Shown: positions 1 through 64,000 of the stretch, piece by piece | How positions within the stretch are numbered: position 1 is the first letter of the stretch | How the letters are laid out: each line of letters begins with the position of its first letter | NCBI RefSeq assembly: GCF_011299575.1 | Contig: NZ_CP049863.1 | Coordinates: forward strand, 2,294,001 to 2,358,000 | Origin: Leucobacter viscericola | GTDB lineage: Bacteria; Actinomycetota; Actinomycetes; Actinomycetales; Microbacteriaceae | Direction: 5' to 3' | Length of the DNA: 64,000 bases | Notes under the pieces: model-generated | What the model saw: only the letters and a program-made list of their open reading frames with translations | Databases searched by the model: none | Told to the model about the DNA's origin: nothing | Position numbers and translations under genes: made by a program

Positions 1-19
1 GCGAGTAGAAACTTTGTAG

Positions 20-57
20 GCGGGCGTGGGTTCTATAGACCCCACACCCGCTTCTTT
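20..57 (+). terminator. Terminator of the gene upstream of the window
   Basis: Arms 20-30 and 41-51 pair as an 11-bp stem with one mismatch around a 10-nt loop. A pyrimidine-rich run with four T follows at 51-59. No coding sequence lies before it inside the window, so it most likely ends a gene to the left. Confidence 0.6.
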
Positions 58-235
58 TGTATTTTCAGCACTTACGCAACAGAAACTTCCGCAATTTTGC
101 GTGAAAATCCGCGAGATCATGCCGGAGTAGGGTAGATTCGAACCGATCAACCGATCGGACCCCTCAAAATGGGGGGAAACCTGAACCAGATCAGGGGCCC
201 GAACAAAAGCTTCGTTGCCCTGGAAGGACAAACAC

Positions 236-514
236 ATGGCACTCAACAAGACTGAGCTCGTAGCAAAGATCGCCGCAGAAACCGGCCAGAGCCAGGCTGC
301 TGTTTCGAGCGTTCTCGACGGCCTGTTCGCCGCTGTTTCCGAGACTGTCGCCGGTGGCGAGAAGGTCTCCATCCCGGGCTGGATCTCCTTCGAGACCGCA
401 ACCACCGCTGCTCGCACCGGCCGCAACCCGCGCACCGGCGAGAGCATCGACATCCCCGCTGGCAAGCGCGTCAAGGTGTCGGTTGGCAGCAAGCTCAAGG
501 CAGCTGTTAAGTAA
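236..514 (+). CDS. hup: HU family nucleoid DNA-binding protein
   Basis: Small basic HU-type protein of 92 residues that bends and compacts DNA as a dimer. It opens MALNKTELVAKIAAETGQSQ. The beta-arm region contains GRNPRTGESIDIPAGKRVK, the HU signature with the conserved RNPRTGE stretch, followed by the usual VSVGSKLK tail. The ATG at 236 is chosen because GGAAGGA lies 8 nt upstream and homologues begin at this point; a longer in-frame start at 215 would add seven non-conserved residues. It stands alone between two terminators. It lacks the long Lys/Ala-rich C-terminal tail of mycobacterial HupB, so it is the short bacterial form. Confidence 0.95.
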   Translation: MALNKTELVAKIAAETGQSQAAVSSVLDGLFAAVSETVAGGEKVSIPGWISFETATTAARTGRNPRTGESIDIPAGKRVKVSVGSKLKAAVK

Positions 515-524
515 CTGACTTTTA

Positions 525-562
525 CGAAACCCCCGAGGCGCGCAAGCGTCGAGGGGGTTTCG
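525..562 (+). terminator. Rho-independent terminator after HU
   Basis: Arms CGAAACCCCC (525-534) and GGGGGTTTCG (553-562) are perfectly complementary and begin 10 nt after the HU stop codon. The intervening GAGGCGCGCAAGCGTCGA can pair further. The A/T ends of the stem could let it work in both directions. Confidence 0.85.
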
Positions 563-614
563 TTGTATCTGGGGCAGCCCGCGCCGTCCGACAATACACA
601 CATCTACAAGGCCG

Positions 615-627
615 TAGGCTTAAGGGG
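615..627 (+). promoter_or_regulatory. Leaderless -10 element of the CopD/CtaG gene
   Basis: TAGGCT at 615-620 is followed by exactly 6 nt and then the GTG start at 627. There is no usable Shine-Dalgarno at normal spacing. This is the layout expected of a leaderless actinobacterial transcript. Confidence 0.5.
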
Positions 628-2642
628 TGCCTCGTTATCTGCGTATCGTTGCCCCCGCTGTTCTGATCGCGGTGGCGCTTGCGGCTCTGCTGCTTGGTCT
701 CGCTATCGGTGGTGCTGCTGCCGAGCGCACTCTGCTTGATCCGGGTGTTGTTGTGCGCTTTGCGCTCCCGATCTCCCGCACCATCGTCAACATCGCCATC
801 GCTGGGCTCATCGGCTCGGTCGTGATGGCGGTCTGGGCCCTCGCGAGCGAAAAGCCCGAGACTCGCACGGCGATGGACCTCGCGGCAGGATCCGCTGCGC
901 TTCTGACCGTCGCGAGTGCTGCCACGCTTCTCTTCACCTATGTTGACGTCTCTGGCCTCCCCTTCTCGGGTGATGCAACCTTCGGTGCCGGTCTCGCCCA
1001 GTTCGTTACCGAGGTCGAGTTGGGCCAGCTGTGGCTGCTCGAACTCTTGTTGGCCGCAGCCACAACGGTCATGGCATTTGCGATCCGAGAACGCCGCCTC
1101 ACGCTTCTTGTGCTCGTCGCAGCGCTCGCGACGACTCTGCCCCTCGCGCAGCAGGGGCACGCCGCGGGTTCCTCGGGGCACGCGCAGGCCGTCAACTCGC
1201 TGCTCGTGCACCTGATCGGCGCCGCGGTCTGGCTCGGCGGTCTGATGACCCTGGTGTTCGTCGCGCGGGTTGTGGATCGCAAGCGCCTCGCCGTACTCAC
1301 CTCTCGCTACTCGACGCTCGCTCTGTTCGCCTTCATCGGCGTGGCCGCCTCCGGTGTCGTGAGCGCCTGGCTGCGCGTGGGTGACTTCGATGCGCTGTTC
1401 GGAACCGGCTACGGCCAGCTTGTGATGTGGAAGACCGGCGCTCTCGTGGTGCTTGGTGTGTTTGGTGCCTTCCAGCGCACGCGGCTGATCCCGCGCATTG
1501 CCAGCTCGCCGAACGGTGGCCGCGTATTTGGATGGCTGGTTGTTGCGGAGCTTGCCGTGATGGGTGTGGCGAGCGGGATCGCCGGTGCGCTTGGTCGCAC
1601 CGCAACCCCCGTGTCGTTTGAGCCGGCTCAAGATCAAGGCAGTGGGGTTACCTCAGCCCAGTGGCTCACCGGTGATCCGCTGCCACCGGAACTCACGCCG
1701 ATGAGCTACATCACCGGCTGGAAGTTTGACCTGGCCTGGACCCTGGTGTGTGCCTTTGGTCTCGCCCTGTACATTGCCGCTGTGATCCGCCTCCGGCGTC
1801 GCGGGGATCGCTGGCCGATTGGCCGATCCATCGCCTGGTTCCTCGGTCTGGCCGCGCTGTTCTACACGACAAACGGACCCTTCAACCTGTACGAGCAGTA
1901 CCTGTTCAGCGTGCACATGCTGGGCCACATGATGCTGACCATGGTGATTCCGATTGCCCTGGTACTTGGCGCGCCCATTACGCTGCTGCTGCGTGCGACG
2001 GAGAAGCGTAACGACGGTTCGTGGGGCGGTCGCGAGTGGGTGCTGTGGATGGTGCAGACGCCGTACTCGAAGTTCATCACGCACCCCGCGGTTGCGGCCG
2101 TTGTGTTTGTCGGGTCGCTCTGGGTGTTCTACTTCACGCCGATCTTCCGCTGGGCCATGTCGGAGCACCTTGGGCACCAGTGGATGATTATCCACTTCTT
2201 GATCGGTGGGTACCTCTTCGCCCTGTCGATGATCGGGATCGATCCCGTGCCATACCGCTTCCCGTACCCGATGCGACTCATCACGCTGTTCGCGACGATG
2301 GCCTCACACGCCTTCTTTGGTGTCACCATGATGACAGGTGACTCTCTGATGCTCGCCGACTGGTTCGGTGCGATGGGGCGCACCTGGGGTGCAACGCCGC
2401 TCGCGGATCAATCCCTCGGCGGCGGTATCGCCTGGGGTATTGGCGAGTTGCCGACGCTCGCCCTCGCGCTGATCGTGGCGGTGCAGTGGTCGCGTAACGA
2501 CACGAAGGTGCAGAAGCGTAAGGATCGCGCGGCGGATCGTTCGGGCGAGGCTGAACTGCACGCGTACAACGAGATGCTGGAAAAGCAGGCCGCGCGTGAC
2601 GAGCGGGCGCAGAAGGCTCAGGAGAACGCGCGAAGCGTCTGA
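627..2642 (+). CDS. CopD / CtaG (Caa3_CtaG) fusion membrane protein
   Basis: Polytopic membrane protein of 671 residues. The N-terminal half (about 1-320) resembles CopD copper-resistance membrane proteins. The C-terminal half (about 350-620) resembles the Caa3-type CtaG cytochrome c oxidase assembly family, with His-rich segments such as VHMLGHMMLTM and HLGHQWMIIHF in predicted helices that could bind copper. The last 50 residues are charged and probably cytoplasmic. The fusion is common in actinobacteria and is thought to deliver copper to heme-copper oxidase. It is a single-gene unit, convergent with the downstream biotin carboxylase gene. The GTG at 627 fits a leaderless start. Confidence 0.88.
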   Translation: MPRYLRIVAPAVLIAVALAALLLGLAIGGAAAERTLLDPGVVVRFALPISRTIVNIAIAGLIGSVVMAVWALASEKPETRTAMDLAAGSAALLTVASAATLLFTYVDVSGLPFSGDATFGAGLAQFVTEVELGQLWLLELLLAAATTVMAFAIRERRLTLLVLVAALATTLPLAQQGHAAGSSGHAQAVNSLLVHLIGAAVWLGGLMTLVFVARVVDRKRLAVLTSRYSTLALFAFIGVAASGVVSAWLRVGDFDALFGTGYGQLVMWKTGALVVLGVFGAFQRTRLIPRIASSPNGGRVFGWLVVAELAVMGVASGIAGALGRTATPVSFEPAQDQGSGVTSAQWLTGDPLPPELTPMSYITGWKFDLAWTLVCAFGLALYIAAVIRLRRRGDRWPIGRSIAWFLGLAALFYTTNGPFNLYEQYLFSVHMLGHMMLTMVIPIALVLGAPITLLLRATEKRNDGSWGGREWVLWMVQTPYSKFITHPAVAAVVFVGSLWVFYFTPIFRWAMSEHLGHQWMIIHFLIGGYLFALSMIGIDPVPYRFPYPMRLITLFATMASHAFFGVTMMTGDSLMLADWFGAMGRTWGATPLADQSLGGGIAWGIGELPTLALALIVAVQWSRNDTKVQKRKDRAADRSGEAELHAYNEMLEKQAARDERAQKAQENARSV

Positions 2643-2696
2643 TCCTTTCTGACTACAGCGGCTCTCCCCAACGCAGAAACTGGGACCGCGGCAGCA

Positions 2697-4472
2697 TTAC
2701 CCCTCGATAACCCCAATCTCGGCGCTCGCTGAGACGTTGGTGCCGGGAGCCACACTGTGCCGCAGGATTCCGGATCTCGGGGCCTTCACCGGAACCTCCA
2801 TCTTCATGGCCTCGATCACCGCAACGGTGTCGCCCTCGGCAACTTGCGCGCCCGCGTCGACCTTCCACGCGCTGAGGGTGCCCGTGAAGGGCGCCAGCAC
2901 CGCGTTGGGGTCGGCCTGTGCGGCGCCGCCTGCGGCCCCGGCGTCCGCCGGGGAGCCGGCCTCTAAGCTCTGGCCGCTACCGCTCGCAAGGCGCGACAGC
3001 AGCGCCTCGGGTAGACCGATCTCAACCAGTCGGCCGTCGATCTCAAGCGGCATGCGGGTGAGTCGCGGCGCGGCGGGCGCAGCAACGGCGGCTGCGGGCT
3101 CGAAGGTGGCAGTGCACTCCTCCTCGATCCAGCGGGTGTGCACTCCAAACCGCCCGGAGGCAGCGGTGAAGGCGGGATCGGTCACAACGTAGCGATCGAA
3201 GGGCAGCACGGTTGCGACTCCCTCGATCTGAAACTCGTCGAGCGCCCGTCGCGCGCGGGCGAGGGCCTGCTCGCGATCCTTGCCCCAGATGATGAGCTTG
3301 GCGAGCATCGAATCGAAACTACCGGGCACCGCATACCCTGCGTACACACCCGAGTCGACACGCACCCCCTGCCCGCCGGGCACGTCGAAGCGCTCGATCG
3401 TGCCGGGGGTCGGCAGGTAGCCGAGACCGGGATCCTCAGCGTTAATACGAAACTCGATGGAGTGCCCGAAGCTCGGAATCTGTTCGGGCACACTCATGGG
3501 CTCGCCAGCCGCGATGCGGAACTGCTCTTGCACGAGGTCGATGCCGGTGATCTGCTCGGTGACCGGGTGCTCGACCTGCAATCGGGTGTTCACCTCGAGG
3601 AACGAGAGGGTGCCGTCTTCGCCGAGCAGAAACTCGACCGTTCCCGCGCTGACGTACCCCGCTGCGGCGCACACGTCGGCGGCGGCCTGGTGGATGCGCT
3701 CGCGAAGGGCGTCATCGAGAAATGGAGCGGGTGCCTCTTCGACGAGCTTCTGGTTGCGTCGCTGCAGCGAGCAGTCGCGCGTGCCGAGCACAGCAACGCG
3801 TCCGTGGCGGTCGCCGAGCACCTGGGCCTCGATGTGACGAGGGCGATCAAGAAAGCGCTCGACCAGGCAGTCGCCCTGGCCAAATGCGAGCTCTGCCTCG
3901 CGCACCGCGGACTCGTAAGCCTCGCGGATCTCGGCACGATCCCGCACCACGCGCATGCCGCGGCCGCCGCCGCCATACACGGCCTTGATGACGAGGGGCA
4001 GGCCGAAGGTGTCGGCGAATGCGATGACCTCGTCTGCGTCTGCAACCGGACCTGGCGTGCCGGGAACAAGGGGAGCCCCCACCTGCTCCGCGAGTGCGCG
4101 GGCGCGGGCCTTGTCGCCGAGGGCCTCGATGGTGCTGGGATCCGGGCCGATCCAGTTCAGTCCCGCGTCAATCACGGCGGCCGCGAAGTCGGCGCGCTCC
4201 GACAGAAAGCCGTAGCCCGGGTGGATCGCATCGGCGCCTGACCGTTGTGCCAGTTCGAGAAGCTTTGTGATGTTCAGATAGGTCTCGCCAGGGGTGACGC
4301 CGCCCAGTGCGTAGGCCTCGTCAGCGAGCCTCACGTGCAGTGCGTCAGCATCGGCGTCTGCATAGACGGCGACACTTCCGATGCCGGCTTCGCGGGCTGC
4401 CCGAATCACGCGTACCGCGATCTCGCCACGGTTTGCGATCAAGACTTTTGTCAGGGGTTTTGAGGGGGTCAT
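2697..4472 (-). CDS. Biotin carboxylase fused to biotin carboxyl carrier domain
   Basis: 591 residues. Residues 1-450 form an ATP-grasp biotin carboxylase: [20 protein letters not shown] at the start, the glycine loop [11 protein letters not shown], and the active-site stretch [20 protein letters not shown]. The last 80 residues are a biotinyl domain with EAMKM, so the expected biotinylated lysine is about K557. The ATG overlaps the stop of the pxpB-pxpC gene by ATGA, so it is translationally coupled to the 5-oxoprolinase genes. No carboxyltransferase gene is in the window. In other genomes separate AccB- and AccC-like genes accompany pxpABC; here they are one chain. An ordinary acyl-CoA carboxylase alpha subunit is the alternative reading, but the operon argues for a 5-oxoproline role. 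Confidence 0.9.
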
Positions 4473-6190
4473 GAGGGGTTCTCCTGGTCAATCTCGGTCA
4501 CGTTTGGCGCGGGTACGTTCGGCACAGTCGTATTCTGCACAGCCTCTGTTGATGCGGAGCCATCGCGGAACAGGTCGAAACGAACGCGGCACCCCGGTGC
4601 GAGTTGTGCCGCGAGTTCAATGTCGTCATCGTGAACGACCGCGATCACCGGGTATCCGCCGGTCAGAGGGCGGTCGGCGAGAAACAGTACGGGTTGTCCG
4701 TCAGGCGGAATCTGGATCGCACCGAGCACCATCCCCTCGCTCGGCAGTTCCTTGCCGTCAAAGTCGGGGGACCGGGTGAGCGCATCACCGGCGAGGCGCA
4801 CGCCCACGCGGTCGCTGCGCGGGGTGACGTCCCAGCTCTGAGCAAAGAAACGATCGATGCTCGCCTCGTCGAACCAGCCGTCGCGCGGGCCGAGGATCAC
4901 CCGCAGCGTTGTCACCTCGCCAGCTGCGGGAAGCTGCGCTGCAGTAGCCTCGGGGGCACTGACGGGAAGGATCGCTTCGCTGGCGACGCTGATGGTGTCG
5001 CCCGCGATAAGTGATTCGGGGCCGAGGCCGGCGAGGGTATCTCGGGATCGGCTGCCGAGCACCGGGGTCGCCGCTACGCCGCCGCGCAGAGCGAGCACGG
5101 ATCGTAAGCCGGCTGAGGGGGCGCCGAGTGTGAGCCGCTCGCCAACGCTCAGACGGAAAGCTTGACCCTCGGGCACGCCGCGTGTGCCGAAGGGGCCGGT
5201 GATCTGCCCCACGCGAGGTGCTCCCGCGAGCGCCAGCACTGTTGTGCTGACCGCCTCGACCGCGAAGCCGCCGTGGCTCAGTTCGAGTGCGGCCGCGCCA
5301 GGACGGTTTCCAACGAGACGATTAGCCTGTTGGTACGCGCGGCGAATGCTGACCCCTGACTCGCCAACACCCATGCCTGAGGCGCCCAAGCGGCCGGCAT
5401 CTTCGATCAAAGTCTGTAGCCCGGCATCGATGACGGTGAGGGCCGGGGCGCTGGGGACACCACGGTCCAGGCGCTTCGCCTTCGCGGGGTGGTCGAGGGA
5501 AGGCGCAGGAACCTGCGCTGAGCGACCTGGGTCAGCCGCAACAACGCGCTCCCTCTCCGCAACAAACCGCACGCCCTCGCCCGCGAGCAGGGCTGCGGGC
5601 CGCTCGCGATCGAGATCCCACATCGGGTGATCGGTGTGGCCGATGATCTGCCAGCCACCGGGGCTCTCGCGCGGGTACACCCCCGAGAAGGGGCCGGCCA
5701 GGCCCACCGATCCGGGCAAGATGCGCGGTCGCGGGGTGGCCCTGCGCGGCACCTCAAGTAGGGGATCCCCACCCGAGAGGTACGCGAAACCGGGCGCGAA
5801 GCCGGTGAACGCAACGGTGTAGGCGGCCGCGGTGTGCCGCTGCACCACCTGTTCAGCGCTCATGCCGGTGAGCGTGGCGACCTCGTCGAGGTCTTCGCCC
5901 CGGTAGAAAACGGGGATCACAGTTTCAGCGCTCGCTGCTGCCCGCGCGCTCGCCGATCCTGAACCCGACAACAGGTCGCGCAGTTTCGCACGAAGCGCGC
6001 GCGGATCCCGAGCCTCACCACCGCTCACCAGCACGGTTTCCGCCGCAGGTACCAGTTCGGCGACGTCGAGCTCTCCGCGATCCCGAGCCGCGGTCAGCGA
6101 AGCAAACACCTGCAGCGCGCGGTCGAGCGTGCCGCACTCAAGCAGCACCGCCGTGGCCCCCGCGGGCAGAATTCTGGGTTCACTGGTCAC
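4469..6190 (-). CDS. pxpBC: 5-oxoprolinase subunits B and C, fused (PxpB-PxpC)
   Basis: 573 residues. Residues about 1-225 are PxpB (KipI-like), with [18 protein letters not shown] and the following [16 protein letters not shown] stretch. Residues about 240-560 are PxpC (KipA / biotin-dependent allophanate-hydrolase-like), with [16 protein letters not shown] and [22 protein letters not shown] motifs ([18 protein letters not shown] here). With PxpA they form ATP-dependent 5-oxoprolinase, converting 5-oxoproline to glutamate. The start is the GTG at 6190, whose GTGA overlaps the pxpA stop; the frame runs open further upstream, but that part is antisense-like arginine-rich sequence. The pair is two genes in E. 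coli and Bacillus, so this is a fusion as in urea amidolyase-type proteins. Confidence 0.9.
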
Positions 6191-6951
6191 AGGGACCTCG
6201 AAAAGCTCGAAAGCTCGACGCCCGCCCCAACCAGCGACACGCTTACTGCCCGCGCCAGTTCGACGGCTGCGGGGCTGTCTCCGTGCACGCAGATCGACTC
6301 GGCGCGTACGGTGACCTCGCTGCCGTCGCGCGCGGTGATGGTGCCGGTCTGCACGAGGCGCAGCATGCGCTCGGCGACGATAGCGGGATCGTGCAGCACC
6401 GCATCTGGCTCCCGCCGCGAGACGAGAGCCCCGTTCGGCTCGTACGCGCGATCCGCAAAAGCCTCTGGAATCGCGCGCATGCCCGCGGCTTCCGTCTGCT
6501 CCACGAGCGGTGAGGCGGCGAGGCACACAAGCGCTAGCTCGGGGTCAACCGCCCGAATCGCACGGATCACGGTGTCTGCCTCGGCCTCGTTGAACGCGAT
6601 GCTGTTGTAGAGTGCGCCGTGCGGCTTGACGTAGCGCACCTCGGTGCCCGCGACCCTCGCGAGGGCCTGTAGCGCACCGATCTGGTAGATGATGTCTGCC
6701 TCAAGTTCGGCACGAGCGAGTGTCATGGGGCGCCGCCCGAAGCCGACCAGATCGGGGTAGGCGACGTGGGCGCCCACGGCCACCCCGCGAGAGGCCGCCG
6801 CGCGGAGCGTGCCGAGGATCGAGCGCGGGTCACCCGCGTGGAACCCGCAGGCGACATTCGCGCTCGTGACAATCTCGAGCATGCTGGTGTCGTCGCCCAT
6901 GGTCCACGAGCCGAAGTGCTCGCCGAGGTCGCTGTTTAGGTCGATTCTCAT
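6187..6951 (-). CDS. pxpA: 5-oxoprolinase subunit A (LamB/YcsF family)
   Basis: 254 residues, the usual family length. It begins [16 protein letters not shown], the family signature (IDLNxDxGE). Further on are [12 protein letters not shown] and [11 protein letters not shown], conserved metal/substrate-site motifs of the LamB/YcsF fold. It is the catalytic partner of PxpB/PxpC in ATP-dependent opening of 5-oxoproline to glutamate in the cytoplasm. The ATG at 6951 is preceded by AGGAGG 7 nt upstream; a longer start at 6993 lacks conservation. Its stop overlaps the pxpB-pxpC start. The carrier gene lies 42 bp upstream in the same direction. Confidence 0.94.
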
Positions 6952-6993
6952 TGGTGTCCTCCTGGATTCAAGTATTGCGGTAGCCACCGACAA

Positions 6994-8280
6994 TCACGCG
7001 GCGAGGAACTCAAAGATCTTGCTGAACGACACCACACCCATGTACCAGGTGAGAACCGTCGCGAGGGAACCGAGGCACAGCAACCACATCTGAATGCGAT
7101 GACCACCGAGCAGATCCCTGCGGAACCAAGCAATGTACATAAAGACGGTGAACCCGATGGGAAGGATCAGGCCGTTGAATCCACCCGCAAACACCAGCAG
7201 TGCAACCGGTGTAGTGCCCATGGTCAGGTATGCGGCGAGGCCGATCAAGATGAACACAACCGTGACCCAGCCGCGGCGGCGCTGATCGAGCTTCTTGCTG
7301 AATACCGTCATGAACGACACCGAAGTGAACGCCGCGCCGATCACACTTGAGATGCCCGCGGCCCACAGAACGAGCCCGAACGCCCGCATGCCCCACTCGC
7401 CCGCGGCCGACTCAAAGGCCTGCGCGGCGGGATTTGCGGCGATGTCGAGCATCACACCGCTTGCAGTGACACCGAGGAATGCCAGGAAGAGCACGTAGCG
7501 CATGATTCCGGTCACCGCGATGCCCATAAACGCGGAGTTGGTGACCTGCTTGATGTGTTCGGGGCCCGCGGCGCCCGAATCGAGCAGCTTGTGAGCGCCA
7601 GCGTAAGTGATGTAGCCGCCGATCGTGCCGCCGACGATCGTGGTGATTGCGGCAAAGTCGATGGTGTCGGGCATGACGGTCTGACGCAGGGCCTCACCGA
7701 CGGGTGGGCTTGCGATGATCGCAACGACAACGGTCAGGGTGATCATCAGCAGGCCGAACACGATCATTGCGCGGTCCATGAGCAGACCCGCGCGACGCGA
7801 AAGGAAAATGGCGATCGCGAGCAGTGCACTGATGGCACCACCGATCTTCGGGTCGAGCCCGAGCATGGCGTTGAGCCCGAGGCCGGCGCCCGCGATGTTG
7901 CCGATGTTGAACACGAGCCCGCCCACGATCACGAGCACCGAGAGAATGAACCCGCTGAACGGGATCGCGGCGTTGGCGAGCTCGGCCGCGCGTTTGCCCG
8001 AGAGCGTGATGATCTGCCAGATGTTCGCCTGCACGATGAAGTCAATGACGATCGAAACGAGGATGCCGAACGCGAAGGCTGCCCCCAGCGTTGCGGTGAA
8101 CGTGGCCGTCTGCGTGATGAAGCCGGGGCCGATGGCCGAGGTTGCCATCATAAAGATTGCCCCGATGAGGGAGGCCCGACGCGATTTCACGAATCCGACC
8201 GTGCCGCTGGCTACGGTTGCGGGTCCGGGGACGGAAACTTCGCCCTCGCGTTCCTTTTCGGGTGAGACTTGCTCGTTCAT
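6994..8280 (-). CDS. NRAMP-like membrane transporter of the pxp locus (YcsG type)
   Basis: 428 residues with about 11 hydrophobic segments after a charged N-terminal tail of about 30 residues. Overall it resembles NRAMP-fold proteins, especially Bacillus YcsG, which also neighbours pxpA (ycsF). The metal-binding motifs of true NRAMP transporters are not evident. The helix-1 region reads GPGFITQTATFT where DPGN is expected, and the helix-6 region reads GGYITYAGAHKL where MPH is expected. It is therefore more likely an importer of 5-oxoproline or a related solute than of Mn/Fe (inference). It is the first gene of the locus; the start has GAGAGGA about 9 nt upstream. The divergent GntR gene is the probable regulator. 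Confidence 0.85.
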   Translation of the reverse strand: MNEQVSPEKEREGEVSVPGPATVASGTVGFVKSRRASLIGAIFMMATSAIGPGFITQTATFTATLGAAFAFGILVSIVIDFIVQANIWQIITLSGKRAAELANAAIPFSGFILSVLVIVGGLVFNIGNIAGAGLGLNAMLGLDPKIGGAISALLAIAIFLSRRAGLLMDRAMIVFGLLMITLTVVVAIIASPPVGEALRQTVMPDTIDFAAITTIVGGTIGGYITYAGAHKLLDSGAAGPEHIKQVTNSAFMGIAVTGIMRYVLFLAFLGVTASGVMLDIAANPAAQAFESAAGEWGMRAFGLVLWAAGISSVIGAAFTSVSFMTVFSKKLDQRRRGWVTVVFILIGLAAYLTMGTTPVALLVFAGGFNGLILPIGFTVFMYIAWFRRDLLGGHRIQMWLLCLGSLATVLTWYMGVVSFSKIFEFLAA

Positions 8281-8338
8281 TCGGGAATTCCTCTCGCACC
8301 ATTGCGCCGGTTTCTGGGGGTTCCTTTACTTTACATTG

Positions 8339-8389
8339 ATTGTTGAACAATGCAAGTCTCTTCTTTCAACAAACAGCATGCGTTTGTTG
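8339..8389. promoter_or_regulatory. Two operator-like palindromes between the pxp operon and its GntR gene
   Basis: The first palindrome is ATTGTT-G-AACAAT at 8339-8351. The second is CAACAAAC (8367-8374) with GTTTGTTG (8382-8389) around AGCATGC. Both contain TTGTTG/CAACAA half sites. The second lies just upstream of the -10 of the GntR gene. They fit FCD-type GntR operators controlling both directions. Confidence 0.6.
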
Positions 8390-8396
8390 CGGTTGT

Positions 8397-8409
8397 TACA
8401 CTGCACTCA
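8397..8409 (+). promoter_or_regulatory. Leaderless -10 element of the GntR gene
   Basis: TACACT at 8397-8402, then 6 nt, then ATG at 8409. No Shine-Dalgarno is present. It sits 7 nt downstream of the palindrome ending at 8389, suggesting autoregulation. Confidence 0.55.
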
Positions 8410-9101
8410 TGGTGAGTGGTGTGAGTGTAGGGGCCGAGGCCGGTGGCGAGCCTGGCTCTCACTCGCGCGCTCTAGATGCCGCTGCCGAGATCCGCGCCCG
8501 CATTTCTCGAGGGGAGCTCGCACCCGGTGAGCGCGTACCCGAGGCCAAACTGGCCGAGTCGCTTGGCGTTTCACGCAACACGCTGCGCGAGGCGTTTCGT
8601 GCGTTGAGCGAGGAGGGGCTCATCACGCAGATTCCGAACCGTGGAGCTTGCGTGGCGATCCCGAACATCAACACGATCATCGACATCTACCGCGTGCGTC
8701 GCCTCATCGAGTGCCAAGCGGTTGCCGAGGCGATGCCGCGGCACCCGGCCATTGCTCGCATGCGGCGCGCGGTTGAGGCGGCTTTAGAAGCGCGGGATCA
8801 CGACGACTGGCCCAGCATTGCGACCTCGAACATCGAGTTTCACCGTGCCATCTTCGAACTCGCGGACAGCGCCCGACTCAATCGCATGTACACCCAGCTG
8901 ACCTCGGAGCTGCGCCTCGCCTTCGGCCTGATCGACGATCCCGCGTATCTTCACGCGCCGTTCCTTGAGCGCAACGAGAGGATCCTTGAGCTGCTTGAAT
9001 CGGGCGCGACCGACAAGGCGTCGGCCGCCCTGCGCGACTACCTGCTGCTTGCGGAGCGGATCCTGCTCGCCGGATATGAGCGGGCGACTGCCGGGGTCTG
9101 A
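8409..9101 (+). CDS. GntR family transcriptional regulator, FCD subfamily
   Basis: 230 residues. A winged-helix GntR domain occupies about 20-90 (IRARISRGELAPGERVPEAK, then LGVSRNTLREAFRALSEEGL). An all-helical FCD ligand domain follows (about 95-220), with the metal-site residues of the family suggested by D, H (NIEFHRAIFELA) and the later conserved segments. It is divergent from the pxp operon across a 128-bp spacer with two palindromes, so it is probably the 5-oxoproline- or glutamate-responsive repressor of that operon (inference from position). ATG 8409 is chosen because the in-frame extension upstream is Cys-rich and unconserved, and the -10 element lies 6 nt before it. Confidence 0.88.
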   Translation: MVSGVSVGAEAGGEPGSHSRALDAAAEIRARISRGELAPGERVPEAKLAESLGVSRNTLREAFRALSEEGLITQIPNRGACVAIPNINTIIDIYRVRRLIECQAVAEAMPRHPAIARMRRAVEAALEARDHDDWPSIATSNIEFHRAIFELADSARLNRMYTQLTSELRLAFGLIDDPAYLHAPFLERNERILELLESGATDKASAALRDYLLLAERILLAGYERATAGV

Positions 9102-9112
9102 TTGCTCGGGAC

Positions 9113-9196
9113 TTGGGTTTGCGTAGGGCTTGGCTTGGGTGGCTTGGACTGGCGCGGCCTGGTTGGCTTGGACTGGCCTGGCCTGGCCAGCCTTGC
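9113..9196. repeat. Low-complexity TGG/CTTGG-rich tract with a 24-bp direct repeat
   Basis: A run built from CTTGG, CTGG and CCTGG words just after the GntR stop. TGGCTTGGACTGGC occurs at 9140-9153 and again at 9164-9177, a 24-bp period. It is directly followed by the palindrome at 9205-9261. No plausible coding sequence. Confidence 0.6.
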
Positions 9197-9204
9197 CCTG
9201 CGAT

Positions 9205-9261
9205 CGAGTGTTGCCATATGGCTAGTTGAGACGCGACCAACTAGCAATATGGCAACACTCG
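9205..9261. repeat. Long intergenic palindrome (24-bp arms, 9-nt loop)
   Basis: Arms 9205-9228 and 9238-9261 are complementary at 23 of 24 positions (starting CGAGTGTTGCCATAT). It lies between the convergent GntR and dcd genes, so it may terminate both, but it lacks a T tract. The sequence is not one of the other palindrome families in the window. Confidence 0.8.
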
Positions 9262-9333
9262 AATGGGGTTTGCGGGGTGCGCGGGGCTTGGGGGTGTGGG
9301 CGGTTTGGGCAGCGAGGAGCGGTCGCGTCGACG

Positions 9334-9939
9334 CTAGCCCCCGGTGTGCCCCGCGTCTGTCGCCGTCACGTCTGCGCGGTGAAAGTTGAGGTGCGAGCGC
9401 GAGGCTGTCGGGCCGCGCTGTCCCTTGTAGCGTGAGAACGTTGCGCCGGATCCATACGGGCGCTCCGCGGGAGAGGTAAGTCGGAAGAAGCACAGCTGAC
9501 CGATCTTCATGCCCGGCCACAGGCGAATCGGCAGGGTTGCGACGTTCGAGAGTTCGAGCGTGACGTGGCCTTCAAAGCCGGGATCAATGAATCCGGCGGT
9601 TGAGTGCGTAAGTAGGCCGAGGCGACCGAGCGAACTCTTGCCCTCGAGGCGCGCGGCAACGTCGTCGGGCAGGCTGACCTGCTCGAAGGTGGATCCAAGT
9701 ACAAACTCGCCGGGGTGCAAGATGAAACCCTCGGCGGGGTCGACCTCGATGAGGCGAGTCAGCTCGGGCTGATCCTCTGCGGGGTCGATGACGGCGTATT
9801 TGTGGTTGTCGAAGAGCCGGAAGTAGCGGTCGAGCCGCACGTCGACGCTTGACGGTTGCACCATCGAGGCTTCGCTGGGCGAGAGCCCGATGCGGCCAGA
9901 TTCGAGTTCGGCATTGATGTCACGATCAGATAGCAGCAC
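9334..9939 (-). CDS. dcd: dCTP deaminase (probably bifunctional, dUMP-forming)
   Basis: 201 residues. It begins [19 protein letters not shown], typical of Dcd. The catalytic region [19 protein letters not shown] contains the family's nucleophile-activating glutamate, and [10 protein letters not shown] lies before it as in homotrimeric dUTPase-fold enzymes. It converts dCTP to dUTP; actinobacterial relatives such as that of Mycobacterium tuberculosis also hydrolyse dUTP to dUMP, feeding thymidylate synthesis. The C-terminal 15 residues are poorly conserved. The GTG at 9939 is preceded at 6 nt by TAAGAT, so translation is probably leaderless. The upstream 272-bp spacer holds two palindromic repeats. 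Confidence 0.95.
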
Positions 9940-9951
9940 GCTTCGATCTTA
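9939..9951 (-). promoter_or_regulatory. Leaderless -10 element of dcd
   Basis: On the minus strand TAAGAT (9951-9946) is followed by CGAAGC and then the GTG start. No Shine-Dalgarno is seen. Confidence 0.55.
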
Positions 9952-9984
9952 GCGGGCACGGGACAGTCGGCGTTTGTGGATCCT

Positions 9985-10034
9985 CGGGTCAGTTTCTGGT
10001 ACTAAGCAGCTGTTTAGTACCAGAAACTGACCCG
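9985..10034. repeat. Palindromic repeat family B, copy 1
   Basis: Perfect 21-bp arms 9985-10005 and 10014-10034 around an 8-nt loop, with the core GGGTCAGTTTCTGGTACTAA. The right arm continues GCAAATG, shared with the other copies at 10128-10177 and 54687-54744. It lies upstream of dcd and downstream of the TetR gene. Confidence 0.85.
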
Positions 10035-10078
10035 CAAATGGATGCTGCGGTGCGTGGGGCCGCTCGTCAGGAGCGGGA

Positions 10079-10123
10079 CCCGCTAGGCGGATCCTTAAAG
10101 TCCCGCTAGTCAGATCCTGAAGA
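10079..10123. repeat. Imperfect 22-bp direct repeat between two palindromes
   Basis: CCCGCTAG-N2-GATCCT-type sequence occurs at 10079-10100 and 10102-10123 with 17 of 22 positions equal. It fills the space between family B copies 1 and 2. Function unknown. Confidence 0.5.
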
Positions 10124-10127
10124 TTCT

Positions 10128-10177
10128 CGGGTCACTTTTGTGCACTAAAACCGGGTTTAGTGCCAGAAACTGACCCG
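10128..10177. repeat. Palindromic repeat family B, copy 2 (chimeric arms)
   Basis: Arms 10128-10149 and 10156-10177 pair at 18 of 22 positions. The left arm reads GGGTCACTTTTGTGCACTAA, as in copy 3 at 54687. The right arm reads CCAGAAACTGACCCGCAAAT, as in copy 1. The internal mismatches are exactly the positions that distinguish the two subtypes. Confidence 0.8.
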
Positions 10178-10211
10178 CAAATCGGATGAGGAGCGGGCGG
10201 GCGCGAAACCC

Positions 10212-10934
10212 CTACCCCTCATCCTCGGTGATCGCGAACAGCAGTTCCGCGATCCTGCCGCCCAGTTCATTCAGGCCCTCAGGGGCATCCGGGCCAGCCA
10301 GGGCCGTGATGCGAAACGCCCGCTCATAGATGCCGCCGAGGATCGGCATTGCGCGGTCGACCGGGATCGTGAAGCGGCGTCCCGCGGCGTGCAAGATGCC
10401 CTCCACGAGCTCTTCGAGATCGAGGCGAGAGCGAACGATGAAGCTGGCGAGGCTGAGCGAACTCGTGGGCTCGCGCATGGCGAGCAGCATGAATTCTGTC
10501 TCGAGCGCGAACCACGTCGATTCCCAGCCGGTGGGGGCGAAGAACTCGGTGACATACTGCGCCGTGTCTTCGGGGGTGAGCAGGCACTCGCGGCTCGCGA
10601 GCAGCGGAATCAGCTCGGCCGCGCGCTCCTGCAAGAACTGGGTGCGCTGGTCGTACTCACGATCGAGCAGCGCGAGAAACAGCTCTTCCTTGCTGGAAAA
10701 GTTTGAGTAGAACGCTCCGCGCGTGAACCCAGCCCGACTGCAGACACTCTCGACAGACGCGCCCTGCAGGCCAGATTCGGTGAACACCTCGGCCGCCGCA
10801 TCGAGCAGGCGGTTTCGAGTCTCCAGGCGGCGGGCACTGAGGGCTGCCTCGGGAACCTGGTTGGAACCGTCGGCTGATCCCGCGCTTACGCGCGCGTCGG
10901 AGGCCTCGGGATCGGGGAACATGTGCAACATCAT
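10212..10934 (-). CDS. TetR family repressor of the MMPL-YhgE operon
   Basis: 240 residues from the chosen ATG at 10934. The TetR N-terminal helix-turn-helix lies at about residues 40-85 (RNRLLDAAAEVFTESGLQGA, then AGFTRGAFYSNFSSKEELFL). The C-terminal ligand domain is of no clear subtype. The frame is open back to 11117, but that part covers the operators and is not protein-like, so a start at 10934 or 10922 is more likely; the Shine-Dalgarno is weak (GAG). Divergent from the MMPL transporter with two perfect palindromes between, so it most likely represses its own gene and the exporter pair. Confidence 0.87.
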   Translation of the reverse strand: MMLHMFPDPEASDARVSAGSADGSNQVPEAALSARRLETRNRLLDAAAEVFTESGLQGASVESVCSRAGFTRGAFYSNFSSKEELFLALLDREYDQRTQFLQERAAELIPLLASRECLLTPEDTAQYVTEFFAPTGWESTWFALETEFMLLAMREPTSSLSLASFIVRSRLDLEELVEGILHAAGRRFTIPVDRAMPILGGIYERAFRITALAGPDAPEGLNELGGRIAELLFAITEDEG

Positions 10935-10965
10935 CGCACACTCAGCGAGCTTGAAGCGAAGAGTG

Positions 10966-11004
10966 GATACATTTGTGTATCGGAAACGGATACACTCGTG
11001 TATC
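10966..11004. promoter_or_regulatory. Tandem TetR operators GATACA-N4-TGTATC
   Basis: Two perfect 16-bp palindromes at 10966-10981 (spacer TTTG) and 10989-11004 (spacer CTCG), 23 bp centre to centre, slightly over two helical turns. They lie between the divergent TetR and MMPL genes. A pair of identical half-site architectures at this spacing is typical of cooperative binding by two TetR dimers. Confidence 0.85.
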
Positions 11005-11028
11005 GAAATACTTGGATCCCGCAAGATC

Positions 11029-11095
11029 GCCAACCACCGTGCTATTTTGCAGTCCCGCCAATCCCACAACCGCACAAGTCCCGCCAACCACCGTG
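11029..11095. repeat. 13-bp direct repeat in the MMPL leader
   Basis: GCCAACCACCGTG occurs at 11029-11041 and 11083-11095, with AGTCCCGCCAA also present twice between them. They lie in the untranslated leader between the TetR operators and the MMPL start. Function unknown. Confidence 0.55.
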
Positions 11096-11109
11096 ACCGG
11101 AAGGCCCGC

Positions 11110-13983
11110 ATGTCCACGCTTCTTTACGCCCTCGGACGATGGGCGACGCGTGCAAGAACGCTCGTTCTGATCCTCTGGATCGCACTGCTCGCGCTGCTGG
11201 GAACGGGTGCCGCGCTGTTCGGACAGGGAGCGAACGCGCCCATCTCGATTCCGGGAACCGAGTCGCAGGATGCGATCACGCAGCTCGGCCTCACATTTCC
11301 AGAGGTCAGTGGCACGAGCGCCACGATTATCGTGGTCGCTCCGAAGGGCGAAAAGGTCGACGCCGAGCCCTACAAGGGAATTGTCGACGATGCCGCGAAG
11401 GATCTCGAAGACGTCACCGCCGTGACCGCGGTGCAGACTCCATTCAGTGAGCAGGCGAGCGGGGGACTCTCCAAAGACGGCGAGGCCGCGCTCATCACGG
11501 TGCAGATCGAGGGTGAGGTCAGCACCGTCAAAGAATCGACCATCGAGGGACTCAAAAAGGCAACCGAAGAGATTCGGGATCAGCTGCCCTCGGGCGCCCA
11601 GGTCTCCTACGGCGGTGAGGCGTTCTCGGCCTCGGTCCCCGGCATCAGCCCGACCGAGGGTGTCGGCGTAATCATCGCGTTTGTTGTATTGATCCTCACA
11701 CTCGGCTCGCTCATCGCAGCGGGCATGCCGCTGATTATCGCCATGCTCGGCGTCGGCGTCTCGATCGCGGGACTCTTCTTTGTAACCGCCTTCGTTGATC
11801 TCACATCGACCACTCCCATGCTTGCCCTCATGCTGGGCCTCGCGGTGGGCATCGACTACACACTCTTCATCGTGAGTCGCCACCAAGAGCAGCTGCGTGC
11901 GGGCCTCAGCGTCGAAGACTCGATCGCCCGCGCGACCGCAACCTCTGGCTCTGCCGTGGTGTTCGCGGGCCTCACGGTGATCATCGCGCTCGTTGGCCTG
12001 TCGGTCGCTGGCATTCCATTCCTCACTTCGCTCGGGATCGCCGCCGCCGCAGCGGTTGCCATCGCCGTGCTGATTGCGGTGACGCTGACCCCCGCGATCA
12101 TGGCGATGGTCGGGCTGCGGATCCTGCCGAAGAAACAGCGGATTCGCTTGCGGGGGAGCGTAGCTTCGGTCAACACAGTAGGTGGCGACAACTCGAGCGA
12201 TGATGCTGCGACTGCGCGCAGCATGACAAGGGACGAGACCGCGACCCACAACCCCGAACCAACTGACGGTTTTGACCCGCACACACCCTCCCGGGCCGAC
12301 CGCTTCTTCGGCGGCTGGGTGCGCACGGTCACGAAGAAGCCGATCGTCACGATTCTGACCGTGCTTGTGCTGCTCGGCATTGCTGCGATCCCCGCTGCAC
12401 AGCTGCGTCTCGCGCTGCCGAACGCAACTTCGCTCAGCGCGGATGATCCTGCCCGCGTCACCTACGAGCTCACGGGCGAGCACTTCGGCGAGGGCTACAA
12501 CGGCCCGCTGCTGCTGACCGGATCGATCATTACGAGCACCGACCCCGTTGGCCTGATGAAGGATCTCGCTGACGAGGTGCGAAAGGTTCCCGGTGTTGCT
12601 GAGGTGCCACTTGCAACACCGAACCAGGGGGCCGACACCGGCATTATCCAGGTGATCCCCGACGAGGGACCGCACGCCGAGAGCACCACGGAACTCGTGC
12701 ACAAACTGCGCGACATGCACGACACCTGGGAGAAGAAGTACGGTGTGAGCCTGGCCGTGACCGGCTTCACCGCGGTTGCGATCGACGTATCCGCGCTGCT
12801 GATGAACGCGCTGCTGCCGTTTGGCATCCTGGTAGTTGGCCTGTCGCTAGTGCTGCTCGCCATGGTCTTCCGCTCGGTGTGGGTGCCGATCAAGGCGACG
12901 CTCGGCTTTTTGCTGTCGGTCGGGGTCGCGTTTGGTGCTGTTGTGGCTGTATTCCAGTGGGGTTGGTTCTCGAACCTGCTCAACGTCAGTTCGACGGGGC
13001 CGATCCTGAGCTTCATGCCGATCATTTTGATGGGTGTGCTGTTTGGTCTCGCGATGGACTACGAGGTGTTTTTGGTCTCGCGCATCCGTGAGGAATACGT
13101 GCACGGCAAGACGGATCACCACGCCGACGCGCAGAGCGCGATCCGCAACGGCTTTGTTGGCAGCGCGAAGGTTGTGACCGCCGCCGCTCTCATCATGTTC
13201 GCCGTGTTTGCCGCGTTTGTGCCCGAGGGCGACCCGAGCATCAAGGTGATCGCGCTCGGCCTTGCAGTTGGTGTGTTCGTCGACGCGTTCATCGTGCGCA
13301 TGACCCTCGTGCCTGCCGTGCTTGCACTGCTCGGGGATCGCGCATGGCGCATGCCGCGCTGGCTGTCGAAGATCCTCCCCTCGTTCGACGTGGAGGGTGA
13401 GGGCCTCGCGCGCGAGCTCGAGCACGCTGGCTGGCCCGAAGACATGCCCGACGCGGCGATTGCCGCCGAGCGGCTGCTGCTTCCGGGAAGCCTCCACGTG
13501 GATCATCTGCGTATCGCCCACGGTGAGACCCTGATGCTCGATCCGCGGGATCCCGTTGCCCTGCCACTCGCGCGACTGCTGACCGGCCGCGGCGCGATCG
13601 TTGCGGGCACACTCAAGGTCGACGGGCTGCTGCTGCCCGAGCGGGCCTCGTCACTGCGCACACGTTCGGCGTGGGCCAGCCTTGAATCCCTACGCGACGC
13701 CCTGCAGGATCGCGCCTCGGTTGTGCTGCTTGACCTGCGAGCGGCGGCTGAAGCGCCCATCTCGCTCGAGCGGATCGACGCCATGCACTCCGCGCTCGCC
13801 GCAAGAACGGTCGAGGCGGATCGCGGGGCCGCGCCACCCCTCACCCTTATCGTGCTCGGGGAACGAAGCCTGGCGGAGCGGATCCTGCCCGCCACCATCA
13901 CCCTGCGCGAGCGCACCCTGTCTGACACACGACCCGCCGCACCTGCGTTCACCGCAGCGATCGCAGAAGGAGAGCTCGCATGA
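11110..13983 (+). CDS. MMPL family RND-type exporter with a degenerate ABC-like C-terminal domain
   Basis: 957 residues. Two MMPL repeats: helix 1 near residue 17, a periplasmic-type domain, helices about 180-350, a charged loop, then the second set to about residue 745. Motifs include LALMLGLAVGIDYTLFIVSRH and MGVLFGLAMDYEVFLVSRI, the conserved Asp-Tyr proton-relay helices. Residues about 745-957 are extra. Part of them (LRIAHGE, LARLLTGRGAIVAGTLKVDG, VVLLDLRAAAE) resembles an ABC ATPase in which the Walker A segment is replaced by LDPRDPVALP. It overlaps the YhgE gene by ATGA. ATG 11110 is chosen because it precedes the first helix, with GGAAGG upstream; the open frame before it covers the operators. 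Probably exports a lipid or amphiphile. Confidence 0.88.
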   Translation: MSTLLYALGRWATRARTLVLILWIALLALLGTGAALFGQGANAPISIPGTESQDAITQLGLTFPEVSGTSATIIVVAPKGEKVDAEPYKGIVDDAAKDLEDVTAVTAVQTPFSEQASGGLSKDGEAALITVQIEGEVSTVKESTIEGLKKATEEIRDQLPSGAQVSYGGEAFSASVPGISPTEGVGVIIAFVVLILTLGSLIAAGMPLIIAMLGVGVSIAGLFFVTAFVDLTSTTPMLALMLGLAVGIDYTLFIVSRHQEQLRAGLSVEDSIARATATSGSAVVFAGLTVIIALVGLSVAGIPFLTSLGIAAAAAVAIAVLIAVTLTPAIMAMVGLRILPKKQRIRLRGSVASVNTVGGDNSSDDAATARSMTRDETATHNPEPTDGFDPHTPSRADRFFGGWVRTVTKKPIVTILTVLVLLGIAAIPAAQLRLALPNATSLSADDPARVTYELTGEHFGEGYNGPLLLTGSIITSTDPVGLMKDLADEVRKVPGVAEVPLATPNQGADTGIIQVIPDEGPHAESTTELVHKLRDMHDTWEKKYGVSLAVTGFTAVAIDVSALLMNALLPFGILVVGLSLVLLAMVFRSVWVPIKATLGFLLSVGVAFGAVVAVFQWGWFSNLLNVSSTGPILSFMPIILMGVLFGLAMDYEVFLVSRIREEYVHGKTDHHADAQSAIRNGFVGSAKVVTAAALIMFAVFAAFVPEGDPSIKVIALGLAVGVFVDAFIVRMTLVPAVLALLGDRAWRMPRWLSKILPSFDVEGEGLARELEHAGWPEDMPDAAIAAERLLLPGSLHVDHLRIAHGETLMLDPRDPVALPLARLLTGRGAIVAGTLKVDGLLLPERASSLRTRSAWASLESLRDALQDRASVVLLDLRAAAEAPISLERIDAMHSALAARTVEADRGAAPPLTLIVLGERSLAERILPATITLRERTLSDTRPAAPAFTAAIAEGELA

Positions 13984-16001
13984 CGCTCCCACTCACCAGG
14001 CTCAAGGGTGCAAAGCCCGTGAGCTGGACAACAATTCTCGGGATTGTGCTGGTGCCGCTGACCGTGGCCGGAATCCTGCTGTGGGGTCTATGGAACCCGA
14101 GTGACCGCCTCGAAAACGTGACCGCGGCTGTCGTGAACAACGACAAGCCGGTCGAGGTGAACGGGCAGACGGTGCCGCTCGGGCGCGTGCTCGCGGGTGA
14201 GCTGATTGGCGGCGACGCTGACACAAACTTCACCTGGCAGCTGACCGATAAGGATGACGCCAAGAAGGGTCTGAAGGACGGCCGCTACACGACGGTCATC
14301 ACGATCCCCGAGAACTTCTCCGCGGCCGCGACCTCGCTGTCTCAGGGCCCTGAAAAGGCGAAGACCGCGCACATCGACATCGCGGAGAGTGACCAGGGGC
14401 GGCTTATCGACACTGCCCTCTCTGGCATCGTGACCCAGACGGCGACTTCCGTGCTGAACCAACAGTTGGGTGCCCAGTTCGTCGGCAACGTGTTCGTTGG
14501 CATGAATGAGTTGCACACCGGAATCGGCAAGGCCGCTGATGGGGCCTCGCAGCTTGCTGACGGCGGCACACAGCTCTCAGAGGGTGCCACGCAGCTCGCG
14601 GACGGGACCTCGCAACTTTCTGACGGTGCGCAGCAGCTGTCGAGCGGAGCTTCGGAGCTTTCGACGGGGGCCGGGGCGCTGGCTTCTGGGGTGAGCCAGT
14701 ACACGGCGGGTGCTTCCGCGCTCTCTGAGGCTTATGCGCCGCTCAGCCAGGGTGCAAGTGCGGCGGTGGCACAGTTGAAGACAATGATCGGGGCGCTTGG
14801 GACATTGCAAGCGAACTCGGCTGGGCCCCAGGGTCAGGTTACGGAAGGACTTACCGCAGCCGGTGCCGGTGCGCGGGGACTCGGCGAGGACCTAAAAACG
14901 CTGTATCCAAACTGCCTGGCCTCGGGAGCCACCAAGGATTTCTGCGACAGCATGCTTACGACAGTTGGTGGGCGTGGCACCGAGATCGGCGGCGGATTGG
15001 CAACGACGCAGACCGGATTGCAAGGTCTAGCCGCAGCACAGGAAACGTTCCAGAACACCATAACCGCCTCGAACAGCAATCCCGGCGGCGATCCCAACGC
15101 GCAGCTTGATCAGCTCAGCGCTGGAATCACTGCCTTTGGGACTGGGCTCAATGAGCTTGCCGCGCAGGGTGGCCAACTTTCAACCGGTGCAACCCAGCTC
15201 GCGGCTGGAACAAGCCAGCTCTCGACCGGCGCGACCGCACTTGCCGAGGGCACTCCGGAACTAGCTGACGGAGCTTCGAAACTGGCCGACGGTGTGACGA
15301 AGTCCGCCGATGGCGCGAAGGACCTCTCGAAGGGTCTCGACGAGGCAGTCACTGGGATCCCGAACTACACGAAGGCGGAGCGTGAGACGCTCTCGGAGAA
15401 GGCCGTGACCCCCGTGGAGACCCGCGGTGGCAGCGACGAGATCTTCACCTCGTCGGGTGCGCCTCTCTTTGCGGGCATTGCACTCTGGGCGGGTGCGCTC
15501 GCGAGCTTCTTGGTGCTGGCTCCGCTGTGGCGGCGCACGAGGGACGCTGCACGTGGCATCGGCTACATCACCGTGCGCAGTGCGTTACCAGCACTCGCCA
15601 TTGGAGCGGTGCAGGGTGCGATCGCGGGTGTGATCCTGCCCGCAGCGCTTGGCTACGACCTCGCACAGGCAACCGGGTTCTTCGGATTCGCGGTGCTCGC
15701 GGGCATCTCGTTCGCGCTCGTTGTGCAGGGTGCCTCGGCGCTGCTCGGCGGCTTCGGTCGATTTATTGCGTTTGCGTTGCTGGTGGTCGCGTTTGCTGTT
15801 GGTGTGGTGTCGACTGTGCCCGGCCCGCTCGCGACGATCGGTGATCTGAGTCCCGTCGGTTCGGCGCTCTCTGGCTTCCAGGCGATCGCGAGTGGATCGG
15901 CGGGCGCGGGCGGATCTGCCCTGCTGCTGGTGGTGTGGGCAGGTCTGGGCCTGATCCTGACCGCGCTCGCCGCGGGCCGGGTGCGCCGCGCGAAGCAGTA
16001 G
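13980..16001 (+). CDS. YhgE/Pip family membrane protein
   Basis: 673 residues. One N-terminal helix (about 18-40) is followed by a large extracellular domain and a C-terminal group of about five helices (about 490-670). The extracellular part carries two blocks of alanine/glycine-rich near-heptad repeats of the type GAxQLxD/S (about residues 183-255 and 395-455), a hallmark of YhgE/Pip proteins, which likely form long helical hairpins. The ATG overlaps the MMPL stop and has AGAAGGAG upstream, so the two are made together, probably as parts of one envelope transport machine. Homologues act as phage-infection protein or are linked to small-protein secretion; the substrate here is unknown. Confidence 0.88.
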   Translation: MTLPLTRLKGAKPVSWTTILGIVLVPLTVAGILLWGLWNPSDRLENVTAAVVNNDKPVEVNGQTVPLGRVLAGELIGGDADTNFTWQLTDKDDAKKGLKDGRYTTVITIPENFSAAATSLSQGPEKAKTAHIDIAESDQGRLIDTALSGIVTQTATSVLNQQLGAQFVGNVFVGMNELHTGIGKAADGASQLADGGTQLSEGATQLADGTSQLSDGAQQLSSGASELSTGAGALASGVSQYTAGASALSEAYAPLSQGASAAVAQLKTMIGALGTLQANSAGPQGQVTEGLTAAGAGARGLGEDLKTLYPNCLASGATKDFCDSMLTTVGGRGTEIGGGLATTQTGLQGLAAAQETFQNTITASNSNPGGDPNAQLDQLSAGITAFGTGLNELAAQGGQLSTGATQLAAGTSQLSTGATALAEGTPELADGASKLADGVTKSADGAKDLSKGLDEAVTGIPNYTKAERETLSEKAVTPVETRGGSDEIFTSSGAPLFAGIALWAGALASFLVLAPLWRRTRDAARGIGYITVRSALPALAIGAVQGAIAGVILPAALGYDLAQATGFFGFAVLAGISFALVVQGASALLGGFGRFIAFALLVVAFAVGVVSTVPGPLATIGDLSPVGSALSGFQAIASGSAGAGGSALLLVVWAGLGLILTALAAGRVRRAKQ

Positions 16002-16012
16002 CCGTTCTGCGC

Positions 16013-16042
16013 GCTCGCCGAGAACCTGGGTTCTCGGTGAGC
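16013..16042 (+). terminator. Hairpin after the MMPL-YhgE operon
   Basis: Arms 16013-16026 and 16029-16042 (GCTCGCCGAGAACC) pair over 14 bp with one G-U, starting 12 nt after the stop codon. No T tract follows, so it may be a 3'-end stabiliser or a weak terminator. Confidence 0.6.
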
Positions 16043-16113
16043 ACGCGGTGGCCTGCGCTGCAGGGTCCGTGGCAAGCCGGTCCAACAGTTAAATGCCGAC
16101 CGCCACGTACAGC

Positions 16114-16145
16114 AAAGGCGCTACCCCGCGAGGAGCAGCGCCTTT
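16114..16145. terminator. Bidirectional terminator between convergent genes
   Basis: Perfect arms AAAGGCGCT (16114-16122) and AGCGCCTTT (16137-16145) with A and T flanks on both sides. It lies between the convergent YhgE and wall-protein genes. Confidence 0.75.
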
Positions 16146-16162
16146 GTCGTAGAAGTGGTGTC

Positions 16163-17719
16163 TTACGACTGTTTTTGCGACTTGCGGCGCATCATCAAGG
16201 TTGCTCCGAATCCGAGTAGAACGATACCGCCAGCAACTTCCCACCAGACCAGCTGAAGGTTTCCGCCGGTCAACGCGAGCTGCTCAGCTGACGCCGTGGC
16301 GCCATTGGAGGACGGGGTTGTCTCGTCCTTCGGCGCGGACGGGTTGGCCGGTGTGACCGGTGTGGACGGCTCGTTGGGTGTGGACGGTTCGCCCGGTGTG
16401 GAGGGCTTGCCTGGCTCATCTGGTGTGGATGGTTCGCCTGGCTCGCCTGGTGTGGAGGGTTCGCCTGGTTCATCTGGTGTGGATGGATCGCCTGGTTCAT
16501 CTGGTGTGGATGGTTCGCCTGGCTCGCCTGGCTCGCCCGGTGTGGAGGGATCGCCCGGTTCGCCCGGTGTGGAGGGATCGCCCGGTTCACCTGGTGTGGA
16601 TGGAACGCCCGGTTCGCCTGGTGTGGAGGGATCGCCCGGTTCGCCCGGTGTGGACGGTTCGCCCGGTTCGCCTGGTGTGGAGGGATCGCTCGGCTCACCC
16701 GGTGTGGATGGATCGCCTGGCTCACCCGGCGTAGAAGGCTCTTCAGGTGTGCCTGGCACACGTGCCTGGATGGTGGCGATGTCAGCGTGCTGGTTCGCGC
16801 CCTCGGCCGGCCAAAGAACTGCGGAGCACATGATCATCGCACCGGGCTCCCACAGCACCGGGTTCTCACCGAAAGAGGCTTCCCAGCGAACAGACCACGT
16901 CTGAGTCGCGTCGTTGAATGTTCCCGGCACCTCATTTTCGTCATCGTCAGGGAAGTAGCATCCCATGTCGGTGACTGCATCGCCGACCTTTACCTGGTCA
17001 GTGAGCACAACCTCGGACAGTGCCTCGGTGCCGTTGTTCACCGCCAAGAAACGTACCGTGGAGACCACGGTGTTGTGCGACGGCGTCTTCGGGGTATCAC
17101 CGTCATACCAGAGGGTTCCGCCACGAATTGCCTTGGACAGGCTCAGTGAGCCCGAGTTGACCGGAACAGTTGGGACGGGTGCGCCAGTTTCAATCCGCGC
17201 AACCGATTGCCCGGTGCGAATGCTCGAGTTTGTGGCCGATGCTCCGGTTGCCGTCGCCGAGTTCTCAACGAGGCCCTTTTCAAAGTCGTCATCTGTCACA
17301 ACGTATGGCGCGACAGCTTTGCAGGTCATCTGCTCCATCGGGGCCAACGTCGTTGACGGGCAATCCACCGCGCCACCACTGGCCTGCTCCACCGCGATCG
17401 AGTCGACCTGAGCATTGCCCGTGTTTGTGACCACGAACGTGAAATCGATCAGGTCGCCCACGGTGACCAGCCCGTTGTCGTCTGTGTCGGTCACGGAGGC
17501 GAACTGCTCCATGAACAGTTCCGAACCGTACGGCGTGTTATACAGCGCATCCGATACTGTCAGAACATCTCCGGCATCTGCCATAGCGGCAGACGGGGTA
17601 ATCACAAGTGCGCCCCCGCCAACAACAGCCGACACCAGCACTGCGGCACCTAGAAGTGCAGAAGTGCGCGATCGCCACCCCACGGCCACCGACTTAAGCT
17701 TTATTAAGTCTTTCCCCAC
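16163..17719 (-). CDS. LALTG cell-wall-anchored protein with proline/glycine nonapeptide repeats
   Basis: 518 residues. A signal peptide occupies about 1-47 (ending SAAMADA). Residues about 70-280 contain beta-sandwich sequence of the DUF11/DUF7507 kind (VGDLIDFTFVVTNTGNAQVD). About 13 units of the nonapeptide DPSTPGEPG follow, a wall-spanning stalk. The sorting signal LALTG is at 481-485, then a hydrophobic helix and RRKSQKQS. The LAxTG form is the class E sortase substrate type of high-GC actinobacteria. The GTG at 17719 has GAGGA 9 nt upstream. Divergent from another LAxTG protein, probably an adhesin-like surface pair. The ligand cannot be told. Confidence 0.85.
   Translation of the reverse strand: MGKDLIKLKSVAVGWRSRTSALLGAAVLVSAVVGGGALVITPSAAMADAGDVLTVSDALYNTPYGSELFMEQFASVTDTDDNGLVTVGDLIDFTFVVTNTGNAQVDSIAVEQASGGAVDCPSTTLAPMEQMTCKAVAPYVVTDDDFEKGLVENSATATGASATNSSIRTGQSVARIETGAPVPTVPVNSGSLSLSKAIRGGTLWYDGDTPKTPSHNTVVSTVRFLAVNNGTEALSEVVLTDQVKVGDAVTDMGCYFPDDDENEVPGTFNDATQTWSVRWEASFGENPVLWEPGAMIMCSAVLWPAEGANQHADIATIQARVPGTPEEPSTPGEPGDPSTPGEPSDPSTPGEPGEPSTPGEPGDPSTPGEPGVPSTPGEPGDPSTPGEPGDPSTPGEPGEPGEPSTPDEPGDPSTPDEPGEPSTPGEPGEPSTPDEPGKPSTPGEPSTPNEPSTPVTPANPSAPKDETTPSSNGATASAEQLALTGGNLQLVWWEVAGGIVLLGFGATLMMRRKSQKQS
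16360..16747 (-). repeat. 27-bp tandem repeats encoding DPSTPGEPG units
   Basis: About 13 copies of a 27-bp unit, read on the minus strand as (D/E/V/K)PSTP(G/D)EPG. One unit has an extra EPG. Since the unit is a multiple of three, changes in copy number keep the frame, so stalk length may vary between strains. Confidence 0.85.
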
Positions 17720-18282
17720 GTTATTTCATCCTCAAGGTCAGAGCACAGATCCCGGATGGGGGTCTGGCGTATGGCGTCATTGTTCACGCAGCGGCCTAAT
17801 CCCCTTTTGAGGTGGCTCGGCGTGAATATAAAAGTAGCCAGCATCGATCGGCCAGAGGCCTCACTGCGAACCAACCTCAGTACGTTCTGACGGGGATGTA
17901 AGTGGCCCTCAGGCGCAACATACGTACGCCTGAGCGGTAGGGACTGTTGTCTAAGAACCCGGTCGGTGAGGGGCACCGTCGTTTGCGGTGTGAGCGGCAG
18001 AAGACTGGGGAAATGTCCTGTCTATTGCGACCACGTAGTTGGCTACGTAGGTGAGCTCCCTGAAGCAGCTTGACTACTGATCGACACGATTTTCGTTCTT
18101 AGATCAACCGCAACCTCACCCTGGGCACCTGTGCAGAACGTAGCCTAAACCTGTAATTACTACAGGCGGGGACCTGTAGTTCTGGATGGGGAACCTCTCA
18201 GAGGGGGTTCCTCTCGGCAGGAAGATCTGCCCTGCCGACGCTCACCTCAGCGATCACGGCAGGTCGGCTGAAGGGGAGATAC
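17720..18282. other. 563-bp control region between divergent wall-protein genes
   Basis: No credible coding sequence. It holds three hairpins or palindromes. CTCAGGCG (17908-17915) pairs with CGCCTGAG (17927-17934). ACTACAGG (18159-18166) pairs with CCTGTAGT (18173-18180). GGGGAACC near 18187 pairs with GGTTCC near 18202. It is unusually long for this compact region and probably contains both promoters with long leaders. I could not match it to a riboswitch class. Confidence 0.6.
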
Positions 18283-21200
18283 GTGAAGTTCAAGAAATCA
18301 GTTTCAGCGCTGGTCGCCGCACTGGTGTGCGGCGTGCTTGCGATACCAGCTACGTCTGCGATGGCTGCTCCGGGAGATCTGGCATACGCCGTTTCGATCG
18401 GCGAGGTTCGTACCGGCACGGCACCGTTCGATGCAACAGCGGGGCCCGGTAACGACGTCTCACCGACCGACAGCGTACTTCGTTCACACGACACCGTTTC
18501 CTGGGATGTTGCCGTCTCCGCGAACTCGCTCATTGGCGCATCTGCGGACGCAAAGAATGCAACGATCACGTTCACTCTGCCCGAGGGCCTCGAATGGAAC
18601 ACACTTCCGGCGCAGTGCATCTCGCCCGCTGGCGGACCTGCTTCAGAGATCAGCGCAGACGGCAAGACAGCCACTTGTAACCTGGGAGATATTCCACTTG
18701 GATCGTCACCAGTTGTCACTCTCTCGGCGACGGCACAGAGCCAGCCCGATGGAACAGAACTGAACTTTGCACCCGACGCCGTCTCGTTTAAGAGCGACGA
18801 TCCTGATGCCCCCGCGGCAACGACCGCCCCGAAAGCGGTCACGATTACTTCGGCACCGCGCCTCAACATGACAAAGGTTGCAGCGCCATTCATTGCGACC
18901 AACGTGCTTGGGCCGGATGGCGTGACGCGTGGCTGGAGTGTTCAGTACGGCGTGACAGTCTCGGTGCCCGGCATGAACACCAAGGGTGTGCGCGGCTACC
19001 AGACGCCCGATCAGCCCGTCAGCTTTGTTGACGATCTGAGCGGGATCAGCCCGAACGCCCAACTGCTCGAGGTGAAGGGTACCGACATTACCAACCACCC
19101 AGAGTTTCCGGGCTTTAGCGTGACCTCTGTCAACGCTGATTACGCCGTTTCGAACGGTGGCGTGTGGACCGGTTCGGTTGATCCTGCAAACCCCCAAAAG
19201 GTCACCGTGTCGATCGCCAATGCCGACCTCAGTGCAAATCACCTTCCCACAAAAACCCGTGGTGGTGCAGCTATCGCTGACAATAAGGGTTACCTCACCC
19301 TGGGCACAATCACGGTGTTTGTGCCGCTGAGCGATGTGCCCGGCTACGAAACCGGTGCGGGATCCATAGCGGCGAAGAACGTGATTCGAGATCTCGTGGC
19401 GAACGGAACCAGCGCAGATGGTGCGACGGTTGAGAACACGGGAGAAGATCTCTCAGACAACACCTCGACCGCGAATCTGACCATCACGACGCAGGGCGCA
19501 ATGTCGAAGCGGTTCGTCGACATTATTAACAACCCTGATCGCACACCCTTCTTGCCGAACGGCACCACCTCCGATCGTTCGGGTGACGGCCCCCTCATTG
19601 CGGGTCAGCAGGTTCAGTCCTATATTTCAGTGCAGAACGTTTCAACGGCTGCGGCACTGAACGACGTAAAAGCTTGTGACGTGTGGGACTCAACGGAGAT
19701 GAGCCTCGCGAAGTTTCAGACTGCTCCTACGGGCAGGTGGGCATGGCCGAGCGGAAGCGAGGGATCTCCCGCCTACGTGCGTGGCGGTGTGCTGAAGGGC
19801 CACTTCGAGTACCTCACCGGCTACACGCTGAACGGCGATGAAGATGCGCGTTGGGACCAGATGCGCTCCTTTAACTGCGCCGACAACCTGGGCACCTGGA
19901 CCGACCAGGCAACCGCTCTCGCAGACCCGAGTTTTGACCTGGATAAGGTCAGCGCGGTCCGGTTTATCGCTGACGCTGATGCAGATATCGCTGCAGGCCA
20001 GAACAATGTCATCCTCCTTGTGAACCTTGAGCGTCGCGCAGATGTGGCCCCCGGCTCCGTCATTGCGAACATGGCGGGCTGGAGTTCATCAGACCTCAAC
20101 GGCGGTAAGTATCGCCCCGCCGGCTATGGCCCGGGCACAAACGAAGAGCTGACAACACTCACGCGGATCCCGACGACCGGTGACCGCATGATCGCGGTTG
20201 ACGCAGCCGTTGGTGTGGCCAAGACCGCTGCCGTGCCCCGTATTGCTGTAGGAGCGGCTGGCCAGTTTACGTTGACCCCGAAGGTGCTTGACCTTGGAAC
20301 GGCTGGCGGAGACGTGGCTCAGTCGGTGACTGTGACGGACACCGTTCCGGCCGGGCTGTTCTTCATCGAAAAGGCCACAACGATCAATGGCCAGGCAGTT
20401 GCCGCACCGAGTTACGAACCCAGCTCGGTGGTTGTCAACGCTGATGGATCGACGACCGTTACCTGGAAGTTCGATTCGATTACCCGTGGCGAAGAGCCCG
20501 TGATCACGTACTCGGCCCAGGCGGCAGACACGGCGCATGGCGACTACGTCAACACCGTTGCGATTGCTTCGGTCTCAGATGGCGCTGCTCCCGCCCCGGG
20601 AGAGCTGCCGACCCTCGCAAACGATCGTCATATGGCCCAGGCCACGGTGAGTGTTGATGGCCCCGCAGGCATCGCAGTGTCAAAGGTTGCCCTGAACCCG
20701 GTCATCGAGGCGGGCGAAGACTTCGCGTGGCGCGTCAACGTTGCGAACGGTTCGAGCGTCACGACGCAGACAGACCCTACCGTGATCGATGTGCTGCCCT
20801 ACATTGGAGATGACGGAAGCGGTGCATCCGCTCGAGTTCCGGGCACGACCAATGCGGCGAAGTATCGCTTGACCGGCCCGGTGAGCATGCCCGCTGGTGC
20901 AACGGCCATGTATACGACCGATGACTCGCGCACAGTGCAGCTTTCGCAAGAGTTGGGTGATGTCGCACGCGCTAACTTTGGCACGGGCGTCAACTGGGTG
21001 GACTACGTCGCGGTTGCAGACCAGCTCGACAAGGTCACCGGCGTGAAGGTGACGTTCGCTCCGATGGCGCCGCAGACCGATGGATTCTTCACCTACTCGC
21101 TCACCCACGTTTCTGGCAACGAGGGCGGTATCTGGTCGAATAACGCCTCCTTCCGCACGGCAGAGGCGCCCCTCGGTGTGCTGTCAAACACGGTCACTAC

Positions 21201-22215
21201 GACGATGGAACCCGGACCCGTTGCGATTGACCTGGTGAAGTCGGCCTCGGCACCCGCAAATGGTGTGAGCTACACCGCCGGCGAAACGGTCAACTACACA
21301 TTTGTTGCAACGAACACCGGTTCGCGTGAACTGCGTGATGTGAGCGTGGCTGAGGATCAGTTCACGAACGGCGCGGGGGATGCTCTCTCGCTCTCCACCC
21401 CGATCACAGTGGTAAAGCCAGCAGACTTCAACGGCACACTCGCGCCGGGTGCGTCGGTGACCTACCAGGCGAGCTACGTTGTGACCGTGGATGATCAGGT
21501 TGCTGGCGGAGAGATCACAAACTCCGCAATTGCCACCGGTAAGTCGGCTACGGGGGATCCTGTGGAAGCATCGTCTGAAGTTGCGGTGAACGTTGATCTG
21601 GCGAAGCCCGGAATCGACCTCGTGAAGTCGGTTGCGAACAAGCCTTCTAACGGGACCGCCTTTACCCCCGGTGAGAAGGTGGAGTACAGCTTTACCGTGC
21701 GCAACACCGGCAACGTGCCGCTGAGCGCTGTTGAGGTAACCGAGGATTCGTTTACCAACGCCAAGGGTGACGCGCTGAAGCTCGATGGCCCACTCGTGGC
21801 GCCCCAGGGATTCGACGGCCTGTTGAACCCGGGTGAGACCGTGGTGCTGAGTGGCACCTACACCGTGACCAAGGCGGATGTAGCTGGCAAGCTTGTCAAT
21901 ACCGCCACCGCAACGGGCGACGCACCGAAGGGGACGACCCCGGGCACGGTTACGGACACCTCAACCGCCGATGCCGATGTGGCACAGGAAGCTGGATCGA
22001 CAACTTCGACCAGCCCCAAGACTCCCAAGTCCACCACCAACACGGAACCAGGCACATCGGGCGCCGTGAGTGAATCGGGCACGTCAGGCGCACCGGTACC
22101 GGCTTTGGCGGTCACGGGTTCATCACTCGCCTGGGGCGGAGCTATCGCGGGTGCACTCTTGCTCGGGATCGGTGCCGCGCTGTTCGCCCGGTCGCGTCGC
22201 AAGCAAGAGGCCTAG
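18283..22215 (+). CDS. Large LAVTG wall-anchored surface protein with DUF11/DUF7507-type domains
   Basis: 1310 residues. A signal peptide occupies about 1-29 (ending SAMA). A long region of beta-sandwich modules follows. The last two (about 985-1105 and 1110-1215) are clear tandem copies: IDLVKSASAPANGVSYTAGE and IDLVKSVANKPSNGTAFTPG, each with VxNTGxxxLxxVxVxED. A Thr/Ser-rich wall-spanning linker comes next, then LAVTG at 1275-1279, a hydrophobic helix and ARSRRKQEA. Such DUF11-type chains resemble actinobacterial adhesin or pilin-like shafts. The GTG at 18283 has GGGGAGA upstream. No sortase gene is nearby, so a housekeeping class E sortase must anchor it. Confidence 0.87.
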   Translation: MKFKKSVSALVAALVCGVLAIPATSAMAAPGDLAYAVSIGEVRTGTAPFDATAGPGNDVSPTDSVLRSHDTVSWDVAVSANSLIGASADAKNATITFTLPEGLEWNTLPAQCISPAGGPASEISADGKTATCNLGDIPLGSSPVVTLSATAQSQPDGTELNFAPDAVSFKSDDPDAPAATTAPKAVTITSAPRLNMTKVAAPFIATNVLGPDGVTRGWSVQYGVTVSVPGMNTKGVRGYQTPDQPVSFVDDLSGISPNAQLLEVKGTDITNHPEFPGFSVTSVNADYAVSNGGVWTGSVDPANPQKVTVSIANADLSANHLPTKTRGGAAIADNKGYLTLGTITVFVPLSDVPGYETGAGSIAAKNVIRDLVANGTSADGATVENTGEDLSDNTSTANLTITTQGAMSKRFVDIINNPDRTPFLPNGTTSDRSGDGPLIAGQQVQSYISVQNVSTAAALNDVKACDVWDSTEMSLAKFQTAPTGRWAWPSGSEGSPAYVRGGVLKGHFEYLTGYTLNGDEDARWDQMRSFNCADNLGTWTDQATALADPSFDLDKVSAVRFIADADADIAAGQNNVILLVNLERRADVAPGSVIANMAGWSSSDLNGGKYRPAGYGPGTNEELTTLTRIPTTGDRMIAVDAAVGVAKTAAVPRIAVGAAGQFTLTPKVLDLGTAGGDVAQSVTVTDTVPAGLFFIEKATTINGQAVAAPSYEPSSVVVNADGSTTVTWKFDSITRGEEPVITYSAQAADTAHGDYVNTVAIASVSDGAAPAPGELPTLANDRHMAQATVSVDGPAGIAVSKVALNPVIEAGEDFAWRVNVANGSSVTTQTDPTVIDVLPYIGDDGSGASARVPGTTNAAKYRLTGPVSMPAGATAMYTTDDSRTVQLSQELGDVARANFGTGVNWVDYVAVADQLDKVTGVKVTFAPMAPQTDGFFTYSLTHVSGNEGGIWSNNASFRTAEAPLGVLSNTVTTTMEPGPVAIDLVKSASAPANGVSYTAGETVNYTFVATNTGSRELRDVSVAEDQFTNGAGDALSLSTPITVVKPADFNGTLAPGASVTYQASYVVTVDDQVAGGEITNSAIATGKSATGDPVEASSEVAVNVDLAKPGIDLVKSVANKPSNGTAFTPGEKVEYSFTVRNTGNVPLSAVEVTEDSFTNAKGDALKLDGPLVAPQGFDGLLNPGETVVLSGTYTVTKADVAGKLVNTATATGDAPKGTTPGTVTDTSTADADVAQEAGSTTSTSPKTPKSTTNTEPGTSGAVSESGTSGAPVPALAVTGSSLAWGGAIAGALLLGIGAALFARSRRKQEA

Positions 22216-22270
22216 GCCTCGTCGCGGGCCGTCGCGTCTCCTGTCCCCCTTCACCCGTCGTCCCGCTGAC

Positions 22271-22330
22271 AAGCCATGAACTCGTCGAGAGGCCATCACG
22301 TTCGATGGCCTCTCGACGAGTTCATGGCTT
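22271..22330. repeat. Palindromic repeat family A, copy 1 (perfect 27-bp arms)
   Basis: Arms 22271-22297 and 22304-22330 are perfectly complementary around ACGTTC. The core is CTCGTCGAGAGGCCAT. It lies between two convergent genes. Related copies are at 34666-34709 and 41507-41566; similarity extends into the flanks (GACAAGC before, CTCGGCAGGGG-like after). Confidence 0.9.
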
Positions 22331-22377
22331 CTCGGCAGGGGTGGCGCCGCGCAGGGGCGCCGCGCAAGCGGCGCGAG

Positions 22378-22794
22378 CTACTTCGCGGGCATGTCCTTGA
22401 TCAGGTTTGAGATGCGCACTGTGCAGCAGCGGCGGCCCTGGTCGTCGGTGACGACGATCTCGTGCACCGCAAGCGTGCGGCCCAGGTGGATCGGCGTGCA
22501 CACACCGGTCACGTAGCCCTCGGTGGCGGAGCGCGTGTGGGTCGCGTTGATGTCGACTCCCACAGCCAGGCGCCCCGGGCCGGCATGCAGGTTGGCCGCC
22601 ATCGAACCGAGCGATTCACCGAGCACCACGTAGGCGCCGCCGTGCAAGAACCCGACGGTCTGGCGGTTGCCCTTCACCGGCATGCGCGCCACGGTGCGCT
22701 CAACGGTGTACTCGAGAAACTCGATCCCCATCGCGTCTGCGAGCTCACCCGAGCCGTTCTCTGCAACCCAATTCTTGTCATTCACGGGGATCAT
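22378..22794 (-). CDS. Hotdog-fold acyl-CoA thioesterase, YdiI/MenI-like
   Basis: 138 residues, single hotdog domain. The active-site helix reads FLHGGAYVVLGESLGSMAAN, with the His and the Glu (GESLGS) of the YdiI/EntH/MenI branch. GRLAVGVDINATHTR and DDQGRRCCTVRIS also match that branch closely. Members hydrolyse 1,4-dihydroxy-2-naphthoyl-CoA in menaquinone synthesis or other aryl-CoA thioesters. Its closeness to the paa genes suggests an aryl-CoA housekeeping role, but a 214-bp repeat-bearing spacer separates it from paaG. It is distinct from paaI at 27868. The Shine-Dalgarno (AAGGA) lies rather close to the ATG. Confidence 0.85.
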   Translation of the reverse strand: MIPVNDKNWVAENGSGELADAMGIEFLEYTVERTVARMPVKGNRQTVGFLHGGAYVVLGESLGSMAANLHAGPGRLAVGVDINATHTRSATEGYVTGVCTPIHLGRTLAVHEIVVTDDQGRRCCTVRISNLIKDMPAK

Positions 22795-22866
22795 TCTTCC
22801 TTGTTGGGGGTGGGAACACCACCGGGCGAAGTTTTGGCGCTTTGGGTGGGGCTTGGCTCAACCGAA

Positions 22867-22936
22867 GGCAAGGAAAGTGGCGAGTGGCAAGGAAAGCGGC
22901 ATGTGAGGATCCTTGCCACTCGCCAGTAACCTTGCC
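22867..22936. repeat. Palindromic repeat family C, copy 1
   Basis: Arms 22867-22893 and 22910-22936 pair at 24 of 27 positions (inner 16 bp perfect: TGGCGAGTGGCAAGGA). The 16-nt loop AAGCGGCATGTGAGGA matches the loop of copy 2 at 41707-41722 in the pattern AA-N-C-N2-C-N2-GTGA-N-GA. It lies between the thioesterase and paaG genes. Confidence 0.85.
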
Positions 22937-23008
22937 GCTGGTGGCGGATGGTGGGTGGCCGCCGGTCACTGATCGGTGGTCGGCGACCAGCTGGCCGCTG
23001 GTTCGGGA

Positions 23009-23794
23009 TCAGGCACCGCCCGAATGCCCACCGCCAAACACCGGCTTCCGCTTCTCCTGGAACGCCGCAAAACCCTCCCGGTAGTCGTCGGTGTCGCAGA
23101 GCGCGGCCTGCGCCCGGTTCTCCTCAGACATTGAGTCCCACAGGCCGACGCGGCGATCCCGCAGCTCGGCCACCAAGGCTTTCGACGCCAAGAACGCCTG
23201 CGTCGCTCCGGCGGCGGCCCGCGAAGCCGCGGCCCGGGTCTCCGACAGCACCTCATCATCGGCAAAGGACCGCGAGAACAGCCCCGCAGCCACGGCCTCG
23301 GCGCCGCTCATCAACCGACCCGTGTAGATCAGATCGAGCGTGCGGTGCGCCCCGAGCCGCTCGACGAACAGCGCGTGCCCACCCGAGTCGAGTGTCGCCC
23401 CAAGGTTCGCAAACGGGCTGCCGATCTTCGCCGAGTCGGCGACGTACACAACGTCGCTCGCGATGAGCAGCCCAAGACCAACACCGAGACATGCGCCGTG
23501 CGCCACCGCGAAGGTGGGTGCGGGGAAGGAACTCATCTGCTTCATCAGCGGCTCGACGAGCCCCTCAAGATAGCCGAGCACATCGTCTTCCCGAGGGTCC
23601 ACCCCAGAGATATCCCGCCCGGCGCAGAACGCACGACCCTCGCCGCGCAGCACCAGCGCGCGCACCCCGGCCTGCTCGGCCTCGGTGTACGCGGCAGCCA
23701 GCTCGCGAAGGTCAGACGGCCCGAGAGAGTTCAGCCGATCCGGCGCGTCAAGAACCACCTCGGCAACGCCGTCGGCAATAGAAAGTTTGATCAT
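23009..23794 (-). CDS. paaG: 1,2-epoxyphenylacetyl-CoA isomerase
   Basis: 261 residues, crotonase fold, same length as E. coli PaaG. It isomerises ring-1,2-epoxyphenylacetyl-CoA to 2-oxepin-2(3H)-ylideneacetyl-CoA. The segment SPFANLGATLDSGGHALF aligns with the PaaG stretch that carries the catalytic aspartate (xPDCGG in E. coli, LDSGG here), while the usual hydratase glutamate pattern PE...GAGG is missing. That separates it from the hydratase paaF at 37858. The C-terminus DDYREGFAAFQEKRKPVF is typical. The ATG at 23794 has GGGGGA upstream; a TTG four codons earlier is less likely. It is the last gene of the paaABCDE-paaG operon, 15 bp after paaE. Confidence 0.86.
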   Translation of the reverse strand: MIKLSIADGVAEVVLDAPDRLNSLGPSDLRELAAAYTEAEQAGVRALVLRGEGRAFCAGRDISGVDPREDDVLGYLEGLVEPLMKQMSSFPAPTFAVAHGACLGVGLGLLIASDVVYVADSAKIGSPFANLGATLDSGGHALFVERLGAHRTLDLIYTGRLMSGAEAVAAGLFSRSFADDEVLSETRAAASRAAAGATQAFLASKALVAELRDRRVGLWDSMSEENRAQAALCDTDDYREGFAAFQEKRKPVFGGGHSGGA

Positions 23795-23809
23795 GTTGTC
23801 CCCCAAAAC

Positions 23810-24940
23810 CTAAGCGTCGTAATCGACAACAACGTGATCCGACTGTGGATGCGACTGGCAGGTGAGTACGTAGCCACGGTCCATCTCTTCGGGCTCGAGG
23901 GCGTAGTTCTCGGTCATCGATACCGAACCTGTAACCACGCGGGCGCGGCAGGTGCCGCACACCCCACCGGCGCAGGCAAACGGCACATCGGCGCGCACAC
24001 GAAGCGCCGCGTTCAAGATCGTCTCGTTGGCGCTCACCGGGCTCTCGACCGTGCCGGAGGTGCCGTCGAGGGTGAAGTCGATCCGCACCGCCTTCTCGCC
24101 CGCCCGCATCTCAACTGGCCGCGCCCGTGTCGGGGCCTCACCCGGCTCACCCGTGCTGAACAGCTCGAAGCGCACGTGCGACGGCTCGACCCCGTGCTCG
24201 GCCAGCAGATCCCGACACAGCTGCACGAGCTCGAACGGTCCGCACAGCACCCACTCGTCGGCCATGCCGACAGGAATCACAGAGGCCAGGATCGTGCGCA
24301 GCCGCTCCTCATCGAGGCGTCCCGACATGATCGGCGCCGAGCGCTGCTCGCGCGACAGCACATGGTGGATCGCGAAGCGCTGCGGAAAGCGATCCTTCAG
24401 ATCGGCGAGCTCTTCGACAAACATCACGTCGAGCGAGGACTTGTTCGTGAACAGCAGGTCGAAGCGGCTCGTGTCGCTCTGCAGCAGTACCTTGTGCGCG
24501 ATCGTGATGATCGGGGTGATGCCCGATCCGGCGGCAATGCCGACGACGTGGCGGCCGTCGAACTCAGCAAGGTTTGAGGTGAACGCTCCCTGCGGGGTCA
24601 TCACCTGCAGGGTGTCGCCAGCCTTGAGGGTGTCGTTGGCCCAGGTCGAGAAGAGCCCGCCCTGGTCGCGCTTGATGGCGACCGAGATGCGACCGTTCGC
24701 TGGCGGTCGGCAGATCGAGTACGAGCGACGAATATCTTCGCCGTCGAGGGTGGTGCGCAGCGCGAGATACTGACCCGCGAGGTAGACGTAGTGCTCGGCG
24801 AGCTCGTCGGGCACCTCAAAGGTGACCTCGACGCTCGTGTCGGTGAGGTGGCGCACCTCTGCGACACGCAGCTCATGGAACGTCGCGCGCTTCGTGGTGC
24901 GTAGCCGGGCGGGCGTCGCACCGAGGTTGATGGCAGCCAT
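23810..24940 (-). CDS. paaE: Phenylacetyl-CoA epoxidase reductase subunit
   Basis: 376 residues. Residues about 20-245 form a ferredoxin-NADP reductase fold, with the FAD motif RRSYSICRPPANG and NAD(P)-site residues GIAAGSGITPI. Residues about 290-376 form a plant-type 2Fe-2S domain: CAGGVCGTCRARV (C-x4-C-x2-C) plus a fourth Cys in YVLTCQSHP. It passes electrons from NADPH to the PaaA di-iron centre. The ATG at 24940 begins MAAINLGATPARLRTT. It follows paaD by 47 bp in the operon. Confidence 0.95.
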   Translation of the reverse strand: MAAINLGATPARLRTTKRATFHELRVAEVRHLTDTSVEVTFEVPDELAEHYVYLAGQYLALRTTLDGEDIRRSYSICRPPANGRISVAIKRDQGGLFSTWANDTLKAGDTLQVMTPQGAFTSNLAEFDGRHVVGIAAGSGITPIITIAHKVLLQSDTSRFDLLFTNKSSLDVMFVEELADLKDRFPQRFAIHHVLSREQRSAPIMSGRLDEERLRTILASVIPVGMADEWVLCGPFELVQLCRDLLAEHGVEPSHVRFELFSTGEPGEAPTRARPVEMRAGEKAVRIDFTLDGTSGTVESPVSANETILNAALRVRADVPFACAGGVCGTCRARVVTGSVSMTENYALEPEEMDRGYVLTCQSHPQSDHVVVDYDA

Positions 24941-24987
24941 GGGAACTCCCTAAGTTTTGGGTGGAACGGGGGTAGCGGGCGGTCCGC

Positions 24988-25566
24988 TCAGTGAACCTTG
25001 AAGTAGTCAAACGGTTCGAGGCAGGCGGTGCACTCGTAGAGCGCCTTGCACGAGGTCGAACCGAAGCGGGCGATCTCGCGCGTCTGCGTCGAGTGGCAGC
25101 GCGGGCACTTCACCGCGAGCGGCACGAGCACAGGACCCTGCCTCGCCGCCGAGCGGAAGTCAGGCGGCGCGATCCCGTAGGCCTCGAGTTTGCGTTTGCC
25201 GTTTTCGCTCATCCAGTCGGTCGACCACGCGGGGGAGAGCGTGGTGGTCACGCTCACCTGCTCGTAGCCGGCGTCGCGCAGTTTTGCCGTGACATCGTCG
25301 CGCATCTGGTCGATAGCTGGGCAGCCCGAGTAGGTCGGCGTGAGCGCAACCTCGACCCCGGTTTCGCTCAGGATCACAGTGCGCAGCACCCCCAAATCCT
25401 CGATGGTCAGCACGGGCACCTCAGGATCCAACACCTGCGCGGCGAGATCCCACACCCGCGCCTCGGCGGGGTCCGTTGGCCTGAGCGAGCTGTCTGGGTG
25501 TGCGGCGTCGTCGGCGTGCGGCGAGTCGACTCCTGGCACCGCGCTGTCGGCGCGCGTGGCGGTCAT
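24988..25566 (-). CDS. paaD: Phenylacetyl-CoA epoxidase subunit PaaD
   Basis: 192 residues. The middle (about 40-125) is a MIP18/DUF59-type domain with DPEVPVLTIEDLGVLR and TPTYSGCPAIDQM. The C-terminus has two CxxC pairs, CPRCHST and CTACLEP, likely a zinc or Fe-S site. It is needed for maturation of the epoxidase. The N-terminal 30 residues are Ala/Asp-rich and variable. ATG 25566 lies 2 bp beyond the paaC stop; an overlapping GTG at 25572 (GTGA with the paaC stop) is an equally possible start. Confidence 0.92.
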   Translation of the reverse strand: MTATRADSAVPGVDSPHADDAAHPDSSLRPTDPAEARVWDLAAQVLDPEVPVLTIEDLGVLRTVILSETGVEVALTPTYSGCPAIDQMRDDVTAKLRDAGYEQVSVTTTLSPAWSTDWMSENGKRKLEAYGIAPPDFRSAARQGPVLVPLAVKCPRCHSTQTREIARFGSTSCKALYECTACLEPFDYFKVH

Positions 25567-25568
25567 GG

Positions 25569-26399
25569 TCACCACTTCGCTCCGGGACTGCGCCGCGGCA
25601 GCCACTGCATCTCAGTGAGCAGGTGGCCCAGCTGTGTGCTGTGAATGCCGGATCGGCCGCGCGCGTAGGCGGGCTTCACCTCGGGTACTTCGATCGCGGC
25701 CTCGGCGAACACTGCCGCGACGGTCTGGTCAAAGCCAGCGCGCAGAGCGGAGGGCTGGGCAGCGACGCCCGCCAGACGCGACGTCAGCTCGTCGTCGGAG
25801 AAGAGCTCGTCAACGTAGGGCCACAGATCCTGCAGCGACACGAGAATCTTGCCGCGCGACTCCTCGGTGCCGCCTGCGAGGCGCAGGATCCACTGCACCG
25901 CGTGATCCAGGTGGTAGCGCACCTCGCGCTCCGCCTTGCCAGCGATTGCCTGCAATGAGGCGTCGGTGCTGTTGAGCAGGGTCTTGTAGAGCTCTGCCTG
26001 ATACGCAGAGAAGATGAACTGCCTGGCGATCGTGTCGCCGAAGTGCCCGTTGGGCTGCTCCACTAGCCAGCAGTTGAGAAACTCGGGCTCGTCGCGCCAG
26101 AATGCGAGATCGTCTTCGGAGCGTCCGGTCGCGGTACCCGCGTAATGCAGCAGCGCGCGGGCGTGGCCGAGCAGGTCGAGGGTGACGTTCGCGAGCGCCA
26201 TATCTTCTTCGAGCTCGGGGGCCTTCGCGACCCACCAGCCGAGCTGCTGCGAGAGGATCAGCGAGTCGTCGCCGAGCCGCATCGCGTATTCGGCCACGTC
26301 GGCGGTCGCGGTGGCGCCCGAGCCGGGTAGCTCGTCGGCGAGACGAAGCTCGTCGACCGTTACGTCGCCGTGGGCAGTGGTTGTGGTGTCGGTACTCAC
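25569..26399 (-). CDS. paaC: Phenylacetyl-CoA epoxidase structural subunit PaaC
   Basis: 276 residues, ferritin-like fold. Motifs include DDSLILSQQLGWWVAKAPEL near the start, ALANVTLDLLGHARALLHYA in the core, and REVRYHLDHAVQWILRLAGG. It is the catalytically inactive scaffold partner of PaaA in the (PaaAC) epoxidase core that epoxidises the ring of phenylacetyl-CoA. The GTG start overlaps the paaB stop by GTGA, indicating coupled translation. Confidence 0.94.
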   Translation of the reverse strand: MSTDTTTTAHGDVTVDELRLADELPGSGATATADVAEYAMRLGDDSLILSQQLGWWVAKAPELEEDMALANVTLDLLGHARALLHYAGTATGRSEDDLAFWRDEPEFLNCWLVEQPNGHFGDTIARQFIFSAYQAELYKTLLNSTDASLQAIAGKAEREVRYHLDHAVQWILRLAGGTEESRGKILVSLQDLWPYVDELFSDDELTSRLAGVAAQPSALRAGFDQTVAAVFAEAAIEVPEVKPAYARGRSGIHSTQLGHLLTEMQWLPRRSPGAKW

Positions 26400-26701
26400 A
26401 GGTGCTTTACCCCCTCGGCGAGGGTGTAGTACACCGCGTGACGGTAGTTCTTGCCAGCGGGTGACTCAAAGAACACACCCTTCGAATCGGGGTCGCTCGT
26501 GGTGATCGCGGCGGCGGGCACCACCCAGATCGACACGCCCTCGTTGCGGCGCGTGTACAGATCGCGCGCGTTGCGCAGGGCCATCTCCTCGTCGGGGGCG
26601 TGCAGCGATCCCGCGTGCACGTGGCTCAGTCCGCGGTTCGCACGGATGAACACCTCCCACAGCGGCCAGGCTTCGTTACCCTTTTCACCGGGTGTCGACA
26701 T
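26396..26701 (-). CDS. paaB: Phenylacetyl-CoA epoxidase subunit PaaB
   Basis: 101 residues. It begins MSTPGEKGNEAWPLWEVFIR and contains GLSHVHAGSLHAPDEEMALR and YTRRNEGVSIWVVP, all characteristic of PaaB, the small subunit that bridges the PaaAC dimers and aids electron transfer. The ATG at 26701 has a GAGACG Shine-Dalgarno and matches homologues; the frame is open further upstream without conservation. It lies 41 bp after paaA. Confidence 0.94.
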   Translation of the reverse strand: MSTPGEKGNEAWPLWEVFIRANRGLSHVHAGSLHAPDEEMALRNARDLYTRRNEGVSIWVVPAAAITTSDPDSKGVFFESPAGKNYRHAVYYTLAEGVKHL

Positions 26702-26742
26702 CGTCGTCTCCTTTAAGTTTTTGTTGTCAGTTCGGGGCGGGA

Positions 26743-27693
26743 TCACGCCGCGAAACGCTGGCGCTCCCGCTGCTTGCGGGCGTACTCGACCGCTGCCTCG
26801 CGCACCCACGCACCGTTCTCGTGGGCCTCGCGACGGTTGCGCAGGCGCTCGGCGTTGGCCGGTCCGCGGCCGTCGAGTACGGCGTAAAACTCGTCCCAGT
26901 CGAGCTCACCGATGATCCACTTGCCGGACTCTTCGTCGTAGCGCAGATCCTTGTCGGGGCACTCGAGGCCCAGCGCCTCAAACTGTGGCACGCACATACC
27001 AACGAAGCGCTGGCGCAGCTCGTCGTTCGAGAAGCGCTTGATCTTCCACGCCATCGACTGCGCCGAGTTGGGTGAAGCGTCGTCGCTCGGTCCGAACATC
27101 ATCAGCGCTGGCCAGTACCAGCGATTGACCGACTCCTGCGCCATGGCCTTCTGCTCGGGGGTGCCGTGCGAGAGCTCGTAGAGAATCTCGAAGCCCTGCC
27201 GCTGGTGGAACGATTCCTCTTTGCAGATGCGCACCATCGCGCGGCCGTATGGGCCGTACGAAGCGCGGCACAGCGGCACCTGGTTGCAGATCGCGGCGCC
27301 GTCGACCAGCCAGCCGATCGCGCCCATGTCTGCCCAGGTGGGCGTGTGGTAGTTGAAGATTGACGAGTAGCGGGCCTTGCCCTCGATCAGTGCGTCGGTC
27401 ATTTCTTCGCGCGTGATCCCGAATGTCTGTGCCGCGGAGTAGAGGTAGAGCCCGTGCCCCGCCTCGTCTTGCACCTTGGCAATCAGGATCGCCTTGCGCT
27501 TCAGGCTCGGTGCACGCGTGATCCAGTTGGCCTCGGGCTGCATGCCGATAATTTCGGAGTGGCCGTGCTGCGAGATCTGCCGGATCAGGGTCTTGCGATA
27601 CTTCTCGGGCATCCAGTCGCGCGGTTCAATGCGCTGATCCGCCTCGATGAGCGCGTCAAAGCGGGCCTGCTTTTCTTGCTCGGTTGTCGCCAT
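26743..27693 (-). CDS. paaA: Phenylacetyl-CoA epoxidase catalytic subunit PaaA
   Basis: 316 residues, ferritin-like di-iron monooxygenase. The iron ligands are seen in [16 protein letters not shown] (E-x2-H) and [17 protein letters not shown] (E-x2/3-H). It inserts one oxygen atom into the aromatic ring of phenylacetyl-CoA to give the 1,2-epoxide. The ATG at 27693 has AAGGAGG upstream. It is the first gene of paaABCDE-paaG, divergent from paaI across a 174-bp spacer with a PaaR-type box. Confidence 0.97.
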
Positions 27694-27779
27694 CTGCTGC
27701 CTCCTTGCATCAGTTCTTGCGTACGGTGGCTCTCCCGGAGCCGGAAAACTAGTGGTAGAGTCTCGGAGAAGTAATTACT

Positions 27780-27795
27780 TACCGATCATTCAGTT
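27780..27795. promoter_or_regulatory. PaaR-type TetR operator, box 1 (paaA/paaI)
   Basis: TACCGATCATTCAGTT is an imperfect palindrome matching the pattern CCGA-N-C-R-N-TC-N-G shared with boxes at 39869-39884 and 40001-40016. It abuts TAGTAT (27795-27800), a possible -10 for paaI, so binding would block that promoter. Confidence 0.7.
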
Positions 27796-27867
27796 AGTAT
27801 AAACACACTTCGGAGGCATCCGCAAAGAACCGCGGAACCGTCACCCACGAAACGCAACGGAGCGAAG

Positions 27868-28338
27868 ATGAGTTCAACGACGAACCTGACAGAACAAGGC
27901 AGCATCGAGGATCGCATCGAGCTTGATCCCAGTTGGTCTGCAACGGCGATGCTGCGCACCGACACCGCCAAGAAGGCCTTCGGCATCAGGCTCGAAGAGC
28001 TCGAACGCGGTCGCGCGGTGCTCACCATGCAGGTTCGCGACGACATGGTCAACGGCTTCGGCATTACCCACGGCGGCATGGTATTCACGCTCGCCGACAC
28101 CGCGTTCGCCTACGCCTGCAATGAGGGCAGCAACGCCGTCGTCGCCTCCGGGGTCGACATCACCTTCACGCGCGCCAGTCGCTCGGGCGACACCCTCACC
28201 GCAACCGCCGAGCGCCGCTGGCTCTCCGGTCGCAATGGCCTGTACGACATCACGGTCATTGACCAGAACGACCAGGTGATCGCGGAGTTCCGCGGTCGAT
28301 CCTTCGCGACCAACAACCCACTGCCCACGGTGGCTTAA
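27868..28338 (+). CDS. paaI: Phenylacetyl-CoA pathway thioesterase
   Basis: 156 residues, hotdog fold. The active-site helix is NGFGITHGGMVFTLADTAFA (His-Gly-Gly, with Asp in LADTAF), the PaaI pattern. It hydrolyses stalled ring-hydroxylated or epoxidised phenylacetyl-CoA thioesters, sparing CoA. It is the first gene of paaI-paaK-paaR, divergent from paaABCDE-paaG. The ATG at 27868 has CGGAG upstream. Confidence 0.94.
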   Translation: MSSTTNLTEQGSIEDRIELDPSWSATAMLRTDTAKKAFGIRLEELERGRAVLTMQVRDDMVNGFGITHGGMVFTLADTAFAYACNEGSNAVVASGVDITFTRASRSGDTLTATAERRWLSGRNGLYDITVIDQNDQVIAEFRGRSFATNNPLPTVA

Positions 28339-28388
28339 GCCTCCTGCCGCCCCGCGATCCTCACCCCTTCACCGCACAAAGGAACACC

Positions 28389-29693
28389 ATGTCTGAAACC
28401 GCTACCCTCACTGCCGAGCTCGGTCTCCACCCAGAAGAACGCCTCACCCGCGAAGAGCTCGAGGTGCTGCAGCTCGAGCGCCTGCAGTGGACCGTGCGCC
28501 ACGCCTACGAAAACGTGCCCTTCTACAAGGAGAAGTTCGATCGCCACGGCGTGCACCCCGACGACATTCGCACACTCGCCGACATTGAGCGCCTGCCGTT
28601 CACCACCAAAGACGACCTGCGCCAGAACTACCCGTTCGGCCTGTTTGCGGTGCCGATGGATCAGGTGCGGCGCATCCACGCTTCCTCGGGCACGACCGGA
28701 CGCCTCACGGTGGTGGGCTACACCGACCAGGATCTCGAGAACTGGGCCGACCTGATCGCGCGCTCGCTGTATGCCGCGGGTGTGCGCCCCGGTTGGATGG
28801 TGCACAACGCCTACGGCTACGGCCTGTTTACGGGTGGACTCGGGGCCCACGCGGGCATCGAGCGGCTCGGCTGCACCGTGGTGCCAATGTCTGGAGGGCA
28901 GACCGAGAAGCAGGTGCAGCTGATCCACGACTTCCGTCCCGACGCAATCATGTGCACGCCGAGCTATCTGCTCACCATTGCCGACGCGTTCGAAAAGGCG
29001 GGGTTGGATCCGCGCGCCTCCAGCCTCAAGGTCGCGATCTGCGGCGCGGAGCCGTGGACCGAAAGCATGCGCAGGGAGCTTGAGGATCGGCTCGACATCA
29101 AGGCCGTCGACATTTACGGCCTGTCAGAGATGATGGGCCCGGGCGTCGGCAACGAGTGCGTTGAGACGCAGGATGGCCCGCACATCTGGGAAGATCACTT
29201 TTTGCCCGAGATCATCGACGAGGACTTGCGGCAGGTTGCCGACGGCGAACAGGGTGAGCTCGTGTTCACGACGCTCACTAAAGAGGCGTTCCCGATGATC
29301 CGCTACCGCACCCGCGACCTGACCTCGCTGCACCCGGGTTCTGCCCGGCCTGCGCACCGCCGCATCGCGAAGATCACGGGCCGCAATGACGACATGATCA
29401 TCTTGCGCGGGGTCAACCTCTTCCCGACGCAGATCGAGGAGATCGCGTGCGAGATCGAGCACCTGACGAGCCACTTCATCTTGGAATTGACGAAACGCGG
29501 CACCATGGACCACCTCACGATGAAGATCGAGCCGGATCCTGCCGCGACCGCTTCTGAGGCGGAGGCCGCGCTGAAGTTCATGCAGAAGCGCGTGAAGGAT
29601 CGTGCCGGAACCACCATTGGGGCCGAGCTTGTCGCTGTGGGATCGCTGCCGAGGTCGGAGGGAAAGCTCAAGCGGCTGTACGATCTTCGGTAG
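28389..29693 (+). CDS. paaK: Phenylacetate-CoA ligase
   Basis: 434 residues, the family length. ANL-type AMP-forming ligase: RRIHASSGTTGRLTVVGYT (P-loop-like), VDIYGLSEMMGPGVGNEC, and TKEAFPMIRYRTRDLTSL with the hinge region, then the C-terminal lid ending EGKLKRLYDLR. It activates phenylacetate to phenylacetyl-CoA, the first committed step. AAAGGA precedes the ATG; it follows paaI by 50 bp. Confidence 0.97.
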   Translation: MSETATLTAELGLHPEERLTREELEVLQLERLQWTVRHAYENVPFYKEKFDRHGVHPDDIRTLADIERLPFTTKDDLRQNYPFGLFAVPMDQVRRIHASSGTTGRLTVVGYTDQDLENWADLIARSLYAAGVRPGWMVHNAYGYGLFTGGLGAHAGIERLGCTVVPMSGGQTEKQVQLIHDFRPDAIMCTPSYLLTIADAFEKAGLDPRASSLKVAICGAEPWTESMRRELEDRLDIKAVDIYGLSEMMGPGVGNECVETQDGPHIWEDHFLPEIIDEDLRQVADGEQGELVFTTLTKEAFPMIRYRTRDLTSLHPGSARPAHRRIAKITGRNDDMIILRGVNLFPTQIEEIACEIEHLTSHFILELTKRGTMDHLTMKIEPDPAATASEAEAALKFMQKRVKDRAGTTIGAELVAVGSLPRSEGKLKRLYDLR

Positions 29694-29701
29694 GCGCGCT
29701 C

Positions 29702-29762
29702 GTCATTCTGCGCGAGTTTGTGAGTTTTGTCATTCTGCGCGAGCGAAGCGAGTCGCAGAATC
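29702..29762. repeat. Repeated GTCATTCTGCGCGAG element
   Basis: GTCATTCTGCGCGAG occurs at 29702-29716 and 29729-29743. The second copy forms a hairpin with CGCAGAAT at 29754-29761 around CGAGCGAAGCGAG. It lies between paaK and paaR. The look is that of a REP-type dispersed element. Confidence 0.6.
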
Positions 29763-29782
29763 TAATGAGGGGGAGGTTACGC

Positions 29783-30406
29783 ATGTTGGAGAGCACTGCC
29801 GTGACCCCTCGCCGCGGGCGCCCCGGGCACGACCGAAACAGCATGCTCGAGGTGATCGTGCAGGTGTTTAACGATCACGGTTACGACGCATCGTCGCTCG
29901 GCATGATCGCGGATCGGCTGGGGCTGTCGAAGTCGGCCGTGTACCACCACTTCGCGTCGAAAGCGGAGATGCTTGAGATCGCGCTTGAGCGGGTGCTTGG
30001 CGAGCTGGAACGTGTGTTCGACGAGGCGGAGGCGCAGACCGGCGACGCTGTTCTGCAGATTCGCCATGTTGTGCTTGAGGCCGTGCAGGTGGCGTGTGTG
30101 CAGCAGCAGTATCTGACGCTGCTGCTGCGGTTGCACGGCAACTCTGACGTCGAGCTGCGCGCGCTTGAGCGGCGGCGCTTGCTCACGGCCCGCCTGCGCA
30201 AGATGTTTGATGCTGCACGTGCAGAGGGATCTCTGCGCGACGACATGGATCCGGGACTCGCGGCACGCTTCACGTTTGGTCTCGTGAACTCGCTCGTTGA
30301 GTGGTATCGGCCTGACGGCCCTGACACCCCCGAGGAACTCGCAACCGCGGTGCTCGGCTATGTGCGAACGGGCCTGCGCGTGAACGAGACCCGCGACTTT
30401 CGGTAG
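29783..30406 (+). CDS. paaR: TetR family repressor of the phenylacetate genes
   Basis: 207 residues. TetR helix-turn-helix at about 18-62 (VFNDHGYDASSLGMIADRLG, then LSKSAVYHHFASKAEMLEIA). The C-terminal domain is of the TetR_C type seen in actinobacterial PaaR. It is third in paaI-paaK-paaR and most likely binds the three CCGA-N4-TC-like boxes in this window, released by phenylacetyl-CoA as known for Corynebacterium PaaR (family knowledge plus inference). ATG 29783 is chosen for its GGGGGAGG; two in-frame starts upstream fall in the repeat element. Confidence 0.85.
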   Translation: MLESTAVTPRRGRPGHDRNSMLEVIVQVFNDHGYDASSLGMIADRLGLSKSAVYHHFASKAEMLEIALERVLGELERVFDEAEAQTGDAVLQIRHVVLEAVQVACVQQQYLTLLLRLHGNSDVELRALERRRLLTARLRKMFDAARAEGSLRDDMDPGLAARFTFGLVNSLVEWYRPDGPDTPEELATAVLGYVRTGLRVNETRDFR

Positions 30407-30481
30407 GGCGCTTGCGCGCCTGTTCCCAAGAGCTCCGGGGTGCCCCTGACTCCCTGACTCCCCTTGACGTCAGCCGCCCCT

Positions 30482-30537
30482 GCGGTGAACGCATCTCAAC
30501 ATTATGCCCATCCAAAATGTTGAGATGCGTTCACCGC
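30482..30537. repeat. Perfect 22-bp-arm intergenic palindrome
   Basis: Arms 30482-30503 (GCGGTGAACGCATCTCAACA...) and 30516-30537 pair without mismatch around a 12-nt loop. It lies between paaR and the APC permease gene, which run in the same direction. There is no T tract, and only a single copy in this window. Confidence 0.85.
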
Positions 30538-30638
30538 GTGGGGTGAGCGGGGCGTTAGGCTGCTCGCTAGGCTAGTGCCTTGCGGGCGGCACTGAAGCCG
30601 CCCACTTTTGTCAATGATGATGAGAAAGGGCACCATTC

Positions 30639-32156
30639 GTGTCTACGAAACCAAAGCTCCCCGAGCAGTTGGACGACGGCGAGCACCTCGCGGTTCTCGG
30701 CTACGAGGATTCGTTCAGTCGATCCATGAGCCTGTGGGGCAACTTCGCCCTCGGCTTCACCTATCTCTCCCCGCTCGTGGGGGTCTATTCGCTGTTTGCG
30801 GTCGCGCTGACTACCGGCGGCCCACCCTCGATCTGGTGGATCGTGATTGTCGCGTGTGGGCAGCTGCTCGTGTCCCTCGTGTTTGGTGAGGTCGTGTCGC
30901 AGTACCCGATTCACGGCGGGGTGTATCCGTGGGCTCGCCGACTCTGGGGCAGGCGCTACGCCTGGATGGCCGCATGGGTCTACATCTGGGCCATGGTCGT
31001 GACCATCACCGCGGTGGCCGAGTTTGGCACGGGCTTCTTCGCGAGCCTGTTCAATATTGAGCTGACTCCGGCAATTACGCTGCTGATCGCGCTCGGCTTC
31101 CTGCTTGTGGCTCTCGGGATCAACTTCACCGGCACGGCCTGGCTCGCTCGCATCGCCCGCCTGGGGCTCTTCGCCGAGTTGATCGGCGTGATCGGGGTTG
31201 GCCTCTACCTGCTGATCTTCCAGCGCAAAAACGACTTCGGCGTCTTCTTCGACTCGATGGGTGTGCAGGGTGACGGCAGCTACGTTCCCGCGTTCTTCGC
31301 CGCAGCTATCGCCGGACTCTTCCTGTTCTACGGCTTTGAGGCCTGCGGTGATGTCGCAGAAGAAGTGTCGAACCCAGCGCGACGGATCCCACGCGCCATG
31401 CAGCTGACCATCTTCGTCGGAGGCGTGTCGGCGCTGTTCTCATTCGCGGGTTACGTGCTGGCGGCACCGAATCTGCAAGAGATTGTGAATGGCGAGGTTG
31501 AGGATCCGATCCCCGCGATTCTCGAATCCACTCTGGGCGCCGTCGGCGCAAAGATTTTCCTCGTGGTGGCGCTGCTCGCCTTTATCTCGTGCGTTCTGAG
31601 TTTGCAGGCCGCCGCGAGCCGCCTCATCTTCTCGTTCGCGCGCGACGGCATGCTGCCCGGCCACCGCTGGCTGTCGAAGGTGTCGCCGAAGAGTAAGGTG
31701 CCGAACAACGCGCTGATAGTGGCGTGCACGATCCCGGCGCTGTTCTGCCTGCTGATCTTCTTGAACGAGAACCTGCTGGTGCCGATCACCTCGTTCGCGA
31801 TTCTCGGCATCTACGTGGCGTTCCAGATGGTCGTGCTCGCAGCGCTCAGGCAGCGCTTCAAGGGCTGGCGTCCGGCCGGACCGTTCTCGCTGGGCAAGCT
31901 CGGCTTTGTCATCAACATCGTCGCGCTCGCGTACGGCATCTTTGCCTTCGTGATTCTGGCGACTCCTGGCAGCAGCGGTAGCTTCTTCGAGGACTACGTT
32001 GTGCACATCGGCCTCGGCGTTGTGGTGATCGTTGGCCTGATCTACCTGTTCATCGCGCGCCCCGACGCGAAGTCGAGTGCGCCCGAGGGTGACGCGATCC
32101 GCGTCGCCACCGAAATTCGCGAGCGCACCGGTCAGCTCGAGGTGTCGCGCCGCTAG
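30639..32156 (+). CDS. APC superfamily amino acid/amine permease
   Basis: 505 residues, about 12 transmembrane helices. The first helix region FALGFTYLSPLVGVYSLFAV and the helix-6 region FFAAAIAGLFLFYGFEACGDVAEEVSNPARRIPRAM carry the unwound glycine-rich helix-1 and the conserved F/YGFE motif of APC carriers near the GABA/amine permease branch. It imports an amino acid or amine by ion symport. Sitting inside the phenylacetate locus, phenylethylamine or a phenylalanine-related compound is a reasonable guess, but nothing in the sequence proves it. GTG 30639 has AAAGGG upstream at long spacing. Confidence 0.85.
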   Translation: MSTKPKLPEQLDDGEHLAVLGYEDSFSRSMSLWGNFALGFTYLSPLVGVYSLFAVALTTGGPPSIWWIVIVACGQLLVSLVFGEVVSQYPIHGGVYPWARRLWGRRYAWMAAWVYIWAMVVTITAVAEFGTGFFASLFNIELTPAITLLIALGFLLVALGINFTGTAWLARIARLGLFAELIGVIGVGLYLLIFQRKNDFGVFFDSMGVQGDGSYVPAFFAAAIAGLFLFYGFEACGDVAEEVSNPARRIPRAMQLTIFVGGVSALFSFAGYVLAAPNLQEIVNGEVEDPIPAILESTLGAVGAKIFLVVALLAFISCVLSLQAAASRLIFSFARDGMLPGHRWLSKVSPKSKVPNNALIVACTIPALFCLLIFLNENLLVPITSFAILGIYVAFQMVVLAALRQRFKGWRPAGPFSLGKLGFVINIVALAYGIFAFVILATPGSSGSFFEDYVVHIGLGVVVIVGLIYLFIARPDAKSSAPEGDAIRVATEIRERTGQLEVSRR

Positions 32157-32171
32157 CGCGGCCTGACGGCG

Positions 32172-32819
32172 TCACCTTCGCAATGCGGCGGCGATGAGTT
32201 GGGCTCGTGTGGTCACGTGAAACTTTGCGAAGATCGAGTTGATATGAGACTTCACTGTCGCGACTGATAGAAACAGCTGCACCGCGATCTCGCTGTTCGA
32301 AAGACCCTCGGTAATGAGCGCGACGACCTCGCGCTCACGCGCGGTGAGTAACGGAAAACGGAGTGCGAGATCATCGTCAGCCGCAGTATCGGCGGTGTGC
32401 GAGGTTTGTATGCCCGAGAGGGCAGCCTCGCGCACCGCCGGCGCAAGGGTGGTTTGCCCGGAAGCGACAGCACGAATGCCGGCCTCGAGCTGCTGTCGAC
32501 CGGCGTCCTTCGTCAGGTAGCCCCGAGCCCCAGCTCGTAGTGCGTCAACGATCGACTCCTGATCTGCAAACGTTGAGAGCACAAGCACTGCAGTATCGGG
32601 TAGCAGTTGGTGAATTTGAGCAGTGGCCGCAACACCGTCAAGTTTTGGCATGCGCAGATCCATCAACACAACGTCTGGTTTGCTGTCGAGAACAAGCTCC
32701 AGGCCAGCCTGCCCGTCGGCGGCCTCACCGACCACCTCGAAGTCTTCGATGAGCCCGAGAACGGTGACGAGGCCATCGCGCACGATCGCCTGATCATCGA
32801 CGACGACGATCCTAATCAT
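32172..32819 (-). CDS. NarL/LuxR-type response regulator
   Basis: 215 residues. Receiver domain 1-120 with acidic pocket DD at 8-9, phosphoacceptor D54 (VVLMDLRMPK) and a Lys at about 104 (LTKDAG). The C-terminal LuxR helix-turn-helix reads LTAREREVVALITEGLSNSE, then VKSHINSIFAKF. Its ATG overlaps the sensor kinase stop by four bases. It is the output of the membrane protein/kinase/regulator operon. Target genes are unknown; the APC permease is convergent, so it is not the obvious target. Confidence 0.95.
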   Translation of the reverse strand: MIRIVVVDDQAIVRDGLVTVLGLIEDFEVVGEAADGQAGLELVLDSKPDVVLMDLRMPKLDGVAATAQIHQLLPDTAVLVLSTFADQESIVDALRAGARGYLTKDAGRQQLEAGIRAVASGQTTLAPAVREAALSGIQTSHTADTAADDDLALRFPLLTAREREVVALITEGLSNSEIAVQLFLSVATVKSHINSIFAKFHVTTRAQLIAAALRR

Positions 32820-33991
32820 GCGGAATCCGCCGTTGCCACGATGCTGAACGAACTCGGGTTCTCAGTGACAATGAGTGACCCGCCCGGGCACGCCGACATT
32901 CGGGCTCGCATACCCGCGAGGCCCTGGCCTGATCCCGATGCGTGCAACGGCATGTCATTCTCCCTGTTGTGCCCCCGTGCGTTCTCAACGGCGAGGGTGA
33001 TGCTGCGGTCGTCGTAGTTCAGATTGAGACTGAGCGGTTCACCCGGCGCGTGCTTTCGAGCGTTGGTGAGTGCCTCCTGCGCAACGCGGCGGAAAGCCGA
33101 CGCTGTCTCAGCCTTGATCGTAGCGGGAACCGAATCTATCGAGGCAACGATGGTTGCGCCCAACGACCGCTCGAGATCGACGAGGGTGCGGATTGCATCG
33201 TTGAGGCGAATGTCCTCCTTGCCGAGGGGGTCCTCCTTGAGAGATGCCACGGCCTCTCGAGCCTCGACCAGTCCATCTGCGGCCATTCCGCGTGCCGCCC
33301 GGGCGCGAGTAATCACGTCGTCAATTCTGCCGGCCTCTGCCAATGCCTCTACCGCGTCAAGCTGAACCACAAGACCACCGAGGGTGTGCGCCAGAGTGTC
33401 GTGCAGATCGCGTGCGATGCGAGCGCGTTCGTCGAGGGCTGCGGATCGCGCGCGCTCGGTTTGAGTGGCTGCGAGTTGCTGGGCGAGGCGCAACTCCGCA
33501 ACGCGCGTTGCCGTCTGCGAGCGCCGGGTGATCCCCAAGACAACTCCGAGGACCACAAAGCCCAGTGCGGCGAGAAGCGATTCCGGTTGAAGCGGTGCAC
33601 GAAGCGCGATCACGGCGATCAGGGCAGCGGCCGATCCCGCGGCTACGAAGGCATAGAGCCAAGCGATTCGTGCATCTCCGATGAGCCCGAGCAGACCAGC
33701 GATAAGCAACACTCCACCGGCAACGGGAATGGAAGTCACGAGAAGCGCACCAACTGCAATGAGTGTAGAGCGCAGTATCACCTCGACGGAGAGCCTCGTT
33801 CGCGAGCGCAGCAGGGAGAGGAGCACCCAGGCCAGCAGCCCTATCGTGGCCACAATCAGCGCCCACAGGGGGTTGGGGTCTGGATCCAGAAAAACCGAGG
33901 CGGTCACGCCAACTGCGGCCAGTAGAGACAACGCCCTTGAAAGTGGGTGCGCGCCAATGCTCATCGCAGGGTCGGGGGAAGGACGGGCCAT
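32816..33991 (-). CDS. Sensor histidine kinase, HisKA_3 type
   Basis: 391 residues. About five or six N-terminal helices (20-155) with no large extracellular sensor, so it probably senses within the membrane. A coiled segment follows, then the H box ARIARDLHDTLAHTLGG with phospho-His H197. A HATPase_c domain follows with FRRVAQEALTNARKHAPG (N box) and GSGQGLAGMRARM (G box). It pairs with the overlapping response regulator and lies 7 bp after a small membrane-protein gene. A CATAAT-6-nt-ATG layout before its start might give an internal promoter, but the upstream stop codon overlaps it. Confidence 0.93.
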   Translation of the reverse strand: MARPSPDPAMSIGAHPLSRALSLLAAVGVTASVFLDPDPNPLWALIVATIGLLAWVLLSLLRSRTRLSVEVILRSTLIAVGALLVTSIPVAGGVLLIAGLLGLIGDARIAWLYAFVAAGSAAALIAVIALRAPLQPESLLAALGFVVLGVVLGITRRSQTATRVAELRLAQQLAATQTERARSAALDERARIARDLHDTLAHTLGGLVVQLDAVEALAEAGRIDDVITRARAARGMAADGLVEAREAVASLKEDPLGKEDIRLNDAIRTLVDLERSLGATIVASIDSVPATIKAETASAFRRVAQEALTNARKHAPGEPLSLNLNYDDRSITLAVENARGHNRENDMPLHASGSGQGLAGMRARMSACPGGSLIVTENPSSFSIVATADSA

Positions 33992-33998
33992 CTCTGAA

Positions 33999-34541
33999 TT
34001 ATGCCCGAGCCAGGGCGAGAACTCGCGATGTTCGCTGCGTGATCACAACCGAACGCAGCAGCCGGTTCGCGGCGAGAAACAACAGGATCGTGCCGCTCGC
34101 CTGAGCGAGGTGGCCCCCGATCGATGCCTCCCAAAAAGAGAACCCGATACGCGCCGCGATAAGCAACACCCAAATAATGAGGCCCAGTGTGCCATTGCGT
34201 GCCTCGAATTCGGGAGCAGCCCCGCCCTGCTGGTTCTTCTTGCGTGACTGCCACTTGTGAAGCCCCTGCTCGGTAATGGGGCGAAAGTGGGCCACAGCCC
34301 CGATCAGTGCACCGATAGCTGCGCTCGCTACAAGCTCGACGACGAAGAAGGCAATGTCGGTTGTGTTGAATGTGTTGCCCTGGCCTCCAAAGGTGATGAG
34401 GCCGACCCCGATGACACCCAGGATGACCGGGCCGCGCCAGATCTGGTCGGCGCTGATTGCGGTCCAGCGTGTTTGCCGAACACTGACAAGTGCGACTACG
34501 GCGAGAACAAGAAGAATGCTGGTGAAGTTGAGTGAGGTCAA
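33999..34541 (-). CDS. Small integral membrane protein of the two-component operon
   Basis: 180 residues with about five or six predicted helices and a charged loop QSRKKNQQGGAAPEFEARNG near the middle. It resembles CcdC/DUF1453-type membrane proteins loosely; no catalytic motif is seen. Start: TTG at 34541 is preferred because CAGGAG lies 6 nt upstream and the protein then begins directly with a helix; the frame is open to 34604. It is the first gene of the operon with the kinase and regulator, so it may be a signalling accessory like the membrane partners of other HisKA_3 kinases (inference). Confidence 0.72.
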   Translation of the reverse strand: MTSLNFTSILLVLAVVALVSVRQTRWTAISADQIWRGPVILGVIGVGLITFGGQGNTFNTTDIAFFVVELVASAAIGALIGAVAHFRPITEQGLHKWQSRKKNQQGGAAPEFEARNGTLGLIIWVLLIAARIGFSFWEASIGGHLAQASGTILLFLAANRLLRSVVITQRTSRVLALARA

Positions 34542-34665
34542 GTGGAGCTCCTGGATCTGATTGATACCAAAAGCTTGCCGTTTGTGCTCGTTCCGAGACA
34601 CCACCCTCGGGTGGAAACGCGGGTGGAGATCGTTCGACGCGCTCCACCCCGGCCGACAAGCTACG

Positions 34666-34709
34666 AACTCGTCGAGAGGCCATGCTAGTTGAGGGCCTCT
34701 CGACGAGTT
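34666..34709. repeat. Palindromic repeat family A, copy 2
   Basis: Perfect 16-bp arms 34666-34681 and 34694-34709 (AACTCGTCGAGAGGCC). The outer parts are degenerate, but the left flank GACAAGCTACG still matches copy 1. It lies in the spacer after paaZ and before the two-component operon. Confidence 0.85.
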
Positions 34710-34765
34710 GATGTGTTGTTGGCGAGGTAAGAGTGAGGGTGAGGGTGAGGGCGCGTGGACGGGGT

Positions 34766-36790
34766 CTAGGGCGTCTTCGACACCAGAGTGAGCACGTCGT
34801 AGGTCGCCACAATCTCGTCGTCCTGGTTCTTGAGCACGGCGTCCCAGTGCACCTCGCCGTAGTCGTCGGTCTCGCGTGGAATGATCTGCTTTGCGGTGAG
34901 CGCGACCCGCACACGATCCCCAGGTGACACGGGGGTGATGAAGCGCAGATTCTCGAGCCCGTAGTTCGCGAGCACGGGACCGGGTTCCGGCGACACAAAC
35001 AGGCCAGCCGCAAACGACAGCAGCAGGTAGCCGTGCGCAACGCGCCCCGGGAAGAAGGGGTTCGCCGCGGCGGCTTCCTCGTCCATGTGGGCGTAGAAGG
35101 TGTCGCCCGTGAACTCGGCGAAGTGTGTGATGTCGTCGAGTGTTACCTCGCGCTCGTCAGACAGTACCTGATCGCCAACGCGCAGCTCCTGCAGCGACTT
35201 GCGGAAGGGATGGCGGTCGTCGCGAGTTGCGGCGCCCGCGTGCCACACTCCCGTGATCGCGGTCAGTGCCTCGGGGCTGCCCTGGATCGCGGTGCGCTGC
35301 ATGTAGTGGAACACACTGCGCACACCACCCAACTCCTCGCTGCCACCCGCGCGACCGGGGCCGCCGTGCACGAGGTTCGGCAGGGGCGAGCCGTGGCCGG
35401 TCGAGCTGCGTGCGTCCGTGCGGTCGAGCACGAGCATGCGCCCGTTGGCCGAGGCAGCGCGCAGGGTGAGCCCGGCAACAAACCCGGGATCGGCCGACGC
35501 CACACTCGTGACGAGGGATCCGCCGCCGCGCACCACCAGATCAGCCGCCTGCTCGGGGGTGTCATAGGTGATGATCGACGACACGGGGCCGAACGCCTCG
35601 GTGTCGTGCACGCGCTCGGCGAAAGGGTCGTCAAAACGTAGCAACATAGGATCGAGAAACGCGGTATCGAGGCCCGCGGTCTGGCCCTCTCCGAGCACAA
35701 TCCGGCCGCCGCCATCAACAAGCTTCTGCACCTGGCGCAGCACCTCGTCGCGCTGTTCGACCGAGGCGAGCGACCCCATGGTGACGCCCTCCTCAGGAGG
35801 ATCACCGACAACCACCTTCGACGCGATGCGATCCCGAACCGCCTCGACCAGCGCGTCAGCGCTCGCCGCGGGCACGATGGCCCGACGGATCGCGGTGCAC
35901 TTCTGGCCTGCCTTCGTGGTCATTTCGGCGACGAGCTGGCGCACGTAGGCGTCGAACTCGGGCGTGCCAGCGACGGCGTCGGGCCCGAGCACGGATGCGT
36001 TGATCGAGTCGGTCTCCGCCCCGAAGATCACGCCACCGGTCTGCACGGCGTCGTGGCGGCGCAGCGCCTCTGCGGTAGAGGCTGAGCCGGTGAACGCGAC
36101 CACGTCACCGAGGCGCGCGTGATCGAACACGTCGCGCACCGATCCCGAAACCAACTGCAGCGCACCGGCGGGCAGCAGACCCGACTCAATCATGATGCGC
36201 ACCATCTGCTCGGCGAGGTAGGCGCCCGGAGTCGCGGGCTTAATGATGGTCGGCATACCGGCGAGGAACGCGGGCCCGAACTTCTCGAGCGCACCCCACA
36301 CCGGAAAGTTAAAGGCATTGATCTGCACGGTGACACCGGGCAGTGTGGTGCGGATGTGGCGGCCGAGGAACGTGCCGTCCTTCGAGAGAGGCTCGACCGG
36401 ACCGTCGAGCTGCACCCTCGCATTGGGCAGTTCGCGGCGACCCTTGCCCGAGTAGGTGAACAGCACACCGATGCCGCCGTCGATGTCGACCCAGGAATCG
36501 CCCTTCGTGGCGCCCGTGTGGGTTGACAGAGCGTAGAGCTCCTTCTTGCGCTCGGTCAGCGCGAGCGCAAGCTGCTTCAAGATCACGGCGCGCTGGTGGA
36601 ACGTGAGGGCGCCGAGGCTCTTCTGCCCGACGGTGCGCGCGTGCTCCATGGCGGCCGCGAGATCCAGACCCTCGCTCGATACGAGCGCGACGGCCTCGCC
36701 GGTGACGGCGTCTTTCACCTCGACACCCGTGACGCCCGCGGCGGGGCTCCACCAGGCATCCTGTACGTAACTCTGTAGTATGCGCGTCAT
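34766..36790 (-). CDS. paaZ: Bifunctional oxepin-CoA hydrolase / semialdehyde dehydrogenase
   Basis: 674 residues. Residues about 1-515 are an aldehyde dehydrogenase domain (VAFTGSASTAEALRR; catalytic Cys in TKAGQKCTAIRRAIVP). Residues about 540-674 are a MaoC-type R-hydratase domain with FTGDTFYAHMDEEAA and FPGRVAHGYLLLSFAAG. It opens the oxepin-CoA ring and oxidises the resulting aldehyde to 3-oxo-5,6-dehydrosuberyl-CoA. ATG 36790 has GAAGGAG upstream; the frame runs open to 36967 only because the repeat spacer lacks stops. It is separated from paaH by a 189-bp spacer of tandem and palindromic repeats, so it may have its own promoter or be read through. Confidence 0.95.
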   Translation of the reverse strand: MTRILQSYVQDAWWSPAAGVTGVEVKDAVTGEAVALVSSEGLDLAAAMEHARTVGQKSLGALTFHQRAVILKQLALALTERKKELYALSTHTGATKGDSWVDIDGGIGVLFTYSGKGRRELPNARVQLDGPVEPLSKDGTFLGRHIRTTLPGVTVQINAFNFPVWGALEKFGPAFLAGMPTIIKPATPGAYLAEQMVRIMIESGLLPAGALQLVSGSVRDVFDHARLGDVVAFTGSASTAEALRRHDAVQTGGVIFGAETDSINASVLGPDAVAGTPEFDAYVRQLVAEMTTKAGQKCTAIRRAIVPAASADALVEAVRDRIASKVVVGDPPEEGVTMGSLASVEQRDEVLRQVQKLVDGGGRIVLGEGQTAGLDTAFLDPMLLRFDDPFAERVHDTEAFGPVSSIITYDTPEQAADLVVRGGGSLVTSVASADPGFVAGLTLRAASANGRMLVLDRTDARSSTGHGSPLPNLVHGGPGRAGGSEELGGVRSVFHYMQRTAIQGSPEALTAITGVWHAGAATRDDRHPFRKSLQELRVGDQVLSDEREVTLDDITHFAEFTGDTFYAHMDEEAAAANPFFPGRVAHGYLLLSFAAGLFVSPEPGPVLANYGLENLRFITPVSPGDRVRVALTAKQIIPRETDDYGEVHWDAVLKNQDDEIVATYDVLTLVSKTP

Positions 36791-36838
36791 TGCGATGACT
36801 CCTTCAAATTGTTGGTCTGTGTGCTGGGGGCTGTTCCG

Positions 36839-36970
36839 CCGAGCTTGCGCCTCGCTGCTGAGCCTGCCCCTCGCCGCCGAGCTTGCGCCTCGCCGCCGAG
36901 CCTGCATTCCAGCGCCGAGCCTGCGGTTAGGAACTGCTGGTTCGATGCTGAAGTGCAGGCTCGGCATCGA
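36839..36970. repeat. 19-bp tandem repeats running into a palindrome (family D, copy 1)
   Basis: Five 19-bp units starting CCGAGC(T/C)TGC occupy 36839-36933. The fourth unit is also the left arm of a palindrome: GCCGAGCCTGCATTCCAGC pairs with GCTGAAGTGCAGGCTCGGC near 36947-36965 at 17 of 19 positions, enclosing GCGGTTAGGAACTGC. A related single element is at 46063-46134. Confidence 0.8.
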
Positions 36971-36979
36971 ACCGGGGAC

Positions 36980-37861
36980 TCAATTCCAGTCGTAAAATCC
37001 CTGGCCGCTCTTGCGGCCGAGCTTGCCTGCCGCGACCATGTCGCGCAGCAACTGCGGCGGCGCAAAGTTCGGGCCGAGGTCGCGCTCAAGCTGCTCGGCG
37101 ATGCCGAGTCGCACGTCGAGTCCCACGATGTCGGTTGTGCGCAGCGGACCCGTCGGGTGGCGGTAGCCGAGCTCCATCGCCAGGTCGATGTCTGCCGCGC
37201 TCGCGACACCCTGCTCGACCATCCGCATCGCCTCGAGCGCGAGCGCGACTCCCAAGCGGCTCGACGCAAACCCCGGGGCATCCTTCACGGTGATCGGTGT
37301 CTTGCCGAGTGCGCGCACCCAGCCGCACGCGATTTCGGGCAGCTCGGGATCCGTGAGTTCACACACCACCACCTCAATCAGCGAGGACGCCGGCACGGGG
37401 TTGAAGAAGTGGAGACCGATGAAGCGCTCGGGCCGATCCAGTGCCTCCGCGAGCTGGGAGAGTGGGATCGACGAGGTGTTCGACGCGATGATCGCGTCAC
37501 CCGGTAGTTGCTGCTCGATGTTGCTGAGCGCCTCGATCTTGAGGTCAAGCGATTCGGGTACGGCCTCGATCACGAGGCGGCACGCGCCAAACGCGGTGAC
37601 ACTCGTGGCGACCGTGAGGTTCTGCTTCAGCAGCGCCGCGTCGGCGTCGAGGCCGCGCGCGATTGAGGCGTCAATGCTCTGCTCAATGCGCTCGCGGGCT
37701 GCGTCGGCCGAGGCGACGTCGCGCTCGACCACCACAACGTAAGCGCCTGAGGTGAGGAAGGCGTGGGCGATCCCGCCGCCCATGCGCCCGCCGCCGAGCA
37801 CACCAACGCGCGAGGGCACGGCTTCTTCAGCGGCTGGGATCGGAAGGGAAGGGTTTGTCAT
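36980..37861 (-). CDS. paaH: 3-hydroxyadipyl-CoA dehydrogenase
   Basis: 293 residues. N-terminal Rossmann fold RVGVLGGGRMGGGIAHAFLT with the NAD motif GxGxxG, then IASNTSSIPLSQLAEAL and GLHFFNPVPASSLIEVV with the catalytic His (family H in HFFNP). The C-terminal dimerisation domain is about 185-285. It oxidises 3-hydroxyadipyl-CoA to 3-oxoadipyl-CoA in lower phenylacetate degradation. Its ATG overlaps the paaF stop by ATGA. Confidence 0.94.
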   Translation of the reverse strand: MTNPSLPIPAAEEAVPSRVGVLGGGRMGGGIAHAFLTSGAYVVVVERDVASADAARERIEQSIDASIARGLDADAALLKQNLTVATSVTAFGACRLVIEAVPESLDLKIEALSNIEQQLPGDAIIASNTSSIPLSQLAEALDRPERFIGLHFFNPVPASSLIEVVVCELTDPELPEIACGWVRALGKTPITVKDAPGFASSRLGVALALEAMRMVEQGVASAADIDLAMELGYRHPTGPLRTTDIVGLDVRLGIAEQLERDLGPNFAPPQLLRDMVAAGKLGRKSGQGFYDWN

Positions 37862-38625
37862 TTCGCCTGCTTTCGCTCAAGAAATTCCGTCATGCGGCGC
37901 ATCTTTTCGGGGCTTTCGAAGAGGATCGCCTGCTCGTCGAGGTCGACCTGCGGGTGGGCCTCGCGCGGTGCGTGGAGCACTCGCTTCGAGGCACGTGTTG
38001 CCGTAGGGTCGAGCTTTGCGATGCGGCCCGCGATCTTTTCTGCTGTCGCCAGGGCTGCTTCACCGTCGTCGTGCAGGTGGGTAATGAGCCCTGCGGCCAG
38101 TGCCTCGGAGGCGTCGAGGATGCGCCCGGCGAGCAGGATTTCGGCCGCGAGTGGCTCGCCAACGAGTTCACGCAGGCGCCAGGTCGCACCGGCAGCGGCG
38201 ATGATGCCGAGGCCCGTTTCGGGGTTACCGATCTTGAGCGTCTGCGTGCCGACCCGAATGTCTGCCGCGTAGGCGAGCTCGGCTCCGCCGCCGAGGGCGT
38301 AGCCGTCGAGCACCGCGATCACGGGCATCGGCAGGGCGTTGATGCGCATGAACGCGCGGGTGTTGATGCCGGCCTTTGCGTCGGCCGCGCGGCGCTCGCG
38401 CAACTGTGCGATATCGGCTCCCGCGGCAAACGTGCCACCCTCGCCGCGCAGCACGAGTGTCTGCGGCACGGCCTCGAGCCGCGCGCACAGCACGTGCAGG
38501 GCATCGATCAGATCCTGGTCGATCGCGTTGCGCTTCTCCGGGCGGTCGAGGGTGGCGAGCACGTGAGTGCCGCGATCCTCGATGCGCAGCGGCTCACGGG
38601 CTGCCGTGTCGCTCGCGCCGCTCAC
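37858..38625 (-). CDS. paaF: 2,3-dehydroadipyl-CoA hydratase
   Basis: 255 residues, equal to E. coli PaaF. Crotonase fold with the oxyanion-hole stretch GEGGTFAAGADIAQL and VLDGYALGGGAELAYAADI, and catalytic Glu in GNPETGLGI. It hydrates 2,3-dehydroadipyl-CoA. The start is GTG 38625, whose GTGA overlaps the thiolase stop; the longer open frame upstream is Cys/Trp-rich and lies inside the thiolase gene. Confidence 0.93.
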   Translation of the reverse strand: MSGASDTAAREPLRIEDRGTHVLATLDRPEKRNAIDQDLIDALHVLCARLEAVPQTLVLRGEGGTFAAGADIAQLRERRAADAKAGINTRAFMRINALPMPVIAVLDGYALGGGAELAYAADIRVGTQTLKIGNPETGLGIIAAAGATWRLRELVGEPLAAEILLAGRILDASEALAAGLITHLHDDGEAALATAEKIAGRIAKLDPTATRASKRVLHAPREAHPQVDLDEQAILFESPEKMRRMTEFLERKQAK

Positions 38626-39827
38626 GACTCGACCCGCTCGATAATCGTCGCCGTGCCCTGACCCACACCAACACACATGGTGGCGAGGCCGTAGCGTGAT
38701 CCCTCGCGCTCCATGCGGCCGAGCAGGGTGACGAGCAGTCGGGATCCCGACGAGCCGAGCGGGTGGCCGAGGGCGATGGCGCCACCGTCGGTGTTGACGA
38801 TCGCGGGATCGAGGCCGAGACGCCTGATCGAGGCGAGTGACTGGCTGGCAAAGGCCTCGTTAATCTCGATCGAGCCGAGGTCCGAGACGCTGAGCCCCGC
38901 GCGTGCGAGAGCCTTTTCGGTCGCGGGCACCGGACCGAGCCCCATGATCTCGGGGGCGAGCGCGGCAGAAACGCTGGTCACGATCCTCGCCCGCGGCTTC
39001 AAGTTGTATTTCTCAACGGCCTCACCGCTTGCAACGAGCAGTGCCGAAGCGCCGTCATTGAGCGAGGAGGCGTTGCCAGCGGTAACCACTGTGCCGCCCG
39101 CGACAACGGGACGCAGGCCCGCGAGCACCTCTGCGGTCGTGCCGGGGCGGGGGCCCTCGTCGGTGTCGACCAGCTGGGTCTTGCCGCGGCCAAGAGACAC
39201 CTCGACGGGCACAATCTCGTCGGCGAAGTGCCCGGCCTCGATGGCGGCGATAGCGCGGCGGTGGCTCTCGACGGCGAAGGCGTCAGCGTCTTCGCGCGAG
39301 ATGTTGTCGACGCGAGCGACCTCTTCCGCGGTCTCAGGCATCGAGAACGTTGCCTTGTCGCGCTTCAAAAACTCGGGGTTGGTAAAGCGCCAGCCGATCG
39401 AGGTGTCGAACTGTGCGCCCGGCTTCGCCCAGGCCTTGCCCGGCTTCTCCTGCACCCAGGGTGCGCGGGTCATTGACTCGACACCACCCGCGAGGATCAG
39501 CTCGGCGTCACCCGCACGAATCGCCTGCGAGGCGTTCGAGACCGCGGTCATGCCCGAGGCGCAAAGGCGGTTGACTGTGTATCCCGGGAGGGTATCGGGT
39601 AGACCCGCGAGCAGCGTGGCCATGCGTGCGACGTTGCGGTTGTCTTCGCCGGCCTGGTTCGCCGCTCCGAAGATCACCTCGTCAAGGGCGCCGGCGGGGA
39701 TCCCGGTCCGCTCCACGAGCGTGCGCAGCACGAGGGCTGCGAGATCGTCTGGCCGAACGCCCGCGAGCGCACCGCCATAACGACCGACGGGCGTACGAAC
39801 ACCATCTACGAGAAATGCCTCGGGCAT
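38622..39827 (-). CDS. paaJ: 3-oxoadipyl-CoA/3-oxo-5,6-dehydrosuberyl-CoA thiolase
   Basis: 401 residues. Thiolase II motifs: YTVNRLCASGMTAVSNASQA with the nucleophile Cys, INEAFASQSLASIRRLGLD, GGAIALGHPLGSSGSRLL with the His, and CVGVGQGTA with the second Cys. It cleaves 3-oxo-5,6-dehydrosuberyl-CoA and 3-oxoadipyl-CoA to acetyl-CoA and succinyl-CoA. First gene of paaJ-paaF-paaH(-paaZ), with GGAGG upstream of the ATG, divergent from an MFS carrier with two PaaR-type boxes between. Confidence 0.95.
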   Translation of the reverse strand: MPEAFLVDGVRTPVGRYGGALAGVRPDDLAALVLRTLVERTGIPAGALDEVIFGAANQAGEDNRNVARMATLLAGLPDTLPGYTVNRLCASGMTAVSNASQAIRAGDAELILAGGVESMTRAPWVQEKPGKAWAKPGAQFDTSIGWRFTNPEFLKRDKATFSMPETAEEVARVDNISREDADAFAVESHRRAIAAIEAGHFADEIVPVEVSLGRGKTQLVDTDEGPRPGTTAEVLAGLRPVVAGGTVVTAGNASSLNDGASALLVASGEAVEKYNLKPRARIVTSVSAALAPEIMGLGPVPATEKALARAGLSVSDLGSIEINEAFASQSLASIRRLGLDPAIVNTDGGAIALGHPLGSSGSRLLVTLLGRMEREGSRYGLATMCVGVGQGTATIIERVES

Positions 39828-39868
39828 AGGCGATAGACCTCCATGTCTGCCGCGTCAGTCGATTTAGT

Positions 39869-39884
39869 GACTGATCGTTCGGTA
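39869..39884. promoter_or_regulatory. PaaR-type TetR operator, box 2 (paaJ)
   Basis: GACTGATCGTTCGGTA; on the minus strand TACCGAACGATCAGTC, closely matching box 1. It lies 42 bp upstream of the paaJ start. Confidence 0.75.
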
Positions 39885-39998
39885 ATTCATCTCAGGATAG
39901 ACGGCTGGGGTGCTCGGTGCAAACACCGGCCGGGTTGGGTGAGGCGCTGCGCATGATCCTGCGCGTGCAATTCCGGTGGATTCGTGTAAGCTTCATTA

Positions 39999-40018
39999 CT
40001 TGCCGAACGTTCGGCAAG
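39999..40018. promoter_or_regulatory. PaaR-type TetR operator, box 3 (MFS carrier), perfect palindrome
   Basis: CTTGCCGAACGTTCGGCAAG is a perfect 20-bp palindrome with the same CCGA-N4-TCGG core as boxes 1 and 2. It lies just downstream of TAAGCT (39987-39992), a possible -10, and 36 bp before the MFS start. Confidence 0.82.
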
Positions 40019-40053
40019 AATCACCAAGCAACCACAAGAACAACGGAGTTCAC

Positions 40054-41394
40054 ATGACTGCTGAAACAATGACGACCGTCGACCGACGAGCGGAACAGCG
40101 CAAGGTGCTCGCGGGAACCGTCGTGGGTACCACGATCGAGTGGTACGACTTCTTTATTTACGCGCAGGCGGCGGGTGCTGTCTTCGCGACGCTCTACTTC
40201 GCCCCCGCGGGTGAGACCGTCGGGCAGATTGTCGCCTGGGCCTCCCTCGGCATCTCCTTCCTCTTCCGCCCGCTCGGTGCGATTGTCGCGGGTCACCTCG
40301 GCGACAAGCTCGGGCGCAAGCGCATGCTTGTGCTCACCCTGATTCTCATGGGCATCTCAACCGCGCTTATCGGTGTGCTCCCCACGTATGCCCAGATCGG
40401 GATCGCCGCACCCGTGCTGCTGATCCTGCTTCGCGTGATGCAGGGCTTCTCTGCCGGTGGCGAGTGGGGTGGTGCCGCGCTGATGTCTGTCGAGCACGCT
40501 CCCACGAACAAGCGTGGATTCTTTGGTGCCTATCCGCAGATCGGTGTGCCGCTTGGGATGATCCTCGCCACCGCCACGATGTGGGTCATCACCACTGTGC
40601 TTAGCGAAGAGCAGTTTCTTGCTTGGGGCTGGCGAATCCCGTTCCTGTTCTCGATCGTGCTGATTCTTGTTGGTTACTTCATTCGCCGTGCGGTCGAAGA
40701 GTCGCCCGTGTTCAAGGAGCTGCAGCAGCGCAAGGGTGAGTCGGCGACTCCGCTCAAGACGCTCTTCGCAAAGCACGCCAAGCAGGTCATTCAAGCAGCA
40801 CTCATCTTCATTGCGAACAACGCGGCCGGTTACCTGCTCATCGCCTTCTTCGCGGCGTACGCGACGCGTCCCGTTGCCGAGGGCGGCCTCGGTCTCGAGC
40901 GCCCACCCGTGCTGCTCGCGACCACCCTCGCCTCGTTCGGTTGGCTCGGGTTCACGCTCTACGGTGGCATCCTCTCGGACCGCATCGGGCGCGTGCGCAC
41001 CTTCCAGATCGGCTACGTGCTGCTCGGGATCTGGGCCATCCCGATGTGGTTCCTGATCGACACAGGCGACATCTTCATGTACTTCCTCGCGCTGTTCCTG
41101 ATGACGGTCGGGCTGGGTCTCTCGTACGGACCGCAGGCGGCACTGTACTCGGAGATGTTCCCCGCTGACGTGCGCTACTCGGGTGTCTCGATCGGCTACG
41201 CGATCGGTGCGATCTTTGGCGGGGCCTTTGCGCCGATGATCGCAGACCTCGTGTTCAAGTCGACGGGCCAGTCGTGGACCATTGGCCTCTACATTCTCGG
41301 CGTCACGATCATCTCGCTGGTTGCGGTGTCGTTCGTGAAGGATCCGAAGGGTGTGGCGCTCAACACGCGGTCCAATGAGGTTGTGCCGCAGTAG
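40054..41394 (+). CDS. MFS transporter, metabolite:H+ symporter (MHS/ProP-shikimate) branch
   Basis: 446 residues, 12 helices. It starts with VVGTTIEWYDFFIYAQAAGA, the MHS family signature, followed by GAIVAGHLGDKLGRKRML (MFS motif A) and GFSAGGEWGGAALMSVEHAP. Members import organic acids with protons. Because it is divergent from paaJ and has its own PaaR-type palindrome, phenylacetate or a precursor is the likely substrate (inference). ATG 40054 has CGGAG upstream; the open frame back to 39976 crosses the operator. Confidence 0.9.
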   Translation: MTAETMTTVDRRAEQRKVLAGTVVGTTIEWYDFFIYAQAAGAVFATLYFAPAGETVGQIVAWASLGISFLFRPLGAIVAGHLGDKLGRKRMLVLTLILMGISTALIGVLPTYAQIGIAAPVLLILLRVMQGFSAGGEWGGAALMSVEHAPTNKRGFFGAYPQIGVPLGMILATATMWVITTVLSEEQFLAWGWRIPFLFSIVLILVGYFIRRAVEESPVFKELQQRKGESATPLKTLFAKHAKQVIQAALIFIANNAAGYLLIAFFAAYATRPVAEGGLGLERPPVLLATTLASFGWLGFTLYGGILSDRIGRVRTFQIGYVLLGIWAIPMWFLIDTGDIFMYFLALFLMTVGLGLSYGPQAALYSEMFPADVRYSGVSIGYAIGAIFGGAFAPMIADLVFKSTGQSWTIGLYILGVTIISLVAVSFVKDPKGVALNTRSNEVVPQ

Positions 41395-41506
41395 GGGTTG
41401 GGATCCTTCGCTACTGCTGCCCTGGGGTCCCTGGCGTCCCCGGGCGCCGGGCCCCGCGCCTTGCGCCGCCCCTCCACGCCGACCCCTCCGCGCCATCCCC
41501 GTCGAA

Positions 41507-41566
41507 AAGCTATGGACTCGTCGAGAGGCCATGAATTGGGATGGCCTCTCGACGAGACCATGGCTT
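41507..41566. repeat. Palindromic repeat family A, copy 3
   Basis: Arms 41507-41532 and 41541-41566 pair at 24 of 26 positions around GAATTGGG. The core CTCGTCGAGAGGCCAT is identical to copy 1, and the right flank (CTTCTCAGCGAGGGG) also resembles that of copy 1. Confidence 0.88.
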
Positions 41567-41679
41567 CTCAGCGAGGGGTAGGGGCAGGGGCAGGGTTGGG
41601 ATTGGGACCGCGAAGCTGAGCAGCGAAGGCTTGGTGTTTGATGCGGTGACGCCCAACTCGGGCGCTGAGCCTGAGTAGT

Positions 41680-41749
41680 GGCAAGGTCAGTAACCTGTGG
41701 CAAGGAAACCTCCGCGTGAAGATCCTTGCCACAGGTTACTGACCTTGCC
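41680..41749. repeat. Palindromic repeat family C, copy 2 (perfect 27-bp arms)
   Basis: Arms 41680-41706 and 41723-41749 are perfectly complementary (GGCAAGGTCAGTAACCTGTG...). The 16-nt loop is AACCTCCGCGTGAAGA. Arm length, loop length and loop pattern equal those of copy 1 at 22867-22936. Confidence 0.9.
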
Positions 41750-41805
41750 TGCAATTGCGGGGCGGCGGAGCGCCGGCCCGAGAAGCGCACGGGCGGGCGG
41801 GCGCG

Positions 41806-43251
41806 CTACACCAACGGATACGCCCGCAGCGGGTGCTCCAACAGGTCGACGACCGCCCTCAAGAACCCCGCCGCGTAGCCGCCATCGCACACGCGGTGGT
41901 CGAACACGAGCGAGAGCTGGGCGATCCTGCGCGGCACAATCTGGCCGTCGACCACCCACGGGCGTTCGAGTACCCGGCCGATGCCAAGCAGCGCGACCTC
42001 GGGATGGTTGATGATCGCCGCGGATCCGTCGACCCCGAAACCTCCGTAGTTGTTCAGAGTGAACGTCGAGTCTCGCAGCTGCTCGGGAGGGGTGCGTCCC
42101 TCGCGCGCGACGCGGCTGAGTTCACGAAGTGAGCCATCGAGCGCGCTCACGCTGAGGGCGTCTGCGCGATGGATCACGGGCACCATCAGGCCCCGATCCG
42201 TGTCGACGGCGATGCCCAGGCTGACCCCGTCGAACACCTGGATCTCATCGCCCGACGCGCTCAAGCGCGACGCGAGCAGCGGATACTGCTCGAGCGCGAG
42301 CAGCGTGTAGCGCGCGAAGAGGGCTGTGAGCGAAGGTGGCTTCTCTCCCTCAGAAGCCATGCGCGGTCGCAGCTCCCACACCTCTGTGAGGTCAACATCG
42401 ACCCACACCGTCGCCTCGGGAATCTCGGCGCGGCTGCGGCTGAGCTTCGCGCTGACCGCCTTGCGCAGCGGGGTGAAGCGCTCGGTGCGCAGCACCTTGA
42501 GCGGGCCCGTGGGGTGTTGGTTCGGGATCGCGGCCGATCCTGAACCAGGCGCTTCGGCGGCCGCAGCCGGAGCCGCCGAACCGGCCTCGGCGGCACGCAG
42601 CACGTCGGCGCGTGTGACGGCGCCGTCGAGTCCGGTGGGTTCAACGGAGCGCGGGTCGATGCCGAGCTCGCGCGCCAGGCGGCGCACAATCGGTGACCGC
42701 ACGGCGACGGTTCGAGACGTCGTGGTGCTTGATTCGGGCGTAACTCCCTCGTCGGGCGCGGGGGAGCCAGCCGAGGCGACGCTTCCGCCAGCCCCTTCGC
42801 GCGAGGCGCGAGGCGCTGCTCCGGCCCCCCGACGCTTCCGCCGACCCTTCGCTGGCCCGGCCCCGGTGCCGTACCCGATCAACACGTTGCCCGATCCGGC
42901 TTGCTCCTCTTTGCGATAGGCCTCGTGTTCGTCGTTCGTGTGACTGCGTTCTGAAGCCTCGGAACCGGCCATGGTGGCAGACCCAGCGGCAGTCCCAGCG
43001 CCAGGCTCCACACCAGACGACACCTCAAGTACGGGCGCCCCGGTCAGAATGGTGTCGCCCTCTTCGCCGTGCAGGGCGATGACAGTGCCGGCATAGGGCG
43101 AGGGCAACTCGACGATGCTCTTGGCGGTCTCGACCTCGGCGATAGCCTGGTCGATCTTGATGGTGTCGCCCACGGCGACCATCCAGCGCACGAGCGCCGC
43201 CTCGGTGAGGCCTTCGCCAAGATCGGGGAGACGAAATACCTGCGTGGTCAT
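41806..43251 (-). CDS. bkdB: 2-oxoacid dehydrogenase E2 (dihydrolipoyl acyltransferase)
   Basis: 481 residues. Lipoyl domain 1-80 with the lipoylated Lys in EVETAKSIVELPSP. An Ala/Arg/Gly-rich linker follows, then the peripheral subunit-binding domain (about 180-215, VRRLARELGIDPRSVEPTG) and the catalytic acyltransferase domain (about 245-481) ending with FDHRVCDGGYAAGFL (His and Asp of the active site). It is the core of a branched-chain or related 2-oxoacid dehydrogenase. It follows E1 beta by 3 bp. No E3 gene is nearby. Confidence 0.92.
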   Translation of the reverse strand: MTTQVFRLPDLGEGLTEAALVRWMVAVGDTIKIDQAIAEVETAKSIVELPSPYAGTVIALHGEEGDTILTGAPVLEVSSGVEPGAGTAAGSATMAGSEASERSHTNDEHEAYRKEEQAGSGNVLIGYGTGAGPAKGRRKRRGAGAAPRASREGAGGSVASAGSPAPDEGVTPESSTTTSRTVAVRSPIVRRLARELGIDPRSVEPTGLDGAVTRADVLRAAEAGSAAPAAAAEAPGSGSAAIPNQHPTGPLKVLRTERFTPLRKAVSAKLSRSRAEIPEATVWVDVDLTEVWELRPRMASEGEKPPSLTALFARYTLLALEQYPLLASRLSASGDEIQVFDGVSLGIAVDTDRGLMVPVIHRADALSVSALDGSLRELSRVAREGRTPPEQLRDSTFTLNNYGGFGVDGSAAIINHPEVALLGIGRVLERPWVVDGQIVPRRIAQLSLVFDHRVCDGGYAAGFLRAVVDLLEHPLRAYPLV

Positions 43252-43254
43252 GTC

Positions 43255-44349
43255 TCAGTCCTCCCAGTGAAGTGTGTCGATGGCGTCGAGCACCCGATCC
43301 ACGTCGGGCAGATACCAGTGCTCAAACTTCGGCGAAGCGAAGGGTGTATCGAAGCCGGTCACCCGACGCACGGGTGCCTCGAGATACTCAAAGCACTGCT
43401 CGAACACGCGCGCCTGAATCTCGGACGCAACACTCGCGAACCCGGGTGCCTCGGCGATCACAATGGCGCGTCCGGTGCCGCGCACGGCCTCCATGACCGT
43501 CGCGTCATCAAACGGCGTCAGCGTGCGCACGTCAATGACCTGCACACTCCGCCCCTCGGCAGTGGCGGCCTCGGCGGCCTCCAGCGCAATCGGTACTGAC
43601 GGCCCGTAACTAATCAGCGTCAGGTCACTGCCCTCGCGGATCACCTGAGCCTGTCGCAACTCCGCGGTCACCGAGGTATCGACAACACCCTTCGACCAGT
43701 ACAGCTTCTTCGGCTCCAAAAACACCACGGGATCCGGCGATGCAATCGCGGCGCGCAGCAGCGAGTAGGCCTCCTGCGGAGTCGACGGTGACACCACGGT
43801 GAGCCCGGGTGTGTGCGTGTAGTAGGCCTCAGACGAGTCGCAGTGGTGCTCGACGCCGCCGATCCCGCCGCCGTAGGGAATGCGAATAACAAGGGGCAGT
43901 CGCACGTCGCCGCGCGTGCGGTTGCCGAGTTTGGCGACGTGGCTGACGACCTGCTCGAACGCGGGCAGCGCAAAGGCGTCAAACTGCAGCTCAACAACGG
44001 GAACAAGTCCGTTCATCGCCATGCCAACAGCGGTGCCGACGATCCCCGACTCGGCCAGCGGCGTATCGAAGCAGCGGTTCTCGCCAAAGCGGGCGGTGAG
44101 TCCGTCGGTGATGCGGAAGACACCGCCGAGTGCGCCGACATCTTCGCCGAAAATCAGCACACGCTCGTCTTCAATAAGCGCATCCGCGAGCGCACGATTG
44201 AGCGCGGCGGCCATGGTCATAGTCTCGACGACGGGAGCACTGCGCGGGTGATCGGTGGGTGCGTCAGCGACAGAGCTTGCGGGTGTGGCATTCTGGGTCG
44301 CTGCTGCGGGTGCGGATCCGGTCTGCTTGGGCAGGGTTGCGGTACTCAT
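43255..44349 (-). CDS. bkdA2: 2-oxoacid dehydrogenase E1 beta subunit
   Basis: 364 residues. After an Ala/Thr-rich tail of about 40 residues come TMAAALNRALADALIEDERV, VLIFGEDVGALGGVFR and FDTPLAESGIVGTAVGMAM, then VRIPYGGGIGGVEHHCDSSE-like motifs, all of the transketolase-type E1 beta fold. Together with E1 alpha it decarboxylates branched-chain 2-oxoacids and acylates E2. The ATG at 44349 overlaps the E1 alpha stop by ATGA; the longer frame lies inside E1 alpha. Confidence 0.93.
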   Translation of the reverse strand: MSTATLPKQTGSAPAAATQNATPASSVADAPTDHPRSAPVVETMTMAAALNRALADALIEDERVLIFGEDVGALGGVFRITDGLTARFGENRCFDTPLAESGIVGTAVGMAMNGLVPVVELQFDAFALPAFEQVVSHVAKLGNRTRGDVRLPLVIRIPYGGGIGGVEHHCDSSEAYYTHTPGLTVVSPSTPQEAYSLLRAAIASPDPVVFLEPKKLYWSKGVVDTSVTAELRQAQVIREGSDLTLISYGPSVPIALEAAEAATAEGRSVQVIDVRTLTPFDDATVMEAVRGTGRAIVIAEAPGFASVASEIQARVFEQCFEYLEAPVRRVTGFDTPFASPKFEHWYLPDVDRVLDAIDTLHWED

Positions 44350-45440
44350 GCGCTGTGCTCCGTTCGCTCGATTTCGTCTTGCAGCAGCGCCCACTGGGCG
44401 TCGAGGGTTGCGGGGCGCTCGGCAAACACGTGGGCAAAAAGCTGCTCGGGATCGAGCTCGGGTTCCGCGTTCATGACCTCTCGAAGCTCTGCCGCGATCC
44501 CCTCGGCATCCTCTGCCAGGGACGCTTCGGCTGCGTCATCGAGCAGGCCTGCACCGGTCAAGTAGGTCTGCATGCGGGTCAGCGGATCCCGCGCGACCCA
44601 CGCCTGCACCTCTTCGCGCTCGCGGTACCGGGTGTCGTCGTCAGCGTTGGTGTGCGCGAGCATGCGGTAGGTGTGGGCCTCGACAAGGCTGGGTCCGCCA
44701 CCGGAGCGGCCGCGATCCACCGCCTCGTTCAGCACCGCGAGGAGAGCTGCAACATCGTTGCCGTCGACCCGCTGGCCGGGCATGCCGTAACCGATCGCCT
44801 TGTGGGCGAGCGAGGGGGCCGCGGTCTGGCGCGACAGCGGAACGGAGATTGCAAACTCGTTGTTTTGCACGAAGAACACGACGGGCAGCTGAAACACGGC
44901 CGCGAAGTTCATGGCCTCGTGAAAGTCACCCTCGCTCGTTGCGCCGTCACCGCACATGGCGAGCACTACGGTGTCTTCGCCCCTGAGCTTTGCGGCGTGC
45001 GCGAAGCCGACCGCGTGCAGCAGTTGGGTTGCAAGAGGTGTCGCTTGTGGAGCGACGCCGTGCTCGTGCGGGTTGTAGCCGGAGTGCCAGTCGCCACGCA
45101 GCAGCACCATGGCGTTGGCCGGGGCGACGCCGCGTGTGATGACGGCGACGGAATCGCGGTAGGTCGGAAAGATCCAATCGCCCTCCGCGAGCGCGAGGGC
45201 CGCGGCGACCTGACAGGCTTCTTGCCCATTTGACGACGGGTAGACGGCGAGGCGCCCCTGTCGCACGAGCGCGTTGCACTGGTCGTTGATCCTGCGCCCG
45301 TTAACGAGAGCGGCGTACGCGCTCAACAACTGTTCGCTGGACGGCAGGGCGTAGTCGGCGTCGCTCCCCACGATGCCGTCAGAGTCCATCAGCTGCACGG
45401 GAGTGTCTCGCGGCAGCAGTGAGGTGCCTGGTGTTGACAC
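44346..45440 (-). CDS. bkdA1: 2-oxoacid dehydrogenase E1 alpha subunit
   Basis: 364 residues. Motifs: VYPSSNGQEACQVAAALAL, WIFPTYRDSVAVITRGV and the thiamine diphosphate motif MCGDGATSEGDFHEAMNFAAV...NNEFAIS. It is the branched-chain type rather than pyruvate type by overall pattern, but a phenylpyruvate or indolepyruvate role cannot be excluded. The GTG at 45440 is preferred to the ATG at 45458 because AGGAGG sits 5 nt before the GTG and inside the codons of the longer form. First gene of the E1-E2 operon, divergent from an Lrp-type regulator. Confidence 0.92.
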   Translation of the reverse strand: MSTPGTSLLPRDTPVQLMDSDGIVGSDADYALPSSEQLLSAYAALVNGRRINDQCNALVRQGRLAVYPSSNGQEACQVAAALALAEGDWIFPTYRDSVAVITRGVAPANAMVLLRGDWHSGYNPHEHGVAPQATPLATQLLHAVGFAHAAKLRGEDTVVLAMCGDGATSEGDFHEAMNFAAVFQLPVVFFVQNNEFAISVPLSRQTAAPSLAHKAIGYGMPGQRVDGNDVAALLAVLNEAVDRGRSGGGPSLVEAHTYRMLAHTNADDDTRYREREEVQAWVARDPLTRMQTYLTGAGLLDDAAEASLAEDAEGIAAELREVMNAEPELDPEQLFAHVFAERPATLDAQWALLQDEIERTEHSA

Positions 45441-45492
45441 GATTCCTCCTCGAATCATTGGTCAAGACGATATGCCGATAATTCTGCCCCAG

Positions 45493-45515
45493 TTCTGAAT
45501 GTTTGTGTCTCAGAA
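45493..45515. promoter_or_regulatory. Possible Lrp operator between E1 alpha and its regulator
   Basis: TTCTGA (45493-45498) and TCAGAA (45510-45515) form an inverted repeat in the 161-bp divergent spacer, in an AT-richer stretch. Weak but well placed. Confidence 0.4.
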
Positions 45516-45601
45516 TTCGTGAGGAATGTATATTTGATCGAAATGCTTCCATAAGTTTGGATGAATGGCATCTGGTAACAACGAAGTGTGAGGTGCGACA
45601 G

Positions 45602-46048
45602 ATGAGCGTCGATGACATTGACCGGGCAATTCTCGAGGTGCTGCGCGAAGACGCGCGAGTATCAATGACGTCGCTTGCGGAGGCCGTGCACATTTCGCGG
45701 GCCGGAGCGCACGCGCGGGTAAAGCGGCTGGTCGACTCCGGGGTCATTGTGAACTTCACGGTGCAGACCGATCCGGTGCGAGCGGGTGCGCACGCCTCGG
45801 CCTATGTGACGCTGCAGATTGACCAGACGGGCTGGAAGGAGATCCGCTCCACCCTGGGGGCCATAGAAGAGGTCGAGCACATTGCGCTGGTTGGAGGGGA
45901 ATTCGATGTGCTGTTGCTTGTGCGAGCCGACGACAACAGCCACCTGCGGCGCGTGGTGCTCGAGGGGATTCAGAAGATCCCGTGGGTGCGCAGCAGCCGC
46001 ACCATTTTGATCTTCGAGGACTTTCCCGGCGGTGTGCCGGAGGAGTAG
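45602..46048 (+). CDS. bkdR: Lrp/AsnC family regulator of the 2-oxoacid dehydrogenase operon
   Basis: 148 residues. An N-terminal AsnC helix-turn-helix (DIDRAILEVLREDARVSMTS, then LAEAVHISRAGAHARVKRLV) is followed by an RAM ligand domain (HIALVGGEFDVLLLVRADDN). Divergent from the E1 alpha gene, as bkdR is in pseudomonads, so it is probably the branched-chain amino acid sensor for it. Well over half its residues equal those of the second Lrp at 61736. ATG 45602 has GAGGTG upstream. Confidence 0.9.
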   Translation: MSVDDIDRAILEVLREDARVSMTSLAEAVHISRAGAHARVKRLVDSGVIVNFTVQTDPVRAGAHASAYVTLQIDQTGWKEIRSTLGAIEEVEHIALVGGEFDVLLLVRADDNSHLRRVVLEGIQKIPWVRSSRTILIFEDFPGGVPEE

Positions 46049-46062
46049 CAGCAGGTCCAGTT

Positions 46063-46134
46063 GCCGAACCTGCATTCCAGCATCGAGAGTGCGGTTCTGA
46101 ACCGCAGGTTCGACACTAGAGCGCGCTCTCGGCG
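46063..46134. repeat. Palindromic repeat family D, copy 2
   Basis: CCTGCATTCCAGC and the inner GCGGTT/AACCGC hairpin match family D copy 1 at 36896-36965. The outer arms are more degenerate than in copy 1. It lies between bkdR and the quinone reductase gene. Confidence 0.65.
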
Positions 46135-46168
46135 TTGCCCGACAGGTGCAAAGTCGAGCCAGGCGTCG

Positions 46169-46181
46169 TAGGCTCGCATCA
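46169..46181 (+). promoter_or_regulatory. Leaderless -10 element of the quinone reductase gene
   Basis: TAGGCT at 46169-46174, then CGCATC, then ATG 46181. The hexamer and spacing equal those before the CopD/CtaG gene. Confidence 0.55.
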
Positions 46182-47143
46182 TGCGCGCAATCACCGTGAA
46201 GCAAACTGGCGGCCCCGAGGTTCTTGAACTTGGCGAGGTGCAGGATCCGGCGGTCGGCCCCGGCGAACTGCTCGTGCAGACGGCCGCGGTCGGCGTGAAC
46301 TTCATTGAGGCCTACCAGCGCACGGGACTGTATAAGATGACACTCCCGTTCACCCCGGGAGCCGAGGCCGCGGGGACTGTGCTGGCTGTTGGTGAGGGCG
46401 TGTCGGGTTTCGAGGTCGGCGACCTCGTTGCCACCGCCGAGGCCCGGGCCAGCTACGCCGAACGGTTCATCGTCGCTGCCGACGCCGCGGTGAAAGTACC
46501 GGGCGGGATCGATGCCGAGACCGCCGCCGCGCTGCCCCTTCAGGGGCTGACCGCGCACTACCTCGCAACCTCTGCATCGCACCCGCAGAAAGGTGACACC
46601 GTGCTCGTGCACGCTGGCGCGGGCGGTGTGGGGCTGCTGCTGACTCAGATCCTGACCGCGCGTGGAGTTCGTGTGCTCACCACCGTGTCGACAGGCGAGA
46701 AGCGAGAGCTGAGCCTCGGTGCTGGCGCCGAGGTTGCTATGGACTACGAGGGCTTCGCGGAGCGCGCCCGCGAGCTCACGGGAGGCGAAGGGGTTGCGGT
46801 GGTTTACGACGGTGTAGGCAAAGACACCTTCGACGAGTCGCTCAAATCTTTGCGAGTGCGCGGCGAGATGGTTCTCTTTGGTGGGGCGAGTGGTCCGGTG
46901 CCGCCGTTCGAATTGCAGCGGCTGAACGCGGGCGGATCCCTCTCGATCACTAGGCCCTCGCTTGGCCACTTCTTGCGCAACTCCGAGGAGCGCGCGTGGC
47001 GCTACGGCGATCTCTTTGACGCGATTGCGGCGGGTGATCTCGATATCAGGATCGGCGCGCGCTTCCCCCTGGAAGACGCTGCAGATGCGCACCGTGCGCT
47101 CGAGGGTCGCAAGACCACGGGCAAGGTGGTTCTGACGGTGTAG
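46181..47143 (+). CDS. qor: NADPH:quinone oxidoreductase, zeta-crystallin type
   Basis: 320 residues. Medium-chain dehydrogenase fold without zinc ligands: GVNFIEAYQRTGLY, LPFTPGAEAAGTV, VLVHAGAGGVGLLLTQI (NADP motif AxxGxxG) and VVYDGVGKDTFDESL. It reduces quinones with NADPH in the cytoplasm, probably a detoxifying role. Single-gene unit, convergent with the toxin gene with one base between the stop codons. Confidence 0.92.
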   Translation: MRAITVKQTGGPEVLELGEVQDPAVGPGELLVQTAAVGVNFIEAYQRTGLYKMTLPFTPGAEAAGTVLAVGEGVSGFEVGDLVATAEARASYAERFIVAADAAVKVPGGIDAETAAALPLQGLTAHYLATSASHPQKGDTVLVHAGAGGVGLLLTQILTARGVRVLTTVSTGEKRELSLGAGAEVAMDYEGFAERARELTGGEGVAVVYDGVGKDTFDESLKSLRVRGEMVLFGGASGPVPPFELQRLNAGGSLSITRPSLGHFLRNSEERAWRYGDLFDAIAAGDLDIRIGARFPLEDAADAHRALEGRKTTGKVVLTV

Positions 47144-47144
47144 G

Positions 47145-47585
47145 TCAGCTGTCTTGGCTCGCGAGGGGGTCGATTCGCGTAACTCCGGGAATCTGGTCGA
47201 AATCTTTATCAGGAGACAGGATCTTCGGGATGCCGTAGATAAGCGCGGTCGCCGCATGCACCGCATCGCGGCCGCGCACGTTTGGTAGCTGTTCGATGAG
47301 GTTAAGAGAGGTGTCGAGCACTTCATCGTCAAACTTCAGAACCGTGAATGACCGAATGAGCCCGCGGCCCTCTTCGATCGACTGTGCGCGGTTTTGGGTC
47401 CTTCGCATGCGATGGAACACAACTTCTTGAACCATCTCCGTGCTGATGTACCCACGGCTCTTCCCAGAAGCAAGGTCCAGCAGCTTTGCTTGACAGGAAG
47501 CGCTTCGTGGATCGCTCGGGCTTAACGCGTAGAGTGCCGTGGCGGCATCAATGAGCACAGCATCTTCCATGGCTGCCACACTCAT
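47145..47585 (-). CDS. vapC: PIN-domain ribonuclease toxin, VapC type
   Basis: 146 residues. PIN-fold acidic residues are visible: D13 (VLIDAATALYAL), E50 or E54 (STEMVQEVV), D107 (GRDAVHAATAL) and D126/D128 (LSPDKDFDQI). Such toxins cut tRNA or rRNA when freed from the antitoxin. The ATG at 47585 overlaps the antitoxin stop by ATGA, the usual coupling. The longer open frame lies inside the antitoxin gene. Confidence 0.88.
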   Translation of the reverse strand: MSVAAMEDAVLIDAATALYALSPSDPRSASCQAKLLDLASGKSRGYISTEMVQEVVFHRMRRTQNRAQSIEEGRGLIRSFTVLKFDDEVLDTSLNLIEQLPNVRGRDAVHAATALIYGIPKILSPDKDFDQIPGVTRIDPLASQDS

Positions 47586-47887
47586 GCTGCGAGGTCTCCC
47601 TTGTTTTGGGCCTCGCGATAGAACGGATCCGTCTCGTGTTCGTAAGCTGCCTGCGCTTCCTCCCAATTAAAGGGAGGGTAGTTGTTTCGCTTTTCGTCTT
47701 CAGCTGCCCTTGCGAACATGTCTCTGAGGCCCTGCCGGGCGTCATTCCGCTGCGTGTCGAGTAGCTGGTCGGTGGCCAGGCGAATAAGGGCACCCACGCT
47801 TATATTGCGTGCCCGCGCCTCCGCTTCCAGAGCGGCATATTGCTCAGGATCAAAGAGCACCTGTACCCGTTTCTCAAGAGTTGCCAT
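47582..47887 (-). CDS. vapB: Ribbon-helix-helix antitoxin, VapB type
   Basis: 101 residues. It starts MATLEKRVQVLFDPEQYAAL and continues EAEARARNISVGALIRLATD, a ribbon-helix-helix DNA-binding domain. The C-terminal 50 residues, rich in Glu, Asp and aromatic residues, would wrap the toxin. ATG 47887 is preferred: TACCCT lies 6 nt before it and no Shine-Dalgarno exists, fitting a leaderless start and an autorepressed promoter. Confidence 0.87.
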   Translation of the reverse strand: MATLEKRVQVLFDPEQYAALEAEARARNISVGALIRLATDQLLDTQRNDARQGLRDMFARAAEDEKRNNYPPFNWEEAQAAYEHETDPFYREAQNKGDLAA

Positions 47888-47899
47888 AGTGTCAGGGTA
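47887..47899 (-). promoter_or_regulatory. Leaderless -10 element of the toxin-antitoxin pair
   Basis: On the minus strand TACCCT (47899-47894), then GACACT, then ATG. Confidence 0.5.
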
Positions 47900-47959
47900 C
47901 GCGAGATGACTCACATACACAACGGGTGTGCATGTGTAGCTTGCTTCGGAATCAGGGCC

Positions 47960-49015
47960 CTACGGCACCCGCCGAAGCCACTCCTCCGTCGCAAACTTTT
48001 GCTCGACGAGCCGCTCGGCCGCGTCCCACTCGCCCTCGGTAACCTCGCCCATCACGCCGCCGTGACGCTGCTGGAACACCTCGATCATCTTCTCGACGAT
48101 CGTCTCGCGCGGGAGGCCTGTTTGGGAACGCAGCGGATCCACCCGCTTCTGTGCGCTCGCCGTGCCCTTGTCTGACAGCTTCTCTCGCCCGATGCGAAGC
48201 ACCTTGGTCATGGCCTCTGCGTCCATGTCGTACGCCATGGTGACGTGGTGGAGCACTGCGCCGGAGCCGAGTCGCTTCTGCGCAGCGCCGCCGATCTTGC
48301 CCTGCGGGCTCGTAATGTCGTTGAGCGGCTTGTAAACGGCGTCGATGCCGAGCGCCTTCAGGGCCTCAATGACCCACTCGTCGAGGTACGCGTACGAGTC
48401 GGCGAACGTCATGCCGCGCACGAGTTCCCCAGGTACGTAGAGCGCGTAGGTGATGCTCGCGGCGGGTTCCATGAACATGGCGCCGCCACCCGAGATGCGC
48501 CGCACGATCTTGGCCCCGTGCGCTGCGGCCTCTTCTTCGTCGACCTCGTTCTTGACGGACTGAAAGCTGCCGATAAACACCGCAGGCTCGTTCCACTCCC
48601 AAATGCGAAGTGTTGGCCCGCGCAGCCCCTCGCCGACCGCCGCCGTCAGCACCTCGTCGAGGGCCGCGTTCAGCATGGGTGAGATCGGTGGCTCGTGCAG
48701 GATCTGCCAGTCATAGTCGCGCCAGTGGGCCGCCCCTGTGACGGCACGCCGGATCGCCACACCCACCGAATCGGGAGTGAACCCGAGCAGGTGCACCTCA
48801 CTCGGCAGGGCAGTGTGGATCGCCTCGCTGAACTCCTCGATTGTGCCGTTCGGGCTCATGCCCTCGATGGCCGCGTTGATGCACTCGAGGGCGTCGTCGG
48901 GCTCAAGGAAGAAGTCACCCGAGAGGCGGAAATCGTGGATCTGACCGTCGCTCAATTCGAAATCTACGACGACTAGCTTGCCGCCGGGCACCTTGTATTC
49001 TCCGTGCATGCTCAT
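47960..49015 (-). CDS. lplA: Lipoate-protein ligase A with N-terminal accessory domain
   Basis: 351 residues. The catalytic BPL/LplA domain is at about 105-345: WNEPAVFIGSFQSVKNEVDE, the RRISGGGAMFM motif (RRxxGGGxxxH/xx family) and GKIGGAAQKRLGSGAVLHH. The first 90 residues (GGKLVVVDFELSDGQIHDFR, FFLEPDDALECINAAIEG) resemble the accessory domain that sits at the C-terminus of E. coli LplA. So the domain order is reversed. It attaches lipoate to E2 and H proteins; the window's E2 is one obvious target. ATG 49015 is supported by TACGCT 6 nt upstream; ATG 49009 is possible. Confidence 0.9.
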   Translation of the reverse strand: MSMHGEYKVPGGKLVVVDFELSDGQIHDFRLSGDFFLEPDDALECINAAIEGMSPNGTIEEFSEAIHTALPSEVHLLGFTPDSVGVAIRRAVTGAAHWRDYDWQILHEPPISPMLNAALDEVLTAAVGEGLRGPTLRIWEWNEPAVFIGSFQSVKNEVDEEEAAAHGAKIVRRISGGGAMFMEPAASITYALYVPGELVRGMTFADSYAYLDEWVIEALKALGIDAVYKPLNDITSPQGKIGGAAQKRLGSGAVLHHVTMAYDMDAEAMTKVLRIGREKLSDKGTASAQKRVDPLRSQTGLPRETIVEKMIEVFQQRHGGVMGEVTEGEWDAAERLVEQKFATEEWLRRVP

Positions 49016-49027
49016 GGCCCTAGCGTA
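49015..49027 (-). promoter_or_regulatory. Leaderless -10 element of lplA
   Basis: On the minus strand TACGCT (49027-49022), AGGGCC, then ATG 49015. Confidence 0.5.
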
Positions 49028-49060
49028 CGCCGAACGGGCGGTCAGTGGGAGGGTTTGCAG

Positions 49061-49936
49061 CTACCCGTTAACCTGCTCCAGCATCCAGGTGATGATGTCG
49101 GCCTGCACCTCGTCGCGATTCGTCTCGTTCAACGTCTCGTGCCTCGCTCCCGGGTAGAGCTTGACTGCCACCTCACGGACTCCGCGCTTGCGAAGGGCAT
49201 CGGCGAGGTGACGCACCCCGTCGTTGCGGCCAACGGGATCATCGGTTCCCGAGATCAGCAGCATCGGAATCTCGGGGGCGAGCCCCGCCGCGGGCCTGCC
49301 GAAGAGACGCAGCCCGTCGGCAACACCGAAGAGCTTCAAGATGTCTGCCGGGAAGCACAGCGGGTCGCTAGCAAACGCCTGTGCCACGGCGGGATCGCGG
49401 CTGAGCCACTCGTTGCCGTTTGCCTCGGGCCCGGCCCAGCGCTTGTTCAGGTCACCGCTCTCCATGTGCTTGAACGTGCGAAGTGTGCTGCCCGAGAGCA
49501 CCACCGCGTCCCAGGCGCGCGGGTGTTCGTTCAGGATCCGCTGCGCCATCAGAGAGCCCCACGAGTGCGCGTACATGATGAGCTGTAAACCGGGGTGCCG
49601 ATCCCGAATCAGCCCAGTGAGCTGCAGGATCGCGCGCTCCGTGGCCCGAAGTCCGCCGGGCCCAAGACGCCCGAGACGGGCGATGTCGCCACCCCACTGC
49701 GCGCGCCCGGTCTCGCCGTGACCGCGGTGATCGTCGGCGTAGACGGTGAACCCTGCCCCGACGAGTGCCCGAGCAAAGGCGTCATAGCGTTTCGCGTGCT
49801 CGCCCACACCGTGCGAGATCTGCACGACACCTATTGGATCCGCCGCGTCCCAGCGATAGCAGAAGATTTCAATGCCGTCCGCGTCAACAAAGCTGAACTC
49901 GGTGGGGCCCGTCGCACTCTGCTCTTCGCTACTCAT
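49061..49936 (-). CDS. Alpha/beta hydrolase, monoacylglycerol-lipase-like
   Basis: 291 residues. Serine hydrolase fold: QISHGVGEHAKRYDAFARAL, YADDHRGHGETGRAQWG, nucleophile serine in MYAHSWGSLMA (AxSxG in place of the usual GxSxG, with Ala first), acid in LLISGTDDPVGRN and His in YPGARHETLNET. It resembles PldB/YtpA and monoglyceride lipases. It likely cleaves lysolipid or short acyl esters in the cytoplasm. CAGAAT lies 6 nt before the ATG, so a leaderless start is possible. Confidence 0.88.
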   Translation of the reverse strand: MSSEEQSATGPTEFSFVDADGIEIFCYRWDAADPIGVVQISHGVGEHAKRYDAFARALVGAGFTVYADDHRGHGETGRAQWGGDIARLGRLGPGGLRATERAILQLTGLIRDRHPGLQLIMYAHSWGSLMAQRILNEHPRAWDAVVLSGSTLRTFKHMESGDLNKRWAGPEANGNEWLSRDPAVAQAFASDPLCFPADILKLFGVADGLRLFGRPAAGLAPEIPMLLISGTDDPVGRNDGVRHLADALRKRGVREVAVKLYPGARHETLNETNRDEVQADIITWMLEQVNG

Positions 49937-49948
49937 GACCCCATTCTG
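49936..49948 (-). promoter_or_regulatory. Possible leaderless -10 element of the hydrolase gene
   Basis: On the minus strand CAGAAT (49948-49943), GGGGTC, then ATG. The first base deviates from TANNNT. Confidence 0.4.
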
Positions 49949-49967
49949 CCGTGTAATGCGTCAGGCG

Positions 49968-51629
49968 TCACCCAGCCGCCGTGAATGCGACCTCACCATC
50001 GACGATCGTGAGCGCTGCGGCCGAGTCGAGCAGGGCTTCGGGGGCGTCGGTCAGCGGATTTGCGGTCCATACAATCACGTTCGCTCGGTAGCCGGCGGCG
50101 ATGCGTCCGAGCTCATCCTCGCGGTGAGTCGCGAACGCGGGGCCGAGTGTCATGGCTTCCACGGCATCCGCCGGGGTGAACACACGCTGCGGCTGGTAGG
50201 CGCTGCGGGAGCGGTCGATCGAAGACTTCGCGGTCAGGGCGATGAAGAGGTTGTCGGGCGCCTCGTGCGGTGCCGTCGGGGCATCGGTGCCGAGTGCGAG
50301 GGCCACACCAGCCTCGCGGAACTTGTGCCACGGAAAACCGGAGTGCGCACGCTCGTCGCCGAGCACTGCCTGCCAGTTGTCGAGCACCGCGGGGTCGCAG
50401 TGCACCGGCTGCATCGAGGCGGTCACACCGAGCGCGGCCATGCGCGCGATTGTGTCGTCGGCGACCGATTCCAGGTGCTCGACGCGGGCGCGACGGTCGG
50501 CTCGTGGGCCGTTGACACGAATGCACTCCTGCACCATGTCGAGGGCGATCGTGCTCGCCTCGTCACCGATCGCGTGCAGCGCGAGCTGCAGCCCTGCTGC
50601 GTCGGCCGCGACTGCGACGGGCAGCGCGAACTCGCGTGTCCAGATCGCCTCGGGCAGGGCGCCATTGGCGTAGGGCGCGCGCATGGCAGCGGTGCAGGCG
50701 TCAATGACGCCATCGAGAATGAACTTTACGCCGGCGATCCGCAGCCACTTGTCGCCGTACTGCGCGGCGACCTCATCGCGGATCTGTGCGACCTCGGCGA
50801 TTGCGGCGAGGTCGGCCTTGGGGTTGCCCGACGCCGTGAGCAGCCAGTGCGCGTTGACCAGAAATGGCAGCCGACCGTCGCGGTCAAGGCGACGGCGATA
50901 GGTTGCGAGATCAGCCGGACCAAACGCCATCTCGGTGGCTCCCGTGACTCCGGTTTCAAGGTACGCACTGAAGGCGTTCTCAAGAAAGCGATCGCGGTCG
51001 GCATCACTCGCGACCGATTCCAGGTAGGCCCAGACGTACTTGATCGCGGCCGATTCGAGCAAGAAGCCGGTAGCGTCACCGTTCTCGTCGCGCACAACCT
51101 CGCCTCCGATGGGATCGGGGGTGTCGCGTGTGATGCCCATGACCTTGAGCGCCGCCGAGTTCACCCACACCGAGTGCAGGTCGTTTGCGTCCATGAACAC
51201 CGGTACATCTGGGATGACAGCGTCGATCAACGCGGCGGTTGGGCGCTCACCCTCTGCGAAGATGTCGAAGCGCCAGCTGGTGCCGAGAATCTGCGCGGCG
51301 CCCGGATTCGCCGCGTGGGCAGCCGCGAGGCGATCCTGTACCTCCTTGACGGTGTTGCAGGCCCGCAGTTGCACCTTGTCGAGTGACTCGCCAAGCATGA
51401 GCATGTGGGCGTGGCCCTCGATAATGCCGGGGCTCACAAACGCGCCGCCAAGATCCACCTCGACAGTGTTTGCTCCAGCCGCGTCTGCACCCGCTGCGAG
51501 TCGCACGGCGTCAAGGTCGCCAGCGGCAAGGATACTGTCCCCCCGCACCGCAAAACTGTCGCGCGGTTTCAGCGCGGCCTCGCCGGTGAAGACCTGGGCG
51601 TTACGGTAGATCGTGGTGGGTGCAGTCAT
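49968..51629 (-). CDS. Amidohydrolase family protein, YtcJ-like
   Basis: 553 residues. Amidohydrolase_3 type: FVSPGIIEGHAHMLMLGESL (metal His-x-His), VFMDANDLHSVWVNSAAL, LALHAIGDEAST and VEHLESVADD, and LALGTDAPTAPHEAPDN with the metal Asp. The substrate is unknown; family members cleave amide or ester bonds of formamide-like and hydantoin-like compounds. It is followed by an MFS gene 78 bp upstream in coordinates, in the same direction (the MFS gene is transcribed first), so they may share a substrate. Confidence 0.87.
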   Translation of the reverse strand: MTAPTTIYRNAQVFTGEAALKPRDSFAVRGDSILAAGDLDAVRLAAGADAAGANTVEVDLGGAFVSPGIIEGHAHMLMLGESLDKVQLRACNTVKEVQDRLAAAHAANPGAAQILGTSWRFDIFAEGERPTAALIDAVIPDVPVFMDANDLHSVWVNSAALKVMGITRDTPDPIGGEVVRDENGDATGFLLESAAIKYVWAYLESVASDADRDRFLENAFSAYLETGVTGATEMAFGPADLATYRRRLDRDGRLPFLVNAHWLLTASGNPKADLAAIAEVAQIRDEVAAQYGDKWLRIAGVKFILDGVIDACTAAMRAPYANGALPEAIWTREFALPVAVAADAAGLQLALHAIGDEASTIALDMVQECIRVNGPRADRRARVEHLESVADDTIARMAALGVTASMQPVHCDPAVLDNWQAVLGDERAHSGFPWHKFREAGVALALGTDAPTAPHEAPDNLFIALTAKSSIDRSRSAYQPQRVFTPADAVEAMTLGPAFATHREDELGRIAAGYRANVIVWTANPLTDAPEALLDSAAALTIVDGEVAFTAAG

Positions 51630-51707
51630 TGGAAACCCGCTTTCGTGGTGCTGAGATGGTTCGATGTTATCGGCGCTGAACGGTGCGCAGCCGTGCGTAG
51701 CTTGTGA

Positions 51708-52928
51708 TCAGGCAGAGGTGGAGGTTGAGGATCGCGCCAGTGCCTTTTCAGCTCCCACCGAAACGCGGGCGATGAGCACGGTCGGCACGATGATGAGAAA
51801 GCTCACAAGCCCGGCACCGAGTGTGAAGATTCGAATGCCGAACGCCTCGGTGAGTGCCCCGCCGAGAAGCGGGGCGAAGCTTGAGCCCACGAGGTAAGCG
51901 CCCAGAAGTGGGCCAGACCAGCGGCCGCGAGCGTCGAGCCCCGCCGAGGTGGCGATGAAGAGCGCAAACGCGAAAGCGTAGATTGTGTTGACGCAGATGA
52001 TGAGCACGGCGAGCACTGTCGGGTCGGCGGTGAAACCGATGCAGATTTTGAGAGTGCCACCCAGTACGAGTGCGATGGCGAGTGGCACGGCTCGTCCCAT
52101 GCGATCGCCGAAGAGCGCGACAAGAAACATGCCGATGATGCCGCTCGCTGCGGCGAGGCTGAGCGTGAACCCGAGCTGCTGGTCACCGAGCCCGACGGCA
52201 TCGCCCAGAACGGGAGCCATGGTCCAGATGGCATCCTCGCTCGCGCCCCAGATGGGAAAGATGAGGAGCAGCGCGAAGCCCGCGATCGTGATGCGGCGCG
52301 GCTCGGCGATACGCAGCGTTGCCGTGACGTCGACCGGTTCGGCGTGCTCGGGAGAATCGGGAAGCCAAGCGGCGAATGCGAGGGCAACCAGTGAGATGAG
52401 GGCGAGTGTTCCGAAGACACTGCCCTGAGTGATGCCGAGAAGCGGGATCACCGCGAGAACGATGGTGACCAGAATCCGGTTGGTGAGACCGCTCGCGGCC
52501 GACACCCGATTCGGGTTGCGCAGCGCCGCAATGGCGGCACCCGAGGTTGAGATGGCTGCGCCCACGCCCGCGCCACCGATAATGAGGCCCCCGACCACAA
52601 CACCGGGCGAGGGAAACACGGCTGCGGCAACAAACGCGATCGTCGCGACGGTGAGCCCGATATACGCGAGGGGCCTGCGCTGTTTGCCCGATGCGAGTCG
52701 TGCCGTGCCAAGACCTGAAACGGCGGAGGCGAGTAGTGCCCAGGTCAGGATGTTTCCGCTGCTCGTAATGTCGAAGCCGAGTGCACCCAGCGCTGTCATG
52801 ATGAACGGGGCAAGATTTGCCATCATCAGGCTGGCGAGAGCGACGACAAAAACCGCGCTGCCATTGCGCAGCGTAAGCGGTTGACGCAACTCGATAGAGG
52901 CTGCTGGTGCGGAGACGTTTGTGCTCAC
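51708..52928 (-). CDS. MFS transporter
   Basis: 406 residues, about 12 helices. A short charged N-terminus precedes SAVFVVALASLMMANLAPFI. Between helices 2 and 3 is TARLASGKQRRPLAYIGLTV, a motif-A-like loop. The substrate is not evident. It is divergent from a TetR gene across a 138-bp spacer with a 17-bp palindrome, so it is probably an effux or uptake system induced by a TetR ligand, followed by the amidohydrolase gene. Start GTG 52928 with AGAGAG upstream. Confidence 0.85.
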   Translation of the reverse strand: MSTNVSAPAASIELRQPLTLRNGSAVFVVALASLMMANLAPFIMTALGALGFDITSSGNILTWALLASAVSGLGTARLASGKQRRPLAYIGLTVATIAFVAAAVFPSPGVVVGGLIIGGAGVGAAISTSGAAIAALRNPNRVSAASGLTNRILVTIVLAVIPLLGITQGSVFGTLALISLVALAFAAWLPDSPEHAEPVDVTATLRIAEPRRITIAGFALLLIFPIWGASEDAIWTMAPVLGDAVGLGDQQLGFTLSLAAASGIIGMFLVALFGDRMGRAVPLAIALVLGGTLKICIGFTADPTVLAVLIICVNTIYAFAFALFIATSAGLDARGRWSGPLLGAYLVGSSFAPLLGGALTEAFGIRIFTLGAGLVSFLIIVPTVLIARVSVGAEKALARSSTSTSA

Positions 52929-52978
52929 GAGTTCTCTCTAGTTCTTCTTCGACGACGGTGGCGACGGGTGCGAAATTA

Positions 52979-52995
52979 ATCGAAACAGTTTCGAT
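52979..52995. promoter_or_regulatory. TetR operator between the MFS and TetR genes
   Basis: ATCGAAAC-A-GTTTCGAT is a perfect 17-bp palindrome 51 bp before the MFS start and 71 bp before the TetR start. Confidence 0.78.
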
Positions 52996-53066
52996 GCGCG
53001 CGTTCATCTTGCCTGCTGTGAGAGGATCTGTCAAGACGCGCAGCAGACAATGAACGTGAGGTTGGT

Positions 53067-53690
53067 ATGGCGAGGCCACTCAAGGCTCTTCTGAGTCAAG
53101 AGATCATCGGACAGGCAGCAATTCAACTCGTTGACTCCGGGCGCGAACTCCAGGTGGTTCCCCTCGCGAAACAGCTTGGCGTGAGTGTTTCCTCTCTTTA
53201 CCACCATGTAGATGGCCGCGAGGGCATCATCCGCGCCATGCGGCAGGTCATGGTGAGCGAATACAAAAGCCCAGAGAGATCAGCCGCCGACTGGCGCGAG
53301 ACGTTGCGCAGGGAGGTCGAGCAGACCTGGATCATGTACGTGAGTCACCCGCGGGTACTGCAGCTCCTGATCACGGTGGTTATCAACGAGCCAGACGCGC
53401 TGAGCTTCTACGAGGTGTTGGCCGAAGCGCTCGAGCGGGCAGGGCTGCCCGACGAGGAAATCCTCACCACCATCGAGGCCATTGAGGCCTTCTCCATTGG
53501 TGCCGCGCTGGACGCACTCTCACCCGAGGTGCTGATCGATCCTGCCCACTCGGATGGCAAGCTCGCCACGCTCCTCCCGCACCACTCGAGTGGTGAGGTG
53601 CGAAACCGCGAGGTCTTTGAGCGCGGTCTTGAGCTGATCATTGATGGGATCGCCGCTCGGGTGGCTGCGGCCGCTGCGCGTTCGAACTGA
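53067..53690 (+). CDS. TetR family transcriptional regulator
   Basis: 207 residues. The helix-turn-helix lies at about 10-55 (QEIIGQAAIQLVDSGRELQV, then LGVSVSSLYHHVDGREGIIR). The C-terminal domain is of the TetR_C type with a central WIMYVSHPRVLQLLITVVIN helix. It most likely controls the divergent MFS-amidohydrolase unit and itself through the 17-bp palindrome. The ATG has GTGAGG upstream. Confidence 0.88.
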   Translation: MARPLKALLSQEIIGQAAIQLVDSGRELQVVPLAKQLGVSVSSLYHHVDGREGIIRAMRQVMVSEYKSPERSAADWRETLRREVEQTWIMYVSHPRVLQLLITVVINEPDALSFYEVLAEALERAGLPDEEILTTIEAIEAFSIGAALDALSPEVLIDPAHSDGKLATLLPHHSSGEVRNREVFERGLELIIDGIAARVAAAAARSN

Positions 53691-53707
53691 GTCCCGTCGC
53701 CCATCGC

Positions 53708-53721
53708 TACACTCGAATGCA
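53708..53721 (+). promoter_or_regulatory. Leaderless -10 element of the 2-hydroxyacid dehydrogenase gene
   Basis: TACACT at 53708-53713, then 7 nt, then ATG 53721; no Shine-Dalgarno. Confidence 0.5.
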
Positions 53722-54668
53722 TGACTGAGCTGATTGTTTCCCTGCCGAGTGACCCCGGGCTGCGCGAGGCTCTGGCGGATCAGCCCGGCGTCACTTTCGT
53801 CGATTGGGATCTCGAGGGGCCAGCTCCGAGCGAGCGCATCGACGTCGTGGTGCCGCCCTACTGGGGTGGCGCGAAGGAGTTCCATCTCCTCGCCAACATC
53901 GATGTGCAGCTCGTGCAGTGGCAGTCGATCGGCTACAACGGTGTCGATCGCTATCTGCCAGAGGGCATTCCGCTCGCGAACGCCGCGACCGTGCACGAGA
54001 CCTCAACCGCCGAGCTCGCTCTTGCGCTGACGCTCGCTGCGCAGCGGGGCATCGCTGAGTTTGTGCTCGATGGTGAGGCGCACCGTTGGGACCTGCGATC
54101 CTTCCCAAGCCTGGCCGATAAGCGCGTGCTGTTGATCGGATACGGCGGAGTTTCAAAGGCCATCGAGGCACGGCTCGCCGGGTTTGAGGTGGCGATCACG
54201 CGGCTCGCGCGCACGGCCCGCGAAGAAAAGAATCTCGCCGGCGAGACGGTGCAGGTGCTCGGCTTTGATTCGCTCCACGGTGCGCTCGCAGACGCAGATG
54301 TTGTCATTCTTGCGGTACCCCTCACATCAGAAACGAAGGGGCTCATGAACGCAGAAGCCCTCGGCGCCATGCCCGACGGTGCCCTGCTCGTGAACGTCGC
54401 CAGGGGTGCCGTGGTCGACACCGACGCCCTCGTTGCCGAGCTGCGTGCGGGCCGCCTGCGTGCGGCGCTCGACGTGACCGATCCCGAGCCCCTGCCCGAA
54501 GATCACCCACTGTGGGACTGCCCTGGAACCCTCATTACCCCGCACGTTGGTGGCGATTCAAGCGCGATGCTGCCGCGAATGGTCTCGCTGATCCGGCGCC
54601 AGATTGCGCATCTGCAGGCGGGTGAACGGCCAGAGAACCTTGTGCTCGGTGAGTGGCCAAGCGCTTAG
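53721..54668 (+). CDS. D-isomer-specific 2-hydroxyacid dehydrogenase
   Basis: 315 residues. NAD-binding VLLIGYGGVSKAIEARLAGF (GxGxxS variant of GxGxxG). The catalytic triad is indicated by LLVNVARGAVVDTDAL (Arg), VTDPEPLPEDHPLWDCPG (Glu) and ITPHVGGDSSAM (His). It is in the phosphoglycerate dehydrogenase-like group; the substrate may be a 2-oxoacid or glyoxylate/hydroxypyruvate. Given the aromatic and branched-chain 2-oxoacid genes nearby, phenylpyruvate-type substrates are conceivable, but the sequence does not decide. Confidence 0.9.
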   Translation: MTELIVSLPSDPGLREALADQPGVTFVDWDLEGPAPSERIDVVVPPYWGGAKEFHLLANIDVQLVQWQSIGYNGVDRYLPEGIPLANAATVHETSTAELALALTLAAQRGIAEFVLDGEAHRWDLRSFPSLADKRVLLIGYGGVSKAIEARLAGFEVAITRLARTAREEKNLAGETVQVLGFDSLHGALADADVVILAVPLTSETKGLMNAEALGAMPDGALLVNVARGAVVDTDALVAELRAGRLRAALDVTDPEPLPEDHPLWDCPGTLITPHVGGDSSAMLPRMVSLIRRQIAHLQAGERPENLVLGEWPSA

Positions 54669-54686
54669 TTGCCTCCTGGCCTGCCG

Positions 54687-54744
54687 TTTGCGGGTCACTT
54701 TTGTGCACTAAACGAGGTTTTAGCGCACAAAAGTGACCCGCAAA
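54687..54744. repeat. Palindromic repeat family B, copy 3
   Basis: Arms 54687-54712 and 54719-54744 pair at 25 of 26 positions, with the remaining pair G-U (TTTGCGGGTCACTTTTGTGC...). It starts 19 nt after the dehydrogenase stop. The left arm equals the left arm of copy 2 at 10131-10149 over 19 bases. Confidence 0.88.
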
Positions 54745-54746
54745 TG

Positions 54747-54812
54747 CTGGGCTGGGCTGGGCCGGGCTGGCTGGGCCGGGCGGGACCGGACTGGCCGGGC
54801 TGCGCGGGCAGA
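54747..54812 (+). repeat. G-rich tract with a canonical G-quadruplex motif
   Basis: GGG runs at 54749-54751, 54754-54756, 54759-54761 and 54764-54766 are separated by 2-nt loops, and more GGG runs follow. It begins three bases after family B copy 3. Confidence 0.7.
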
Positions 54813-55063
54813 CAAAACGACAGTATTCGCCTGACAAACTGCCACGGGCGAGCGCAACATGGGCCAATTCGATAGTGTCGGAACGGTGCGCACGCACCGA
54901 AAGACGTACGCCCCCATCCCGCATATCGCACCCACTCACTCGTAACTACCCGTTCGCGAGTGATAGCCACGGCTCATAGGCGAGCCCGGCGCCCAGCCAC
55001 GACGGCTGACCCGGATGGAGCACGAGAACACTCAGCACGTTTGTCAGAGAGGACAGCACGTTC

Positions 55064-57475
55064 ATGCATTTACTCAATCCATCTCGGTCGAAGGCCAGGG
55101 GACGGAACAGAATTCTCGGCGCCGTGGGGGCCGCCGTCATCATTGTTCCGCTTGCGTTTACCTCGACCACCGCGCTCGCGGCGCCCTACACGCCGCCGGG
55201 CGCGGCCGAGGCAATCGCCTCAAACACCTACCTGCCCGACTACGTGAAGGAGTACGCGAGCCAGGCCAACGCCGCCAACGCGTTTGAGCACGTTCGCCAC
55301 CTCGCCGTCGACATCGGCCCTCGTGTTGCGGGAACGGCCGCGGAAGACGCCGGTATCCAGTACGTGAAGTCGCAGCTCGAGTCGTACGGCTTCACGACCG
55401 AGGTCGAAACGTTCCCGGTGAGCGCGTCGACATACGCCAATGTGACGCCAAGTCGGGACACGGGGTTGCAGGTGAGCTGGCAGTATCGCCCCGCCGCGAA
55501 CGCACTCTTCACCGGATCGGGCGCACCAGTAGTCGCGGAGGTAGCCGATATTGGATCCGGCGCGACTATTACGCCCGCCGCCGTGAACGGCAAGTTTGTG
55601 TTGGTCGATTGGAACGCAACCGCGGCGACGCGCAACGCCATCATCACCGACCTGGTGGCGGCTGGTGCCGCGGGCATCATCTTCACGATGACCACCGACA
55701 ATAGCTCGCTCGCAAACCCTGGCACCGTTCCCGCCGCGGCGGCCGGCATTCAGGTGCTCGGGGCAGCGTCGGGTCAGGGGGCGAGGATCAGGGAACTCCT
55801 GGCGACCGGCCCTCTGACACTCAGCATCAAGACCGAGCAGAGCCGCACTACAAGCTCCAACGTGGTCGGTGTTCGCCCGGCCGTTGGCGACACGAACGGC
55901 ACCGCCCCGATCGTGTACATCGGCTCGCACATCGACTCCGTTGTGGGCAGCCCCGGCGCGAGCGACAACGCGTCTGGTGTTGGCATTATGCTCGAGACCG
56001 CGCGCATCATGAGTAAGTACTCACTCGACACCGAGATTCGTGTTGGGGCCTGGGGTGCCGAAGAGAAGGGTGTGGTCGGCTCGAAATTCCATGCGCAGAG
56101 CCTGACCCCCGAGGAGATCGCACGTACCTACGGCGCTTGGAACATGGACATGGCTGGCACCTCGTTCGCGGGAACCGCTTCGCAGCCCACCGAGTTCTGG
56201 GGTCTCTCCGTCGACGAGAATGATGACGACAACAAGGTGCTGAACCAGGCGAACGCCGTTTCCGAGCACACCGATCGCGGTGCGATGAACCGTGGGTATG
56301 TTGGCCGGAGTGATCACCAGTCGTTCCGCGACGTTGGCATTGACGCCGCCGTGTTCAGCTGGATGTACTGGTCGAAGCCGACCTCTATTGTGCTCGAGCC
56401 GACGTACCACAAGCCTTCCGACACCATCGATAACATCTCGCAGGATCGTCTGGGGATCGCCTCGGAGTTGATCGGTGGATCCGCCTTCCGTGCCTCGCTG
56501 AACACCGTGAACGTGAAGGTCACCGACGAAAACGGCGGCAAGGCCGAGGGTGTTCCCGTTGCTATGTCGTGCGGTGACGATGATGGCTGGCGTAAGGTCG
56601 GCACCACTAACGACGAGGGTGTTGCCTCGGCGCTCGCCCCGCACGTTGACTGCGACGTTGCGGCTGTTGCCACGAACGGAGCCGTTGGTGCCACACTCGG
56701 CAAGACCATCGCGGGTGAAACCGATGTTGAGATCCCGTTGATCCTCGATAAGACAGCCCCCGCGGTGTCGATCACGACGAACAAAGCGGCACCGGTTTCG
56801 GGTTGGTACACCGGCCCGGTAGATCTGATCGTGACCGCTCGTGACGAGGTTGACCAGGCGCCCGACCTTGAATACTCACTCGACGACACCACCTGGAGTG
56901 CCTACGCGGCGCCCGTCACGGTGGCCGCCGAGGGAACAACCGCGTTCAAGGCCCACGCGACTGACGGGGCAGGTAACGTCGGCGAAGCCACCCACGAGGT
57001 GAAGATCGACTCCATTGCGCCGACACTCACCGCGACCGCGAGCAGCGTCACGCGCGGAACTGTGTCGGTGTCGGCTAAGGACGAAACCTCGGGTGTCGAC
57101 TCCATTGAGTATCGCCTGCTGCCGAAGGGCAAGTGGACCTCGTTTGAAGCGGCAGCTCCGGCGGCCACAGCTGGGATGACCGCGGCGCTCGCGAGTGGTG
57201 ACGTGATTCGTGGAACGTTGCCGATTGGCGCCGACGCCACAAGCGTCGCGATTCGCGCAACCGATGTCGCTGGCAACACGAGTGCACTTGCGAGTGTGGA
57301 GTTCGAAGCGGGACCGCCCAAGGTGATTCCGCCCGAGGGCATCACGAAACCCAACGATCCGCTCGCCACAACCGGTGCTGAGCAGTCTGTCGGCATCGGT
57401 GCGCTCGTTGCGGCATTGCTGACCGCGGGCGGTATCTCGCTCTACGCAACGCGCCGCAGGCGCGCAAAGGCGTAA
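55064..57475 (+). CDS. Wall-anchored M28 family aminopeptidase (LATTG)
   Basis: 803 residues. Signal peptide about 1-45 (ending TTALA). The peptidase M28 domain spans about 75-480, with an inserted PA-like domain at about 130-260. Likely zinc ligands and the catalytic acid are in YIGSHIDSVVGSPGASDNAS (His, Asp), AWGAEEKGVVGS (Glu-Glu), NMDMAGTS (Asp) and RSDHQSF (His). Residues about 485-760 are Ig-like modules (DKTAPAVSITTNKAAPVSGW). The sorting signal LATTG is at 767-771, then a hydrophobic helix and TRRRRAKA. It trims peptides at the cell surface. Third LAxTG protein in the window. Confidence 0.9.
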   Translation: MHLLNPSRSKARGRNRILGAVGAAVIIVPLAFTSTTALAAPYTPPGAAEAIASNTYLPDYVKEYASQANAANAFEHVRHLAVDIGPRVAGTAAEDAGIQYVKSQLESYGFTTEVETFPVSASTYANVTPSRDTGLQVSWQYRPAANALFTGSGAPVVAEVADIGSGATITPAAVNGKFVLVDWNATAATRNAIITDLVAAGAAGIIFTMTTDNSSLANPGTVPAAAAGIQVLGAASGQGARIRELLATGPLTLSIKTEQSRTTSSNVVGVRPAVGDTNGTAPIVYIGSHIDSVVGSPGASDNASGVGIMLETARIMSKYSLDTEIRVGAWGAEEKGVVGSKFHAQSLTPEEIARTYGAWNMDMAGTSFAGTASQPTEFWGLSVDENDDDNKVLNQANAVSEHTDRGAMNRGYVGRSDHQSFRDVGIDAAVFSWMYWSKPTSIVLEPTYHKPSDTIDNISQDRLGIASELIGGSAFRASLNTVNVKVTDENGGKAEGVPVAMSCGDDDGWRKVGTTNDEGVASALAPHVDCDVAAVATNGAVGATLGKTIAGETDVEIPLILDKTAPAVSITTNKAAPVSGWYTGPVDLIVTARDEVDQAPDLEYSLDDTTWSAYAAPVTVAAEGTTAFKAHATDGAGNVGEATHEVKIDSIAPTLTATASSVTRGTVSVSAKDETSGVDSIEYRLLPKGKWTSFEAAAPAATAGMTAALASGDVIRGTLPIGADATSVAIRATDVAGNTSALASVEFEAGPPKVIPPEGITKPNDPLATTGAEQSVGIGALVAALLTAGGISLYATRRRRAKA

Positions 57476-57490
57476 TAGGCGCGATCACCC

Positions 57491-57532
57491 GGGCCCACCT
57501 TGCCAGGTCATTGAACCGTGCAAGGTGGGCCC
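57491..57532 (+). terminator. Hairpin terminator after the M28 peptidase
   Basis: Perfect 13-bp arms 57491-57503 and 57520-57532 (GGGCCCACCTTGC) around a 16-nt loop, starting 16 nt after the stop codon. Only two T follow. Confidence 0.75.
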
Positions 57533-57657
57533 TTAAACGGTCTAAATCGTGACAATCCGGCGCCCTCGCATCCAAAAGGTAACGATTTGTCTATCAGATT
57601 GCTGCTTTGCCCTCACAAGTGTTTGGCGCAACACTAAACTGCTGGAAAGCGGCGGCG

Positions 57658-57696
57658 ATGAGGCCCGCACGCTTCCCCCTCAGCAACGAAGCTTAA
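57658..57696 (+). other. Possible 12-codon upstream ORF before the aminotransferase
   Basis: ATG AGG ... GCT TAA encodes MRPARFPLSNEA, ending 16 nt before the aminotransferase ATG. GGAAAG lies 9 nt before it. One Phe only, so it is not an obvious attenuator peptide. It may be chance. Confidence 0.25.
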
Positions 57697-57712
57697 GGAT
57701 ACAGAAGGCACA

Positions 57713-58786
57713 ATGGTGTACCAGCGAGAAGTCGTCGCGTCGCTCCCTGCATACGTTCAGGGCAAGTCGATCCCGAACGCGGTCAAGCTCTCATCGAACG
57801 AAAACCCGTACCCTCCACTGGCGTCCGTGCTTGAGACGGTTCGTGAGCAGGCCGGTTCCTTCAACCTGTACCCAGACATGTCGGCTCGGGATCTGGTCGA
57901 ACGCATCGCGCGTCACCTCGATGTGAGGCCCGAAGAGGTTGCCGTGGGTGCCGGATCCGTTGAGGTTGCCGCCCAGCTGATTCACGCGTGTGCAGGCGAG
58001 GGCGACGAAGTGATGTTCGCGTGGCGCTCGTTCGAGGCGTATCCGATTTTGGTGCGGGTTGCCGGGGCGACTCCCGTGCCGGTGCCACTCACCACGGACG
58101 ACCGGCACGACCTCGACGCCATGCTTGCCGCGATCACCGAGCGCACGAGACTGATCCTCGTGTGCACACCGAACAACCCGACCGGCGCCGTGGTGACCCG
58201 CGACGAGATGCAGTCATTTCTAGACCGTGTGCCCAGCGACATCCTCGTTGTTATTGACGAGGCCTACACACACTTCGACGACGACCCCGATTCGGCCAGC
58301 GGCCTCGAGTTCTTCAGAAACTACGACAACGTTGCCGTGCTGCACACCTTCTCGAAGGCGTACGGCCTGGCGGGGCTGCGGGTCGGTTATGCGGTGGCTC
58401 ACGAAGAGGTCGCCGCGAACCTGCGCCGTGTCGCCGTGCCCTTCGGAGTGAGCGCGCTCGCGCAAACAGCCGCGATCGCCTCGCTTGACGCCGAAGAAGA
58501 ACTGCAGGATCGCATCGACCTTATCCGCGAGGAACGTTCCCGGGTGCTGGCAGCGCTCCGCGAGGGCGGCCTGGAGGTGTTCGACTCCAGGGGCAACTTC
58601 ATTTGGCTGCGCACGGGAGCAAACACTGTGGCGATTGACGAGGCGCTGCGTGAACGCGGTATCGTTGCTCGCGCCTTCCCAGGAGACGGTATTCGGGTCA
58701 CCATCGGCACGCCCGAGATGAACGATGGCTTTATCGCCGCTATTCTGAGCGCGGCAAGACTAAACGAACCTTCCTTGATTTCCTGA
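57713..58786 (+). CDS. pat: Aromatic amino acid / histidinol-phosphate-type aminotransferase
   Basis: 357 residues, PLP fold type I, class II. Motifs: KLSSNENPYPPL, VAVGAGSVEVAAQLIHAC, VCTPNNPTGAVVTRDEM, VVIDEAYTHFDDDP and the PLP lysine in LHTFSKAYGLAGLRVGYAV. Actinobacteria carry HisC for histidine and a paralogue, Pat, for phenylalanine and tyrosine. No his genes are nearby while an aromatic-type importer follows after 36 bp, so Pat is preferred. It interconverts phenylpyruvate and phenylalanine. Confidence 0.85.
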   Translation: MVYQREVVASLPAYVQGKSIPNAVKLSSNENPYPPLASVLETVREQAGSFNLYPDMSARDLVERIARHLDVRPEEVAVGAGSVEVAAQLIHACAGEGDEVMFAWRSFEAYPILVRVAGATPVPVPLTTDDRHDLDAMLAAITERTRLILVCTPNNPTGAVVTRDEMQSFLDRVPSDILVVIDEAYTHFDDDPDSASGLEFFRNYDNVAVLHTFSKAYGLAGLRVGYAVAHEEVAANLRRVAVPFGVSALAQTAAIASLDAEEELQDRIDLIREERSRVLAALREGGLEVFDSRGNFIWLRTGANTVAIDEALRERGIVARAFPGDGIRVTIGTPEMNDGFIAAILSAARLNEPSLIS

Positions 58787-58822
58787 AATACATCCGCAAT
58801 ACCAGTTAGGAGAAGAGTCACT

Positions 58823-59812
58823 ATGAAGAAACGAAAGCTTGCAGCAGGTCTCGCCCTCGCGGCGGCCAGTGCACTTGTTCTCGCGGGCTGCAGCAGCAGC
58901 GGCGATGACAAGGGTAAGACCGATGACAGCGCGAAGTCGTACTCGATTGGGGTTATTCAGCTGGTGCAGCACCCCGCTCTTGATGCCGCAACCAAGGGCT
59001 TCCAGGACGCATTCAAAGATGCCGGCGTTGACGTCAAGTGGGACGTAAAGAACGCAAACGGTGAGCAGGCAACCGCCGTCACCATGGCACAGGGCTTCGC
59101 GTCCGGTGGTTCAGACCTGGTGCTCGCGGTGGCAACCCCCGCTGCGCAGGCAGCCGCGCAGGCGATCACCGACAAGCCGGTTCTGTTCACCGCCGTGACC
59201 GATGCTGTGTCGGCCGAGCTCGTGAAGTCCAACGACAAGCCCGGTGGCAACGTGACCGGTACGAGCGATGCTGCTCCGATCGAGGATCAGCTGAAGCTGC
59301 TGAAGGAGATCGTTCCCGACGCAAAGACCGTTGGCATCGTCTACAGCTCGGGTGAGGTGAACTCTGAGGTGCAGGTAAAGGCCGCGAAGGAGGCCGCGAA
59401 GGGTCTTGGTCTTGAGATCAAGGAAGCAACCGTCACCACCGCAAACGACATCGCGCAGGCCGCTGAGTCGCTCGGTGACGTTGACGCGTTCTACGTACCG
59501 ACCGACAACACCGTCGTGTCGGGCATCTCCGCACTGGTGCAGGTCGCAGAGACGAAGCAGATCCCGATCATTGGTGCCGAGTCGGGCACGGTCGAGGGTG
59601 GCGCTGTTGCGACACTCGGAATCGACTACACCAAGCTTGGTCACCAGACCGGCGAGATGGCACTGAAGATTCTGCAGGACGGCGCGGATCCCGCAACCAT
59701 GCCCGTTGAGGTTTCGAAGGAGTTCACCTACGTGGTCAACCCCGACGCCGCGAAGCGCATGGGTGTGACGATCCCGAAGGATATCCTCGATAAGGCCGAC
59801 ACTGTCGGATAG
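58823..59812 (+). CDS. ABC transporter substrate-binding lipoprotein, TrpX type
   Basis: 329 residues. Lipoprotein signal: KKRKLAAGLALAAASALVLAG followed by C, giving a lipobox LAGC with the modified Cys near residue 23. The body is an ABC_sub_bind (DUF534) protein: IGVIQLVQHPALDAATKGFQ, LVLAVATPAAQAAAQ, TGTSDAAPIEDQLKLLKEIV and YVPTDNTVVSGISALVQVA. TrpX-family members bind tryptophan or other aromatic amino acids. It is followed by a 13-bp hairpin, then permease and ATPase genes. The ATG has AGGAGAAG upstream. Confidence 0.9.
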   Translation: MKKRKLAAGLALAAASALVLAGCSSSGDDKGKTDDSAKSYSIGVIQLVQHPALDAATKGFQDAFKDAGVDVKWDVKNANGEQATAVTMAQGFASGGSDLVLAVATPAAQAAAQAITDKPVLFTAVTDAVSAELVKSNDKPGGNVTGTSDAAPIEDQLKLLKEIVPDAKTVGIVYSSGEVNSEVQVKAAKEAAKGLGLEIKEATVTTANDIAQAAESLGDVDAFYVPTDNTVVSGISALVQVAETKQIPIIGAESGTVEGGAVATLGIDYTKLGHQTGEMALKILQDGADPATMPVEVSKEFTYVVNPDAAKRMGVTIPKDILDKADTVG

Positions 59813-59820
59813 TTGTTCGA

Positions 59821-59861
59821 TCTGCTGGGTGGGAGGGCGCTCGCTCGGCCCACCCAGCAGA
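59821..59861 (+). terminator. Intra-operon hairpin after the binding-protein gene
   Basis: Perfect 13-bp arms 59821-59833 and 59849-59861 (TCTGCTGGGTGGG) in the 88-bp spacer before the permease gene. Such hairpins often let the binding protein be made in excess by blocking exonucleases or stopping part of transcription. Confidence 0.65.
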
Positions 59862-59900
59862 CCAACCACTCCATTCGACGCAACATAGAAAGACCAGTTC

Positions 59901-60926
59901 ATGATTGGTGCACTCGAGCTCGGGCTCATTTACGGAGTGATGGCCCTCGGGGTCTATCTCACATTCCGTGTCCTCAACTTCCCTGACCTGACGGTTGACG
60001 GGAGCTTCACAATGGGCGCCGCGGTCGCTGCCGCGCTAATCACAAACGGTCAAAACCCCGTTATCGCCACCATTGCTGGCGGTGCGGCGGGGGCGCTCGC
60101 CGGTGTCTGCACGGGGCTGCTACACACCAAGGGCAAAATCGACGGCCTGCTGGCCGGTATTCTGACCATGATCGCGCTCTGGTCAGTCAACCTGCGCATT
60201 ATGGGCACGGCAAAAGAAGGATCGGCCGTCGCTGCCAACCTGCCGCTGCTGCGCGCAGACACTGTGTTCACCCCCATGAAAGAGGCCGGTCTGCTCGGCA
60301 CCTGGGTCGGTGTGCTCATCCTCTTTATCGGGGTCATGATTTTCAAACTGTTCGTTGACTGGTTGCTGTCGACCAACCTCGGCCTCGCTATTCAGGCGAC
60401 CGGCGACAACGGACCCATGATTCGCAGCTTCGGTGTGAGCACCGACCGCACCACGATCCTGACCCTCGCCGTCTCCAACTGCCTCGTCGCGCTCTGCGGT
60501 GCCTTCATCGCGCAGTACCAGGGCTTCGCCGACATCAGCATGGGTATCGGCCTGATTCTTGTTGGCCTCGCGTCCGTGATTCTCGGCCAGGCCGTGTTCG
60601 GGCAGCGCTTCATCTGGCTCGCGAGCTTCGCCGTGGTCTTTGGTGCTGTGCTCTACCGCATGATCATCTTCTTGGCGCTGATGGCAGGCCTCGACCCCAA
60701 CGACATGAAGCTCATCACCGCGGTGCTTGTTGTGGCAGCGCTGCTGCTGCCGCGCTGGGGCTTCTTGAAACGCATACCGTCGCTCAGAGGGCGCGGGGGT
60801 CGCGCCGCACCGCGGTCGGACTCTGACCCGAACGTAGCTCTCACTGCCGGGGTTGGTGTTGTTGGGCTCGAGGAGTCCGAGAAATCTGCCGCCATGGAGT
60901 CCTCGACCAGCGCCGGAGAAAGGTAG
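59901..60926 (+). CDS. ABC transporter permease, TrpY type
   Basis: 341 residues, about eight helices, BPD_transp_2 fold: MIGALELGLIYGVMALGVYL, LNFPDLTVDGSFTMGAAVAA and GVSTDRTTILTLAVSNCLVA, typical of the permeases partnered with ABC_sub_bind proteins. A hydrophilic tail of about 50 residues ends the chain. It follows the binding-protein gene and precedes the ATPase gene by 6 bp. Confidence 0.9.
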   Translation: MIGALELGLIYGVMALGVYLTFRVLNFPDLTVDGSFTMGAAVAAALITNGQNPVIATIAGGAAGALAGVCTGLLHTKGKIDGLLAGILTMIALWSVNLRIMGTAKEGSAVAANLPLLRADTVFTPMKEAGLLGTWVGVLILFIGVMIFKLFVDWLLSTNLGLAIQATGDNGPMIRSFGVSTDRTTILTLAVSNCLVALCGAFIAQYQGFADISMGIGLILVGLASVILGQAVFGQRFIWLASFAVVFGAVLYRMIIFLALMAGLDPNDMKLITAVLVVAALLLPRWGFLKRIPSLRGRGGRAAPRSDSDPNVALTAGVGVVGLEESEKSAAMESSTSAGER

Positions 60927-60932
60927 CTCACG

Positions 60933-61724
60933 ATGCTAGAGATCAGCAACATCAGTAAGACCTTTTTCCCGAACACCGTCAACGAGCGCAAGGCGCTTGT
61001 CGACCTCAGCCTGAACCTCAACGAGGGTGACTTCGTGACCGTCATCGGCTCGAACGGTGCCGGTAAGTCGACGCTGCTCAACGCCGTTTCGGGCCGATAC
61101 ACGGTCGACTCGGGCAATATCGAGGTCGACGGGCAGCGAGTCAACCGTCTGAAGGAGTACCAGCGCGCCAAATACATCGGCCGTGTCTTTCAGGATCCGA
61201 TGGCCGGCACCGCGCCAAACCTCACCATCGAGCAGAACCTGTCGCTCGCCTTGCGCCGCGGCAAGCCGCGCGGTCTTGGGCTCGCACTGACCTCCAAGCA
61301 GCGGGAGCGCTTTCGCGAAGAACTCAAAGCGCTTGAGCTTGGCCTTGAGAACCGGCTCCCCGCAAAGGTGGGTCTCCTCTCCGGTGGCCAGAGGCAGGCA
61401 CTCTCGCTGCTGATGGCCGGGTTTACGCACCCGCGCATCCTGCTGCTCGACGAGCACACGGCCGCGCTCGATCCGCAGCGAGCCGAGCTCGTCTCGAACC
61501 TCACCGAGCGCATCGTGTCGCAGGGTGGGCTCACGACGCTGATGGTGACCCACAACATGGAGCAGGCCCTGCACCTTGGTAACCGGCTGATCATGATGCA
61601 CGAAGGGCGCATTGTGTTCCAGGCCTCGGAAGAAGAGAAGCGCCAGCTCACCGTGCCGCTGCTGCTTGCCGAGTTTGCCAAGATCAAGGGAGCCATGCTC
61701 GACGACCGAGCGCTGCTCGCCTAG
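60933..61724 (+). CDS. ABC transporter ATP-binding protein, TrpZ type
   Basis: 263 residues. Walker A SNGAGKSTLLN, signature LLSGGQRQALSLLMA, Walker B ILLLDEHTAALDP and the switch His in TLMVTHNMEQALHL. The gene is the third part of the importer. It ends 11 bp before the second Lrp gene, so the two are probably co-transcribed. Confidence 0.93.
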   Translation: MLEISNISKTFFPNTVNERKALVDLSLNLNEGDFVTVIGSNGAGKSTLLNAVSGRYTVDSGNIEVDGQRVNRLKEYQRAKYIGRVFQDPMAGTAPNLTIEQNLSLALRRGKPRGLGLALTSKQRERFREELKALELGLENRLPAKVGLLSGGQRQALSLLMAGFTHPRILLLDEHTAALDPQRAELVSNLTERIVSQGGLTTLMVTHNMEQALHLGNRLIMMHEGRIVFQASEEEKRQLTVPLLLAEFAKIKGAMLDDRALLA

Positions 61725-61735
61725 GCCAGTGACCT

Positions 61736-62176
61736 ATGGACCTCGACGAGATCGATCGCGAGATACTTGACGTGCTCGCGGCCGACGCCAGAGTCTCGAT
61801 GACGACCCTGGCGGAGGCCGTGCACGTCTCGCGGGCGAGCGCGCACGCACGGTTTCGGAGGCTCGTTGACAGCGGGGTGATTCGCGGCTTCACGGTGCAG
61901 ATGAACCCCGTGCTCGCGGGCAAACGGACCTCTGCGTACGTGACCATCTCGGCGGATCAGACCGAGTGGCAAGACCTGCGAGACCGCTTGACGGGAATTC
62001 CTGAGGTCTGCCACATCGCGCTGATCGGGGGCGAGTTCGATGTGATCGCGCTCGTGAGGGCCCGGGACAATCAAGATCTGCGGCGAGTGGTGCTCGAAGA
62101 AATCCAGGCGATTCCGGCCGTGCGCGGCACGCGCACCCAGCTCATTTTTGAGGATTTCGACACCGCCGGCGTGTAG
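61736..62176 (+). CDS. Lrp/AsnC family regulator linked to the aromatic importer
   Basis: 146 residues. Helix-turn-helix DEIDREILDVLAADARVSMT, then LAEAVHVSRASAHARFRRLV; RAM domain HIALIGGEFDVIALVRARDN. It is a close paralogue of the regulator at 45602 with well over half of the residues equal and no gap larger than one or two residues. Its position at the end of the pat-importer operon suggests control of that operon by an aromatic or branched-chain amino acid. The GTGACCT before the ATG gives a weak ribosome site. Confidence 0.9.
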   Translation: MDLDEIDREILDVLAADARVSMTTLAEAVHVSRASAHARFRRLVDSGVIRGFTVQMNPVLAGKRTSAYVTISADQTEWQDLRDRLTGIPEVCHIALIGGEFDVIALVRARDNQDLRRVVLEEIQAIPAVRGTRTQLIFEDFDTAGV

Positions 62177-62265
62177 CTGTTCGCGACGCTTTTCGCCTCT
62201 TCCGTTTGCTCAGTGCCCACCGATACGATGACCCATACAGGGGTCGTTTCGAAGAAGGTGGGGCC

Positions 62266-63078
62266 ATGAGTTTCGGTTCGGATTTGCAGGGGACACACAA
62301 CGCGCGCGGTTTGGCAGGGTTGCCCACCGACGGAGGGCAAAGCATCGCGGAGGGTGTGCTGTTTCGCTCCGACTCACTCTCTGCGCTTACGCCTGAAGGG
62401 GTTGCCGCGTTTCGTGAGTATCGCATCGGCACGGTGATCGACCTGCGCACCGACGCCGAGCGCAGCCGGGCCGCCGACGTACTTCCGACCGACAACAGCG
62501 TCACGCTGATCCCGCTCCCCGTGCTTGGCGGTGCGATGGACGAGATGGCACGGGGGCTCATGCCCGCAGCAACTGCAGGTTCTAAGACTCAGCTCTCGTC
62601 TGAGCAGCTCTCAGCGATCCTGGATCAGGTGCCGACGCTGCAGCAGCTCTACGTTGGTATCCTCTCAAGCAGCGCACGCCAGTTTGCTGAGCTCGGTCGT
62701 GCGGTGCTCGCGGGTGTGGCGACGGATCGGCCGGGGGTGCTCTTTCACTGCACCGCGGGGAAGGATCGCACGGGTCTTGCAGCGGCGATTCTTTTGATGC
62801 TGGCAGGGGTGGATCGCGAGACCATCGTCGCCGACTACACCCAGACCGAAGAGAACCTTGCCGGCGCGTTTGCCGAGGCGCTGACCGGGCTCATTACGGG
62901 GTTTGGATTGCCGCTCACCCCCAAACTCGATCAGCTCGCGACTAAGTCGCCCGCGGCAGCGATTGAGGCAGCCATGGACTGGATCAGCGAAAACTACCGT
63001 GATGCCGCCGGGTACCTGCAGTCGGGCGGCATGACGGTTGAAGAGACCGACAAACTGCGACGCACGTTGCGGGTGTGA
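62266..63078 (+). CDS. Tyrosine-protein phosphatase, Y_phosphatase3 (MptpB-like)
   Basis: 270 residues. The P-loop FHCTAGKDRTGLAAAILLML carries the C-x5-R-T catalytic motif with the Lys/Asp pair typical of this branch. Upstream are GVLFRSDSLSALTPEGVAAF and IGTVIDLRTDAERSRAADVL, the family's N-terminal signature. Members dephosphorylate phosphotyrosine, phosphoserine or phosphoinositides. ATG 62266 has GAAGGTGGGG upstream; a longer frame from 62206 is unlikely. Confidence 0.9.
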   Translation: MSFGSDLQGTHNARGLAGLPTDGGQSIAEGVLFRSDSLSALTPEGVAAFREYRIGTVIDLRTDAERSRAADVLPTDNSVTLIPLPVLGGAMDEMARGLMPAATAGSKTQLSSEQLSAILDQVPTLQQLYVGILSSSARQFAELGRAVLAGVATDRPGVLFHCTAGKDRTGLAAAILLMLAGVDRETIVADYTQTEENLAGAFAEALTGLITGFGLPLTPKLDQLATKSPAAAIEAAMDWISENYRDAAGYLQSGGMTVEETDKLRRTLRV

Positions 63079-63099
63079 TCCTGACCGCCGCGAATGCCT

Positions 63100-63112
63100 C
63101 AGAATAGCTGAG
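63100..63112 (+). promoter_or_regulatory. Possible leaderless -10 element of the acetyltransferase gene
   Basis: CAGAAT (63100-63105), AGCTGA, then GTG 63112; the same hexamer and spacing as before the hydrolase at 49936. Confidence 0.4.
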
Positions 63113-63690
63113 TGAGCAACAACGAGTTTCTGCGCATTCACGACCCCGAACGGCTCGCCGCGGGGGAGCGAGTGCTCGGCCCAGAGTTTCGGGCGATGAG
63201 CGAGCGTGTGATCCTTGCCACCGAGCTCACCTCGCGGCTGAACGTGCTGCCGTTTGACGACGAGGCTGGCCGGGCTGCACTGCTGGAGCAGATACTGGGC
63301 CGCCCACTGCCGCCGCGAGCGACCATCTACCCGCCCTTTTACACGGACCACGGCTTAGCCATTGAGCTCGCAGAGCGGGTGTTCATTAACCAGGGCTGCA
63401 CGTTTCTCGACTACGCGGGCACCCGCCTTGGCGAGGGTGTGATGGTCGGGCCGAAAGTGACGTTTATTACCGTCGGGCACCCGGTGGACCTCGAGGATCG
63501 ACGTCAGTTTCTTTCGGGCGCACCAATCGACGTTGCGGAGAACGTGTGGATCGGGGCCGGAGCCATGATCCTGCCGGGTGTCAGTATCGGTCGTGACGCC
63601 GTGGTTGCGGCGGGCACGGTTGTCGCCGAAGACGTTCCGGCGGCGAGCCTTGTCGCCGGGCCGAAGGGGAGCGTGAAGCGCCGGTGGTAG
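63112..63690 (+). CDS. Sugar O-acetyltransferase, maltose/galactoside acetyltransferase family
   Basis: 192 residues. Left-handed beta-helix protein: N-terminal cap domain, then YPPFYTDHGLAIELAERVFI and NQGCTFLDYAGTRLGEGVMV, GPKVTFITVGHPVDLEDR with the catalytic His (VGHP), and hexapeptide repeats NVWIGAGAMILPGVSIGRDA. It acetylates a sugar with acetyl-CoA. It ends 3 bp from the convergent small gene at 63694. Confidence 0.93.
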   Translation: MSNNEFLRIHDPERLAAGERVLGPEFRAMSERVILATELTSRLNVLPFDDEAGRAALLEQILGRPLPPRATIYPPFYTDHGLAIELAERVFINQGCTFLDYAGTRLGEGVMVGPKVTFITVGHPVDLEDRRQFLSGAPIDVAENVWIGAGAMILPGVSIGRDAVVAAGTVVAEDVPAASLVAGPKGSVKRRW

Positions 63691-63693
63691 CGC

Positions 63694-63900
63694 CTAGGCC
63701 TGGCCGTTGACCATGCGGGTGCGCAGGTCTTCGCTGCGGGCGATGTCACCCTGAAGTGACTTCAGCAGGTCGCGATCGACGGGCTTTGACTGCTCGACTT
63801 CTTCAACCTGCGCTTTTGCGGCCTCGATCTCTGCGTCGAGACGCTCGAGTACGAGGGCTTGAACATTTTCGGGGAGCCCGAGAAAGCCAGGAGTTTTCAT
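63694..63900 (-). CDS. Small uncharacterised helical protein
   Basis: 68 residues. It begins MKTPGFLGLPENVQALVLER. Residues about 20-60 are strongly alpha-helical and charged (AEIEAAKAQVEEVEQS), likely a coiled coil. No family recognised. The start is supported by TATGCT 6 nt upstream of the ATG and a palindrome in the promoter. It is divergent from a gene running off the right end. Confidence 0.65.
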   Translation of the reverse strand: MKTPGFLGLPENVQALVLERLDAEIEAAKAQVEEVEQSKPVDRDLLKSLQGDIARSEDLRTRMVNGQA

Positions 63901-63939
63901 CCACTCAGCATACAGTCAGTCTGTCTGTTATGACAGACT
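63900..63939. promoter_or_regulatory. Leaderless -10 of the small gene with an overlapping operator palindrome
   Basis: On the minus strand TATGCT (63912-63907), GAGTGG, then ATG 63900. Just upstream, AGTCTGTC (63918-63925) and GACAGACT (63932-63939) form a perfect inverted repeat around TGTTAT, between where -10 and -35 would lie. It could also control the divergent partial gene to the right. Confidence 0.65.
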
Positions 63940-63960
63940 TGAACGTCGAGTGTTTCGGTC

Positions 63961-64000
63961 ATGACGGAGGAGTCAACTTGCTGCAGCATCCAGGTACCCT
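63961..64000 (+). CDS. Start of a gene running off the window
   Basis: Two starts are possible: ATG 63961, or TTG 63978 with GGAGGAG 5-7 nt upstream. Only 8-13 codons are inside, so the product cannot be told. The divergent palindrome at 63918-63939 suggests a regulator or a regulated gene. Confidence 0.35.
   Translation, partial: MTEESTCCSIQVP

Follow-up and report, generated by a model that had tools for sequence, protein, structure and literature searches.

The three intergenic palindromes recognized in the window (i.e., the whole analysed stretch of 64,000 nucleotides from the chromosome of Leucobacter viscericola) are probably members of a REP-like family of dispersed palindromes, referred to as family A, whose cognate would be a gene encoding an AbiEi-Vsr fusion and not a RAYT. 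The comparison of sequences shows a pairing between gene and repeats, in that all the three paralogs of L. viscericola have a repeat sequence of their own; the protein would also bind the repeats, and these would be copied. Dispersed palindromes are common in bacteria and, to our knowledge, RAYTs are the sole partner protein known for them.

The family A elements of the window are the following:

22258..22343, no strand assigned: family A element 1, half-sites > > < < with a 19-bp period and loop ACGTTC, in a gap between convergent genes
34645..34730, no strand assigned: family A element 2, in a gap between tandem (- -) genes; its inner pair is intact except for one mismatch, whereas the outer half-sites are degenerate
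41494..41579, no strand assigned: family A element 3, with four half-sites and loop GAATTGGG, in a gap between convergent genes

The initial annotation had placed these palindromes at 22271-22330 (27 bp perfect arms, loop ACGTTC), 34666-34709 (16 bp perfect arms, 12-nt loop), and 41507-41566 (arms paired at 24/26 positions, loop GAATTGGG), two of them between convergent genes, one between tandem genes, and none inside a called gene. Arms, loops, and context were found again exactly as described, and the covariance model extends each palindrome by 13-21 bp per side past those limits, the matches being G000:2316258-2316343 (E 1.1e-26), G000:2328645-2328730 (E 1.4e-17), and G000:2335494-2335579 (E 1.0e-24), where G000 is the L. 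viscericola genome. The core occurs eight times in the window (with up to 3 mismatches) versus 1.28 expected, a number reached in 0/100 shuffles. No Rfam match at the gathering score was retrieved in the whole window.

The genome-wide search disclosed 37 matches to the core (with up to 2 mismatches) versus 6 for the reversed-pattern control. The covariance model, whose construction had been proposed as a check together with this search, searched on both strands of the genome, yielded 19 family A elements at E < 1e-5, besides one further weak place with E of about 0.1. Neither alignment A1 nor model R1 includes L018, the copy with the 18-nt gap, or L071, which was detected afterwards. In these elements, each arm is a tandem of two 16-bp half-sites with a 19-bp period (> > < <). 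The gap between the paired inverted half-sites is 8 in 18 of the 19 copies and 18 in the remaining one; most of the matches in genomes G009 and G033 are longer by 10. None of the 19 copies lies inside a called gene, three of them overlapping a called gene end by at most 29 nt. Gaps between convergent genes hold 11 copies, versus 22 of 167 background gaps, and three copies are located between divergent genes (asparaginase/UvrD, DUF2568/amidohydrolase, and DAG kinase/SerRS). At least one gene 3' end adjoins 16 of the 19 copies. The initial proposal of a shared 3'-end module is weakened by the three divergent copies and by the lack of terminator-like sites at the window copies, since none of the 14 such sites detected between 22000 and 41900 falls at the three elements (copies outside the window were checked by eye only).

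Paired changes in the arms had been taken as a possible sign of selection for the fold. Such changes do occur: both sides are changed in 24 cells versus 15.5 in shuffles (0/500 reach 24). The arm pairs showing a double change are five and do not exceed the shuffles (467/500 reach 5). Nor does selection for the fold explain everything: direct arrays of the same kind of 19-bp unit, in which no hairpin was found, occur in Frankia, Streptomyces, Microbacterium, Georgenia, and a MAG, and the RNA hairpin was set aside as a universal feature on the basis of these arrays from other genera. One of the Microbacterium direct arrays is located at a contig end.

The putative cognate of family A, the A gene, is located outside the window on the same chromosome (G000:668264-669295), with one family A copy at 55 bp on its upstream side and another at 13 bp on its downstream side. 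These two palindromes share an identical loop and are in direct orientation, and the unit that they delimit leaves no room for a toxin gene. The A gene product is a fusion in which an AbiEi-like DNA-binding domain precedes one that resembles Vsr and homing endonucleases: residues 11-209, including the winged helix, have a fold like that of AbiEi/Rv2827c, and residues 213-326 one like that of Vsr and I-Bth0305I. Vsr has catalytic histidines; six residues of the putative nuclease motif of the present family (E, D, ExDGxxK) are kept in 85/90 homologous proteins. The winged helix is the most variable domain and the nuclease the least (mean identity 0.29 versus 0.45). Three PDB sequence relatives were retrieved at E of about 1, none of them credible, and the plasmid-borne homologs amount to one weak Tsukamurella match. 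Genes of this kind are currently named "AbiEi family antitoxin domain-containing protein" or "very-short-patch-repair endonuclease" in the source records.

All the three homologs found in the L. viscericola genome (the A gene and two paralogs) sit between their own 19-bp arrays, and homologs are present in 45/54 Leucobacter genomes. Out of 98 matches, eight were left out, i.e., second gene pieces (G024 and G035), two pieces from G004, short pieces from G013 and G031, and both matches from G069, one of which is nearly full length. The 90 reading frames used are stop-free by extraction, so that their openness is no test; two genes with short flanks were dropped from the flank test. Repeats match on both sides in 56 of the 88 testable homologs (45/68 clusters at 60% identity), versus 5/264 mismatched flank pairs and 3/125 control ORFs (taken from stop to stop in any frame, 290-420 aa long). 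For pairs with less than 45% identity, one comparison relied on a sample of 250. A lag of 19 was the best in 56/176 gene flanks versus 1/250 in the control, and a pattern with an 18-bp period, a rough wrong-period control, was found in 7/398 Microbacteriaceae and never in L. viscericola. Direct orientation prevails among the flanking palindromes, with 14 of the 18 clear cases.

The solo copies point to the same pairing. Once the two gene-flanking copies are omitted, 16/17 family A copies match the A gene flanks best among the 90 genes, including the three of the window, whose scores are 41.5 (next 15.0), 31.0 (next 14.0), and 33.0 (next 16.0) for elements 1, 2, and 3, respectively. At two adjacent sites common to L. 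viscericola and Leucobacter coleopterorum, moreover, the copies of one genome appear to resemble each other more closely than they resemble those of the other genome. In seven other genomes, the best match of 29/33 dispersed elements is a homolog from their own genome (in one case tied), versus an expectation of 1.5; this set omits three gene-flanking elements (L054, L064, and L086), L057, L059, and L060 (from other genera or chance-like), and the R1 hits whose DNA is not in the set. No exact match to the tandem pattern was found in viral contigs, and the literature search did not retrieve any report of an AbiEi-Vsr/palindrome pairing.

The arrangement resembles that of REP/REPIN and RAYT, in that intergenic palindromes are dispersed in one genome and match those flanking the cognate gene. 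The RAYT gene and REP repeats appear to coevolve (PMC2817692), and the same appears to hold for the A gene and its repeats. The reading of family A as a REP/MITE-type element stands as far as its dispersal in 19 copies outside called genes is concerned, whereas the RAYT-like transposase expected alongside it was not found: a Y1/HUH REP-associated tyrosine transposase was rejected as the partner on the basis of 0 PF01797 matches in L. viscericola, the control being positive in 5/14 genomes. Unlike that system, the gene is an AbiEi-Vsr and not a HUH tyrosine transposase, the arms are tandem 18-19-bp half-sites, the copies are 19 and not the over 100 per genome usual for REPs according to PMC2817692, the flanking copies are mostly direct (RAYTs have inverted REPs), and there is no GTAG tag. 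The core contains CGTC, as do the CGTC-tagged REPs, described in PMC3733652 as dispersed palindromes for which no dedicated transposase is known; however, the family A relatives often read CGAC, CGCC, or CGGC there, so this tag is not a feature of the family. With the AbiEi antitoxins (type IV toxin-antitoxin AbiE; Rv2827c), the A protein shares the N-terminal winged helix and the fold of the second domain. AbiEi and Rv2827c bind 23-bp inverted repeats with gaps of 3 or 13 bp, neither having bound the sites of the other (PMC7319586), and in family A, too, the gaps of the paired inverted sites differ by 10 bp. In contrast with these antitoxins, the A protein is fused to a nuclease-like domain, its sites lie on both sides of the gene and are dispersed, and its unit has no space for a toxin. 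Its AbiEi recognition domain also distinguishes it from the Vsr-like/EDxHD homing endonucleases (I-Bth0305I), as do sites that are dispersed and repeated instead of a single conserved homing site.

On the basis of solved AbiEi relatives, the N-terminal winged helix would bind the half-sites as double-stranded DNA and might repress its own promoter. More speculatively, the Vsr/homing-endonuclease-like domain may cut or nick at the palindromes, and repair might then copy them into new intergenic places and keep the copies alike; gene and palindromes would in this case form a selfish unit tolerated at gene 3' ends. A wider proposal, whose chances are a little short of even, is that with the AbiEi-Vsr genes an arrangement like that of REP and RAYT has arisen a second time and independently, every gene having a distinct repeat code of 18-19 bp and these genes creating and maintaining families of dispersed palindromes in Leucobacter and perhaps across Actinobacteria, with a changing winged helix driving fast repeat change and a conserved nuclease copying the palindromes. 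If true, this could account for dispersed palindrome families without a known transposase, AbiEi- and Vsr-named genes would gain a testable role, dozens of natural protein-repeat pairs would become available for reading the winged-helix DNA code, and the system would be a new case for the persistence of small selfish DNA.

The solo copies might instead be scars, left when a palindrome-gene-palindrome unit inserts and the recombination of its direct duplicates removes the gene, as for solo LTRs. The direct orientation of most flanking palindromes and the loop common to both A gene flanks agree with this explanation, which is nevertheless unlikely: no gene remnant (open frame of at least 60 aa, E 1e-3) was found beside other family A copies in the loci examined, the loops of the solo copies differ from the gene-flanking one, and the insertion of full units at new places would remain to be explained. 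A site set useful to the host, served by a domesticated regulator or a nucleoid/3'-end factor and marking gene ends, terminating transcription, or shaping the chromosome, has a similarly low probability. The excess of copies between convergent genes speaks for it, as do the sites beside hrpA and at locus L004, kept in both L. viscericola and Leucobacter coleopterorum; against it stand the divergent copies, the window copies without a terminator-like site, and the retained nuclease-motif residues, which a pure regulator would not predict. Furthermore, three of the six model places of L. coleopterorum are at shared sites, and two have no neighbouring gene in common with the family A loci compared (five of the six places entered this comparison).

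A defence system, with a restriction-like nuclease and palindromes acting as self-marks or decoys, is quite improbable: the restriction/Vsr-like fold, the strongly varying winged helix, and the several paralogs per genome would fit, but the PADLOC models match the AbiEi part only and there is no sign that the sites play a role in self-recognition. It is even harder to credit that the repeats are IS/MITE remnants, i.e., transposase-binding tandem repeats of an IS21/IS481-like element, even though the > > < < layout resembles two abutted ends and IS21 ends with at least two direct repeats are described in PMC10122671. The L. viscericola genome contains a single weak rve match, an exact motif search gave no tandem 19-bp copies in 44 rve loci among the matches listed (30 and 14 from two listings; the inverted ends of some of these loci were recovered), and the pairing observed for the repeats is with AbiEi-Vsr genes; transposase ends were rejected as their source on the first two grounds. 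None of the rve loci read, which are part of those listed, showed an autonomous transposase-bearing element ending in these repeats, and coverage of the query stayed below 80% in all the plasmid matches.

The pairing of AbiEi-Vsr genes and repeats extends to a second family of the window, family C:

36890..36970, no strand assigned: family C element, GCCGAGCCTGC, 19-bp period; its cognate would be the paralogous gene at G000:866999-867934
46062..46115, no strand assigned: family C element, weaker copy

For families B, D, E, F, and G and for the palindrome at 54687, no cognate gene was found among the 90 gene flanks, with scores about equal to those of shuffled queries. The element at 36890..36970 is, judging from its sequence, of the same kind as family A, scoring 30.5 against the flanks of the L. 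viscericola C gene and 37.5 against those of its G009 relative (next 13.5); the corresponding values for the weaker copy are 18.5 and 22.0 (next 13.5). In all, four family C elements were tested, and each of them matches either the C gene or the relative in G009.

The three family A palindromes of the window (model spans 22258-22343, 34645-34730 and 41494-41579, reaching 13-21 bp further on each side than first given) were found at the places and with the features reported by the initial annotation. In the whole genome of L. viscericola the family A core has 37 matches at two mismatches or fewer, versus 6 for the reversed control, and a search with a model built on 17 copies retrieved 19 elements. 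Each is composed of four 16-bp half-sites, two per arm, spaced by 19 bp around a central gap that varies in sequence and is 8 nt long in 18 copies but 18 nt long in the remaining one. Paired changes in the arms, which had been proposed as a sign of selection for the fold, are concentrated in the 3-nt half-site linker and its neighbour. None of 500 shuffles reaches the observed count of cells with changes on both sides (24, vs. 15.5 in shuffles) or the covariation score (0.191 vs. 0.143), whereas the number of pairs with such changes shows no excess over them.

The location of the copies between genes was confirmed genome-wide, since none of the 19 falls inside a called gene, with three model spans overlapping gene ends by 2 to 29 nt (gene calls were made with a simple codon-usage script). 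Eleven copies lie between convergent, five between tandem and three between divergent genes, the corresponding background figures, from 167 gaps measuring 60 bp or more across 464 kb, being 22, 98 and 47, respectively.

The genome harbors three homologs of a gene encoding an AbiEi-like DNA-binding domain fused to a Vsr/homing-endonuclease-like domain, each flanked on both sides by 19-bp arrays of its own sequence. When 17 solo family A copies were scored against the flanks of 90 homologs fetched from the genus, the flanks of one of the three, the A gene (668264-669295, outside the window), were the best match for 16 of them, with scores of 23 to 50 (13.5 to 20.5 for the runner-up gene); only the divergent copy L018 departs from this (17.0, vs. 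17.5 for a gene of another Leucobacter genome, G009). The three window copies scored 41.5, 31.0 and 33.0 (next gene 15.0, 14.0 and 16.0). Similarly, four elements of family C match its cognate paralog, the C gene (866999-867934), or the G009 relative of the latter (18.5-37.5, versus 13.5 or less for the next gene and a maximum of 15.0 for shuffled queries). None of the other palindrome families tested, listed below, has a cognate gene among the 90 homolog flanks.

Other palindromes in the L. viscericola genome
Family B (orphan): window 22867-22936 and 41680-41749; palindromes GGCAAGG, 19-nt period, 16-nt loops, near two family A copies
Family D (GTCAGCCGGT; orphan): loci L153 5031-5104, L157 7480-7561, L165 17015-17084; 18-nt period palindromes
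Family E: window 30477-30542 and loci L154, L163, L165; CTGCGGTGAACGCA...CATAATG palindromes, dispersed and lacking a clear tandem period; loop 6, arms about 24-32
Further palindromes (GGGTCAGTTTCTGG family, CTCAACTAGCAATATGGC family, GCGGGTCACTTTTGTGC): window 9985-10034, 9204-9262, 54687-54744

Homologs are present in 45 of the 54 genomes of the genus (98 matches). Upstream and downstream flanks match each other (score of at least 20) in 56/88 genes, versus 5/264 mismatched pairs and 3/125 control ORFs; this corresponds to 45/68 clusters at 60% protein identity, and one or more such genes occur in 31/42 genomes. The best lag is 19 in 56/176 homolog flanks vs. 1/250 control flanks, and 18 in 25 vs. 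6. For dispersed elements of seven other genomes, the best of the 90 flanks belonged to the same genome in 29/33 cases (expected 1.5), including one tie and two margins of 2 or less; these elements were found by the family A model, so that the test covers A-like families.

Within the protein, conservation is lowest in the winged helix (mean pairwise identity 0.29) and highest in the Vsr-like domain (0.45), an order unchanged among pairs above 60% identity. Six motif residues are intact in 85/90 proteins, which argues for a working nuclease. Cross-genome protein pairs at least 60% identical have flank sequence in common in 22/22 cases, partly from shared neighbouring DNA; below 45% identity this holds for 18/250 sampled pairs. 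At two hrpA-side sites common to L. viscericola and L. coleopterorum, copies look closer within a genome than between genomes (alignment by eye), as expected under homogenisation. A third common site (L004) bears, in L. coleopterorum, a short hairpin no longer resembling the flanks of that species' A gene (9.0), and two more L. coleopterorum elements share no neighbour with the family A loci of L. viscericola. The site downstream of hrpA is possibly an insertion hot spot. Differing 19-nt-period palindromes, species by species, occur 3' of hrpA in three further genomes (locus L147 of G028, L136 of G026 and L126 of G029).

The literature search found no paper treating DUF559 and AbiEi together and, among the matches listed, with subscription literature mostly outside its scope, no report tying AbiEi-Vsr proteins to dispersed palindromes; a term search found neither Leucobacter nor AbiE in the RepRanger survey's main text (PMC12306157). 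CGTC REPs are described as having no dedicated transposase (PMC3733652). According to PMC7319586, AbiEi proteins are autorepressors binding inverted 23-bp repeats with gaps of 3 or 13 bp, and neither of two tested proteins bound the other's sites. The family A gaps (8 and 18) also differ by 10 bp; from this likeness and the AbiEi binding mode, we infer that the winged helix binds double-stranded repeat DNA and autoregulates its own gene. Nuclease-stimulated copying may be how the palindromes spread, as suggested by the conservation of the nuclease domain, by their dispersal and by the likeness of copies within a genome.

Outside Leucobacter, an exact scan of named genomes disclosed the tandem motif in 16 stretches, including Georgenia, Flexivirga, Microbacterium, Frankia and Streptomyces, at least that of Bacterium HR08 being a chance-like match. 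Several are direct arrays in which no hairpin was found, arguing that the unit that matters is the double-stranded 19-bp repeat rather than an RNA hairpin. Flexivirga endophytica (L173, L177, L180, L185) has 52 raw matches of motif TGNCNTCTCGNCGA (control 4), most of them TGTCCTCTCGGCGA; these include at least five pairs in inverted orientation, spaced by 83-85 bp. In Frankia sp. AiPs1, five direct 19-bp-type repeats, with no hairpin found, lie directly 3' of a stop codon (L175, about 635-740).
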